From Siphonodentalium dalli (taxonomy: Eukaryota > Mollusca > Scaphopoda > Gadilida > Siphonodentaliidae), in contig CP136061.1 in NCBI GenBank assembly GCA_032622095.1, positions 58,049,301-58,113,300 of the forward strand: DNA of 64,000 nt. Reading direction: 5' to 3'. Made by a program: the position numbers and the translations under genes. The notes beneath the pieces are model-generated. The model did no database searches. It had not been told where the DNA came from and saw only the letters and a list, made by a program, of their open reading frames with translations. Of this stretch, positions 1 through 64,000 are shown piece by piece. Numbering within the stretch: position 1 is the stretch's first letter; each line of letters begins with the position of its first letter.

Positions 1-288
1 AATCCAAGATGGCTACCAGCGACAATGCTTTATGGCCGATTGACCCCAACATCTGCATATAACTTGCCATAAAACAACTTAATTTAACTGTTCAAACCTC
101 AAATTTTTGTACACATTGCATATAACATCTAATATTCAAACGAAACAACCAATAGGGTTGCAATGTTAACAATGTCAGCTGAATCAAATAAGATGTGATG
201 TAGGTGTTGTGAAATTATTCTAGCACTAAAATATATTCAACAAACATTAAGCATATTATTAAGCAATTTTAATGATTTAATTTATTAC

Positions 289-352
289 CTGCACAGCAAC
301 AAGATCATAGACTATGGGCTGAGTTGCACCGGTCACACTGAACTGAATTTTC
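289..352 (-). CDS. Exon o: USP strand before the catalytic His box (last exon in window)
   Basis: The 64-nt exon (AATTTGCAG to GTGCAG|GTAATA) joins in phase and encodes [20 protein letters not shown] plus Q. In USPs the strand Y-x-L-x-A-V is followed directly by the catalytic H-x-G and GHY. That part must be in the next exon, left of this window, since no acceptor/His box was found in 1-288. Confidence 0.75.
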
Positions 353-3300
353 CTGCAAATTTTAAAATAGAAACCTAAGTTAACAAAGAGTTAAAAACTA
401 ATCATTTGGCAATAGATCAATTTGGAATAATAAACCTTTTCTTTCAATCAAGTTATCTTCTATTACACCCAATTGTATTCTATTCTAAATCTGAAAAATT
501 ATAATTTGAATAAGAAGATCCAGTACCCTATTCTTCCCCCTCTGTGACACCTTCCAGATCAATACAGTAATTAATCCTAACTGGCTATAATACACAACGC
601 TGTTGAGAAATAAATTAACTCGTTAAGGCAGGAACTCTGCCCACAATAAGATGACTTGGCCATTTTGTTTTTATTAAACTTGATCCATATGTTGTTGGGC
701 AAGTCTCATGTACCATATATCAATTAAATCAGTTTACATTCGTTCAAGTTACTTTTACTGATAAAAAGATAAACTATGTGCTAAAGTGTTACTGTATTGA
801 TCTGGAAGGTGTCAGAGAGGAGTACAAGTAGGGTACTGGATTTTCTGATCCAAAATATAAATTTTAAGATTCAGAATAGAATTCATTTTGTGGAATATAA
901 GATAACTGAATTGAAAGAAAAGGTTACATTCCAATTTCATCCATTGCCAAATGAATAGCCTTTAACTCTAATACCAAGCTGTAGATGTATGCATGTGAAC
1001 CGTGCCCCTGTTTTTTGTAACTTGAACAAAATTGATGCATCCCCCAGAAGTCATAGATCATAACCAAATTGGACAAACATATATTATGCACTTGTTCAGG
1101 TGCGTGAAACTTATAAGTTAGTAACGACCCCGCTTGCGCGCCCGAGCTCGGGTCATGTATAGGTAACAGGCGTGATGTCAAACATAAATTACCGTATACC
1201 ATGAAGGAGAAATTTTTATTCACACATTTTCGTGAGAAAATCACGTTACTTCCGGCAGTGGTCTCACAAAATCGCAGAATGAGGTATGAAACGAATTTTC
1301 TACTTCACAACTTTTGTATGTGGCAATGGACAACTGATGTATTTATTTATTTATAAGCAGTAAGTTGGTATGAATGTGTCCTACATATGTTCATATTATA
1401 CTAGATCAGTTTCATTTGTTAACAAAATGAAGGCAGTTACGGCGTAATGACGTCAAAGCGTTCTTTTTCTCTGCGGGCCAGAATCCAGACATGACTGAAC
1501 TTGTCATGTCGTCTTCGCGGACAACTGATTTCACCTCACTATACACTGGCCATATATTGATTGGTGTATTGATTGAGCATTCAATCCATGCTCATGCACA
1601 TGGAATCTGAGTTAATTATAATATCACATCAAGTTTTACATTTAAATAGAGCGAAGTGTTGAATTTTTCTGAAGCCAATACGATGTTTATATTTACTACT
1701 TCCCACTTCATATCAATGGTGTTCATTTATAAAGGTTTCCCTATATCATAATGATTATGTAAATCACCCGTATTAAAAAAAAATAATTCTTACTATTATC
1801 ATATTATTCAGGCATTATGCCAATTGGAGGAACGTAACATTCCTCTAACACAGCAAAAAATCTTAAACAAATCGACCGTACCACTCCATAATAACATCGT
1901 CTGAACTACACACAATTGTAAATATTTAATAATCGATTTGGGATGCATCTATAGGTACTATTATCACGGGGTCGTTCTATATGCCTAGCATATTATCATA
2001 TTATTCAGGCATTATGCCAATTGGAGGAACGTAACATTCCTCTAACACAGCAAAAAATCTTAAACAAATCGACCGTACCACTCCATAATAACATCGTCTG
2101 AACTACACACAATTGTAAATATTTAATAATCGATTTGGGACGCATCTATAGGTAATAAACTAGTGAAAATGTGTTCACCATCGACAGTCACTGCGTTTAA
2201 TTAATACATAAGAATGACGGTGCGGGTTGTAAATTGAGATATAATATTTGTAAAAATAGCAACTTTGAACAGGATTATTTTTCTATTTTACCACCCCACT
2301 GGAGTGTCTCACATCATTTTAACTTTGCTCTGACATTGTTCATTCTTCATCACTGTTAAGAAACTAAGAATAAAGTCCTACCTATCAGGTATAATTCCTC
2401 CTTTTCTTCTTGAAATGGATGAACTGGGTGTCTTCTGTTGAAAGCGCTCAACCCAGAAGACCATGTCTTCTGGTAGTGTCAAAATAGTTCGGCCCATATC
2501 AGCAGGGAATTTATTCTTACATATCTCACAATATCTGAAAAATAGAGTCATTGTGTTATTCTCAACTGATGTTAACCAGACCTTTATAGCAACTTTATAC
2601 AGTAAAACCTCTCTAAACCGAACACCCTTCAAACCGGCCATTCTGTTTGCTTTATAGAGGTGTTCGGTTAACAGAAAATCACGAAACCATCGGAATATAG
2701 TGCCACCATCAGTATGAGTTATCGAGACCTTAAAACCTCATTACTGATTACTTAAACTTTATTCAATAACTACACAATTAACATAAATTGCAATAGATAC
2801 ATGCTATAATAAGAAATAAATATATGTATAGATAAACCAGGAAACACGGAAATGATACATTTTACTCTGATTCACGGTTTTTGAAAATGTTGACAGTAGA
2901 TTTCAACTCTGAGCTATGGTTTTCCCCGACTGCTCATTGATGGTGATAATTTTATTTAATAAATCTGTGATGGTAACAATAAACCACCATCCTGTAATTA
3001 GTGAATTAGTGTTTAGTTTGGACAATTGTTGTAAAAACAAACAGTCCATTCCAGCACAATAGCTGATGTAATAACAACGTGCCACTGCTCTAAGTACCTG
3101 GGAAGTCACCATTGTTCAATCAGCTTGAGATACAAGCAAACACCTATCTATCTGAATCTGCATGTTTCTAAAAGTGGTGCAGTAACCAATTCAGCATTAG
3201 GCGCATCTAATTAGACACCTGTTGTTTTAATCCGTTTCAAAGATTTGCCGATAAAAAAGACCGCTAATTAAATTGGTACGCTTATTCAATAGTACAAAAT

Positions 3301-5351
3301 ATATTACCTGTGTGAATGCGTCATCATCCGGTATCGCTTTCGGAATTTATTAAGAATAAGATAAAATATAAAGACGCAGTCTGTTTTTATTTTCATGCAT
3401 TATATTAGTTTTAATTTGTAAATAAATCTGATTAATGTACCAGGAACACTTCGTCCGTTTGTATCTAAATGTTGTCACTGACGGTTATTGGGTTCAAACA
3501 TAGGTCAACTCAAATGCGGAAACGTTCACATCATTACCTTTTAACTGATTGTCTTCGGTCTCTTCCATCGCTTTAAACGTTAAACATTAGTGTATTTATT
3601 CACTTACGGGCTAATAAAGCTGTCCGATATTCGGAGAACAGAGGTTTCGGAATGGAGAGAGGTTCGGATTGTAGAGGGTCCAGTTTAGAGAGGTTTCACT
3701 GCAGTTAGTAATTCTAGCCTAGCCTGTGTCAAATTATTTAGTCATGCAAACACTAAAATGCAAAATGGCTGCTGGCAGCCATATTTTTTTGGCCGAATGA
3801 CCCCAAAATGACTCGTTTCCCATCTACATGTCAAAATCAACATCCATGTCAATATGACAAATCTCATAATTATCAGACCAAAGGTACGACCTGTAGCCCA
3901 TGCTAAAGTAAATTGTTGACAAATTATGCACACAGATGATGGATACCAAACTAAAGTCGAGCTAAAAATTGCTGATGGCAGCCAATTTAAAAAAAAACAA
4001 ATTTCCAGAAAAATCAATGGCTGCCATCCAGAGGTCACCCTGAAGATCCATTTAAATCTTGTTGATTATCGTATGAGGGAGGTGGTCTGTAAGGTGTGCT
4101 AAAGTATATTTTGATGGACACACACAAACAGATGTCAACCTATGGCAGTAGATCAAACTTGACTTCATCATGTTGAGCTAAAATAATTTGATCTAACCAT
4201 ATGTCTTTGGCAGAGAAACAGACATACAAACTTTCTTTATAAGATATAAACTGATCTGGAATTATAGGTCCGAAACCAAAATGTTAACCTACGGAGGGTT
4301 GAACTCTGATACAGGTGAAAAACTGTTTATTTTTTCAATGGCATATAACAAGTTACAGACTGAATGCAGTGCACAATGATTACCAAGTGTTATCTAAAAT
4401 CGGTGATCATGATTTTACATTTTACTGAAAGAACAGATTGAAGATATATATTAATTCATAATATTATACCATTAAATTTCCTGTAAAATGATAGTGTCTG
4501 GTAAATAATATACTAGTTAATTGTATGCAGAATATCCTATAGACCAAAATATTGAATATATTTACATACACAGCATTGTCACCAGACATATGATATTTCT
4601 TCTTTAGAGATTCATCTATCCCCATCTGCATGGACTTGAGTAGATCTATATGATAAATATTCAAAGTATCCACCTTTTTTCTTACCTGTTGATACAAAAT
4701 ATTAAGTATTTATGTGGCACATAATAAATACTCAGATATTATGGGTACCTCGAAACAGTGTGCGGAACTGCGCAGAAGTTCGCGGTACAAACAGAACAGT
4801 TATTATGCATGGGGAGTTGATTTAAAACATGTTTATTAATGAAATATAGTAGTAGAAGGTATTCAGTTACGAATTTGCAAGGTCAATTACCGTTTTATTA
4901 GATATATAGTGAGTGGTAGAATCTACCGCGCACTGTTTCGAGAAAAGCTTACTGCGCTATATATCTTCCGCGTATTGTTTCGAGAAAAGCTTACTGCGCA
5001 GTTGTTTCCAGAAAACTTACTGCGCGGTATCGGATTAATATAGCCATAGTTACGTGATAAATTACATATTATAAAACAATTTTTTTAAAACTCCCATCAG
5101 CTTTTATCCCGGCTTTAAACCGGCAGACTAAAAAAGTCAGGTAGTTGTCTTTCGTAGCGAACATATTATTTTTATCAGCATTGGCCAAAATGAAATTACC
5201 AGAGCCATATATGGCAAATCTTATCTCTCTCTGTTGATCAGTTATTATGTCAAGAAGTCTGTCCGTCAAAATAAGGTAATTTCAATATTTTCCAATCAGT
5301 CTCTAATATTGATCACATTGTTTAAACTTTTACAGTTATTATTTGTAGGCT

Positions 5352-5385
<34 letters not shown>

Positions 5386-8300
5386 TGTCCTTGGATGCTT
5401 CCGGCGCCCTGAATATATTATATATTATGTATATATTGGTCCCTGGTCCAATGGCGAGGAATAATGTTTGGAATTAATTTGTGCTGGCAATTAAGAATAC
5501 TTTTCCTTTAATTTTGGAATAAGAGTTGATCTGAAATAGCTATTAGGCCATAAATGTTCAACAGATCAGTTTCGATTTCCTCATATGTTTCCAAATTATT
5601 TATTGTTAAAATTCCGTTCGACGTGGAAAATAACCGACCAACGATTTTGGTTAGGTGCTTTTTAAATTTAAGTCGTGAGTCTAGAGTGAATCCCAGGAAC
5701 GTGGATTCGTTAGATTGCATGATATGTGTGTATCTCTTTCTGACATTTCGTCATTTATTTTTACTTTTATAGTTCTGTGTGTGAGAAATGGTGATAGGAG
5801 TGTAACCATTTTTAGGGGAGGTCTGTTGTCATTCTTAATTTACACCTACATACTGAATCGGACCATCGGACGCTTTTCAGTTTCTATACATCTAAGAATA
5901 GTGCCCCGGTTTTCCATTCTATATTAATTGCCGTTTTGATATCTTATGTCAGTCTATATACATGCACAGGAGCTTGGAATTTGGTCAAACCCCTCTTTTA
6001 TTGGCGGAACCAACTCCCGGGACCATAGGTCACAGGAGCTTGGAATTTGGTCAAAACCCCTCTTTTATTGGCGGAACCACCTCCCGGGATCAGCTTGGAA
6101 TTTGGTCTAGTCCCGGGAGGTGGTTCCGCCAATAAAAGAGGGGTTTTGACCAAATTCCAAGCTCCTGTGATACATGTCCATGCAAAGCCCTCTTTACCGC
6201 TCCGGTAAGCCCTTTGGAATTTATTCAAAAAGTTGGTACCCTCGAGATGGAATTTGATTCTGCTGCTGATTACTCGTTCGAAAAGTTTACACGTACATTG
6301 TATAGGCTAATTGGTCTATAGTTTGTGGGTATTGTATATGGTCTTTCCCAGGCTTAGGCATCATGGTTACTATTTTTCCATATTTGTCATATTTTGGGAT
6401 AGTAGCCAAGCCTCATGCATTTAGTATACAGGTTTGTGAGTCTGTTAAATAGGGTGTCAGGGGTTTGCCTAAGTATTCCGTAGGTGATTTCGTCATCCCT
6501 AGGGGTTTGTTGGGTTTGCCTCTTTTGAGTTTTTGCCAGTGTCTCACCTCCTGGTTAGTGCCACACGGGTACAACACTGATGAAGACATTGTTGAAGACA
6601 TTGATTGTATCAGATCGAAATTCGAATGAAATTGTCAGCGTTAACTTCATACTTACACCCTGCAGATTTAATCACTCAATAATCACTGATGGTTGTGTTG
6701 TTTCAACATTTTAACTTCTCATATTTTCTACAATGACATGCAGTAATTAAGCTGTCAGCTCTAATCAGTCGACCTCTATACTACTACTAATTAAAACGTG
6801 TAAGTGTGGTCCCTAATCCGAAACCACGAGTAAGCTTCAAACAATGCGCGGAAGTTATCGCGCAGTAAGCTTTTCACGAAACAGTGCGCGGTATATTCTA
6901 CCACTCACTATCTCTCTCTCCAATTAAAACATTAAAGTAACCTTACAAATTCGCAACCGAAGACTGTCTACTACTATAGTTCATGTGCATAATAACTGTT
7001 TTATTTGTACCGCGCACTTCCGCGTAGTTCTGCGCAGTTCTGCGCGCTGTTTCGAGGTGCCGGATATTATTGAGTCATGTGTGGGCATGGCCAAAGAAGT
7101 GTAACTCTAAGCCTATAGTAAAGATAAAAGTATGAAAGAATCTGCTCCAATGATAATTACTGACTTGTCAAACTTTATGTAATAACTTTGTAGATATATT
7201 TAGAATACTGTATAGACATTAACTGAAAACCAATAAATTAGCTAACAGTACATTGCAGTAAGTTACTACTGATTTACAACTAAAATAGTTAGTACAATAG
7301 TAAATGACTTCACAAAAACTATTTAAAAAATAATTATTCCATCGGGATAAATTGTAAAAGCAAAATGTGGGTCTATAATAGTCTTGAGGCATGTTCAATT
7401 CCAAAAAGAAGAGAAGGGAAGCTTAAACACCTATGCTCTATTTAATCGAGCCCCCTCAACGCGATTGGCCTGTGGTATTACCGTGGTTGACTGTGATGTA
7501 TGATACCACTGTGCCACATTTCATCTTGAAGTTTTGCACCTAATCAAAACTTGATTCCAAAAATATCCACACTATTTCATCCAATTAAAAAATTATTATA
7601 TGCCCATTATTAGAGCCAACAGTTACACATACATTTAATTGGTATATACCATTACATGCCCATCAAATATAAATGCAAAGCACCATTGATACTAGATTTA
7701 AACTGACACATGCATTAATGCGACTTGAGAATATACTAGAAAGTATCAACCTGTTCGGGTAGAATTATTGTTCACCTAATCTAATCTTGTATCTACATAT
7801 CATGGCTTTGGATAGAGTAAGTTTTCGAATAACGTAGTCAAATAAATAGATTGCGCTCTAGTAAAATACCTGTTGGCTCAAGATAATAAAACCAGGGAAA
7901 ACATGAAGCAACATTGAGGTCTTTCAACAACTCATGTGCACGATATATATACTTACGAATTATTAGATATGTAACCTTCAGATTTGAACTTTGCAAAGGC
8001 CTTGTGAGAAGTTATAAGTCATGCCTGCCATATGTGACACATTCAATAAACATGTTCACTTAAAAAATCTGAACATTTCCTATGTGAATATCAACTCATT
8101 AACTAGCATATTCTAAGGACAGGGTAGAACAGAAAGAAAATAATTACAGTGATTCTAATACACTTACATTCATGCAATTTGAACATTGCCAATCATATAC
8201 AACACATGTTCCTTGGATAATTTTCGCATTCACCATCTCACTAATTACCAAGTCCAAAAATTCTCGGGCATCATGTTGCTGATTTTGTGGAAATCTGCCA

Positions 8301-11300
8301 TAGAGAAATTTCTGTAAGGGAAATGTTAAGAAATATAACTAAATGTCTTAAACAAAGTGGGTCATATTATAAAATAACACATTTTGGTAATGTGTTGGAA
8401 ACAGTATTAATAGGAGATATAATGTTGTCATTCACTCTGAACAAATAATAATGCACTAACTATCAACTATTCAATCATAAATCACTGTTCCAATAAGTAA
8501 ATGTGATCAAAGCTTTGATCACACTATCACATATCAAAAGTGATCCTTATTTCACTTTCATATTGATTTTCATTTCCCTCATGTATCCACCAATTGTAGT
8601 TGGTAACTTAAAATTGTGAAGATATGTGTCTTGTGCATACAGATACTACCTAGGATTATATAATTTATTGGAAATAATGTTCAATGGAGTTTTCCACATA
8701 TATTAATTAAGGCGGAGAGCATACATTCTTACTCTATAATTGTAAAAGAATGTCATGAAAAAAAAAAAAAAAAAGTCATAATATGGAATGGTATTCCATG
8801 AGCATTGCACAGAAATAAACTTCAAAACATTATTATTCGACAACAAAATAACTGTATGAACATAGTCAATTCAATAAATAAAGTATGCTTGGAGATCAAA
8901 ATTAAGATGAACAACCAATTCTGATGCAGAAGGCAACTGAATCAGTTGCTGATTGGTATAAAACATCTGCTAATAACTATTAGATTTAACAACTGTGGAA
9001 ATTTAGCATTTTCCAATTTAGTAAAATAATTTGTAGTACCATAAATAACAGCAGAATTGCAATTCCAACAACATTACTAGCACTTTACTCAAGTGAGAGT
9101 GAAACATTAACCCAATAGTGTACTCACCGCAAGATTGATATGGACATCAGACTTAATATTCCCTTCAGATCGCAGAAAATTGATAACTTTCTCCGACATA
9201 TCCATCATTTTGTTATTGGTAAATATTCCTGGACCTGCAGCTGTAAAATATTGCAGTTATTAGAACTATTTTCAATCTCTTAAGTGAGAGAAATATTATG
9301 TTATTAATTGGACAAATATTTTTGGTAAATATCGAAGCTGATCCATAACCACTATATATGACCACATGACACATTGTTCAAGCCATCTTCCAGACAACAC
9401 ATAAATTATGATTTCTAAGTCTAACAAGCCACTTATCTCCAGCATGAATCATTATGCCAAGTTATAATTAGAACTTTACCTGTGCTTTAGCTGTAAACCA
9501 TGTGGCAAATATCAAATTATTTTGCTAATCAGTGTTCAAATTATCATGTGGGAAAACCAACATATTGATTTTTTAGTCAAAAAGGAACACAACAAGACAA
9601 AACATCATCGCAGTATGATCACAATTAAACTTGACCTGTCCGTCTTCTCAAATGTGAACCACATACCATATCCCATGAAAGTTCAATTAATATCGTCAAA
9701 ATTATGATCCAGATATTCCAAAGCCATAGCCACAATGACACACAGACAAATATGTTAATTTTTATGGTCTATCAAAATCTACCGGACCACAATTACAGCA
9801 ACATCATTTTTATAAAACATAGACCAAATCTTCTCAGTCAATATCATCTTGAGATATATGTTGGGTTGATGCTGTTTTGTACCGAGTCCCATCCTGTTAC
9901 TCTTCTATAACAGACTTTATGCCCATAACTGTGAACTGGAGTTTTCTTGCTTGTATTGCTTTAGTTTAGGTCAGAGGTCCATTGAAATTGAAAGCAATGA
10001 GATTTATAAGTAAACAAAGCTTTGTTTCCAAAACATTTTGATTTGTCTCACTATCAGAACAGATCTCAACATAGGCTTATTATCAGACTAAATTGGACTA
10101 AATGCTGAATTCTTATAAATATTTTTTTTAATTAGATTAAATGTTCGGGTTTATATAGTACACTCTAACTCACATGGCATCCAATGCTTTAAGGCCTGCA
10201 GGGTAGAATTGAGCCAGCACAAATACCTAGGGTTATCTAAACCGTGAAGATAATTGTTGATGTTGGGTGTTGGCGTTGGTGTTGGCGTTTGTATTGGCGT
10301 TGGCATTGGTGTTGACGTTGGTGCTGGCATTGGTATTGGTGTTGACGTTGGTGCTGGCGTTGGAGTTGGCATTGGTGCTGGTTTTTTTGTTGCTGTTGGA
10401 TGATCTGTAGTCAATAAAATATAGTTTTCCAGTGAATATATCTATCATACACAAGATACTGGTATATCGAAAACGGCATAATTGATAATGTAAGAGGAAT
10501 TCTATTGTGTTTAATTACTTATTATCACATAATTATCCCCTAAATCTAGACTCATATTTTTCAATAAGACACACGTGTATTATCGGCATAATGATGTTGA
10601 TGACAATACCAGAATTTTATTATAAAGTTAATTAATATATAATTATGATATTTGATTTGTGTTATTTAGTTTTGACTGTGAGATAAAAATTTGTGATAGG
10701 GTGGTTGTCCACTAAAATAGAAATCGAATTTAGTGTATTCGGTTAATAAATTTGAGGAATTAGATAATCTATTTACAACTTTTTTTTTTATAAAATCAAA
10801 TCTGATAGTTTAAATCTAATTATATTTACAATCCACATGAAAGAGAACACACGTTCAGTAAATAGTGTGGGTAGGTTTTAGCATTCCAAAGTAAAAACTA
10901 AAAAGAAGATCATACCTTTGGCTGGAATTGACACATCATCTTCTGAACAGGATCCTGTAGAAATTGCTGACAGCGTTTCTGTAGAATCTAAAAAAATAAC
11001 ACAATTAAGGGCATTGTAAACTCATTTCCCTCCAGATTTGATAGAGCAACAATAAAGGATTGTGTTCACCTATACCAGTAAGCTCAGTAATCAAGCCAAT
11101 GCATTCCCCATTTTAAGTGTATAATTCATGATGTATTATCTTACAAAAACAAAATGTCAACTTTATATATATAGAGATTAAAACATAAAAATTCCCCAAA
11201 TCAAACAAATTCATGTGCTACGATGAAATGTCACTTGACTAGTGATTATGGTTATTACATGTAGCTAAATCAATCAGTGTAATTAACTGTTTAAGTAAAA

Positions 11301-14300
11301 ACAGGTTCGCAACTAGTTTCTGAATGGCAAGCCATGTTTGAAAAGATGCAAATTAAAGAAAATCTCAATTCATGAGCAAACTATCATAATTCTTGTTTTC
11401 CACATTTTACCAAAACAAACAAAGTAATCTCTTTCGGTAAACATACCCGTTTTGCCATCATCTGATTCAGAACCTGCAAAAATAAATAAGTGTCATCACT
11501 CTCTGTCTGGTAATACAAATTTTTGTTTTAAAGTTGGAATTATCGACAGATTTCTCCTCTGTAGAAATTGTTTACTGACGATCTGTTGATTTGTATGAGT
11601 AAATAAATTATTAGCCGACAAGAAATCACTGATCGCTAAACGTTTAGTTGATCGTTTGGCCGATTTTTAATCATAGTAAGCCGCGCGGGGGTGAAGTTAT
11701 AAGAAGATTTCCGACATTTTGTTTTGAGCCAGATCAAAATGAAAATGTACGGTCTTCGGAGACAATATTCGGTGGTTAAAAAATTATCAAATGCTATGTA
11801 TACGAATGGTTTTGATGGGAGTTTGTGGTATTGATTGAAAGATGAATTCTTCGCCGATACATCCGTGGTTATATCTGTGGCATTACTGGTGTGAATGAGC
11901 TATATTTGATCGATCGGCGAGTGATGGTAAAAAGGTGAATTTCTACAGTTACCCTTGTGTTATTATTATACATTAGCGTGAAGCAGGCGCGTATATAGCA
12001 GCGGCGTATATGGGCAGCGCAAAAGGGGGGCGGACAGCGTTACAGGCCCCTGTGATTGAAAGAAAATATTATTGTTTTTTCAGCACCCTATTCCTTTAAT
12101 CAAACTATGCTACCAACTGTCTATGTTTACTATTTCTGCATAATGCAATGACGGTTGCAAAATTCATTGGATAATTTCTCAAATTATAATTCACTCATTC
12201 ATCTTCAGGCAATTAAATCCAATTCCGCCAACGCTTATTCTTCAGTTGCCCAGGTGAGGTCAGGTCTATCTGGCGTAAAATCATTTTATTTCATGCTAGC
12301 TAGAGGCCTGTTTACCCATGAAAACATCTCAATCATTAAGTTGCTCCAATTGAAAGTATCTTCGTTCCTGGGGACAACTATGTAAACCGCGGGAAATTCA
12401 AAGTAGATTGAATCCACGACGGCTTGATTCAATTAATGTCTGAAAAATTCAAGTGATCCAGACAAACCATATAAATTGAAAAAGGTCTTCCAAAGGACGT
12501 TGTACTTAAGATGCTGTACTATGAAGTTGGAATCCTTGACCACAGTGACTGATGCATTGCTGCCAATGCCAATGGCCTGTCAATAGTGAAATACCTTGAA
12601 GCAACTTGCCACATTATTTACCTTTATTAATATAATATATGCATATTCAATGTCTAATTGGCGTGAATCAAATTTTGTTCGATTAATTTCGCAGGTTCCT
12701 TTGGATCACTATGTTTATTTCTACTCTAAATATAGAACCATATCTTCATGGAGCTGAGCGCAATTTCTAGGAGGAAGTGATATGGATTGTTTACTAACTG
12801 TCAATCATTTCCAGTTCAGCATCTTTGTGGCAGATGCTTGGTCTATAACATGATTTTTCGTTGATGTGAATTAGAATGGGGATAAACATGCTATCTGATG
12901 TGATTTTGGGACATATATCCATTGAAATATATTTGTTTTACTGGCACCAGTAAAACTGTATTTTCCATCATAGAACCCAAACATATATGTCAACAAATCA
13001 CACCAGATAGCATGTTTATCGCATAATTATTAGTTATCATCCAAACTTCATTAAACATGGCCCCATTTCTAACTGGGCCGAGATTATGAAATTATAAGTC
13101 GACAAACATCATAAATGCTGTAAAAATGGATGGACCTAAACCTAAAATAAAACTTTATCAGTATCAGGGAACAATTAGTAAGCTGCACTGATAGATATAA
13201 AAATGTTAGCAGATTAATAAATTGAAGTTACATACCCTCATTCTGACTTGCAGCTTTATCAAAGACAACTCGACCGTATTTGTCAAAATTAACTTTTCTT
13301 GCAACCACTGAGTTTACTGTGTTCATGAAGTTGTTGTTGACATCAACATTGTGGAGGTGAAGAAGGTGTCTTAAAACAAATATATGAGTGGAACTTCCCA
13401 TCAAGTCAAGAAATTTGTTGGCATGATTGATGCTGCTGTGGAGTTGCTCCGAATTTTCAGAGTTAATTTTTCCACCAAGTTCTTCACAGATATTTAGTCT
13501 CCTCAAGTATTGTGTTTCTAATTTACAGTTATACTGGTGAAACCAGTCCACTAAACAGAACTTGTGTGGAAGCTTAGAAACTGGATGGCACTTCCCTGGA
13601 ATGTCTGATGGCTTCAAGTCTTTTAAAGACATCTTCAGCGTTCCTTGCTTTGCGCGCTGAATATTATCATCTGTTGGAGGGAATAGCATGCCATCATTTG
13701 GTTCGAACAAGTGTTCACTTCTACGATTGCCATGTCGCACCAGAAGTTGGGGCATGTCGGAAATAGTGAAGTTCGGTTGATGCATAAAGCTTTGAAGAAG
13801 ATCGATGTGGTCTCTCTCGCTTTCAGCCCTGAGTAAAAACTTCACCCCATAAACAACACTATGTGGGCAAGTGCATGTCAGCCATCCTCCTGTGAATAAT
13901 GGTATTCATTTTTATAAGATATGTTTCAATAGGACAGTAATCATTGGTAGAATAATACAAATAGTATACACCTATATATTGCCTGCCTTGTGGTGGGTTA
14001 GTGATATTTTTTTATGTGTTGAGGTCACAGAGGTTCATGCTATCTTTTGATTGGAAATAAGTGCTATCATGTGTCAAGAGAGTAGTTTTGATCTTTACTC
14101 AGTGAGAAAACTATGGCCCAGGCTATTGTCTTCGAACTATTTATCTACATACAGATGTCATGGTTGGCAGGAGGAAAGAATTTACCCTCTGTGATGTCTT
14201 CTAACAGGCAGCAGAACTATTGACTAAGATGTGCAGACTCTGCTTGCTTTTCAAAAGAAAAGTATATACCTATTTTCAAAGGGGATATCTTTTCATTTGA

Positions 14301-17300
14301 TGCCCCATAGTCATTCATAGTTATAGGCAAATATAAACTGTGAATGACGCGATGTGTTTAAATGTTTTCAACAAGTTTGACATTAATTTTGGAAAATTTT
14401 GGAAAATGTAAATTCCTTTATTAGTTAAAATAATACAGTAAAAAATCCACAAAGTGTTACTTCATATATAAAACCTCTATAAAACTGTGCCTAATATATT
14501 ATACAAGTCATCAAATAAGTGATATACTTTTCTAAACACTTCAGCTCAGAGAGCATTGTAAAAATAGCATATTGCAATACACGTATGTACTCACCAGAAC
14601 CACCCCAAATACTCTCAAATATTTTGTTTAGTCCAGTTCTGTCTGTAACTAATTTCTGGAGGTTCAATATGTTTTCCCGTTTTGTCCCTTTGTGGTTTAC
14701 CTTCATTTTCTTGCAGATATCTTTTATTTGTTTGGCCTAAAAAAAATGTGAAATTATAAGGATATATCTCGAATGATATCTGAAAACATATCACAATTTA
14801 GCTCCAACACAAATTAAACAATACATAAAACCCTGAGTTCAAAATACATTTTTAGTAGATCATCTATGGGAAATGGGATCATATACCAAGTTCCAAAAAA
14901 AAAATAAACACCTAAATAATTTAAAATCAATTATTAAGTAATTACATTCTTGTGACAATCAAACAATCAACCGGTAGTAAGTTTCTCCACAAGCTATTAA
15001 GGTATTGCTTGGCAATCTCTAAGATTAATTCAAGGCTATTACCGGTACATTGTTATCTGTGGTAGGCGATCCTGTCCAAAAAAGCAATTATCAGGGTACA
15101 CAGAATTAAAGCTGAAAAAAATGATTAGTGAAGGAATATATTATGATTCCATCATTACTGAATCAACTAAATTAAAATCCATGTAGAAAATTAAAGTTGA
15201 GGTTAGTTGTTTTTTCATATGAGGAAATGTGTTGTACAACAAAGGAAAATATAACTAATATAGAGTGATTCCATATATACATTCCGGGGTTCAAGCTACC
15301 CCACAATTTTTCGTCTGACAAATACTTGTGCTTGACTACTTAAATTGCAGAAGTCACCAAACACTTTTACATTAGAATTATCGAAACCATCACCATCACC
15401 TTTGTATTATCGAATGAGGCTGGGTTAATAAATATTACATATGTAAGTAAATGGCTCTCCCAGATAAAGGATCAGAATTTCAGTGTTAAACTATATTAGG
15501 AAATGCATTCAATTTGTTTATCCTAAATGGGAATTAATTCAAATACAACTAGCTGCATGTGCCTTGCAGCATTGTAAAGGTCAGTCAGGAGGGTGGTTGG
15601 TTAATATTCAATGAGATGTAATATTATCAGTAATTGCTTCCAAAGAACTTTATCTGATAGATAGATTTTTAAATAATCGATAAAGCTAAAATTATTATTT
15701 GTTGTGCATTTTTAGAAATAAGAATTATAACCCGGGTTTAAAAAGGAAAGAGATAACTATATGACTATAAAATATAAGCATAGTTTAAGACAGGCAGACA
15801 GCAAACAAGCAGACAATAGGGACGACTTAGATACAACGGTACAAAAGTGACAGACAGGAAAAAAATTATATAAAAATGTCAGCATTTCCAAGATTTACAA
15901 AAATTTTGTAATGAAATGTTCTACTGGTTAACAAATATGTACATATTTTTAGCTAAGTTTTTCTCAATTCTTGATCATTGCCAAATATTATGATCCAGCC
16001 ACATATGTAACAGTAATGTTGCCTCAAAACGCAGAATTACTTTTGAAAATTTTAAACTAAGTCATTATGTTTTTTAACCCTATAGATTTTAATATCAACT
16101 TTTATAGACAACGATATATATAGATAAAATTAATAACACAATTTTCTATAAGGCTTGGCAATGGCATTGATTATGTTTGCTGACATTATACAACACTATA
16201 TTTGATTTAAACAGTGAGACTGAGGCTATTGTCTGTATAAAAACAATTATATACAGAGTTTGGAAGAGAAAGATATAGATGGATGGACAAAAAATAAGGA
16301 TATAAGTGGCAGAAATTGAGGAAAATAGTTAAAAGCAAGTGCTGAGCTGGTTTTGCAAGTGACAAAATTGTATTCAGATAATGTACACATCGTGATACTA
16401 ATGATGTATGAAAACCATCAGATCATTGACAATCTTTAAGGTATGTTGGCAATAGCTTGATCATTATCAGATGCCAATTGTCTTGCCAAAATAATGCATC
16501 ATTAATAAACAAAATAATTGGATATTTATTGTAATTCAATTAATCAATTTAATTAAATTAATAGTTATCATGTAATTGGTGAATGAATAATTTATTTATT
16601 TACTAATACCAATGGTTATCTACTTAATCAATAGATCAAACCCACCCAGCACAAGCAAGTCGGGTATAATTAATGCTAGAATTAAGAGGGATTTAAACAA
16701 AAATTATTTACGTGTCTTCACCTCTTCACCATTTCTTATAGCGATTAATGTTCTAGGATGGTGTAAAGTTTAAGCAGCTAGAAAATACATGCAAGAAAGT
16801 TAGTAGTGGCCGCACTCAAAAAAGAAAAAAGCATCTACAAAGAACACTGATTGAACAAAATTCAATTCCATACTACTTGGAGTATTTTCAGCAGCCCATC
16901 ACAGACACTGAGTTTTGCTGTGACTTAGAATATCTGAAAAATAACCAACTGATACTCAGAAAAATTCATTGTGATTATATAATTGCAATAGGCCTATGGG
17001 ATGTTGTGGCTCTTGTAACTTTATTTTTAAAGACAGTAAAGGAATTGATGTATAAAAGGCAGATTGATAAATAAAGATTACAACCTGCAGGAACCGATTA
17101 AAGACAACCAAATACCACTCAATTTTGATATCAATTAGATGCTGTTGCAATAGTGAACACATATTATATGCAGTGCACATTAAGATAAAACCTGATCTTG
17201 TAAATTTCAAATAGCATATCTTGTCGGCAAGTTGTGCACAAATATGCTGATACATGTATATCATACTAGATCACTTTAATAAACATGTATACATATTACT

Positions 17301-20300
17301 GTTCAAGTTATGAGCTGAACACACATCAGATGGATCAAACAACCAACATTTCCAGATAAACAAAGATGTATAACTCTAGAATGGAAAATCCGAACAAAAC
17401 AATGCAACCCTCTTTTTAATGTCCTCATAGTAGTGAACATCCATACCAAATTCCATTGAGATCCCAGCACAACTGTTGAAGTTATGACATGAACAGACAA
17501 CAGACAGACCAAAAATCCAACATTTCAAGATAAACAGAGATGAATAACTCTAGAATGGAAAATCCGAACAAAACGATGTAACCCTCTATTGAATGCACTC
17601 ATAGTAATGAACAGCCATACAAAATTTCATTGAGATCCGAGCACTACTGTTCAAGTTATGACATGAATAGACATCGGACGGACGTACAGACAGACAAATG
17701 GGTAGATATGTGGCTCCAAGCCTCCAACCTATGTGGCTAGAAATGGTAATGTGGCTTTAGTTTTTATGTGGCTTCTCAAGTAGCCATAAAATTTTATGTG
17801 GCTATCAAGTAGTAGATAGTGATAACACTCCAGATTATAGATTCATAACATGTTGGAATTATAGCAAAACTAGCAGGTTAGCCCGCCACTGGCGGCATTC
17901 GTCTCATGGCTTTGTTTCAGAAACATGACATTTTTTAATTTAACCAAATTTCAAGTCGATAGCTCCACCCGTTTCCGAGATCTGGTCTGCGCATGCGCGA
18001 AGCTTGCGTCGCACGGGCTCGGCGACCCGATACAATTCGTACCCGGGGCAAGATACATTCACATACCAAATTTCAAGTCGATAGCTCCACCGGTTTCCGA
18101 GATCTCGTCTGCGCATGCGCGAAGCTGGCGTCGCACGGACTCGGCGACCCGATAAAATTTGTATCCGGGGCAAGGTACATTCACATAGCAAATTTCAAGT
18201 CGATAGCTCCACCCGTTTGCGAGATAACGCATTCTTTGTTTTTCAATGAGTTAATTCATGGTACCCGTCCTCCCCGTCCTAAACTTCAGAGCGGACAGTC
18301 AATTAATCCCGTCGTGAAATCCCTCTGCATAATATTTCGAGCTCTTAGATCAATTCTGCCTTGTTAGTTGCATTTCGTCCGCATCCGTATTTCGGACGCA
18401 TGGGGTCAGTCGTTTAGCCACGTCCATTGGAATCCGCATCGGACGCATGGGGTATCGTTTAGCCACGTTCATTGCAATAAAGAGCGTTAATTGTTAAAAC
18501 CTCCGTATAAGGTATAGATAAAGAGCGTTTTTGCCTTAACCCCCGAAGTGCCTTTGCAGTGATTTGGGAGTGGATAAAGGGTGCTCAGGGCTTCTCGAAA
18601 ACACGACTACGGCGGTGTCGGTGGGATTTTACACTTACATACAAAATTTGATCTCAATCTGTACACGCGTTTTGGATTCTATGAAGTACACACACACACA
18701 CACACACATATATATACGAAGTCTCAAAATATATAGTATAGACTAGAAGGTGACCCGACTTCGTCCGGGGTTTGACCTTGAATTGTCTATTTTGAAGGCC
18801 AAGGTCAAGTGGGGTCACAATTTGACCCGTCCAAAACACTGCCCGAACAAAAGTACCCGACAAAAGTACCCGTCGAAATCCATCCGGTTTTACCCGATTT
18901 GACCTTTTAACCCGCCACATTTACACACGTAAAGATAAATTACCATCGGTGCCCGAGATATCGCCAAGACGTCTGAAACAGTTAAATGCATCGGCCGGTT
19001 GAGCGTTAACGTGATCTAACGTTATGAACTCTAACGACGTCATAGAAGTTACGCATTGTTTTTACCCTGATAGAAGATCGTACCATTTCTTCTTAATAAT
19101 TGAGGCAGATAACTAAAACGGATACATACATATTATATATCGTTGGAAAGATGAAGCCACACAGATTCTAACCGTGCAAGTTATATGACTGGCAATTTAT
19201 TATTCGCGCTATATCGAATCGATTTGTGAGCACCGAACTGAAATATATTAGCGCAAAACGGCGTAAAAACATATTTGACCTCGGCACGTGAAAAGTTGAC
19301 CTCGGATCTGAAAATCAATATGCCTATGTTCGTCTCCGGCCGAAAATACCCCCATATACCAAATTTCATCGAAATTGGCTTAGCCGTTTTTGAGTTCATC
19401 GCGATCAAACACACAGATCTTCCAAAATATATAATAGATAAGCGTATTAAAACTCAAAAACTTGGATACTTACGTTTCGGCTCCAAAGCAGTTCAGAAAT
19501 GACATCAGCAGGAACAAGGTCTTCAAGAGGCTCCTTGTTATCAGTGGAACCATGGCCTATTTTGTGGTGTTCTGTATTGATTATATTGTCAGACTTCCTT
19601 GAATGACTTCCAATCCATGGTGCCCAAAAATCATACTTGGGTTTCACTTTGAAGTCATCATTGTCTAAAATTTAACAAAACATAGCTCGAGATGACGGAA
19701 AATACCAAAAATTCAAACTTGGTATCATGAACCCTTAGCCAAACCAACATTTCATTACAGCCTTGATGGAACTATTATATATCACACCAAAAATTCAGCT
19801 TATTATTAAGCTCCCATACTCAGGCAATAACAGGTTTGTAATCTTTAAAAAGTCTTGGTGTGGTGCCTCCAAATTTAAACATTTTTATATTGAATACATT
19901 CTTTCAACTGGGAAATTATATATTGAATTTGATATTATTGATTTAAAAGGATGTTTAGGTAATAAAAGCAGATAACAGACCAAAAAAAACAAATAATACA
20001 AAATGAGAAGAATTCGTATTCATTGGTGGGAAATGTTGCTATAAAAACTTAAAACATCTGAAAATTTCCTAAGAATAAACTATCAATGACCATTATATAA
20101 GTGAAGACATATATCTTAGACAAATATGACTGATATGTTAAACTAAACAAGTAATAATCTCGAAGTAATATAGTATTTTTTCTTCAAAGTTATTCTTTCT
20201 TCTTAGTATACTGTGCATTGATATATTGATATTTTCTTACATGACTCAAATTCCTGAGTTCTTTGAAACATTAAAACCCAGCTCCTTTATTCTACCTTGG

Positions 20301-23300
20301 CGTTCTAATTCTCCAAATTGGCACTTTAAACCATGCCTTATGACATGTACATACCACAAGTCGACATGGACATGTCTCCCAATTTATGCACAACAAGCTC
20401 CCACTAAGAGAAATATTAGAGAAATAGAGGCATCTTGCTAATTTCCATACCAGGGGATATCTATCATATTGGTGCAATTGAGACTGCACTAATAATGTTA
20501 CTGTTCTTCTGATGAGATTGAATAAAAAATATCCTAAAATAAATATGTGCCCAAAATATAGATATAATGATGAAATTTGGAACAGCCAGTAAATAAATTC
20601 TGCTCCATTCACATATATGCATCAATGAGTCAAGGTCATTACCTTATTTCCTGGGCCACATATTGTAGGATTGAACGTATATGGTTTATATTTTACAGAA
20701 TGGGTTTATGAGTAAACCGGGATGCTGAAATATCTCGTCCAAGAAATTGGTTTGACAATGTGATGCTGAGTGATTAAATAATTTTCTTTGTAACATGTAT
20801 TTCTTACGAAAAGAGAAAGCTATCTGTAACTGATGATCGACATGTATATAATTAAATGATATTTGGTATATATCTTGGTATATATTTTACTGAAGGCATA
20901 TTTTACAATCAAATATGTATGATATGTCATGACTTTCAACATTCAGTGAATGAGACTGCTAATATTCATTCTCAAAAACTTAAGAACATGAATCGTACCT
21001 CTTTGTGAAAATACAAGATATGAAATCTGCAAAAATATCAACAGTTTGTTCCTTTTTTTGTCCAAATTATATTTCCTTTACTAACAGGGTTCAATTATTG
21101 TTTTATAATTTCTGTCATTTATCAAAATACAAAACTGTTGTCAAAGCTTCCAGTTTGTTATTTATTTTTGATAAAACACAGGATTAAGTCATAAAACTAA
21201 TAAAAGGTAAACCGACCACAATGCTCCCCCACACTGTGGCTACCTGAAGGATTGGCTATGTTCGGAATAAAAGTCACCCTCTGGAGACATATCTGATTAA
21301 CTAGAAAAATGCCAATAACTCAATCAATATAAGTCCGACCAAACCCAAATTCACTGGTGAGCTGGTTCCCATGCTGGTTGATATATGTACCAAGTTTTTT
21401 TAATTGACAAACAAATGATAGAATACATTTCAGATTGACTTTTCAAAAGACTATATATCTAGGATCATCATTCACATTCAGATCCATTTTTTCTCATGTT
21501 AAGATTGCTCTTGTTATACATTACCATTTTTTTAAAACACAAATTATAATTACAAACACATGCTTTCAGCCACCTGGGTCAATGATTATCTGAACTAAAA
21601 ATCACTAAATGTTACAATACGTGATGGCAATTCCAATGACATCTGAAGTAGATATACTAGTCACCACAGAACAACATGTCTTTATAAGGGTATAATTGTA
21701 TCGTATCTTGTGCTGCTATCATATGAATATACAGTGAAGTTCAAACAAATCCCCAATATAATAAAAAGAGAGGGCAATGAATCATAATTATCCTGTCTTT
21801 TTCCAAGTAGTCAATTGATTAATTACGTTATCATAGAAATTCATTCAAAATATAACCCCAAATGTCTATCAGCTTATCAATATATACATTTTCGTCATGA
21901 TGTAATCTCATATATATTTTGAAGACCTCTGTCTGTATGTCTGTCTGTATGTTTGTCTGTATGTTTGTCATTAATACAAATCTACGATTCTCGACCGATC
22001 GGGACGAAACTTGGTGCGTGTGTGTAGTTTGACCAGGCGGTGGACGTTGTTGTATTGGCGAGCCCGTGCGGCGCCAGCTTCGAGCATGCGCAGACGAAAT
22101 CTCGGAAACGGGTGGAGCTATCGACTTGAAATTTGGAATGTGAATGTACCTTGCCCCGTATACAAATTTTATCGGGTCGCCGTGCCCGTGCGACGCCAGC
22201 TTCGCGCATGCGCAGACGAGATATCGGAAATGGGTGGAGCTATCGACTTGAAATTTGCTATGTGAATGTATCTTGCCCCGGATACGAATTTTATCAGGTC
22301 GCCGAGCCCGTGAATAGCCCGGACAACGTCGGCCTCATCGGCTAGTCTCATATATATTTTGAAGACCTCTGTCTGTCTGTATGTCTGTATGTATGTCATT
22401 TATACAAATCTACGATTCTCGACCGATCGGGACGAAACTTGGTACATGTGTGTAGTTTGACCAGGCGGTCGTCGTTGTCGTATTGGCGAGCCCGTGCGAC
22501 GCCAGCTTCGTGCATGCGCAGATGAGATCTCGGAAACAGGTGGAGCTATCGACTTGAAATTTGGTTTTTGAATAGCCCGGACAACGTCGGGCTCATCGGC
22601 TAGTGATTATATATTTTGATGCTCCCTCCAAAATTAATTCACCCCCATTGCCCTTTGTTGCTTCTCACGTCCGTGAATATAATTTTCATATCTACTTTAA
22701 AACATTCACATACCTATGTTAAATCCCCGACTAATTATTTCCAGCTCCACTTCTTTCCAAAAATCTTCACAATTTACTGTATCATTGTCAACAGTGCATT
22801 CAACTGGATTCACTTTTGATACTGCAATTATAAATAACACAGCTAAAAAAAAAAAAAATGTGTTAAATAGTTATCCTAGATCAACATATAATGATTTGTT
22901 CCATACACTGACTAACAAACTAATATTTCAATGAACTGAGTCATTCAGGGCTAAAATTCAACTTAAGGCCAAGACACACATTGTCCATGAATCCAGAGTG
23001 TAAGATAATTTCATTGAAAATTCCCATAAAGTAATAAGGGAAATATCTTTGTTTTCCCCATGACATAATCTCCATGAAATTGTCATAGTTAGTAGCAGAG
23101 AAAACTAAAAAGTTAATGTAATGTATATGAAACAAGAGCTACGCTGGGCGTGCAAATTAAATACGCCCTCTCTGGGGAAAAAAGGGGCATAACTCTGGTA
23201 AAAATTGGCGGACGGAACTCAAATTTGAACTTGACCTGTGTTTTGGTTGGAGAAAGTAATATACCAAATTATCATTGAATCCGATAAGCTCTAGTAAAGT

Positions 23301-26300
23301 TATCATCCGGACAACAAATTTCAGGAATTTTCTAAGTCAAATTATTTGAAATAAGGGGCATAACTCCGGTGAAAATTGGTGGACGGAACCCAAATTCGAA
23401 CTTGAGCTGTCTTTTTAGCTCAACTTACTTGTAAGTTTGAGCTATTGCCATGGTTTGGCGTCCGTCGCACGTGTGTCCGTGTGTGCGTGTGTGCGTGTGT
23501 CCGTCAACAATTTCCTTTGGCGCGGGCTACAGGTTGTACCTTTGGTCTGATCTTCATGAAATTTGTCATGAATGTTGACATTGACATGTAGATGGGAACG
23601 AGTCATTTTTGGGTCATTCGGCCAAAAAACATGGCCGCTGGCAGCCATCTTGGATTTCAAGATTCAATCCATTGGCGCGGCCTACAGGTCGTACTGTTCA
23701 TCTGATCATCATGAAATTTGTCATTGATGTTAATAATGACATGTAGATGGGAACGAGTGATTTTGGGGTCGTTTAATATGCCATCTTGGATTTTACTCTT
23801 TGCATGACTAAATCCTTTGGCGCGGGCTACAGGTCGTTGTTTTGGTCGGAAGTTTATGAAATTTGTCATGGATGTTAACACTGTCATGTAGATGGCAACG
23901 AGTGATTTTGGTGTCGTTCGGCCAAAAAACATGGCCGCCAGCAGCCATCTTGGATTTTACTCTTTGCATGACTAAATCCTTTGGCGCGGGCTACAGTTTG
24001 TACCTTTGGTCTAATCTTTATGAAATTTGTCATGAATGTTGACATTGACATGTAGATGGGAACGAATCATTGTGGGGTCATTCGACCAAAAAACATGGCC
24101 GCTGGTGGCCATCTTAGATTTCAAAATTCAATCCATTGGCGCGGGCTACAGGTCGTACTGTTCGCCTGATCATCATGAAATTTGTCATGGATGTTAACAA
24201 TGATATGTAGATGGCAACGAGTGATTTTGGTGTCGTTCGGCCAAAAAACATGGCCGCCAGCAGCCATCTTGGATTTTACTCTTTGCATGACTAAATCCTT
24301 TGGCGCGGGCTACAGGTTGTACCTTTGGTCTAATCTTTATGAAATTTGTCATGAATGTTGACATTGACATGTAGATGGGAACGAATCATTGTGGGGTCAT
24401 TCGACCAAAAAACATGGCCGCTGGTGGCCATCTTAGATTTCAAAATTCAATCGATTGGCGCGGGCTACAGGTCGTACTGTTCGTCTGATCATCATGAAAT
24501 TTGTCATGGATGTTAATATTGACATGTAGATGGGAACGAGTCATTTTGGGGTCGTTCGGCCAATAAACATGGCCGCCAGCAGCCATCTTGGATTTTACTC
24601 TTTGCATGACTAAATCCTTTGGCGCGGGCTACAGGTCGTAGCTTTGATCGGAACATCATGAAATTTGTCATGGATGTTAACAATGACATGTAGATGGGAA
24701 CGAGTGATTTTGGAGTTGTTCGGCCGAAAAACATGGCCGCCAGCAGCCATCTTGGATTTTACTCTTTGCATGACTAAATCCTTTGGCCCGGGCTACAGGT
24801 CGTACCTTTGGTCTGATCTTTATGAAATTTGTCATGAATGTTGACATTGACATGTAGATGGGAACGAGTCATTTTGGGGTCATTCGGCCTAAAAACATAG
24901 CCGCTGGCAGCCATCTTGGATTTCAAGATTCAATCCATTGGCGCGGGCTACAGATCGTACTGTTCGTCTGATCATCATGAAATTTGTCATTGATGTTAAT
25001 AATGACATGTAGATGGGAACGAGTGATTTTGGTGTCGTTCGGCCAAAAAACATGGCCGCCAGCAGCCATCTTGTATTTTACTCTTTGCATGACTAAATCC
25101 TTTGGCGCGGGCTACAGGTCGTTGTGTTGGTCGGAAGTTTATGAAATTTGTCATGGATGTTAACACTGACATGTAGATGGGAACGAGTGATTTTGGAGTC
25201 GTTCGGCCAAAAAACATGGCCGCCAGCAGCCATCTTGGATTTTACTCTTTGCATGACTAAATCCTTTGGCGCGGGCTATAGGTTGCCTTTGGTCTAATCT
25301 TTATAAAATTTGTCATGAACGTTGACATTGACATGTAGATGGGAACGAATCATTGTCGGGTCATTCGGCCAAAAAACATGGCTGCTGGCGGCCATCTTGG
25401 ATTTCAAAATTCAATCCATTGGCGCGGTCTACAGGTCGTACTGTTCGTCTGATCATCATGAAATTTGTCATGAATGATAACAATGACATGTAGATGGGAT
25501 CGAGTCGTTTTGGGGTCATTTGGTCAAAAAACATGGCCGCCAGCAGCCATCTTGGATTTTACTCTTTGCATGACTAAATCCTTTGGTGCGGGCTACAGGT
25601 CGTAGCTTTGGTCAGATGGTCATGAAATTTGTCATGAATTATAACAATGACATGTAGATGGGAACGAGTCGTTTTGGGGTCATTCGGTCAAAAAACATTG
25701 CCACCAGCATTTTACTTTTTGCATGACTAAATCCTTTGGCGTGGGCTACAGGTCATACCTTTGGTCTGATCTTTATTAAATTTGTCATGAATGTTGACAT
25801 TGACATGTAGATGGGAACGAATCATTGTGGGGTCATTCGGCCAAAAAACATGGCTGCCAGCGGCCATCTTGGATTTCAAAATTCAATCCATTGGCGCGGT
25901 CTACAGGTCGTACTGTTCGTCTGATCATCATGAAATTTGTATGTCGTAGCTTTGGTCAGATCTTCATAAAATTTGTCATGGATGTTAACAATTATACGTA
26001 GATGGGAACGAGTTCTTTTGGGGTCAATTGGCCAAAAAAAATGGCCACCAGCAGCCATCTTGTATTTTACTCTTTGCATCACTAAATCCTTTGGCGCATG
26101 TTAGACATTTCAATTAGCACCTTTCCTATTCCTCCATTTACTGTAAACCATTAAATTATTCCCCTACCTAAGTTGAGCTACAGTGTCATTGACACTTTCA
26201 TTTCCTAATAAACCCACATACCAAATTTGATTGAAATCGGTTAACTCTAACTAAAGTTATGATCCGGACAACAAATTTCAGGGATTTTCTAAATCGAGTT

Positions 26301-29300
26301 ATCATCCGGAACCAAAAAACATAAGAAAAACTTAATTTTCTGAGTCGAAAAAGGGGCATAACTCTGCCAAAAATGGTCAGACAGAACCCAAGTTCGAACT
26401 TGACCTGTGTTTTGGTGGGAGAAAGTAAGATACCAAATTTGGATTCATTCCAATAAACTATACCAAAGTTATAATCCGGACACCAAATTTCAAGGATTTT
26501 CTAAGTCAAAAAACGTCAAATAAGGGGCATAACTCCGGTGAAAATTGGCGGGCGGAACCCAAATTCGAACTTGTAGCCCGCGCCAATGGATTGAATTTTG
26601 AAATCCAAAATGGCCACCAGCGGCCATGTTTTTTGGCCGAATTACCCCAAAATGACTCGTTCCCATCTACATGTCAATGTCAACATTCATGACAAATTTC
26701 ATAAACGTCAGACCAAAGGTACGACCTGTAGCCCGCGCAAAAGGAAATTGTTGACGCACACATGGACACACGCACACACAGACGACAAACCATGGCAATA
26801 GCTCAAACTTACAAAGTAAGTTGAGCTAAAAACCCATGCAGTCATGCTTATATTCCTAGTACTGAAGATAGGAATCTGCATATTAACTAGAGGTGTGACG
26901 GTTCCAATGGGACTAAGGATAAGTCAGACAGACATCATAATCGCAGGTCCCAGGTTGTCATAGTACTAAATATCAGTGCCCAGATTATAAAACATTGACT
27001 TAAAAATGTAGGAATAAAAGCTTAGACCAAATTATACATGTTGCAAAAAAAGTCAAAAAAGGGGAAATAACTCAACACAAAAAATCCGACAAACGTCATA
27101 ATCACAGGTGCACAGGTTCCCATGGTGGTTGATGCCTGTGCCAAGTTTCACAAAAATTGATAAAAAAACGACAGAGAAAAACTCCAGACAAATTTGTGTC
27201 CATGGACGGATGGACGGACAAGATGACTTCAGTATACCCCCCACCCCTAACTTTGTTTGTGGGGGGGGTATAAAAACAAATGGACAGCGATGACATTACA
27301 GAAAAGAAGCATCGCAACAATCAAGCTTACTGCTTAAAGCATGAGTCTCCTAAATAAACATTAGAATACATAGAGGCACCGTGTTCATTATTACATTTGT
27401 AGCCATTGCTGTTAAAAAAGTTCCCCTGCAAGTATTGATCAGAGAGTATACCGTGTGTTCGCATTTTGAAAAAACAAACACCTCTTTGGTCACTTTCGTT
27501 CTCAGCTATTCCCGTATTTGACCATGAGTGGATATTACATAAATGTATTGTTTGATTGAGCAAAAATAAAATGGGAAAAATTATAAAGTCGGAAATTTAT
27601 TTAAGATATTTGATATTCAGTTGGTTCATTATTCTTTGCTTTTTATCAAAACCAAACGAATAGAAATGCGTTGGGTATTTGGAGTAGGGGTGGAGGGATA
27701 GGGGATATTATTAATTCTGGCTGAAGTTTGAGAGTTCTCATTATCAACTTACCATTCAAAGTGAAAATTCCTTTTCTGTCAGCATCAAAAATCAAGATAG
27801 TTGGGTGATAACCACATTGGACACAGTGGTATGAGTAGTCATGGTCAGTCAATGCCTCAAAATGCAGATAGCCATTCAAAAGGTCTTTGTGTGGTACATC
27901 TTCTTTGATATAGCCTGATATGATTTTCGTCAATGTTCCTATTGCGACATGATTCTGAAAAGAAAATTAATTTTTTAATATTTCAAAGATTGACAAGGAT
28001 TCCTTGCTTACGCAAATTAAAGACATTAACTGCCATCATAGTAATATTAATAAATATAGCAATTCCAAACTCTCAACACTTTCAAGTTTTATGCATCCCA
28101 TTGTACAGCTGCATTAACTGGTCATGTGCTGGGAGCCCATATTTGGACCCTATGTAAGAGTGCTGGAAGCCCAGATCTGGGCTGTGGCAGCATCACTCTA
28201 TTCTTAGTTTAGTTTAATCATTAAATCATGTTTGTCAGTTAATATCTTTGAATTATTGTTACATATATAATTAAATTGTGAAAACTGAATGGATGCCAAC
28301 CAATAAAATTGTCGGAAAGAGCAGTTTTAGTGCGAATTGTTAGAGGAAATGACAAATTATTTTTGCCCAACGCCTTCCCACAACCAGGCTCATAACCATA
28401 ACCTAATCTGACATCCAGGCTCATAACTTTAACCTAATCCGAAATACAGTCTTATAAGCGTAACTCAATAAGAAATCCAAGCTCATATCCATAACCTTAT
28501 CTGATAACCAGACTCATAACCATAATATAATCCAACAACCAGTCTTATAACCGTAACCCAATAAGACATCCAGGCTCATAACATGACCCAATCAAACAAT
28601 CAGGCTCATAATCTAATGCAATATCCAGGCTCATAACCATATCGTAATCCGACAACCAGACTCCTAACCATAACCTAATCAGACAACCAGACTCATAACC
28701 ATAACCTAATCCGAAATGTATTTTCATGTTTGTGTGGGACTCAAGTTCGAGAAAAAGAGTGCAAATGTAGTAAATTACATACTCCAAGCATAATTTTCAA
28801 TGATTTTCTGTTTATTGAAAAATATATACGCATTTCAATATGTGTATGTAGGATATTTAGCAGCGAACCAGTTCACAATAGCCGCTAGAATAGCATAAAA
28901 ACTCCTTCAATACAAAATTTGGGCCAATTTGTTAGTCATAGAATCATCTGAGCATCAACAAGAAATGAACGCATAATGACATTAATTAATATCCCTATTT
29001 GAGTTTTCATCATAAAGTAAAAATGTGGTACTTATCTATTCTTTTTATTATTTGTGTGGTATATTATTATGCATTAAGCATCTATTAACTAAACAAGATG
29101 TCAATGTTGATGACTTTCACGGATAGGTGAAAGAAAAAGTCTGAAGTTCCTTGGGCCAGAATGGCTCAGAGTGTCCGGTGACAGTTAGATTTCTGGTTAT
29201 TAGCCACTTAACCAACAATTGCATGTTCACTTAAATAACCAACAACATTAAGTAACTTTCTCACGACAGTATTTCTTCAAGCAATTGGATTTACTAGCTT

Positions 29301-32300
29301 TGAAACATGTAAATTTACCTGCAGTTAGACATGAGAAATGACACAATTTGCATTGTTCACTTATGTAATCACGCCTCCATTGTGTTATCCTCAGATATTT
29401 ATTGGGAAGAACCACCATTTCTATAAAGACCTCTGATGTGATGTGGCAGAGGTGTCTTGGGAATGCTAATGCAAATTTGTTATTCATGTTACAAGCAAAT
29501 AATTATATACAATTATTAAATCCAAAAGGTTTAGATCAGTTCCTACCAATATGGCTGCTCACAATTTTCCAGCACACACAGGGGGGGGGGGGGGGGGGGG
29601 GTCGGAAAAAATTTCCAGGCACGTATGATCATTTTTATTTTTTCCGGCCACAGGGGACCCAACCACCCAATTTCTTCCGTTTTCGGCCTTTTTTCCAGGC
29701 AATTTTGGACACCCACCCTTTTTTTTTCGTTTCAGGAAGTTTTTTCTGGTCAGTTTTGGACACCCACCCCCCTTAAATTTGAGAAAAATTATCAATTGAG
29801 CAACCAAATAGCTGATTATCCTGCATCATCATAATTTATTGCACGATATTTGAATACAACAGTGCATAATGAGATAACTATACTATTTGAATTTATCATA
29901 TAAGTGTCATTAATCAAGAAATGTGTCAACATAATCACATTTCTAGGGATATATTGGCAGAGTGCCAAGGTTTTTATTAACATTCATTTTCATAATATTT
30001 AGTCACATGATCTAGTCACATAATCACATTTGAGTATTCTACAGAATACATGGTACCGGTGTGGGGAATATACCCAGGGGAGGGGGGGAGATATCGTGTT
30101 ACACCGGTACAACAAATTTCAGATTATTTGATATTTTGATATTTGCTATGTGATATACAGTAATGCCCTAATTAATCGACTCCATAACCACAGCAGAATA
30201 ATGGGTAATTTAATTTTAATTTCCGACTAAATCTTGAAAAATTACCCATTATTGTGGTTATGGAGTCGTTTAATTAGGGCATTACTGTATTGCTGGAATC
30301 AAATTGTTTATCAAAACATGTGGAAATACAACTGTTCATCCCAGTTTGAAGAATAATGCTAATACCAAACATAACCATGATATACATGCGTGACTCTTCT
30401 TGGGGCATCCCAGAAACCAGAACTGAGTAAACATGTTATAGCGTGTAATGGCAGGCTGGTAGTCACTGCCTGAAGTAATAGGCTTCGTAATAATTGGGAA
30501 TAATATGGATGGATAGCCCAATTTCACTTCTTTTTTGCTCACGATATCAGTGACGATAAAATCTTCGTTACAAGCTGATCCACATTAACATGGAAAACAA
30601 TGTGAAATTGTTCAAGCTGGCCCGGCTGGCCTTAAATTTATTTGATAAGATTTTATGTTTTACGTTGTCAAAAGTCTATTTTATTCCATTATTTATTATA
30701 TCTTTATTTCCATGTCACATATGGTCAAGGGTGCTTTCATTTTATTGCTTATTTTCAGCTGAGTTCTGCATAGTTATTCTTATTTTGTTGTATCAGTAGA
30801 TGGAATACTGATTAAATTTTATTTTTCCAATAACGCAGTGTCTAGTTCTATCAAGTTGAATTTGGGTTATTGTTGGCCATTGTGCAACTGATCCAACTTC
30901 TGATAACCTCTATATGTAGTATAGCATTAGTATTAACTATATATGACCTGTTTCTGTTCAAAACACATCAAAATAAGACTCAATAGCAGGAATGGAGAAA
31001 AAAATTTGGCATATGGAAAAAACTGTTTTTTGGACCCACGAGACACCCACTGCTCTCAATTAAATAGTCATTTAAAGATACATGTAGTAATTAATGCATT
31101 TCACTAGTTGTTATCCTCTACTTTTTGTGAAAGCTATTCATTTCCAATCCATTTTTATACTCTCCCATAAAAATCCCTTAATTTTTTGTTATCAAAGTAA
31201 GGTTCTTTACTGTTAACCTCTTCGCTGCTATGACGTCTGTAACTATTACGGACGTAAAAGTGCACGCCATGTGCTACTTCAGCACACTAGAAATAGGCCA
31301 TTATACATAAATGGAACTCACATATTGGTGCATCAGATTAAACTGTATCTCCAAGTTTCTAACAGTGTATGATGTTCCACGATTGTGAACGATAATAGCC
31401 TTTCAACTGAGTCACTTTTATAGTTCTTGTGGTATTCCCGTTATAGTTTCCCATTGGAAAATGGCAATAACATCAACAGCCCAGCACACGACGTCATAAC
31501 ATCATTTAGCAGCGAAGAGGTTAAGTATAAGATGTGCCATACAAGTCGTGTAACACCTTATTAGACTTCTAAAATTTTATTCCAACCCTTGACAGTCATT
31601 CAACTTGAAAAAGACACGTAGAAGGGTTGGAATCTCGTGGAATAAAATTTTACAACAAGCCAATAAAGGTGTTACAATCTCATTTATATTATCTTTTAGA
31701 GTTTTTCATATAGCATATATTCCTAAGTCCATCTAAACTTTCCACATTTGGAGATGAGCTAAGCAGGGAAACCCACTAGCAGGCTGTAATGCTCAACATT
31801 TGTCTCAGCCAAAATAATGGACTGAATTCAACAAACCTTCAGAGAAAATCGCATCCAATGTAACAGTTTGAACGTCAAAAATATTCTATCATTGTAATTG
31901 TGAAAGCCTTCACTGTAATCTTGATATCTGTAGAAAAAACCGCATGCATCGCATTCTTTAATACTAACTTGAACATCTGTAAAAAGAAACAAAAAATATT
32001 TGACAAACCAAGATAACGGTACATGTATTGGTTCTCGAAATTTAAAATAATTTTAGATGCTGTACTTGTATTTATATTTGTGCAGTACTATTTTCTCTGA
32101 GTTTTGAATTCACTCATCAAGGTTTTTATTCTTCGTAAAAGACTTCAGTATCTGGTGATAGTTTCAGTTCTTAATATCATTTCTGAAAGTATATGTTTAT
32201 ATTAATGATAATCTTGTCAAAAATTGACATCGAGCTGCATCGTATATAGGTAGTACTCACCCACCACCCATCCCACCTCTGGGTGAGCAGATAATAACTA

Positions 32301-35300
32301 AATCAATATTTTGTGGAAATGATGGGAGATTATATGTTGCAACTAATAATACTGATATTCAATTAGTTATGAAAAATGTTGAACTAGAAATAAGTAAATC
32401 ATGTATAGGTGGCTGACTTTGGAGAATACAGCATTTGGCTATTTCAAAGGGTTGGTTTACATGTTTAACTCATACTGCATGAGCACTGTTTCACTCAAAG
32501 GGTTGTGTTTATGGAGACACACTTTTGTCCCTTCATACTGGGGAATATAGTTTGTTTGGTTGAAAATTGCTGTATATTGGTTTTGGTGCGAAATACTTTT
32601 TTAGCGATATTTAATTTTTTTAGCGATATTGAATAGTTGAGTGCTTTGGCACTCAATTATTCAATAAGAAAGTGCCATTTTTAAAGTTTCCATTGGTACA
32701 TTCTATTTTGAAACTATGACCAGATACTGTGAATTCTTTTTTCATTTGAATATTTCTCAGTCGTATAAGAGGGTGAGAATTTAAGGTTATCCATATGATT
32801 TTGTTAACAAATGCATTAATGGGGTGTACATACAAATGTACCATACTTACCCAGATAAACTGCATGTCAGTTAGACTACATGTATAAAAACATTTCTTTA
32901 TATGATAAAATAAGACACTTTTTCACAAGATGCCGACACAGTATTATATTAATTCCCAAGACATGGCAAAATGTTTGTCACATAACAGTACCGGTACCTA
33001 ATACTGATACATGTTTATGACTTTATAATAAATAAGGAATGTGAGCTAATAAATAAAAAAGAACCTGTCCATATGCATTTGAGTATTCATCAAACACAAC
33101 TCTAAAGGTCAGACTGAGAATATTAACTGTCCGAATAAACATTTTTGTTTGGTCAAGCTGAGTATGTACCGGTAATGCTCAGCCTGACCTTGAATTTTTA
33201 TTCTGTTCATTCTGTTTCATGTAACCACAATTAAGAAATAAAACCAACTTTTCAAACTGCAGTCACACCACAATTACTCAACCAAAATTGTAGCATTCAA
33301 CTGCGGTTATAAACACATATTAATCCTGGGTCATTTACTAAGGGAATACTATATTGTGAATGCGCAGATTTACCAAATTCAACTGAACTCATTTATAACA
33401 AAGAGTGTACACATGTAGGTTGTAAATCACAATACACAGAATAAAAACCATTTGACCACCACACCCATTCAGCAGATTCTCACAATGCAGTTTCACTCAT
33501 ATAAAACAAATATATCAGGTTGCATGACTGTTGTGTCAAATATGAACTCTAACACAATACAGTGATTAGACACAACTTCACAGACATCTGCCCCAGTTCA
33601 GTAGCTAAACTTTAGATTCTACCTGACACAGATTAACTCAACTTTTGCAAAGATAGTCAGTGATGGTTGTAAAAATGACTCGTAGCCCATAGGTCCTAAC
33701 CGAATACAGACAGGGTGTGTAACTTGCCCAACCTCCATAACATTTCGGCAGTTCAAAATTCCATTCGGCACCTCATGGGATACAGGTTATGAGACAACTA
33801 CATCCTCATACAGTTTATAAACTCATTTATAATGAAGATATTAGTATACATGTACATGGTTTGAAATTGGCTTGCAGTGCATGGGTTATAACCACATATA
33901 GTGTAGGTAGTTAGCGACAAAAAATGCTCGGATCGATACAAGTCGGATAAAAGCGCCATTTTTTAGTATCTTGTAGGACATCATCTCTAGTCTAGGAATT
34001 TTCTCAAGAACCAACTTTTTGACCGACGTAAAGCCGAAAATTCAAGATGGCGTCCAAGATGGCCGCCGGTTTGACGGTGGCACACCTAATAGATTTGCTT
34101 CTCGATTTGATATGGTAAACATAACGAATTCCCCCACATTATCTAATAATGGTGTTTATAGAATAACAGCCGCGACTTTTAGTTGAAAAATGGCCACAAT
34201 TATTCAAGATGGATGCCAAAATGGCGGCCGAATCAGAGAAATTGAGTTTTTTCCTTATTATTTTATTAAATACTTTACAATTTTCGAGATAATATAAGAG
34301 AAGATATCAACTATGTGTTCATTATTCGATGGGAAAACGTCTGTGGAAGAGTTGTGCACATTAAAGGTGAAGTAGTATTGTTCTTTCTTGTAGAAATATG
34401 AGGTAGAATATGTGCTATATAAAATGAATGAAATTATTCTCAGACTGTGTTTCATTCTGTAAATACTTAATAACCAACCGTGAATGACACTTATGTCATC
34501 AAATCTATTTGCGACACTACTATATGGTTAAATCAATTGAATACAACTTTGTACGTCGAGATGTTTACAAATAAAAAATCAATTTAGTAGTGGATTTACC
34601 ACGAATTTAAGAAACACTAAACGACAGACCCCCATATTCATCAAACTCAATGTGGAAGGTATTCTGCAACATATCTTCATCATCAGGCCTCGTATTCAAA
34701 TTACCAATACTTAAATTCAGTGTTTTTATGTCCAATTATACACAAAAGTATTGAAGCGTACTCGAAAGTATGGAATAAGAAATAATATAATTTCCTTGTA
34801 TTGTATAGTGTCCTCAATCATTCCAGCAACAGAACATGAAACAATCATACGAATAGGCCAGATTTTGAACTCACTCAAAATATTTTTGTGAAACATACAT
34901 ATAGCCAATATCAATGTAATCGGTTGACACTGAACAGTCATAAGACCAGATACTATATAATAGAATGGATTTTACATGCTATCCAGTTACAGGTGATCAT
35001 AGTACTGTGAATGACTTGTGTGAATACTGATAGGCTATGTCAGTTTTATTTTTTTCTAATTATGTTTCATTTTACTTTTTCATCAGTATTCTGTATAATC
35101 ACAGCAACTCCCATTGCAATAAGATATTTAACAATAAATTGAAATTGATATTAGTTACATATATGTCTCAAACAGATCATCAGATGAGATTGGTAGATGC
35201 TGAGACATAGTAACAAAATGCCTGATTTCAAACAAACATTACAACAATTGGAAATTTTACCATTTTTTGCATATGAATAATAGTCTTCAAATTGCATGCA

Positions 35301-38300
35301 CTTATATAAATATATTTACACACTAAGTGTTGTCATCACTAAATCCAGCATTCTGATTGGTCGGCGCCCACGTGGCTAGTTGCAGTTATTTCTCGGTGAA
35401 TGCGCACGCCTCATAACACCAAGCTAATAACACCATCGATACGTCATTAGGTTTGGAAAGACGAACGCGTAATGCTTTGGGCGCATTTTGATTCGCGCAG
35501 GATTGACTTAATACATCATCGGGTTTCAACATGAAGAGAAATTGTTCCTATTAACTTTTGCCAAGGGTGCTATTGGGTATTTTGGGCTCATCTTGTCACG
35601 ATACACTTTTTCGCTAAATGTATATAAATATAAGGATTAACTGTCATGTGGACTATTTTTATGGAGATGTAATGGTGAGGTAAGTGGACATAACTTGTAT
35701 GTAAAACCCTTCGGGTTTTACACAAGTTATGTCCACTACCTCACCGTTACATCTCCATAAAAAGAGTCCACATGATAGTTAATCCTTATATCATTACCAC
35801 ATGATGTTCCCTGTGGTTTGGTATAATCTCAAGAGTCATACTATTTCTTGCTCAATTTTAAATTCATGCACACATTGTTGCGGGGAAAAATATGAGTGAA
35901 TTCCATATTTGATTCCAATTCCTGTAAATTATTTCTCCAATAAATGGGTGCGCCGGTGGTTTGAGATTTGAAATCCAAGATGACTGCTGGCAGCCATGTA
36001 TTTCTAATGAATTTTGGGAATTTTTTTTACAAGCTCCCATCTGTTGGTCATCCCAAATATACATATGTATTTGGCGACAATATGATAAGGGATATATGGC
36101 CTGTAGGGTATAGCAAAGGATAAAAGAATAAAATCAAAGGTGGCCACGGCGCCCATGTTTTTAAACTGAATTTGGACAAATTTTATGACTCTCATATTGT
36201 GGTCACCAAGAAGATCCATATGAATTATGTATTTTAGCTGGAAAAAACACATACCATTTAACTTTTGGTTCAGATCAAATAATCCAAACTACAGTTATTG
36301 GTCAGACACCAAGTGAAAGTGTCAGTGACACGGTAGCTCAAATTGGTTACGAGATCATTTCATATGGAGCGATTTTGTTACTATGGCTGTGATTCAATGG
36401 AGTCATTACGAATGTGTAATTCTGAAATGACTTAAGTAATACAAGATGGCTCCCATTTAGAGGTCAACCCGAAGATCCGCATAAAGTTTAGTGATAATCG
36501 GATTCTGTATGTAGTCTGTTGGTTGTGCCAAAAGAGTTAGTCATGCTAAGAGTAAAATCCAAAATGGCTGATGGCGGCCATGTATTTCATTGAAATTTGG
36601 AAAACAATTTATGGCTCCCATCTAGAGGTCAGTCTCAGGTCACCCAGAAAATCCATTTGGTGATGAGTGGATGATAGATGTCTGTAGGGTGTGATAACAT
36701 AATTTTTTTTATGTATTCATGCATACACACATATGATAGATGCCAACTCATGGCAATAGCTCAAACATGACTTTGTAATGTTAAACTAAAAGTACTAAGA
36801 GATGTACATATAGATGAATGGACAGACTTATTACATACATATAATACAACTGTTTTTGAATGTGGGATTAAAAAGGACACTCACCTCTTTCAACAATCGC
36901 ATCCAAGCAATATATTATTCCCTTCTTTGATATAACTTTTTTTGTTAGTGACTGTGACCCACATTCAGAGCATGTGGTCTCTGATGGCGTCACATCGCTA
37001 ACTCCACAGACATTTCTTTCTGTAACATCAATTGGAATTCTTTTGGAAGAGGAGATATATCCAAGAACATTTTTCACATGTGCCCCGGGGTAGGCACTTG
37101 CCATTACTGGGTCTTTTCTTGGCTCCTTTAGTGTCTTGTTGGTGACCAAGCATCTCACTAGCCTTCGATGAATGCACGAACGGTGCCCTGGCTTGCAGTC
37201 ACATTTTAAGCTGTTGTCATCATGATTTAACTTGACAACAACCCGACCCAGCTTCCCCCAGTACCGTGTCTCATCGCCATGGAACACTGAGAAAAATACT
37301 ATATTGTCACGGTCTGGATAGTCTGCTTCGCAAGTAAAAATCAAAGGTGCTCCAATTGATGCTGATTTGGACAATAATGATGATGCCGAAGAATAATTTT
37401 CAGAACTTAAAAGATTTAGATCATGGAATCTCTTTAAATCCTCTTCAGTTATGTTGCTTGGATTTGCTTGATGCTGAGCATAGTGGATTGACCGAAGATG
37501 CTTGCACTGGAAATACCGCTCGCCGGATCGCATATATATTTCACCAATTGCTTCACATGACTTATCCTCACAGAATAGGATATTCTGTTTTCGGTCAAAT
37601 CGAACATGCAATGGTTGAGGAAACCCTTTGAATGCTTTCTTCACCATAAAAATACCATGCTGTTCGTCCACACAGATTCCTCTCAAATAATGGTTGGCAT
37701 TGATGTCTTCTGTTGCATCCTTATGTTTGTAATTTATATGGCGTTTAACATTTTTTAACAACATTTCCTCTGAACACACAGGACAACTTCCCAATCGATA
37801 TGAATACTTCCTTATTTTTAGCAATGGTCCATCCGTCTCATCTGTCGATATGTCTCTATTTATTTCTGTAGAGGTGTCATTTTGTTCTGGTTTATTATCT
37901 GGATTTTTTATAATTAAGGTGGATGTGTGTGGTATATTCATAGGGAGAATTAAGGCGGAGGTGTCTGGTTTCTTTTTTGCCTTGCATGTTTTTGACACAT
38001 GCGTCCTGAAGTCATATTTTCTTGATTTTATTTCTGAACACAGTGGACAGTGATAATGGCCATGTGTCGATTTCCTGCCACTTAAACAGTTTCTGTGGCA
38101 TGGCAAGCATCTGTAATCTGAAAGTAAAAAAAATTCATAAAAAACATACACCACAAATTCTGGTTGACATAGTCATCGCATAATAAATGAGTTTATCATG
38201 TAGGTTGTGCTAAAGAATTTAGTCAGGCAAAATGCAAGATGACTGATGCAACCATGTTTTAAAAAACATTTAGGAACAAATTGATGAATCCCATTCAGAG

Positions 38301-39830
38301 GTCATCACGAGGACCCATATAAAAATTGAAAATCATTCATATTTGCTAACTACCATTGAGAGGTCATCCTAATCATGGCTGTAAATATGCTAAAGTGTGC
38401 CAATGGATTGATAGCCATGTTATTCAATGAAATAAACAAAACGTTAAAGCTTTCTTTTAGAGGTCAACCGAAAATACTTATGAAGTTTGGTGATAACTGG
38501 AAGAGGCTGGTAGGACAAGCCTAAGGAGATAGTTGACATACGGATGCCAACTCATGGCAATAGATCAAAGTTGACTTGATTTAAAAAATGTTAAAATATG
38601 ATAGCTATCATCTGGGGGTAATTCTAAACTAGAGCCCTGTGAAACGGAAATTCGGCAACCAAATAAAATCTCAAATCAAACCAGCTGTCCGATGTTGACA
38701 TCAAATCTGAATCAAAACGTAATAAGCACAGGACAGTGATAAATCATAGCTGATGATCGGATATCATTCAAATTACTGTTTACATATTTATCATGTAAGC
38801 TGACATTGTTTTCCAATATGAAACAAGACAGAGTTGAACAGATAAACTTTTTGTAACTGACATCGTTCTCATCTGTATTTTTAAACAAAAATTAAATTTA
38901 TATCACTTAGTATAACATGTGACATAGACATCATCTAAGCAGATCTTGATGCTTACTATAAAATTAATAATTATTCCAGATGGCTAATTGGGGTTAATGT
39001 TCAATCCGTATGAATTTTGGTGACTGGATGAGAGATATGGCATGTAGGACACACACATGCTGTCGCATGCACATGCAAAGACATTGAATGCCATGGCAAA
39101 AGAGCTCAAACTTTACTTTGTCAAACTGAGCTAAAAGAAACTTCGGCAATAGGAAAAGTAGCATATAAGTGCTTTTTTAGAGTGCAATTTCCTCTGCCAA
39201 TGACACAGATCTTTTTGGTCAGAGATAAATTTTGCTTGAAGATGGACAGATATCTTATTGCTAGCCATCCAAATGTAAGTGAGAAATGAGGACAACATTG
39301 CCAACAATTTTTATTTAAATGTGATGCTAAATTTAGCATTAAAATCAATCTTAAAAGTCATATTCAGAATTCAGATCGGCAAATGTTTAACCTTGGTGAT
39401 AGTGCAATACTATGATCGGAATCATAATTTAGCGTTTTTATGTTGAATTATAGAGTATCCTGTGATACATTATTATAACAAATGTATATAATACAACAAA
39501 TTATTATAATTTATGGGTCAAATAGGGAGACTATTATAAGATAATGCACTGGCACACGCTGGTGAAATTCTGAGTCGAAATGGGGCGTAACTCCATCTAA
39601 GATATACATCATTAACTTTGCTGTGCATTTTCATAATCATGTTTAATAAACACCACACTAAAATGCAAATTAAGCACACTTACTATTGACAATAACTGAT
39701 GCTGCATAATGTTTTGCTATATGTTGTTGGAGAAGGCCTGGTTTTTTTATGACAACATCACATATGTCACACTTCCCGTGTAATCCTCTAACATATATTG
39801 TAACTGATACATCAATGCTGATTATCGATT
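289..39830 (-). CDS. Multi-exon gene: zinc fingers, KDZ/HMGXB3-like transposase-derived core and USP domain (partial at both ends)
   Basis: Fifteen minus-strand exons join without a stop or phase clash: 39684-39830, 36885-38117, 31837-31976, 27753-27954, 19474-19664, 14595-14736, 13236-13889, 11447-11473, 10916-10987, 10174-10404, 9128-9240, 8168-8311, 4570-4685, 2382-2534 and 289-352. Together they give 3,629 nt, about 1,209 codons. Every border reads AG|exon|GT. The order is C2H2 fingers (residues 1-120), CxC/SWIM-like clusters (about 380-570), SAP-like segment (about 630-670), KDZ-like block (about 685-900), low-complexity linker (about 903-980) and USP domain (about 985-1209). Known: HMGXB3 carries KDZ-associated cysteine clusters and a transposase-like region; USPs are cysteine deubiquitinases. 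Inferred: a nuclear, DNA-associated deubiquitinase derived from a KDZ-type transposase. Neither the true start nor the His box is in the window. Transcript structure is hand-predicted; exon confidence differs by entry. Confidence 0.8.
353..2381. repeat. Intron with dispersed repeat family (about 1081-2340)
   Basis: The stretch from about 1081 to 2340 is a diverged relative of about 61441-61810. Shared landmarks are a CTTGTTC..ATAAGTT segment, CGTCTGAACTA..CAATT, ATCGATTTGGGA.GCA and (A/C)CC.ACTGGAGTGT. No terminal repeats or coding region could be assigned. A minus-strand open frame at 924-1244 lies within this repeat and is not taken as a gene. From 353 to 1080 nothing is recognised. Confidence 0.5.
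1794..2154. repeat. 197-bp tandem duplication
   Basis: The block starting TATTATCATATTATTCAGGC at 1794 recurs from 1991. About 164 bp of each 197-bp period is nearly identical, up to ..GCATCTATAGGTA at 1957 and 2154. One difference seen is GGATGCATC versus GGACGCATC. It is a recent local duplication inside the dispersed repeat of this intron. Confidence 0.85.
2382..2534 (-). CDS. Exon n: USP second CxxC and RF box
   Basis: The 153-nt exon lies between CTATTTTTCAG and GATAG|GTAGGA. It encodes [20 protein letters not shown], then [17 protein letters not shown]. This matches the USP order CxxC..a.k......lP..l.l.l.RF. The second CxxC pairs with the one in the exon at 8168-8311 to make a zinc site. 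A basic tail ([11 protein letters not shown]) follows. Confidence 0.85.
2600..3701. mobile_element. Tigger/pogo-like non-autonomous TIR element
   Basis: The left end reads CAGTAAAACCTCTCTAAACC and the right end, reversed, reads CAGTGAAACCTCTCTAAACT, with further match to a CCGAAC-type block. CAGTRAAACCTCTC termini and a TA target are typical of the Tigger/pogo branch of Tc1/mariner. The left flank is TA; the right flank is CA, one change from a TA duplication. The roughly 1.1-kb interior has no transposase frame. Confidence 0.7.
3755..4200 (-). repeat. Copy of the 160-bp-unit repeat family (reverse orientation)
   Basis: The stretch carries AAAATGGCTGCTGGCAGCCA, GGCCGAATGACCCCAAAATG, CATCTACATGTC and GGTACGACCTGTAGCCCATG in the same order as the inverted copy at 26575-26832. 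Part of a second unit follows (ATGGCTGCCATC at 4016, GATCAAACTTGACTTCATCA at 4150). It is degenerate and has no coding potential. Confidence 0.75.
4570..4685 (-). CDS. Exon m: USP fingers segment
   Basis: The 116-nt exon follows TATCAACAG and ends GCTGT|GTATGT. It encodes [20 protein letters not shown], then [17 protein letters not shown] domains have such a segment (l.l...si...l...f..e.l.gdn) between the two CxxC pairs. I chose the GTATGT donor over a GTAAAT four bases downstream because only the former gives a phase match to the next exon, restoring SGDNAVYCEIC. Confidence 0.75.
4745..5035 (+). repeat. Left arm of a long inverted repeat
   Basis: The arm contains TACCTCGAAACAGTGTGCGG, GCGGTACAAACAGAACAG, TAGTGAGTGGTAGAATCTAC and GCGCACTGTTTCG..AAGCTTACTGCGC. 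The same features occur in reverse at 6818-7063. Together the arms bracket about 1.8 kb that includes a broken RT. It may be a foldback element or two related MITEs in opposite orientation. Confidence 0.75.
5355..5385 (+). repeat. Poly-C tract, 31 nt
   Basis: An uninterrupted run of 31 C residues. It is a likely site of length error in sequencing or assembly. Open frames across it (Pro-rich) are not real genes. Confidence 0.95.
5480..6600 (-). pseudogene. Degenerate non-LTR retrotransposon reverse transcriptase
   Basis: Read on the minus strand, fragments in order resemble the non-LTR RT domain. [18 protein letters not shown] (about 6500-6560) recalls the LKKGKAPGxDG start. [17 protein letters not shown] (about 6320-6370) recalls the PKPGKd..YRPISL block. 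[14 protein letters not shown] lies about 6190-6228, and [20 protein letters not shown] (about 5655-5715) recalls the FLGxxLDxxLxwxxH block. Frames shift and stops occur throughout, so it is dead. The foldback at 5965-6169 interrupts it. Confidence 0.7.
5965..6169. repeat. Perfect 59-bp inverted repeat plus a third direct copy
   Basis: Positions 6031-6089 and 6111-6169 are exact reverse complements over 59 bp. They start CACAGGAGCTTGGAATTTGG and end CACCTCCCGGGA, around a 21-nt spacer that repeats CAGCTTGGAATTTGGTC. A third, nearly identical copy in the left-arm orientation spans 5965-6022. Perfect arms mean the duplication/inversion is recent. It sits in the dead RT. Confidence 0.9.
6818..7063 (-). 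repeat. Right arm of the long inverted repeat
   Basis: This is the reverse-complement relative of 4745-5035. It reads CGAGTAAGCTTCAAACAATG, GCGCAGTAAGCTTTTCACGA, TCTACCACTCACTAT, GTACCGCGCACTTCCGCG and ends CTGTTTCGAGGTGCC. The two arms are diverged, so they are not a recent duplication. Confidence 0.75.
7064..8167. other. Intron sequence without recognisable features
   Basis: AT-rich intron between the exons at 8168-8311 and 4570-4685. I see no coding frame, terminal repeat or tandem array in it. Confidence 0.6.
8168..8311 (-). CDS. Exon l: USP QQ-DA-EF box and first CxxC
   Basis: The 144-nt exon (CCCTTACAG to ATGAAT|GTAAGT, phase 0 both ends) encodes [19 protein letters not shown]. This is the USP box usually written QQDAxEFL, here with one extra spacing residue (QQHDAREFL). 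It ends with DWQCSNCMN, the first CxxC of the USP zinc finger subdomain. This is among the clearest USP signatures in the gene. Confidence 0.85.
8312..9127. other. Intron, nothing recognised
   Basis: AT-rich intron with one A-run (about 8759-8774). No gene or repeat structure could be supported. Confidence 0.6.
9128..9240 (-). CDS. Exon k: USP domain, thumb segment
   Basis: The 113-nt exon (TATTTTACAG to CTTGCG|GTGAGT) completes a split TCT codon and ends in phase 0. It encodes [20 protein letters not shown] and [18 protein letters not shown], a helical stretch of the length expected between the Cys box and the QQDA box of a USP. No motif of its own was recognised; position and phase support it. 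Confidence 0.75.
9241..10173. other. Intron, nothing recognised
   Basis: AT-rich. Two small plus-strand open frames (9522-9707 and 9704-9910) have no motif and lie in an intron, so they are not annotated as genes. Confidence 0.6.
10174..10404 (-). CDS. Exon j: Thr-Pro repeat linker and USP Cys box
   Basis: The exon lies between TTGACTACAG and CCAT|GTGAGT, phase 1 in and out. The first half is a T/P/A/M repeat ([15 protein letters not shown] and so on) encoded by a short coding minisatellite. The second half is the catalytic start of a ubiquitin-specific protease: [19 protein letters not shown]. The canonical USP Cys box is GLxNxGNTCYxNSxLQ. Here the nucleophile Cys (about residue 998), the oxyanion Asn five residues before it, the NS pair and LQAL are kept, while G-N-T is replaced by R-Y-L. 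Confidence 0.85.
10405..10915. other. Intron, nothing recognised
   Basis: AT-rich intron between the Thr-Pro/USP exon and the serine/acid linker exon. A minus-strand frame spanning 10233-10454 is the coding minisatellite read in another frame. Confidence 0.6.
10916..10987 (-). CDS. Exon i: serine/acid linker
   Basis: The 72-nt exon follows TTTTTTTAG and ends AAAG|GTATGA, phase 1 in and out, so it too is skippable in frame. It encodes [20 protein letters not shown] and similar residues with no recognisable domain. It continues the linker. Confidence 0.6.
11447..11473 (-). CDS. Exon h: 27-nt microexon, acidic linker
   Basis: A 27-nt exon lies between TTTTTGCAG and ACGG|GTATGT. It adds SESDDGKT in phase 1 on both sides, so skipping it would keep the frame. 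The short acidic peptide starts the flexible linker between the transposase-like and USP parts. A microexon this small is only moderately certain. Confidence 0.55.
11474..12879. other. Intron with a short GC-richer patch
   Basis: Mostly unrecognised. The patch at about 11640-12050 is richer in CpG (CCGCGCGGGG at about 11683; GGGGGGCGGACAGCG at about 12025). It could be repeat-derived or regulatory; nothing in the sequence decides this. Confidence 0.4.
12880..13021. repeat. Short inverted repeat, possible MITE
   Basis: GATAAACATGCTATCTGATG at about 12880 faces CACCAGATAGCATGTTTATC ending near 13021, arms of about 25 bp with a one-base difference. The interior is AT-rich. No clear target-site duplication was seen, so the class is open. 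Confidence 0.55.
13236..13889 (-). CDS. Exon g: KDZ-transposase-like core
   Basis: This 654-nt exon starts after TTATTCACAG and ends at GAATGAGG|GTATGT, phase 1 in and out. It encodes the best-conserved part of the transposase-derived block: [20 protein letters not shown], then [20 protein letters not shown] with [13 protein letters not shown]. Later come [20 protein letters not shown] and [16 protein letters not shown]. The order [16 protein letters not shown], (S/Y)D near an H, HP..-FCL-D-FH, STHIF-R-hH is that of HMGXB3/KDZ proteins as I recall them. The fold should be RNase-H-like. I cannot say whether the catalytic acidic triad is intact. Confidence 0.85.
13890..14594. other. Intron, nothing recognised
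   Basis: AT-rich intron between the SAP-like and KDZ-like exons. No repeat or coding signal was found. Confidence 0.6.
14595..14736 (-). CDS. Exon f: SAP-like DNA-binding segment
   Basis: The 142-nt exon lies between TTTTTTTAG and GGTTCTG|GTGAGT. With the previous exon it reads as a SAP-type motif: a first helix, [20 protein letters not shown] with the typical G-T-K-x-x-L-like turn, then a second helix. It ends [10 protein letters not shown] and joins in phase to [10 protein letters not shown] of the next exon. SAP motifs bind AT-rich DNA; that function is inferred here from the pattern only. Confidence 0.75.
14737..17289. other. Intron, AT-rich, nothing recognised
   Basis: I see no terminal repeats, tandem structure or protein motif. 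The plus-strand frame 16877-17074 has no support. Confidence 0.5.
17290..17700 (+). repeat. Two-copy tandem repeat, about 175 bp
   Basis: The block TAACTCTAGAATGGAAAATC / CCGAACAAAAC.ATG / GAACA.CCATAC / ATTGAGATCC.AGCAC / TTATGACATGAA occurs twice in tandem (landmark at about 17371 and 17546). A diverged relative forms part of the 970-bp array unit at 55386-59644 (GGAAATCCGAACAACACGAT) and a fragment lies near 52590-52680. Confidence 0.75.
17870..18742 (-). mobile_element. Helitron, non-autonomous, minus orientation (3' member of a pair)
   Basis: Read on the minus strand it starts TCTATACTATATATTTTGAG at 18742. It ends with a GCCGCCAGTGGCGGG hairpin followed by CTAACCTGCTAG at 17870, then a host T. 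Helitrons begin with TC, end in CTRR after a short hairpin and insert between A and T. The interior holds two units of TTTCAAGTCGATAGCTCCAC with CGCATGCGCGAAGC, shared with the elements at 21906-22603 and in the 970-bp array. Its 5' TC directly touches CTAG of the next element. Confidence 0.75.
18688..18708. repeat. (CA)n microsatellite
   Basis: About ten CA dinucleotides followed by a TATATATA run, inside the Helitron at 17870-18742. Helitron-like elements of invertebrates often carry microsatellites in this subterminal zone. Confidence 0.9.
18743..19438 (-). mobile_element. Helitron, different subfamily, minus orientation (5' member of the pair)
   Basis: On the minus strand it begins A|TCTATTATATATTTTGGAAG at 19438. 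It ends with hairpin CCCCGGACGAAGTCGGG and TCACCTTCTAG at 18743. The subterminal part (GGATGGATTTCGACGGG.., TTTGTCGGG..) matches the plus-strand Helitron at about 62283-63025. No Rep/helicase coding is present, so it depends on an autonomous relative. Confidence 0.75.
19474..19664 (-). CDS. Exon e: linker into SAP-like segment
   Basis: Acceptor AAATTTTAG and donor CGAAAC|GTAAGT bound 191 nt, in phase 1 and out phase 0. It encodes a [20 protein letters not shown] stretch and ends with [11 protein letters not shown]. That end continues into the next exon to give a SAP-like helix pair ([18 protein letters not shown]). The WAPWIG and NTEH blocks resemble the start of the transposase-like region in HMGXB3 homologues. 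Confidence 0.8.
19665..21905. other. Intron, AT-rich, nothing recognised
   Basis: No domain, tandem repeat or inverted terminus was found. The small frames at 19763-19975 and 20226-20612 lack any motif. Confidence 0.5.
21906..22345 (+). mobile_element. Helitron, first of a head-to-tail pair
   Basis: It starts A|TCTCATATATATTTTGAAGA and runs through a (TGTC/TATG)n microsatellite, CTACGATTCTCGACCGATCG and units of GGTGGAGCTATCGACTTGAA. It ends GCCCGGACAACGTCGGCC hairpin, TCATCGGCTAG. The next base starts another copy. One hairpin base is changed here (GGCC for GGGC). Confidence 0.8.
22346..22603 (+). mobile_element. Helitron, second of the head-to-tail pair
   Basis: It begins TCTCATATATATTTTGAAGA immediately after CTAG of the previous copy and ends at GGACAACGTCGGGCTCATCG-GCTAG, followed by host T at 22604. 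It is a shorter version with one GGAGCTATCGAC unit. The pair as a whole is bracketed by host A (21905) and T (22604). Confidence 0.8.
22604..23134. other. Intron, nothing recognised
   Basis: AT-rich, with an A-run near 22845. No feature could be supported. Confidence 0.5.
23135..23411 (+). repeat. Dispersed 'ggggcataactc' repeat
   Basis: Two tandem-like units contain AAGGGGCATAACTC.GGT, AAAATTGG.GGACGGAAC and AAATT.GAACTTGA. Relatives lie at 26200-26575 (same orientation) and 27055 (AAAAGGGGAAATAACTCAAC). Such units are common in mollusc genomes; no coding content. Confidence 0.65.
23412..26832. mobile_element. Composite repeat with inverted ends around a 160-bp tandem array
   Basis: The left end reads TTTTTAGCTCAACTTACTTG..AGTTTGAGCTATTGCCATGG and the right end is its reverse complement (CCATGGCAATAGCTCAAACT..AAGTAAGTTGAGCTAAAAA). 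Between them lie the 160-bp array (23500-26098), part of the 'ggggcataactc' repeat (26200-26575) and an inverted 160-type copy (26575-26786). The inverted ends could be a long-TIR element or two independent solo copies facing each other. Confidence 0.65.
23500..26098 (+). repeat. Tandem array of about 16 units of about 160 bp
   Basis: Each unit contains TTGGCGCGGGCTACAGGTCG, TCATGAAATTTGTCATG, GACATGTAGATGGGAACGAG, GGTC.TTCGGCCAAAAAACAT and GGCCGCCAGCAGCCATCTTG. Counting the ATGTAGATGG landmark by eye gives about 16 units from 23586 to 25995. Two alternating variants are visible (GCTGGCAGCCATCTTGGATTTCAA.. and GCCAGCAGCCATCTTGGATTTTACTC..), which suggests a higher-order two-unit period. No coding content. 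Confidence 0.9.
27050..27290 (+). repeat. Dispersed non-coding repeat ending in a G-rich hairpin
   Basis: It runs from AAAAAGGGGAAATAACTCAA through CCATGGTGGTTGATGCCTGT, GGACGGATGGACGGACAAGA and the facing pair TATACCCCCCAC / GTGGGGGGGGTATA. The facing ends form a short stem. It resembles repeats widespread in lophotrochozoan genomes; class unknown. Confidence 0.55.
27753..27954 (-). CDS. Exon d: CxxC-containing segment
   Basis: The exon is bounded by TTTTCAG and GAATG|GTAAGT, in phase 0 and out phase 1. It carries [20 protein letters not shown], the type of 'CxxCG..P..LI.D..RKG' stretch found before the transposase-like block of HMGXB3/KDZ proteins. The preceding residues ([20 protein letters not shown]) look like a compact helical segment. 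Confidence 0.8.
28380..28715 (+). repeat. Minisatellite, about ten units of 31-34 bp
   Basis: The unit is CCAGGCTCATAACCATAACC plus TAATC.GACA, repeated with many substitutions. It is an aged array in an intron. Read in reverse it yields a GYGYEPG-like open frame (28239-28787) that is not a gene. Confidence 0.85.
28716..30157. other. Intron with a 21-nt poly-G run, otherwise unrecognised
   Basis: A run of G spans 29581-29601. After it, TTTTGGACACCCACC is repeated at about 29703 and 29754. No gene or element boundary was found. Confidence 0.5.
30158..30287. mobile_element. MITE, 130 bp, TA target (copy 1 of 3)
   Basis: The ends are CAGTAATGCCCTAATTAATC and its reverse GGGCATTACTG, flanked by TA on both sides. 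The long arms (GACTCCATAACCACA / TGTGGTTATGGAGTC) form a near-complete hairpin. Two relatives are at 40058-40215 and 54927-55111. TIRs of CAGTAATG with TA duplication fit a Tc1/mariner-type MITE. Confidence 0.85.
31217..31520. mobile_element. piggyBac-like MITE, 304 bp
   Basis: Flanked by TTAA on both sides (31213-31216 and 31521-31524). The ends are CCTCTTCGCTGCTATGACGT and, facing it, GCAGCGAAGAGG with ACGACGTCATAACATC inside. TTAA duplications with CCY-starting TIRs are characteristic of piggyBac elements. The interior has no transposase frame. Confidence 0.75.
31549..31676. mobile_element. Imperfect hairpin MITE, 128 bp
   Basis: The left arm TGTAACACCTTATTAGACTT..AAAATTTTATTCCAACCC faces GGGTTGGAAT..AATAAAATTTTA..CAATAAAGGTGTTACAA. 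The arms are about 55 bp and interrupted by small indels. No clear target duplication was seen; superfamily open. Confidence 0.65.
31677..31836. other. Intron, nothing recognised
   Basis: Short AT-rich stretch between the hairpin MITE and the CxC-cluster exon at 31837-31976. Confidence 0.5.
31837..31976 (-). CDS. Exon c: CxC cluster continuation
   Basis: The exon lies between TTTTTACAG and AAG|GTTTGT, enters in phase 1 and leaves in phase 0. It encodes [15 protein letters not shown] followed by [15 protein letters not shown] and a hydrophobic end ([15 protein letters not shown]). The CxxCG-FFYRY..F-NYND pattern is what I know from the cysteine-cluster region of HMGXB3-like proteins. It pairs naturally with the CSECG of the preceding exon and the CVQCG of the next one to build a zinc-binding unit. 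Confidence 0.8.
31977..35628. other. Intron, mostly unrecognised
   Basis: A degenerate CAAGATGGC pair (about 34043-34062, TTCAAGATGGCGTCCAAGAT) may belong to the 160-bp family. The patch 35345-35540 is CpG-richer with GATTGG and CCCACGTGG boxes, which looks like a repeat or a promoter; I cannot tell which. No coding content. Confidence 0.4.
35629..35790. mobile_element. Hairpin MITE, 162 bp, nearly perfect arms
   Basis: The left arm AAGGATTAACTGTCATGTGG..AGTGGACATAACTTG and the right arm are reverse complements over about 75 bp with a few differences. They meet at AAAACCC-TTC-GGGTTTT. TATA borders both ends, possibly a TA-type target. It is almost all stem, so a transcript through the intron would fold strongly. 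Confidence 0.8.
35940..36800 (-). repeat. Degenerate copies of the 160-bp-unit family
   Basis: Recognisable pieces are GAAATCCAAGATGACTGCTG (35968), AGCAAAGGATAAAAG..GGTGGCCACGGCGCCCATGT (36110-36160), ATACAAGATGGCTCCCATTT (36439) and AAATCCAAAATGGCTGATGG (36555). At the end there is TGGCAATAGCTCAAACATGA (36753). The order is that of the inverted copy at 26575-26832, with more divergence. Confidence 0.65.
36885..38117 (-). CDS. Exon b: C2H2/C2HC fingers plus SWIM-like CxC cluster
   Basis: This 1,233-nt exon starts after CTTTCAG and ends at GAAAGAG|GTGAGT. It holds a CLPCHRNC cluster, a C2HC finger (CPLC, 12 residues, H-x4-C) and a C2H2 finger (CPVC, 11 residues, H-x4-H). An acidic/serine linker follows, and further on there is a SWIM-like C-x-C-x6-C-x-H motif ([12 protein letters not shown]) followed by [14 protein letters not shown] pair comes near its end. 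KDZ-associated CxC clusters in HMGXB3-type proteins have this general form. The exon is entirely open, and its codons read like a conserved gene rather than a decayed transposon. Function of the fingers is inferred to be DNA or protein binding. Confidence 0.85.
38118..39683. repeat. Intron holding further degenerate 160-family copies
   Basis: About 38195-38600 carries AAAATGCAAGATGACTGATG, CCCATTCAGAGGTCATCACG and CATGGCAATAGATCAAAG. About 38980-39135 carries the terminal part CATGGCAAAAGAGCTCAAAC..GAGCTAAAAG. The remainder is unrecognised AT-rich sequence. Confidence 0.55.
39684..39830 (-). CDS. Exon a: C2H2 zinc finger (first exon seen)
   Basis: The exon follows a TTGATTTCAG acceptor and ends at AATA|GTAAGT. 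It is read in phase 1 at both ends, so its last base makes an AAT codon with the next exon. The 48 codons contain one C2H2 finger of spacing C-x2-C-x12-H-x3-H, starting CDICD and ending HIAKH, at about residues 24-44. No ATG start belongs to this exon, so one or more earlier exons should lie to the right. I could not identify them between 39.9 and 64 kb. Confidence 0.7.
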
Positions 39831-41482
39831 CTGAAATCAAATTTAAAGAACGCCATAAAAAAGACAATTCTTTTCTCAAAACAAGTGAATGTTTAACAGT
39901 ATAATATTAAGAAAATTATTTCTCAAAAACTAGTTTCTTCTGATTTATTTTATAGCCAGTAAACAACACAGTGGAGAAACATCTATAAATACAAATGAAA
40001 ACTCAACTTGTCTTGGAATGCAATTGTCCTCCAGTATAATAGTCGACATCCAACCTACAGTAATGCCCAAAGTAATGACTCTTTAAACACAGCAGAATGA
40101 TGGGTAGCTTTTCAGGATTAATTAAAAAAAAAAAAAGCCATATTTCAGACTAAATCCTAAAAAGTTACCCATAATTTTGCTGTGTTTAAAGAGTCGATTA
40201 ATTAGAGCATTACTGTAGTAGTAAATAAACATTTACTGAATGTCCTTCTTGTTCATTTCTTGTTTAGAGAGTAAAGATCCACTCGATGTCATAATCTTTT
40301 CGGGTGGGGTCAGGATCAGATTTGAGAACATGGATTAAAAGGTAAACAGCCAAGCGGTATTGATAACTTTTAACTGTTGTCTAAAGTTTAATGGATACAA
40401 ACAAATGTAACAATAATTAAATACATTCAGGCTAGGGACTTAAGACTCTGGCGTCATTTTGTTCAATTTGGTTACATAGTTGCAATTTAGATACATTATC
40501 GGCACAGACATTAGGCTGGTTGATGACACACATCTCCAGAACATAAATTTACTGCACCCCATTAATAGTTAACCTGTAGAATTAGGTATTATTGAGGTGG
40601 ACTAAAATTTTGCTTTGTAGACCTCATAATTTCTGCCACATAAGCAAAGCTTCTGAGGCTTGTTATTGATGAGATGAGTGCAGCATTTTTGCATGATATG
40701 CAATATCATTTTGAAATTATATCAATATACTATATATTATTCAGTGCAGTGAATTTCAAAATTGCTCATTTTTTACCAGTACCTGAATGTTTGTACATGC
40801 TGACACTACCAGATTATTCCCTGGTTCCCTACTTGTTGAAAATAATAATGAAATTGTCAAGTACTTTTTAACCCAATGTGGAGAGGGGAATTAGTAATAT
40901 ATTACAGTCTCTGAAGCGATGTTTTATACAATGGCAAATGTCAACCCAAAGAGGCATATTAAATTTTTTGTCAATTGAATTCAAAATATTAGCTGTAGGG
41001 TGGGCTGCATGTATTTTCATTGAAAGTATTTAAAATTTGGTAGCATGAGATCCCATCTAGAAGTGATCCTAAACATGCCTGTAAATTTTGGAAACAGCTA
41101 TCATTAAAAAATAAAAACAATTGAGAGGAAAAAATGTCAATCAATTGAATTGCAAATATTTAATGTCTGACATTGCATACCTCCAATGAACAATGATAAC
41201 TATTTGACATTTACTCACCCATTTTCATTCATTGGAGGAAATGATCATCCATGAACATCACCCAATGTAACATAACATCCAACAAGTATCTGCAATAGAG
41301 AAAACAGTTGTGACAGTTGTGTATAGTCCAGTATTTATTTCCTCTCACTGCTCAGCGCAAAATACATATATCTGTAATATCGCCAACCATTGTAGTAAAT
41401 GACTGTATTGTAATAAATATATAGATATTAAATCTATATAATACATGTAATTGTCAATATCTGACCATTAACAAATTACAGA
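39831..41482. other. Upstream side of the gene; one MITE, no exon found
   Basis: Apart from the MITE at 40058-40215 I recognise nothing. The missing 5' exons and promoter should lie here or further right. No ATG-bearing exon with a phase-1 donor could be supported. Confidence 0.4.
40058..40215. mobile_element. MITE, TA target (copy 2 of 3)
   Basis: The ends are CAGTAATGCCCAAAGTAATG and GAGCATTACTG with TA on both sides. Inner arms TTTAAACACAGCAGAATGAT / AATTTTGCTGTGTTTAAAG correspond to those of the copy at 30158-30287. It has an internal A-run. Confidence 0.85.
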
Positions 41483-41825
41483 ATGCAACATGGTGGTCCA
41501 ATGGTTAGCATTGAAATTGCCACTGGGGAAGGCAGTAGCCGAGAGGTACTAGTAGCGTATTGGTCTCTCGTGCTGGCGGACCGGGGATCGCAACCTGGTC
41601 AGGGTATTCTGACAAACATCAAAACTCAGTCAGATACCAAGTTTGTCAGGCTGAAAAGTCTCATTCGTGATCACTGAATAAAGATCCAAATGCAAAATGC
41701 CGACTCCCCCCATTACAACACTTGCCCAGGTATGTTGTCGTGGGTGCAGTACGCTGTCCGAGCGGGTGCGGACATTAATGGCTAACCTAAAGAACGCCAC
41801 TGGAGTCACCACATGGTTTTAAAGT
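41483..41825 (+). mobile_element. tRNA-like SINE
   Basis: The head resembles a tRNA with pol III boxes: A-box-like TGGTCCAATGGTTAGCATTG and B-box-like GGGGATCGCAACCTGG at 41582-41597. A non-tRNA body follows, including GTGGGTGCAGTACGCTGTCC and GGTGCGGACATTAATGGCTA. No sharp poly-A tail or target duplication was found, so ends are approximate. Confidence 0.65.
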
Positions 41826-42439
41826 TACTCGTTATAAAGTTAATCGGCCATGGTAGCACCTGGACCAGTGCGTCTACAACCAGAATTGGTTCCTGCACTA
41901 TAATATCTACAGACTCAGTACCTGGCTTGGAGTATAAATGCTCTATATGAAGTTTCATCCATGCTAGCAGTGGCAGCATGACTCCGTTTCAGATTAATAA
42001 TTACCACATGCATTGCAACTAACAGATGTGGAATAATATATATTATGGGGCTTCTATGGTTAACGTGGAGATGTGTCAACATTATGCTAATCAGATAAAA
42101 TATTGCTTTCGATAGGACATGTTAATTTCATGGTTAGAGATATGGTTAATATTTTCAAAACCTATTAATCAGTATCAAGAAATATGTAGGTAAAGAAAAT
42201 GTCAGGATTAATCTGTGAGTTAACGAGTAAAAAATATTTAATTTGTCAAATTGGATAGTGCAATAATTGTCCTTCTTTAAATTTTCTGTAATTCTCTCTA
42301 TCACATTTCTACACAACCTTCTTCCACTGAAAACCTATCTTCAAATTAGCAATCCAAAATTATGCCCACTGAAGTATTACTAAAAAGTACAAATAATACA
42401 ATGACGGAATTAAGTGAATATAGATGATGGATTAACAAA

Positions 42440-42665
42440 AATAAGAATAGCTTGTTGTCTGTCCATGGGTTTAGTACTTACCAGCTTGATTTTTGTAAGA
42501 ACCCTAACTTTCCTTCTGCCATTGTTAATCAACCACCTGCTTTAGAAGGATCTACAGAAAGCAATGTTATCAGCAAACATTTAATTGCTTTACATGTGCA
42601 TAAAGCACGTCAAGCTTTTTCAGGTAGAGTCATTTGAAAAAATTTGTAGGGCCATTAGAAATTAA
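42440..42665 (+). pseudogene. LTR-retrotransposon pol fragment (integrase C-terminal region)
   Basis: The translation contains HGFSTYQLDFCKNPNFPSAI, then NQPPALEGSTESNVISKHL and ALHVHKARQAF, followed after a frameshift by EKICRAIRN. This 'P..L.FGKNPNLPS-..PPALEG-T-..v..HL.ALH.ARKAF' pattern is familiar from pol proteins of LTR retroelements in marine invertebrates. Stops and a frameshift show it is dead. It ends where the L2/CR1-like fragment begins. Confidence 0.7.
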
Positions 42666-42689
42666 ACTGGGCCTAATAGGATTAACTTA

Positions 42690-43640
42690 TCTACACCATC
42701 CCACTTGGACGTATTTTGGATAACCACGCTGTAAGTTATCATCTTTATGCAGATGACACTCATATATATGTTGAATTTGATCGGAAGAAAGTCGGCGGAT
42801 ACGATGAAGCCAAACGTTGTTTAGAAACATGTTTCTGTGATGTCAAAACTGGATGCTTGAAAACAAATTGAAGCTGAATGATGGTAAATCTGAATTTCTG
42901 TTAATAGCATCCAAATATCACCTTAATGCACTTTCAGCGGAAGTGAATGGTTGTGTTGATTCCAGCTTTGGCATACAACTTGGTGATAGCATCATTTCTT
43001 CATCAAAGCAAATTCAAAACCTAGGTGTCTAACATTCTAAATATCTGTTATTTCCACTTGCAATGTTTAAGAAGAATCAGATCACATCTTACAAAAGAAG
43101 CAACGAAACATGCTTTTGCTGATTGTATCACATATTGACAGTCTTATAACTCCCTACTGACTACCATCACTCAGGAGAATGTGGAAAAGATCGACATTTT
43201 GATAAACAGTTGTGTTGGCTTAATGAATAATAAATGTCAATATGATCATATAACCCAATTTTTAATCATGAAATTCAGATTTAGGATTCAGTTTAAATGC
43301 GCTGTTATTGTGTTCAAATCTATCCACATGGAATCACCTGATTATATAACGGACATGTTTCAAGTGAGATCGGGAGGAATAAGTTGGTCCAACACCACCA
43401 GATTCCACCTGAATACCATCAGCGGCAAACTGAACAATAAGCATGGAAAGTTATGCTTCCAAGAAGTGTCCATCGCACTATGGAACAAACTGCCAATGAA
43501 CATCAGGCACTGTCACTCTGTTAAAAGTTTTGAAAAGTTGCCGAAAACATATCTGTTTTGTCAATGTTTTCAGTTGCCAAATTGACATTATTGGCACTTA
43601 TTTTCGATTCACTAATTTTTCATATATATCATAATCGTTA
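42690..43640 (+). pseudogene. L2/CR1-like non-LTR retrotransposon, 3' part
   Basis: It starts in the RT domain with SYHLYADDTHIYVEFD, carrying the catalytic YADD. NKLKLNDGKSEFLLIASK follows. After frameshifts comes VFKSIHMESPDYITDMFQVR and, near the end, LWNKLPMNIRHCHSVKSFEK. That last combination (APDYI.D.., LWN.LP..IR...S...FK) is the C-terminal signature of L2/CR1 RTs. Several stops make it a pseudogene. Confidence 0.85.
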
Positions 43641-44039
43641 TTTGTTAATTTTGAGCTGTGTAAGTAGCTGTTTTTAGGTAGTATTTTAATTTTCCTTGGC
43701 CTATTTTAAACTCACATATCTTTTAGTATCCATATTGTGTTATCTCTTTGTTTTAAACTGTACATGTATTTATATTGTAAAGCGCATTAAAACAAATTTA
43801 CTGTCTAAGGGGTAGGGGCAGCAGAGAGGAAATACATGTAGAGTATCTTCATTTATAGACAATAATATAATTGAGCAGGACAAAGTCTAAATATAGTGAG
43901 CCTATTAATGCTTGTGAAGATAATACCCCTGATGTAGAACATGATCATACTGAATCAGCAATACAGTAAAAAGATGAGGAAGAAGTACAGCAAAGATACA
44001 GTAGTAATCATGAAGATGGCTGTAATGTAGACAGTAATG

Positions 44040-44440
44040 GTGACATCCAGTATAGTATGGATGAGCAGACTTATGCAGGTGTGGATATAATGGCAAGCAT
44101 TACAAAAGTGCCTGATCATTGAATAGAGCTAAAAAAGGACAAGTAATTAGTTTCTATCATTTGATGAGGGTCACAGTGTTGGATGGGGCTGGTAAAGCTA
44201 CAACACAGTTGTGAAACTGGTAAAATATCAAATTCAGTAAACCAAAACACAAACACGGAACCAGTGTTCCGATGGATTTGGTGACTATGAGTGATTTAAG
44301 GCTTGTCCCACCCATATCCACTAATGATGAAGATTTTAGTATTTTAATCAACAGTTTAGATATCGATTAACCAAAAAATGATGAGTTAGTGAACTGGATA
44401 GAACAGTATGTTTGTAGAGAAGTAGAGGACACTGGACAGA
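44040..44440 (+). pseudogene. Possible further LTR-retroelement pol tail
   Basis: Broken frames read VLDGAGKATTQL..NW.NIKFSK, then SVPMDLVTMSDLRLVPP. The 'AGKATG..NW.N' phrase is what I recall following the integrase C-terminus in the same kind of LTR elements as at 42440. Stops are frequent. Confidence is low because only one short phrase matches. Confidence 0.4.
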
Positions 44441-45189
44441 AGTGATAATGATATTATCTGTTATTTGTCACAAGAAATGGAAGATTATAATGATAGATGT
44501 GAATAGCGAAAATTTCATTGTGAAATTCCACAACATTTCTGACAATCCACAGATACATGTGATTATTGGAAAGAACAGGAGGTGAGACTTTCAAAGCCAA
44601 ATTAGGGTTGACAAGTTCTCGGACGATTCGGCCGTTGAATAGACTAAAGAATATAGGGCCTGAATTTGGGAAACCTCGAACCAGACACAGAAGACTTGGA
44701 CATAGTGACACAAGCCAGCGTCCACTAACAGCATAAGGTATCATAAGGTATGGCAATCTCTCCCAACTTCCCTGCCAAGTAAATTTAGGCTGAAGTTTGT
44801 TAGAATGTAAACAGGGTATAAATATCATAATATAGAACCACACCTGTACAAGAAACCACACCTTCAACAGGAGACATTTTCACAAAGTGGTTAGAACATT
44901 TGAATGCCTCCAACGACAGAGGTTATACACTTGAACTTTCTGTTTGTTTTACTGAGATAAAAATAGAAGCAGATACTTATAGCCATACCACTACATTATT
45001 TATTGAGCTCACCTACAAAAATGCCCCCATCCATATTCAGGAAATTGCATAATACTTCCCACTTGATGAATGGTGAGCGAACCATAATGGTGAGGCGATT
45101 ATATGACAAGCATTTGACTGCTGATGTATAGGAAAGAGAAACCTTTCAGGAGGAAGTAGAGCTGGACAAATTTACCACCCTCATAGAAG

Positions 45190-46070
45190 AAACCGAATTT
45201 ACCAACAAAAGGTGGCATGTTGACAATGTGGCTTGGTACAATGCCCCCAACAACAGAGGTTACAAATATTTCTCGCCGTGTGTGAGCTGGTCACTCCATG
45301 CTCACAAAGGCGGATACCAGCTGATCTTGGACTTCCAGTCCGGCCCGGCACAGCCCTTATCAGGGCTCCCTACCGGGAGAGGACTGGACACAACCAAATC
45401 AGCCAGGAAGAAGCGTCGAAAGAAAAAGACTCCATCCAGAAAAAAGAGAGACACAGAAAGATTGGCTGCGTGGAAGAGGAAGTTGACTGATGCAACACCA
45501 GGCGACACCTTCCACATAGCCGAGATCAATGGGCCACTCAACGAGGTAATGGACTCTCCAACTCCACGGATTGCCATAAAATCAATAATCTTGATCAGTT
45601 AGCTATTAATGACTAACCACAATAAGCAAACTATTGTGTCTATATACTACTTCAAAGTGATTCATATACCTGTATGTGACAAATATTACCTCTGGTTTTC
45701 AGATTCGGTAAAGTCATACATCCATCATATCATAAAACCCCTGAAGACTCCGGAGTACATCGAACCAGAGTCTTCACCTGCCTCTCCTATAACAACCGTA
45801 GCAAGAACACCCCACTCCGAGAACACATCGAATTCCGATTCCGACGACACATCCGATTCCGAAGACGAAGAGAAACAAGCTCAAAGACAAGAACTAATAG
45901 CAAAATTAGAAGAATCATTGAGACAATCCGTAAAACGACAAGCCGAACTCGACAAAAACACAGCAAATGCAAAAGAACTGATCAATCGTCCGATTCCAGG
46001 TTTGCCAACATCACTATCTGAAGTACCACCTAAAAATAAAATATATAGAAGGAAACAAAACAGCCGCTAA
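45190..46070 (+). pseudogene. Gag-like ORF remnant of a retroelement
   Basis: The first frame (to 45600) has GGYQLILDFQSGPAQPLSGL, then a basic stretch KSARKKRRKKKTPSRKKRDT and ERLAAWKRK. A second frame (45609-46070) has a serine/acid stretch (SDSDDTSDSEDEEKQAQRQE), a short coiled coil and a basic end. The 'KKKTPSRKKRDTERLAAWKRK' type of segment is common in gag-like ORF1 proteins of invertebrate retroelements. No RT follows nearby; assignment is by style only. Confidence 0.45.
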
Positions 46071-46109
46071 CAACCCACATCGCCTTGCCTCCAGTCAGTA
46101 CGAACAGCC

Positions 46110-46288
46110 ACCGCCGACAGAATCTATCGATCTTCATCGGAAACGCAAAGAAAGGGTGAAGGGACTTGCACACTGCAGTCCGACCATCCTACCCGGCCGA
46201 ACCGCTGACAGAATCTATCGATCTTCATCATAAACGCAAAGAAAGGGTGAAGGGACTTGCACACTGCAGTCGACCATCCTACCCGGCC
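46110..46288 (+). repeat. Tandem duplication, about 90 bp
   Basis: GACAGAATCTATCGATCTTC..AAACGCAAAGAAAGGGTGAA, GGGACTTGCACACTGCAGTC and CGACCATCCTACCCGGCC occur twice in tandem. The second copy lacks one C. Confidence 0.9.
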
Positions 46289-49260
46289 TTTGACTGGAAA
46301 CGACTCAACAACAGTTACAAATATTTCAACTTGTCATCATTCAGAAGTTGGTCCTGGAGCCAGATGAGGGTACAATGTTATTACTCTTAATGAAGGATGA
46401 TCGTATTGATGTCAAGAATGACTCGCACTCATAGGACAATAAGTCAGACGCCAGTGCTTGGATGGAATGAATAAATACAGGCATTAGCATTATTTAGGCA
46501 GATCATTTAGGAAATGGTATCGAAAAGATTGTAAATGTTACCAGGTAGTCCGTGAAGTATTTCTATCCCTTGTTCTGTTAAAGACAAAATGAATGAACGA
46601 GAATGTGTGAAAGCTAAAAATTTAATTATTGGAGGTTGGAGGTTGAAAATTGAAATTTATAGGTTTAAACAATGCTGGTAGACAATTCTAATAGAGTGTG
46701 ATTTCAGACTTTCCAATGTTCAAAAATAAATGTGATATAAACTGTAAAAAATACTCCATAAAAATATATGTTGGAACCGATATTATTAATAGAATTGTAG
46801 TAGATGACGGCGTAATATGCATAAGTTTGGAGGGTATTGGGAGAGATCTTCTCACTAAAATTGACTTCTCACTCATAAACCATGTACATTTATATGACCA
46901 AACAGTATAATCAAAGTTCAATTACTGATAGTAGACAGTCCACTTCTCCGTAATATTTAAATATGGAAAAGTGACTTCACCCAAATTCAAACCTCTATGT
47001 TCTTTAATAACAGGACCAGTTGGAACTTCATTTGCACCCGAATGTTCAGCTGAATGTTTACACATATTACGGCCCCAGTCGCTCCAAGAACTCAAAGCTG
47101 CTGGCATGACCAGTGGATATTAAAGCAGCAATAACAAAATAACAGTGTTAAAGGCATCTGCAAAGATTCTGGAAAAATAAGATTTCTCAAAAAATCATAT
47201 ACATGTACATGTACCAGAATGTGCCATTTGAATTAAGTTCCATGCAAGATATTGTTGAGTGGAAGCATCCATGGGAATTTGTCAGACACCAGTGCTTGGT
47301 ACATTGCCCCCACCAACGGAGGTTACATTTCTACTTGTCATCATTCAAAAGTTAGTCCTGTACCTGCACTGTTATGGTTAGGTGTTAGGTACACATGTAT
47401 ATAGATTTGACGCTATTATTTTGTGGAGAATTAAACATTTTGCCAGAGTGTTCTGTTTTGATACAGGATCACAATAACTTTTTAGATGGCAGGAAAAGTA
47501 AATGTAAATAAAATAGTAAATACTGAGACATTTCAATGAAAAGAAGAGACAGTGCAGCAACTCAGATGCCTCAATAGCACAACCGATAACACCAATGGGT
47601 CATACATACAAGAAATACCACCACCTGGTGATTCCGATGGCAAATCATTCATCAAAGGTCACTAAATACAAACAAAGTTGGCCTACATAACACAGCAGAC
47701 TTTCAATAATTATGACTCATCTTACAATTTTTATATATGGTATACAGTTTGTATATAAGATGGTGTATGTACATCCAACCGAAAGCCAATGACTGGAGGT
47801 AGCGTATGTTCCATGGTGCCCGACACTATGCTATGAATACATAGGGCTACAGTTATAAAATTCATCAGCCCTCATGTATGATGTATTATTTGATCAATAC
47901 ATATCTCACAGCATTTGACATCAATGAAACATGAGAACCAAAGAGCATACCAGGCCTTCCGGTAACACAAATACATTCTCAGTTTATGGAAAATTAAAAT
48001 ACATAATCTGGATAAATGGTATTTTTTATCACAAGCCTGAGAAACATTGCACTGTTTCATAAAAACAGCATGTTTAGACATTAGTTGTGCTTGACAGCCA
48101 AACTGTTTCCAAACTGTTTCCAACTTGAGCCTGAAATGTGTTTTCCTGCTAATATGTGTGGTCACATGCGTTGGTACTTTTGTCTGAAAATGCATGAGGA
48201 ATAAATACTGAAATTTTGTTCCTTAGGCACATATGATTCCTGAAAACAAATGTTACATTTTGGAAAACATTATTTCAATGAGTTTGTAACCACGTTGGAA
48301 AATTGTGCTACTGACAATAAATTTTGACTATTTAAGGTGGCTTATAAATACTAGCACTGGTCTAGTGATGGTGATTTCACAAAGCCTTTGCTTTAAGGCT
48401 GTCATATTCTTGTTTATATAATAATACATGTACAGGTACGTGTAGTTCCAAAGTTTGAGGAACTATTCCACAAAATGTTTTTCATGACATAAAATGAAAC
48501 AGATGAATTGTAACATGAATTGTTTATTAAATTTATTTTAAAGCTAGCATACTGAGTTGACCTTTTCCTTTAATATGATCCATATAATTTGTTTTAATGA
48601 TAATTCCATTTATTTTCCATTCACTTTTGGTAAGTGATTTAGTTTGTACCACCATTTCTTATTAATTAACGAAATGAAAGAATGTCAAATGTTGGAAGTG
48701 AAATATTTTTTAATATGTAATATTTAATTGTTGATAAATGGATGAAAAGAGCGTGCTTAAAAAATTGAAGCAGAAAGGGATTCCAGAACTGTATCTAGTG
48801 CCCTCAGGCACGAGCATGCCACAGACACACGAGCATGCCACAGACACAACTACAGAAGTTATATATTACTTCCCACTCAATAATTTAACATGTCAAGATT
48901 TATAGGACAGAAGCATTTGACTGCTGAAATACAGGAATGACCGGAAAGTGAAAACATACCACTAAAACCTTCAGGACTGCCACAGAGCCCTAAGGAAAAT
49001 ACCAAACGACACTATATACATATGCACTAAACCCAGCTACTGCTGAAACGCAAGAATGATGGCAAAGTAAAAGAGAAAGGCGACATACAAACTATAAACT
49101 ACATTTATCACCGAGCGACATTTCACATTATAACTTTAAGGGATAACTTTTACATCCATGTTCTTTAAAACACTCAATGTAAAACCCAACCAAATATGTC
49201 ATGTATTGAGTGTTTTTTATTTCATTTCTTTATCATTAGATTCTAAATTATATTATTATA
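46289..49260. other. Retroelement debris and unrecognised sequence
   Basis: At 47300-47360 a piece (GCTTGGTACATTGCCCCCAC..GGTTACA) echoes 45230-45260 and 46300-46350, so the gag-like region was duplicated and scrambled. Open frames at 46698-46910 (+), 46922-47107 (-) and 47872-48195 (-) have no motif I recognise. Confidence 0.45.
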
Positions 49261-49470
49261 AATTACATTATCAAATAATTGGAAGAATTATCCATGGTAT
49301 ATTGAGTTGCCAGTGACAAGAGTACCGAAGCATTAATAATTCTCCTGTATCACAAATTAGAGAGTTCGGGAAAGGTGAACATGTTAGATTAATCTGATGT
49401 CACTGAATAGTGTTGAAATGACCGACCTCAGCATCATGTCAGGCTCATGCTAATATCACTCTACATGTGA
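49261..49470 (+). repeat. Direct repeat, left copy
   Basis: TACATTATCAAATAATTGGA, AGAATTATCCATGGTATATT, CCGAAGCATTAATAATTC, TTAATCTGATGTCACTGAA and CCGACCTCAGCATCATG recur at 50138-50322 in the same order, about 90% alike by eye. The two copies flank about 670 bp. Confidence 0.85.
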
Positions 49471-50137
49471 ACACTTTTAATCACACCTTTCAACCTATCA
49501 AATTCTATAGAAGGCATGTTAAATATCTAAGTTCTTTATATATGTATCATATCAAATCAATGTACAGGGCGGCGTCTCTCGAGTTCCAACCGCAGACGGG
49601 ACAACACAATTTTTTTTGATTGATCGCTTCTGTATCACTAAATACTTAATCCTTCACAGGAAGTCTTCATTGTGCAAATGTGCAGATTCGGGTGGGGAAA
49701 TCACAATGGCCCCAAGGAAAAAGCTATGACACCTTAATCCCTACCTGTAATCTGATGACTGTGAATGAGTGCCGGAGTGTTCACAATACACCTGTATAGA
49801 ATAAGTATAGAACGGCAGCGTACCAGTCAGACCGTCCAGCAAGCTTAAACCATACCGGTAGGGATAGGAATATAACGAGGGCCACAAAACGCTGTAAACA
49901 GTACATCCATCTCTATTTTCAGGAACTCCATCAGCAGTAAAACTTGAATCATCAAGGTTACTGTCTCCAGAAAGACAATTGGTGAACAGAACTAGATTTA
50001 TCGGTAAAACATCATTATCTCAATCCCCATCAGTGACTGTTACGAAGCAGAAAAAGGTTAAATAAAAAAAATTGAATGAATTAAAAGCAGGTGTGAATGC
50101 TTTGTGTCGAACGTGATTATGATAAGGGAAGTTACAG

Positions 50138-50322
50138 TACATTATCAAATAATTAGAAGAATTATCCATGGTATATTGAGCTGTCAGTGACAGAGTGCCG
50201 AAGCATTAATAATTCGCCTGTGTCACAGATGAGAGAGTTCAGAGAAGGTGAGCATGTTAGGTTAATCTGATGTCACTGAAATGACCGACCTCAGCATCAT
50301 GATAGGCTCATGATAATATCAT
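50138..50322 (+). repeat. Direct repeat, right copy
   Basis: This is the relative of 49261-49470, shorter by an internal deletion (ATAGTGTTGAA missing before ATGACCGACC). The pair could be degraded LTRs or a segmental duplication; the 670-bp interval shows no pol or gag. Confidence 0.8.
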
Positions 50323-50819
50323 CTATGATTCAATGAAAGTGTCAATGACACTGTAGCTCAACTATGAAATAACCCTTCAACGGTCGTATAAAAAAACAAA
50401 CATGGCTTTAAGGGGATATATATATAATTAATATTAATTATTCCCGGATGAGCTGCCAGCATTCCGAATTCTGGTATTAAATCATTCCAAAAGTTACTAC
50501 AACATATCTCACAAATTGGAGGTGGTGGATATCACCATAAGCGACTTCTTGCTCATTTGGCCTAATAAGTTATACCTGCAAAATTTGACCAGAGAGGTAA
50601 TGAAAAGAAGTTCAATAGTTACTTAATGTCCCATGATACAGTTTGAAGAGAACAGTTTGATGAAAATCATATCTAAACTGGAATATAATAGGGGAATTGG
50701 TGCCATTGATTTTTTTTTCAGATATAATTCCAGGAGTTAACTGAAAGTGTTAGAGAACTGAAAGCTTCAGAGAACTAGGAAGAAATATAAGGGGTGTTAA
50801 CAGCTATCGCCTTCGTTCA

Positions 50820-51335
50820 ACATTAGATGTTAATATAAAGTGGAATGTTCCAAATTCGACAATTGTCATGCAAATTCACCAGTTCCTAAATGAAATGTCC
50901 TCTGTTGATTCGATAACAGACTGCAGTTATACAAAGAATAATTATAGCTTTCGATAATAAGTTCAAAGCAGATGTTAACACATTGTTGTCTTCTGTGAAA
51001 TAAAAAAATGAGCCTTCAACATCATCATAGGTGTGGACATTGAAGATGTGGATATAATGATTAACGAGGAATGGACAAGAAGAGATAGTAAGATTGTAAG
51101 AGAGCCAAACTTGCCATGATTAACACTGTGGTAGGTAAGAGCAACCACCATATACAGCATTTTAACTTCATTTAATACGCAGAGGAAGAGAAAAGCATCA
51201 GGTTACAATATCACAAGGGAGATTACGATACAATGCAAGAAAGTCAGAAAGAATGGGAAGATTATCCACCAACTTGTGGCCGTATGTTCTGCAACTAATC
51301 GAATGATGCGAGTTGAATGTGTGTTCAAAATGGCA
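50820..51335 (+). pseudogene. Non-LTR retroelement fragment (endonuclease end), copy 1
   Basis: Homologous to 52970-53360 over the segments GTCATGCAAATTC, AAATGTCCTCTGTTGAT, GTGGATATAATGA..GGAATGGACAA and GGGAGATTACGATACAATGC. The coding sense is as described for the other copy, but a frameshift and stops are present (CCATATACAG where the other has CCGTATACAG). Confidence 0.6.
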
Positions 51336-51656
51336 AACAGTGGGCTGCAGACACATGTTCTATCCCAGGTGCTCAACCCAAATGCAAATGGCAAACCTGA
51401 GACCATATAAGTCAGATGACTGTGAATCGTCCAAAAGATATACTGATTCATCATTGTTATCTGCGATTGTCATAAAAAAAAGTGAAGCAAAAATGATTGA
51501 TTCCATCAAAATTGTGAGGATTTGTAAATTCAAGATTAGTTTAATTTTGGTGTTAAGTTTCTTTTAAAAGTGAGATTGATTAAAAAAATAAAATTACTGT
51601 TCGAATCTCAAACACATTATATAGTTATAGGTAGCCATGTTTTCTGCACCACAGAT

Positions 51657-52002
51657 GGTTACGGCATATTTAATACTTAGTTCGGACTGTGTCATCGACA
51701 AGCAGTTTAAGGGTATAACCCAGCTTGGTTTATATAACTTAATACAGACACTTTAGCCCTGCACATCAAGCATATGTCAAACAATGAATGGTTTAATTCT
51801 TATTATCATGGGACAATACATTGTCAACTGCATGGTCACAGCATATTTAATACTTAGTTCGGACTGTGTCATCGACAAGCAGTTTAAGGGTAAATTAACC
51901 CAGCTTGGTTATAACTTACAGACACTCTAGCCCTGTACTAAGTATGTGTCAAATAATGAATGGTTTCATTCTTATTATCACGGGACAATACATTGTCAAC
52001 TG
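51657..52002 (+). repeat. Tandem duplication, about 177 bp
   Basis: GCATATTTAATACTTAGTTC, GGACTGTGTCATCGACAAGC, AATGAATGGTTT and GGGACAATACATTGTCAACTG occur twice, at 51657-51833 and 51834-52002. Small indels separate the copies. Confidence 0.9.
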
Positions 52003-52969
52003 AACTCTCCGTTCTTTGTCATGAGTATGCGCGTAATCTCTTCAAGAGCAGAAAACACCGTGAGTACGAGATTGTCATGGCTCGATCGTTAGAAGAGAAC
52101 TTAATCACCTAATACCGAAAATGCATTAAACATTGTAGTCTTGTGTTTCCAAATATGTTATAGTTTCCTACCAAAAGATTAAAGGACTACAAGGCAGCCA
52201 TAGTGGGTTAACTACCGGGTATGTTGAATATATCAAACAAGGTATACCCAGCTTCTCTTCAAAACATTAAAACACCTAATCTATTACATCACTTGGATTG
52301 GAAAAGTTTTGTCTAGAGCACGAGACATGGATGTTTATAATCAAAACTTAAATTCAGAGACCCTGTAGCCCTGCAGTTTATTCCAAACTCCTTGTGTTGA
52401 AATTATCTATACTGGCCTCATAGCTTTTGAGATCTCTGTTTTGACTTAAAGCAATAAACATCAAAATAGCTTATACACTTCATATCTATGTGAATACACC
52501 AAACCATAACATAAACATCAAATTAATTCATCAATGACGGGAACAACAAGAGGGTGCACCGCGAGATATCGCCATGGTGAAAATTTAAATATTAACAAAA
52601 AATTCAACATTTCAGATAAACAAAGACGGACAACTCTTGAATGGAAGATGTGAACATTATTGAACAATCTTTTGAAAGCCCTTCGATGACAAACCTGCAT
52701 AACCGACAGTGGAATTGCTTATAGTACATTGGTTACAGTTCATAAAACGAATAGTGGACATCTAACAGGCTGTCAGGCACATAAATGTATGCATATTGTC
52801 AAAATAAGTGTTTACCTCGACCGTCTTATAACTCCCATGAGGACACATTCATAAATGACCTTCAACATGCTTCTAGACGAAACATAACTTAAATGTGGTT
52901 GGATTGTTGATACATTTCGATGAATACCACTGTTTTTATTATCTTAATTCTAATTAGACCCATTTGGAC
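52003..52969. repeat. Mostly unrecognised; one repeat fragment
   Basis: At about 52595-52690 a diverged piece of the 17290-17700 repeat occurs (CAACATTTCAGATAAACAAA, CTCTTGAATGGAAGATG). Nothing else is identified. Confidence 0.5.
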
Positions 52970-53360
52970 AGGGATGTACCTACAGGTAAATCAAAGTGTC
53001 ATGCAAATTCCCCGAGTTCCTTGATCAAATGTCCTCTGTTGATACGATAAAAAAGCAAAATTAGGTGTTGACAATGAAGATTTGGATATAATGAATCGGC
53101 CTAGATAGGAATGGACAACAAGAGACAATAATGATTGTAAGAGAGCCCAACTTGCCATGATTACCACTATGGTAGGTATGAGCGACCACCGTATACAGAA
53201 TTTTAACTTAATTTACTACTCAGAAGAAGAGAACAGCATCAGGTGTCAATATGACAAGGGAGATTACGATGCAATGCAAGAAAATCAGAAAGAATGGGAA
53301 GATTATCCACCAACTTGTGGCCGTATGTTCTGCAACTAATCGAATGATGTGAGTTGAATG
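52970..53360 (+). pseudogene. Non-LTR retroelement fragment (endonuclease end), copy 2
   Basis: The frame 53157-53339 encodes TTMVGMSDHRIQNFNLIYYS, then RCQYDKGDYDAMQENQKEWE. An SDH motif followed by such a stretch resembles the end of the APE-type endonuclease of non-LTR elements (SDH..i.f, then Y..gD...m). Only this short segment survives; upstream frames are broken. Confidence 0.5.
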
Positions 53361-54479
53361 TGTGTTGATGGAGCTGAATGTATTATATTAGAAATGTTTA
53401 ATGTGTAACACACAACCAGCTTATCTGGTCCATGCCCTAATAAATTGTGTATTCAACATTGAGCCCTATTTTTTCTCCTGAACCTAGAATAACATGATAT
53501 TATTTGATGAGTGCCCCTATATCATAATAGTCTCAGAGCTATGTTTATATTAGGAAGCAAGCAGATGTGCAAAGTTAAGCTTTAAGAATGTTTGCTGTGG
53601 GCTGGAAAATTGTGAGCAGTCATTTAAAAGAACTATTAAATGAAGAACCAGCCCAATGAATACAGGCCTCAATCATTTTGATAAGCCGGGTAATATATCA
53701 TTTGAAGTTAAACACGATCAAATTCTACAGGATGAAAGTTATGTAAGTTCCTGTGATATGATGGACACTTACAGCATACCTGAGGGGATCTCCCAAATGT
53801 GATTAGAGCCAACATTGACGCATACAATCGGAGATGTCTACTTTGGTGTGTTCGTTGGTGATATTATTCAGACCAACAAAAAGGTTTCATCACAGCCAAC
53901 AATCAGTCTAGAGACACTAATGCACTGTTTTGATTGGTCTGTGACAATGCTACATGTGCTAATAACATAACTTAACAGGAATTGTTAAAATGTCTTTTCA
54001 GTGGATAAATAAGCTTCATAGAATATTCTTCTATTCTGGTTTCAATGAAACAATGTCCATTTCCTGCAATTCTTAATTCCATTGCAACGTCAAACAGTTT
54101 TATTGTGCTGCTTTCCGTAATAGTTATTTTTAGCATATCAATATGAAGTTTAGTGACGATCAGATGTCCTAGGATTTAGTTTTACAAAGAGCGGCCAAGT
54201 TTTTCATCAGAAATCGTTTAAATTCAATAGTAGTGATGATCCCAAATATGCCTGTATATTTTCAAAACATTTTGCTAACAATTGTGGGCTGCATGGTGTG
54301 CCAATGGATCCAAATTTGATATCCAATATGGCCATGTTTTAACATAATTTGGAAATGAAAGTGTCAATAGCACTGTAGTTCAACTTGTAAAAGGAATAAT
54401 TTTACGTGTTACAGTCAATGGAGTGATTAGGAATGTGGAAAGTTGAAAGGACTACATGTAGTTATGAAAAGAGTAATTT
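53361..54479. other. Unrecognised sequence
   Basis: Some phrases (GATGATCCCAAATATGCCTG at about 54235, GATATCCAATATGGCCATGT at about 54320, GAAAGTGTCAATAGCACTGT at about 54357) belong to the degenerate 160-family. No gene was found. Confidence 0.45.
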
Positions 54480-55150
54480 CCAAGATAGCAACTGGCAGCC
54501 ATATTTTTTTGCCGAATGACCCCAAAAAGACTCGTTCCCATCTACATTTCATTGTTAACATCCCTCACAAAATTTCATAATTATCCGACCAAAGGTACGA
54601 CCTGTAGCCCGTGCCAAATGATTTAGTAATGTAAAGAGTAAAATCCAACATGGCTGCTGGCGGCCATGTTTTTTGGCCAAACAACCCTGAGATTAATCAT
54701 TCCCAAAAAGTTCATGATGATCAGACAAACAGTACGACCTGGAGCCCACGCTAATGTTTTTTTAAGAATGACTAGTTCCCATTTACATGTCAATGTCAAC
54801 AACTATGACAAATTTTATAATGAACCGACCAAAGGTACAACATGCAGCCCGTACTAAAGGAAATTGTTGACGAATCACACACACACTCATACACGCAAAT
54901 ATGACGGATACCAAGCCATGGCAATACAATAATGTCCAAAGTAATTGACCACTTAACCACATCAGAATTATCGGTAATGTTTCAGGATTTAGTCGGAAAT
55001 ATGATTTGTTGCCATTCATCTGAAATCTCTTGGCGATATTTCCGACTAAATCCTGAAAAATAACCCATAATCCTGCTGTGGTTAAGTGGTCAACTACTTT
55101 GGGCATTACTGTAGCTCAAACTTTATAAAATAAAGTTGAGCTAAAAATTT
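54480..55150 (-). repeat. 160-family element, interrupted by a MITE
   Basis: In reverse orientation it has AAGATAGCAACTGGCAGCCA, GCCGAATGACCCCAAAAAGA, GGTACGACCTGTAGCCCGTG and a second unit (CCAACATGGCTGCTGGCGGC). The end CCATGGCAATA is split by the MITE at 54927-55111 from GCTCAAACTTTATAAA..AAGTTGAGCTAAAAA. The uninterrupted version is at 26787-26832. Confidence 0.8.
54927..55111. mobile_element. MITE, TA target (copy 3 of 3), nested
   Basis: The ends are CAATAATGTCCAAAGTAATT and facing AACTACTTTGGGCATTACTG, with TA on both sides. The arms include TTTCAGGATTTAGTCGGAAA / TTTCCGACTAAATCCTGAAA. It sits exactly inside CCATGGCAATA|GCTCAAAC of a 160-family end, which exists unbroken at 26790. Confidence 0.9.
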
Positions 55151-56215
55151 GAAGAAAAAAATGGTAATATGGTAATGGGATGTGCCAAAGGAAATCGTTT
55201 GACCAACCATGGCAGTAGCTCAAAATTTACAGAAATGCATTGTTGTCTGGTGAATAACCCCATGTTGAATACTGCCTAGTGCGGGAATATATATAGCCTA
55301 TGACATACTGTAATGATACACTTGGAGTCAAACAGATGGACTCAATAATCTGAATTTCCATATAAACCAAGAAGAATAATTACAAAACGAAATTATTCTT
55401 ATTATTTGATTACAGAACGAAATACCTAAACAAAATGATTGAACACACCATTGAGTGTCCTCATACCGGTGATCGTTCATACCAAATGGAGATCCAAGCA
55501 TTACTGTTTAAGCTATGGCCTGAACAGACATTGGATGGACCAAAAAGCAAACATTTCTAAATAAACAAAGATGAATAAGTTAAATAACACTACAATAGGA
55601 AATCCGAACAACACGATGGAACACTCTATTTAATGTCCTTATAGTAGTGAACACTCATTCCAAATTTAATTGCGATGTGCGCACAACTGTACAAATTATT
55701 AGAGTGCATATAAATGACATAATGGCTAAGCTATTGCAATAGACAAGAGAGCCACCTAATAATCTCCTATATATTTTGAAGACATCTGTCTGTCTGTCTG
55801 TATGTGTATGTATGTCATTTAACCAAATCTACGATTCTCGACCGATCGGGACGAAACTTGGTACGTGTGTGTAGTTTGACCAGGCAGACGAGATCTCGGA
55901 AACGGGTGGAGCTATCGACTTGAAATTTGGTATGTGAATGTATCTTGCCCCGGATACAAATTTTTTCGGGTCACCGAGCCCGTGCGACGCCAGCTTCGCG
56001 CATGCGCAGACCAGATCTCGGAAACGGGTAGAGCTATCGACTTGAAATTTGGTTTTTGAATAAATAGCCCGGACAACGTCGGGCTGGGTAGAGCTATCGA
56101 CTTGAAATTTGGTTTTGGTTGATGTGCAAAATGTTTCTGACTTTCGGTAAATTAGCAACATACAAGGCATCTGTAATAGTTGAAAGAAGAAGACATACCG
56201 GTAGTCATTGCTAGG

Positions 56216-56530
56216 ATGGCAGCAAATATGGTGTCATCGCAGACTTCGTTTGTCGCGGTTGAACAAGAAACAATGACGCTGAGACGGTCAAGGAGATCGT
56301 CTGCGTTAAAGCAGCAGGTAGAAAGAGCATCTCGCAAGAGGAATGCCTCGATCAGAACGAAATTATTCTTATTATTTGATTACAGAACGAAATACCTAAA
56401 CAAAATGATTGAACACACCATTGAGTGTCCTCATACCGGTGATCGTTCATACCAAATGGAGATCCAAGCATTACTGTTTAAGCTATGGCCTGAACAGACA
56501 TTGGATGGACCAAAAAGCAAACATTTCTAA
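56216..56530 (+). other. Possible captured coding fragment, 104-codon ORF (unit 1)
   Basis: An ATG in strong context (CTAGGATGGC) opens 104 codons starting MAANMVSSQTSFVAVEQETM. A basic stretch LRRSRRSSALKQQVERASRK follows. The second half (from about IRTKLFLLF) reads into the 17290-type repeat, so only the first 45 or so residues could be of gene origin. I do not recognise the protein. Helitrons are known to capture gene fragments, which is the reason for this call. Expression is unknown. Confidence 0.4.
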
Positions 56531-57185
56531 ATAAACAAAGATGAATAAGTTAAATAACACTACAATAGGAAATCCGAACAACACGATGGAACACTCTATT
56601 TAATGTCCTTATAGTAGTGAACACTCATTCCAAATTTAATTGCGATGTGCGCACAACTGTACAAATTATTAGAGTGCATATAAATGACATAATGGCTAAG
56701 CTATTGCAATAGACAAGAGAGCCACCTAATAATCTCCTATATATTTTGAAGACATCTGTCTGTCTGTCTGTATGTGTATGTATGTCATTTAACCAAATCT
56801 ACGATTCTCGACCGATCGGGACGAAACTTGGTACGTGTGTGTAGTTTGACCAGGCAGACGAGATCTCGGAAACGGGTGGAGCTATCGACTTGAAATTTGG
56901 TATGTGAATGTATCTTGCCCCGGATACAAATTTTTTCGGGTCGCCGAGCCCGTGCGACGCCAGCTTCGCGCATGCGCAGACCAGATCTCGGAAACGGGTA
57001 GAGCTATCGACTTGAAATTTGGTTTTTGAATAAATAGCCCGGACAACGTCGGGCTGGGTAGAGCTATCGACTTGAAATTTGGTTTTGGTTGATGTGCAAA
57101 ATGTTTCTGACTTTCGGTAAATTAGCAACATACAAGGCATCTGTAATAGTTGAAAGAAGAAGACATACCGGTAGTCATTGCTAGG

Positions 57186-57500
57186 ATGGCAGCAAATATG
57201 GTGTCATCGCAGACTTCGTTTGTCGCGGTTGAACAAGAAACAATGACGCTGAGACGGTCAAGGAGATCGTCTGCGTTAAAGCAGCAGGTAGAAAGAGCAT
57301 CTCGCAAGAGGAATGCCTCGATCAGAACGAAATTATTCTTATTATTTGATTACAGAACGAAATACCTAAACAAAATGATTGAACACACCATTGAGTGTCC
57401 TCATACCGGTGATCGTTCATACCAAATGGAGATCCAAGCATTACTGTTTAAGCTATGGCCTGAACAGACATTGGATGGACCAAAAAGCAAACATTTCTAA
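57186..57500 (+). other. Same 104-codon ORF, unit 2
   Basis: Identical translation to the ORF at 56216-56530, as expected from the 970-bp period. The open frame survives because the units are recent copies, not necessarily because of selection. Confidence 0.4.
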
Positions 57501-58155
57501 ATAAACAAAGATGAATAAGTTAAATAACACTACAATAGGAAATCCGAACAACACGATGGAACACTCTATTTAATGTCCTTATAGTAGTGAACACTCATTC
57601 CAAATTTAATTGCGATGTGCGCACAACTGTACAAATTATTAGAGTGCATATAAATGACATAATGGCTAAGCTATTGCAATAGACAAGAGAGCCACCTAAT
57701 AATCTCCTATATATTTTGAAGACATCTGTCTGTCTGTCTGTATGTGTATGTATGTCATTTAACCAAATCTACGATTCTCGACCGATCGGGACGAAACTTG
57801 GTACGTGTGTGTAGTTTGACCAGGCAGACGAGATCTCGGAAACGGGTGGAGCTATCGACTTGAAATTTGGTATGTGAATGTATCTTGCCCCGGATACAAA
57901 TTTTTTCGGGTCGCCGAGCCCGTGCGACGCCAGCTTCGCGCATGCGCAGACCAGATCTCGGAAACGGGTAGAGCTATCGACTTGAAATTTGGTTTTTGAA
58001 TAAATAGCCCGGACAACGTCGGGCTGGGTAGAGCTATCGACTTGAAATTTGGTTTTGGTTGATGTGCAAAATGTTTCTGACTTTCGGTAAATTAGCAACA
58101 TACAAGGCATCTGTAATAGTTGAAAGAAGAAGACATACCGGTAGTCATTGCTAGG

Positions 58156-58470
58156 ATGGCAGCAAATATGGTGTCATCGCAGACTTCGTTTGTCGCGGTT
58201 GAACAAGAAACAATGACGCTGAGACGGTCAAGGAGATCGTCTGCGTTAAAGCAGCAGGTAGAAAGAGCATCTCGCAAGAGGAATGCCTCGATCAGAACGA
58301 AATTATTCTTATTATTTGATTACAGAACGAAATACCTAAACAAAATGATTGAACACACCATTGAGTGTCCTCATACCGGTGATCGTTCATACCAAATGGA
58401 GATCCAAGCATTACTGTTTAAGCTATGGCCTGAACAGACATTGGATGGACCAAAAAGCAAACATTTCTAA
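58156..58470 (+). other. Same 104-codon ORF, unit 3
   Basis: Identical translation to units 1 and 2. The opposite strand also holds open frames in every unit, so open frames alone are weak evidence here. Confidence 0.4.
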
Positions 58471-59125
58471 ATAAACAAAGATGAATAAGTTAAATAACAC
58501 TACAATAGGAAATCCGAACAACACGATGGAACACTCTATTTAATGTCCTTATAGTAGTGAACACTCATTCCAAATTTAATTGCGATGTGCGCACAACTGT
58601 ACAAATTATTAGAGTGCATATAAATGACATAATGGCTAAGCTATTGCAATAGACAAGAGAGCCACCTAATAATCTCCTATATATTTTGAAGACATCTGTC
58701 TGTCTGTCTGTATGTGTATGTATGTCATTTAACCAAATCTACGATTCTCGACCGATCGGGACGAAACTTGGTACGTGTGTGTAGTTTGACCAGGCAGACG
58801 AGATCTCGGAAACGGGTGGAGCTATCGACTTGAAATTTGGTATGTGAATGTATCTTGCCCCGGATACAAATTTTTTCGGGTCGCCGAGCCCGTGCGACGC
58901 CAGCTTCGCGCATGCGCAGACCAGATCTCGGAAACGGGTAGAGCTATCGACTTGAAATTTGGTTTTTGAATAAATAGCCCGGACAACGTCGGGCTGGGTA
59001 GAGCTATCGACTTGAAATTTGGTTTTGGTTGATGTGCAAAATGTTTCTGACTTTCGGTAAATTAGCAACATACAAGGCATCTGTAATAGTTGAAAGAAGA
59101 AGACATACCGGTAGTCATTGCTAGG

Positions 59126-59440
59126 ATGGCAGCAAATATGGTGTCATCGCAGACTTCGTTTGTCGCGGTTGAACAAGAAACAATGACGCTGAGACGGTCA
59201 AGGAGATCGTCTGCGTTAAAGCAGCAGGTAGAAAGAGCATCTCGCAAGAGGAATGCCTCGATCAGAACGAAATTATTCTTATTATTTGATTACAGAACGA
59301 AATACCTAAACAAAATGATTGAACACACCATTGAGTGTCCTCATACCGGTGATCGTTCATACCAAATGGAGATCCAAGCATTACTGTTTAAGCTATGGCC
59401 TGAACAGACATTGGATGGACCAAAAAGCAAACATTTCTAA
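59126..59440 (+). other. Same 104-codon ORF, unit 4
   Basis: Identical translation to units 1-3. It is the last full unit; the sequence leaves the array about 200 bp downstream. Confidence 0.4.
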
Positions 59441-59642
59441 ATAAACAAAGATGAATAAGTTAAATAACACTACAATAGGAAATCCGAACAACACGATGGA
59501 ACACTCTATTTAATGTCCTTATAGTAGTGAACACTCATTCCAAATTTAATTGCGATGTGCGCACAACTGTACAAATTATTAGAGTGCATATAAATGACAT
59601 AATGGCTAAGCTATTGCAATAGACAAGAGAGCCACCTAATAA

Positions 59643-59887
59643 TCTATTATATATTTTGAAACTTCTGTTTGTAAGTATGTATGTGTGTGAATGTGTTGTA
59701 GACTCGAAAAATTGCTCTGACTCAAGTTTGGTATGTAGGCCAACTTTGATACCAGGAATAATATGGGCACATCCAAATCCACATGCAACCTTGCTCATAT
59801 AAGCATGTTTTTGGATTGATCGTACTTTGTATATTCGGCCCAGACAAAGAAATCCCTAAATAGCCCTAGACGATGTCAGGCAGCTAG
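59643..59887 (+). mobile_element. Short Helitron-like element
   Basis: The start A|TCTATTATATATTTTGAAAC resembles the minus-strand element ending at 19438. Near the end CCCTAGACGATGTCAGG could form a weak hairpin, followed by CAGCTAG and T. Both ends fit Helitron rules (TC..CTAG between A and T), but the hairpin is poor, so this is tentative. Confidence 0.45.
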
Positions 59888-60183
59888 TTTACAATATATG
59901 TTCCGTTGTAGACTACATATAAATGCATCTATTTATACAGGTACATACCTTTAATATGCATATGTTTATTGGCCAGAATTAGTTCAGAAGAGAAGAACAA
60001 GTACCAAAACAGTTTCTGCCATTTTGCATTTCCACATTTTGATGAAAATTTTTATATAAATTTTTCAGCTTCTGATCATAGTAGCAAAATCTGCAACATG
60101 TGATCGTGAGTGTAAGACTGTGTGCCTTATGCATTTTGATAGGGCAATATTAAAATGTAAACCATTTTGTTGTTGACATTTTT
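59645..60183. other. Array edge: alternative Helitron-like 5' end and unique sequence
   Basis: After CACCTAATA the array unit's TCTCCTATATATTTTG is replaced by ATCTATTATATATTTTGAAAC, a related but different Helitron-type start. CAAGTTTGGTATGTAGGCCA and TTGGATTGATCGTA follow. A 3'-like piece (CCCTAGACGATGTCAGG-CAGCTAGTTT) lies at about 59862-59890, so 59643-59887 may be a short separate Helitron. The rest is unrecognised. Confidence 0.5.
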
Positions 60184-60975
60184 AAGCAGTTGATGTGCAA
60201 AATGTTTCTGACTTTCGGTAAATTAGCAACATACAAGGCATCTGTAATAGTTGAAAGAAGAAGACATACCGGTAGTCATTGCTAGGATGGCAGCAAATAT
60301 GGTGTCATCGCAGACTTCGTTTGTCGCGGTTGAACAAGAAACAATGATGCTGAGACGGTCAAGGAGATCGTCTGCGTTAAAGCAGCAGGTAGAAAGAGCA
60401 TCTCGCGAGAGGAATGCCTCAGAACGAAATTATTCTTATTATTTGATTACAGAACGAAATACATAAACAAAATGATTGAACACAACATTGAGTGTCCTCA
60501 TACCGGTGATCGTTCATACCAAATGGAGATCCAAGCATTACTGTTTAAGCTATGGCCTGAACAGACATTGGATGGACCAAAAAGCAAACATTTCTAAATA
60601 AACAAAGATGAATAAGTTAAATAACACTACAATAGGAAATCCGAACAACACGATGGAACACTCTAATGTCCTCATAGTAGTGAACACTCATTCCAAATTT
60701 AATTGCGATATGCGCACAACTGTACAAATTATTAGAGTGCATATAAATGACATAATGGCTAAGCTATTGCAATAGACAAGAGAGCCACCTAATAATCTAT
60801 TATATATTTTGAAACTTCTGTTTGTAAGTATGTATGTGTGTGAATGTGGTGTAGACTCAAAAAATTGCTCTGACTCAAGTTTGGTATGTAGGCCAACTTT
60901 GATCCCGGGAATAATATGGGCACATCCAAATCCACATGCAACCTTGCTCATATAAGCATGTTTTTGGATTGATCG
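60184..60975 (+). repeat. Diverged copy of the array segment with a broken ORF
   Basis: It matches 59023-59823 from AGTTGATGTGCAAAATGTTT to TTTTGGATTGATCGTA. Differences include loss of GATC in GCCTCGATCAGAACG, which shifts the ORF frame (stops after 71 codons counted from an upstream TTG), and a small deletion in CTATTTAATG. It lacks the Helitron half: the shared part begins right where the Helitron-derived part of the array unit ends. Confidence 0.85.
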
Positions 60976-62282
60976 TAGTAAAGTACTGTTTTGTAATACA
61001 GTCTTAAGTGAATATGTAGATGTTAAATATATATATATTATATCGATATATTATCCTAAAATTATTCCGAAATAGAATGTGGTGGACAAATGGTTAGCGG
61101 CTCGGCGAAGCAAGTTAGCGATGTTTTTCTTCAAAATTTGTGTAAATAACAGTTGCAAATAACTCAATAATAATAACAAATTATAAAAAGCGATTCAAGC
61201 AAAAATAATTTCAATTACCTCCATCAATATAATCATTTAGATGTGAAGTAAAGTCAATTTAGGAATTAATGTAAATTTACAAAACATTTGAAGATATTAC
61301 GCCTCCATATAATCGACTGTAATTATGGCTTAGCGGTAGCTTCACAAAAATAATAAGGCAGGATATTACATTATTTTTGGCTATTTATTTCAATCAATCA
61401 GTTTAACAACTGCTCATCATGTCATATACATTAAAGACATAGTATGGACTTGTTCGGGAGCATTAAATTGATAAGTTGGTACTCAGGTGCTGTGCTAACT
61501 TGTGGAATGTAGCATTCTACTGACATCGGCTAAAATTTCAAAGAAATTGACCATTGCTCTGTATAGAAAACATTGTCTGAACTATGCCCAATTATAAATA
61601 TTTACATCGATTGGGGATGCAACTCTCAGCCATAATCTAACACAAATGTTTTGCCACTGGGAGTCCTCGCATTGAATTAATATATAACAATGACATTGTA
61701 TATCGTCAATTTGGATTAATATTTGTAGCAAATAACTAGTTTGAGAAAGATTATTCTAAAGTTTTATGTGATCACCCTACCGGAGTGTTTAACATCACTT
61801 TTACTAGTTAAATAAATATATAACTCGGATAGATGTAGTTGATTGAGTACAAAATGTTCAACAACCCCTGTTACTTTCTGCAAAATGATCAAGAGCATCA
61901 CAAAATACACTAGTTAGACATTTTAAATCTCTTTACAATCTGGCCTGTATTTGTAGCAAGGAAATGCACATACCAACTTCGGTTCAGATTAAATAATCCA
62001 AACAGTGTTATCGATCTTTAACCAAAATGTAATATGAAATTGTTAAAATTATAAATTGGGAAAAGGACTGTATCTGATGTAAAAAAAATTGGACAGAACC
62101 CATGTTCAAACTTGATATCTACTTTTAGCTGGCAAATACATATACCAACTTTCATTGAGATCAAACAATCCAAACAGCAGTAATCCGTCAGAAACGTAAT
62201 ATGTTAACCGATGGAAGGATTGGCAGACATTACATAATAGGATTGTTTTTTCAGATGGGTGTATAAGATTCATGAAACCCAT
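60976..62282. repeat. Includes a relative of the 1.1-2.3 kb repeat (61441-61810)
   Basis: ACTTGTTCGGGAGCATTAAA, GTCTGAACTATGCCCAATTA, ATCGATTGGGGATGCA and CACCCTACCGGAGTGTTTAA correspond in order to parts of 1081-2340. At 61078-61110, ATGTGGTGGACAAATGGTTA recalls a SINE tRNA-like head but has no B box. The rest (61811-62282) contains weak pieces of the 'ggggcataactc' repeat type. Confidence 0.55.
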
Positions 62283-63025
62283 TTGGTATATATTTTGGGA
62301 AATCTGTCTGTCTGTGTGTGGGATCGCGATTGACTCGAAAACGGCCGAGCCGATTTAGATGAAACTTGGTATGTGGGGGTATTTTCGGCTAGAAAGTGGC
62401 ATTGGCCTATTAATTTGCCCGTGCAATGTGACCTTGAAATCGGGTCATTTCAAAGTCAAACGCCCGAATATCACAAAATTTTGATGAAACTTGGTATGTG
62501 GGGGTACATTCGGCCGGGGAGTGGCATAGGCCTATTAATTTGCCCGTGCGAGGTGACCTTGAAATCGGATCATTTCAATTTTTCAAACGCCCGAATATAA
62601 CGGGATTTCGATGAAAATTAGTGTCTAGGGATACTTTCGTATGGGGAGTCTCATAAGCCTATTCATTTTATTGTGCGATGTGAATAGACCTTGAAATCGG
62701 GTCAATTCAGGGTCAAATCGCCAATTTTGATGGGATTTCGAAGAAATTTGATGCATAGGGTTACTTTTGTCCACTGAGTGTCAAATTGTGACCCCGACCT
62801 CACCTTGACCTTCAAAATGATCAATTCAAGGTCAAATCGGGTAAAACCGGATGGATTTCGACGTGTACTTTTGTCGGGTACTTTTGTCCGGGCAGTGTTT
62901 TGGACGGGTCAAATCGTGACCCCACCTGACTTTTACCTTCAAAATGGACAATTCAAGGTCAAATTGCGCAATTCGCCGAAAAGCAGAGGGGAAACAGCCC
63001 AGACGAAGTCAGGTCCACCTGCTAG
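62283..63025 (+). mobile_element. Helitron, non-autonomous
   Basis: The 5' part is eroded (TGGTATATATTTTGGGAAAT, then TCTGTCTGTCTGTG). Three tandem-like units of GATGAAACTTGGTATGTGGG with CCTATTAATTTGCCCGTGCG follow. Then comes GGATGGATTTCGACGTG.. and TTTTGGACGGGTCAAATCGT, and the 3' end GCCCAGACGAAGTCAGGTCC-ACCTGCTAG followed by T. The subterminal region matches the minus-strand element at 18743-19438. The start is approximate. Confidence 0.7.
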
Positions 63026-63189
63026 TTTGGTATATTCGAGAACAATACGGTGTGCTGCGACATTTGCACCCACATGTGCATATTCCCATTATAATACATG
63101 ATAATTAAAAATAACTGAAATTCAATCATTCAGATTTTAGTCTCCAGGCGATAGAATTGTCTCACATATTTCAGTGGCAACGGAGTCAT

Positions 63190-63790
63190 CAGCAATCCTC
63201 AAATCTGGACAATTCTAAGTGGCAAAAGGCTCACAATCCCATTAACCCTTTACCCAACAGAACGGCCCTGTGCCAATGCATTCTCTTATATATGCGAGTC
63301 GACCATAGGTCGCCTCGCATATATAAGAGAATGCATTGGCTTAACACATTAAAAATTATAAAATTGTTAAAGAATGTAAGAAAAAATGGTAAAAAGTGTT
63401 AAAAAAAGATTTTTTTTTAGGCCAATGCATTCTCTTATATATGCGAGGCGACCTATGGTCGACTCGCATATATAAGAGAATGCATTGGCACAGGGCATAA
63501 CTGTAACTATCACAATGTGGTCGAGGAGCCGGTTCCAATGATATCCATATTTGTATGGTTCTATTGAGACAGACCGAAGATATTTTAGGCTGTTGAAGCT
63601 TTCTTTGGCCGGTTTTGGCCGGTTTGTTGGGTAAAGGGTTAACAACATACGGTTAGAACACATATTCAGCTTAGTGGAAAATGGGTCATAACCCCATTAA
63701 CAAAATCCGGATAAAACATATATTCAGCTAAGTGGAAAAAGGCTCATAACCCCATTAACAAAATCTGGATAAAACATATACCGGTATTCA
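63190..63790 (+). repeat. 58-bp tandem repeat carrying the MITE
   Basis: The unit is ATTCAGCTAAGTGGAAAAAG-GCTCATAACCCCATTAACAA-AATCTGGATAAAACATAT. Two clear copies span 63663-63781. A third, older copy at about 63200 (TCTAAGTGGCAAAAGGCTCA-CAATCCCATTAA) is split by the MITE and resumes at 63643 with CAACATACGG. Confidence 0.8.
63246..63638. mobile_element. piggyBac-like MITE with two internal palindromes
   Basis: TTAA flanks both sides (63242-63245 and 63639-63642). The TIRs are CCCTTTACCCAACA and its exact reverse TGTTGGGTAAAGGG. Inside, GCCAATGCATTCTCTTATAT-ATGCGAG and its reverse form one hairpin at 63271-63339 and a second at 63421-63489. The two are themselves inverted relative to each other. 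TTAA plus CCC-starting TIRs indicate piggyBac. There is no transposase. Confidence 0.9.
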
Positions 63791-64000
63791 AACTAGATCT
63801 GTATTTTAGACATAGAAACTCAATTACAAAATTTTTTTCCAATCAGAAAGAAAATGTTTGAGTTATTGCACCATGTGCAAAGTGTATACAGACATATGGA
63901 CAGATGACAAGTGTTTAATCTGGAAATCGACACTATGTGCACGCTATTTTTGGCTACACACACAAACAAATAACAGGTGTGAATCGGAAATCAAAATCAA

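Follow-up and report, generated by a model that had tools for sequence, protein, structure and literature searches.

Does a single gene in the scaphopod Siphonodentalium dalli join a transposase-derived protein to a ubiquitin-specific protease (USP), or have neighbouring genes been mistaken for one? The question was raised by an initial annotation of a 64,000-nucleotide stretch of contig CP136061.1 (C1:58049301-58113300, referred to here as the window), which is part of a nine-contig genome of 2.2 Gb. The annotation had proposed a domesticated KDZ/HMGXB3-like transposase fused to a USP, encoded by fifteen exons joined in phase into about 1,209 codons.

Reconstruction of a predicted 33-exon gene

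The exon structure was reconstructed on the minus strand. The exons 13889-13236, 11473-11447, 10987-10916 and 10404-10174 and the eleven others between 39830 and 289 were all found at their proposed positions with canonical splice sites, and the USP box, the CxC cluster and the C2H2-like motifs were present as well. Three corrections apply to this exon series. Exon B (38117-36885) joins exon C (27954-27753) out of phase, and exon C then meets a stop. A scan for a phase-matching exon between B and C yielded one place, 31976-31837, together with shorter forms of the same exon. This 140-nt exon (B2) restores the frame between B and C, and its inclusion completes the match to the CxC4 domain. A homologue of B2 was found at paralogous loci on C2 and C6. 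The fifteen exons amount to 1,199 codons without B2 and about 1,246 with it. The second correction adds a likely start exon upstream, and the third concerns the gene end, which lies beyond 289. Reading 30 kb downstream revealed sixteen further exons outside the window, which complete the USP domain and then encode a PHD finger followed by a protease of Ulp1 type. As these last two domains fall outside the window, the initial annotation could not have included them; the fusion is larger than had been claimed.

The resulting gene model spans C1:58090589-58023923 on the minus strand (~66 kb), with its 3' end at C1:58023923, ~25 kb outside the window (window position about -25377). It has 33 exons and 32 introns of 335 to 4,931 bases, all 32 of which are bounded by GT/AG. 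The exons form a single open frame of 1,660 codons followed by one stop, and the phases agree throughout. Exon A0 (41289-41219) is the likely start exon and is the weakest exon in the model. The features are as follows (window positions unless a C1 coordinate is given).

41219..41289, minus strand: exon A0, 5' exon with inferred start codon (protein start MESIISIDV; exon end ATGG|gtgagt)
39684..39830, minus strand: exon A, first C2H2-like finger
36885..38117, minus strand: exon B, 411 codons, two further C2H2-like fingers, SWIM-like CxCx7CxH and start of CxC4; under purifying selection
31837..31976, minus strand: exon B2, core of the CxC4 cluster, on which the frame depends
27753..27954, minus strand: exon C, transposase-like block; contains CVQCG and D565, a candidate for the first Asp
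22714..22821, minus strand: exon D
19474..19664, minus strand: exon E, with a homologue at C3
14595..14736, minus strand: exon F, SAP-like motif (under Pfam cut-off)
13236..13889, minus strand: exon G, C-terminal half of the transposase-like block, with invariant D767 and E870
11447..11473, minus strand: exon H, acidic linker, 27 nt, symmetric
10916..10987, minus strand: exon I, acidic linker, 72 nt, symmetric
10174..10404, minus strand: exon J, linker with Thr/Pro repeats; Cys box of the USP (predicted catalytic C1036)
9128..9240, minus strand: exon K, USP
8168..8311, minus strand: exon between K and M, helix and first zinc Cys pair (C1131)
4570..4685, minus strand: exon M, USP
2382..2534, minus strand: exon N, second zinc Cys pair of the USP (C1177)
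289..352, minus strand: exon O, USP (IVYDLVAVQ), last exon inside the window
C1:58049012, minus strand: USP His box, outside the window
C1:58043355-58039657, minus strand: PHD finger, outside the window
C1:58035465-58023923, minus strand: Ulp1-type protease, outside the window

Domain organization and predicted catalytic residues

Pfam searches with the joined protein identified four domains, all above their curated cut-offs and beyond what chance would give. CxC4 (PF18717, residues 423-508) scored 35.7 bits against a cut-off of 26.9, and UCH, the USP domain (residues 1028-1282), scored 61-64 bits while spread over nine exons. These are followed by a PHD finger (residues 1350-1394; 28.2 bits, cut-off 24) and an Ulp1/SENP-type Peptidase_C48 domain (residues 1503-1637; 36.4 bits, cut-off 20.7). 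The SAP domain, which the initial annotation had listed for profile searches, stayed below its cut-off of 23.9 bits (12.9 bits at C1), and the C4 paralogue came near it with 20.4 bits. An NCBIfam search of the N-terminal part gave no match. Exons H, I, S and V, which are short linkers, lie outside any domain.

The residues expected in active domains were retained. In the PHD finger all C4HC3 ligands are present (C1350, C1352, C1364, C1367, H1372, C1375, C1391 and C1394). The USP domain has kept four zinc Cys and its predicted catalytic residues C1036, H1257 and N1272 or D1273, the latter assigned by alignment to PDB sequences; D1265/D1266 were dropped as candidates for the third residue, as this alignment places N1272/D1273 there. 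The Ulp1 domain has kept its predicted catalytic residues H1536, D1559, Q1595 and C1601. In a PDB sequence search the nearest chains to the USP part were USP46, USP12, USP36 and USP15 (best E 5.7e-8), and the Ulp1 part matched the Ulp1-like SUMO protease 6dg4 (E 5.8e-4) and, weakly, SENP5.

USPs cleave off ubiquitin, and enzymes of the Ulp1/SENP type do so with SUMO or related modifiers. A Cys-Trp box in the USP domain suggested a USPL1-like specificity for SUMO. This is disfavoured: the search matched no USPL1 chain, and the domain retains three positions of ubiquitin type. The positions that separate the SUMO-specific USPL1 from ubiquitin USPs have been described (PMC8983731), and at these the USP domain reads as ubiquitin-type, with QQ, the Glu of DAxEF and a Tyr following the His. 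Because of these residues, ubiquitin would be the likelier substrate of the USP domain.

Conservation of the arrangement at paralogous loci

Most of the exon joins are fixed, because domains span the junctions. Junctions G-J, R-T and U-W fall outside domains, and an in-frame stop two codons beyond the exon G donor makes a short alternative end possible. At these points a false join is conceivable between two or three adjacent genes of one strand, namely a transposase-like gene, a USP gene and a PHD-Ulp1 gene. The joins between domains are supported by paralogous loci. The C2 locus, on one strand, carries exon B (78125000), CxC4 (78122637) and exon G (78111705), and continues on the same strand with the USP Cys box (78107208), the USP helix (78100531) and the Ulp1 exon W (78076555). 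Genome-wide, the match to exon W is a weak one (E 7.3, 27%); it was accepted on its place, strand and boundary. The exon ends at the same residue as in C1, GWL(N/S)DN, and thus at the same 3' exon boundary. At the C4 locus, again on one strand, exon B (110113066) and exon G (110102137) are followed by USP exons at 110091200 and 110088459. Both loci were read piecewise. At the C2 and C4 loci exon G shares 48-49% identity with its C1 counterpart, indicating that the arrangement is old.

Two loci on C3 join parts directly. At C3:200661007 a homologue of exon G continues into a PHD finger within one ORF of 421 aa (PHD 21.6 bits, cut-off 24), and in a degraded copy at C3:299548245 the last PHD Cys pair reads into the start of Ulp1. 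The same order at C2 and C4, the transposase-PHD and PHD-Ulp1 joins in ORFs at these two C3 loci and the agreement of phases throughout all argue against a false join of neighbours, which we regard as very improbable. The narrower alternative left by the initial annotation, two separate genes, likewise appears unlikely. Its proposal of a KDZ-associated protein fused to a USP gains support from the continuous 33-exon frame and from the shared order at C2 and C4.

The degraded C3 copy (C3:299545734-299550221) also has the C-terminal half of a USP (53 bits, UCH) downstream of PHD and Ulp1, which is a different module order.

Relationship to KDZ transposons and HMGXB3

The description of the protein as KDZ/HMGXB3-like was borne out for the CxC4 cluster, and not for the HMG box or the KDZ profile. 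HMGXB3 (vertebrate HMG-box protein 3) is a domesticated member of the CxC4 family. Both proteins have the CxC4 cysteine cluster of KDZ type. HMGXB3 differs in having an HMG box; none was found at or near the present locus, where USP, PHD and Ulp1 follow instead. The HMG_box search gave no match at C1:58.02-58.11 Mb, C2:78.1 and C4:110.1 Mb, a search that a box split by exons could escape.

KDZ (Kyakuja-Dileera-Zisupton) DNA transposons share CxC4, and a sub-threshold KDZ match lies in the right order. The KDZ profile (PF18758) scored 14.5-14.8 bits against a cut-off of 26.6 and was reported in two of five paralogues; at the locus and the paralogues tested the curated Pfam cut-off was never reached. 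The protein further differs from KDZ transposons in its 33 exons, and terminal repeats were not found in the tested flanks. A profile comparison with true KDZ C-termini of the same genome was not significant (1.8% probability, ~30 columns). The Glu of the EQLH motif aligns with the Glu of ERLW in KDZ copies of the same genome. Candidates for the conserved acidic D-D-E of an RNase-H-like core are D565, assigned by eye, and D767 and E870, both of which are unchanged across five paralogues. A structure prediction for exon G alone reached a pLDDT of 33 and was set aside. Taken from CxC4 and the layout, descent from KDZ is likely rather than proven.

Genuine KDZ transposase ORFs above the Pfam cut-off occur in the genome on C1, C3, C4, C9 and other contigs.

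A host gene or a mobile element

The gene could also belong to an autonomous or recently mobile KDZ-type transposon, in which case the selection observed would be selection for transposition, and the proteases would guard the transposase against silencing that depends on ubiquitin and SUMO, a role suggested for the deubiquitinases of Helitrons. Copies of the family are present on most chromosomes, many of them dead, and the five paralogues compared share the candidate D and E residues without change. There is also precedent: Helitrons carry deubiquitinases (VTD, OTU), which have repeatedly been domesticated later (PMC9741609), and F-box domains are joined with Zisupton domains (PMC12062965).

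Exon B was used to compare selection on the gene with that on its copies. The dN/dS between C1 and dead copies was 0.17-0.49, and between dead copies it was 0.43, 0.90, 0.96 and 1.75, a contrast that fits one constrained gene with neutral copies. For exon G, pairwise dN/dS among the old paralogues was saturated and was left out. The exon B region has many copies; young copies are DNA-level fragments with intron flanks attached, which cover 2-3 kb around exon B and are not whole elements. No inverted repeat was found between the flanks tested (8 kb upstream and 4.7 kb downstream). In addition, the gene has 33 exons across 66 kb, and the loci that remain intact are old, with strong divergence (48% in exon G). 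On this evidence we consider a mobile element rather unlikely. A domesticated gene, as the initial annotation had it, is likely given the dN/dS contrast and the lack of inverted repeats in the tested flanks, though this falls short of proof.

Fragments of the exon B region, about 1-3 kb long with intron flanks and of 80-97% identity, were found at C3:32.22-32.28 Mb, elsewhere on C3, and on C5 and C6. They resemble dispersed dead gene pieces, and several of those on C3 are spaced about 18.6 kb apart.

Proposed function and relation to known systems

PHD fingers bind histone tails, and SAP-like and zinc modules bind DNA. We propose, with a probability of about 60%, that the locus is one host gene encoding a protein of 1,660 aa, composed of KDZ-type-derived zinc fingers and a CxC4/transposase-like block, a complete USP, a PHD finger and an Ulp1 protease, and that this protein is a predicted chromatin-targeted eraser. 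The part of this proposal that can be read from the predicted protein is its domain content and residues. The transposase-derived zinc and SAP-like parts would locate DNA or repeat-associated chromatin, and the PHD finger would read a histone tail. The USP (C1036, H1257, N1272 or D1273) could then remove ubiquitin from nearby proteins such as silencing factors, and the Ulp1 domain (H1536, D1559, Q1595, C1601) could cut SUMO or a related modifier off nearby proteins. If active, the protein would be a single enzyme that removes two modifiers linked to silencing at chosen chromatin, and would offer a natural example of a DNA-targeting part joined to deubiquitinase activity. It suggests that the machinery of a transposon may, in an animal, have been converted into an eraser directed at protein tags on chromatin.

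Enzyme cores often decay following such fusions, and both protease domains are divergent; the same fused gene might use a catalytically idle USP and Ulp1 as ubiquitin- or SUMO-binding modules. None of the results favoured this reading. Every predicted catalytic residue is present in C1, and the copies read at C2, C4 and C3 retain the USP Cys, which makes idle enzymes improbable.

Relative to the active eraser favoured here, several known proteins are alike in part. The catalytic domains resemble USP12/USP46/USP36 and SENP/Ulp1 by sequence, with the difference that here both are in one polypeptide with a transposase-derived part. Transposon-derived proteins carrying deubiquitinases are already known: the Helitron VTD and OTU domains are likewise deubiquitinases on a transposon-encoded protein, whereas the present proteases are of other families (USP, Ulp1) and the transposon is of another class. 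In the F-box/CxC7 proteins known from fish and in F-box Zisupton (PMC12062965), a KDZ cysteine cluster is likewise joined to a ubiquitin-system domain; the F-box serves ubiquitin attachment, whereas the USP here would remove ubiquitin. A search confined to published papers gave no account of a transposon-derived protein with a USP, an Ulp1-type protease and a PHD finger, and literature searches on KDZ with USP and on the domain make-up of HMGXB3 found nothing. Part of the fusion may already be recorded, for instance in HMGXB3 relatives or as CxC4 with a protease in InterPro. That these loci represent an undescribed transposase-derived family, with a deubiquitinase, a SUMO-type protease and a histone reader in one DNA- or repeat-targeted chain that erases both modifiers, and with a module order reshuffled among paralogues, is a tentative suggestion to which we give somewhat less than even odds.

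Repeated sequences at the locus

The Thr/Pro-rich linker before the USP (10266-10376) is a coding minisatellite with a 42-bp period, and its length could differ among individuals. Positions 23780-25940, within an intron, hold a satellite-like array with units of about 164 bp, and similar units occur in the 3' region. The last coding exons (C1:58013415, 58020401 and 58026212) are tandemly duplicated past the gene end and are found again as a pair elsewhere on C1 (202731577 and 202738318). At 55829-59440, ORFs at an exact spacing of 970 bp (55829, 56799, 57769 and 58739) mark a tandem array of about four units.
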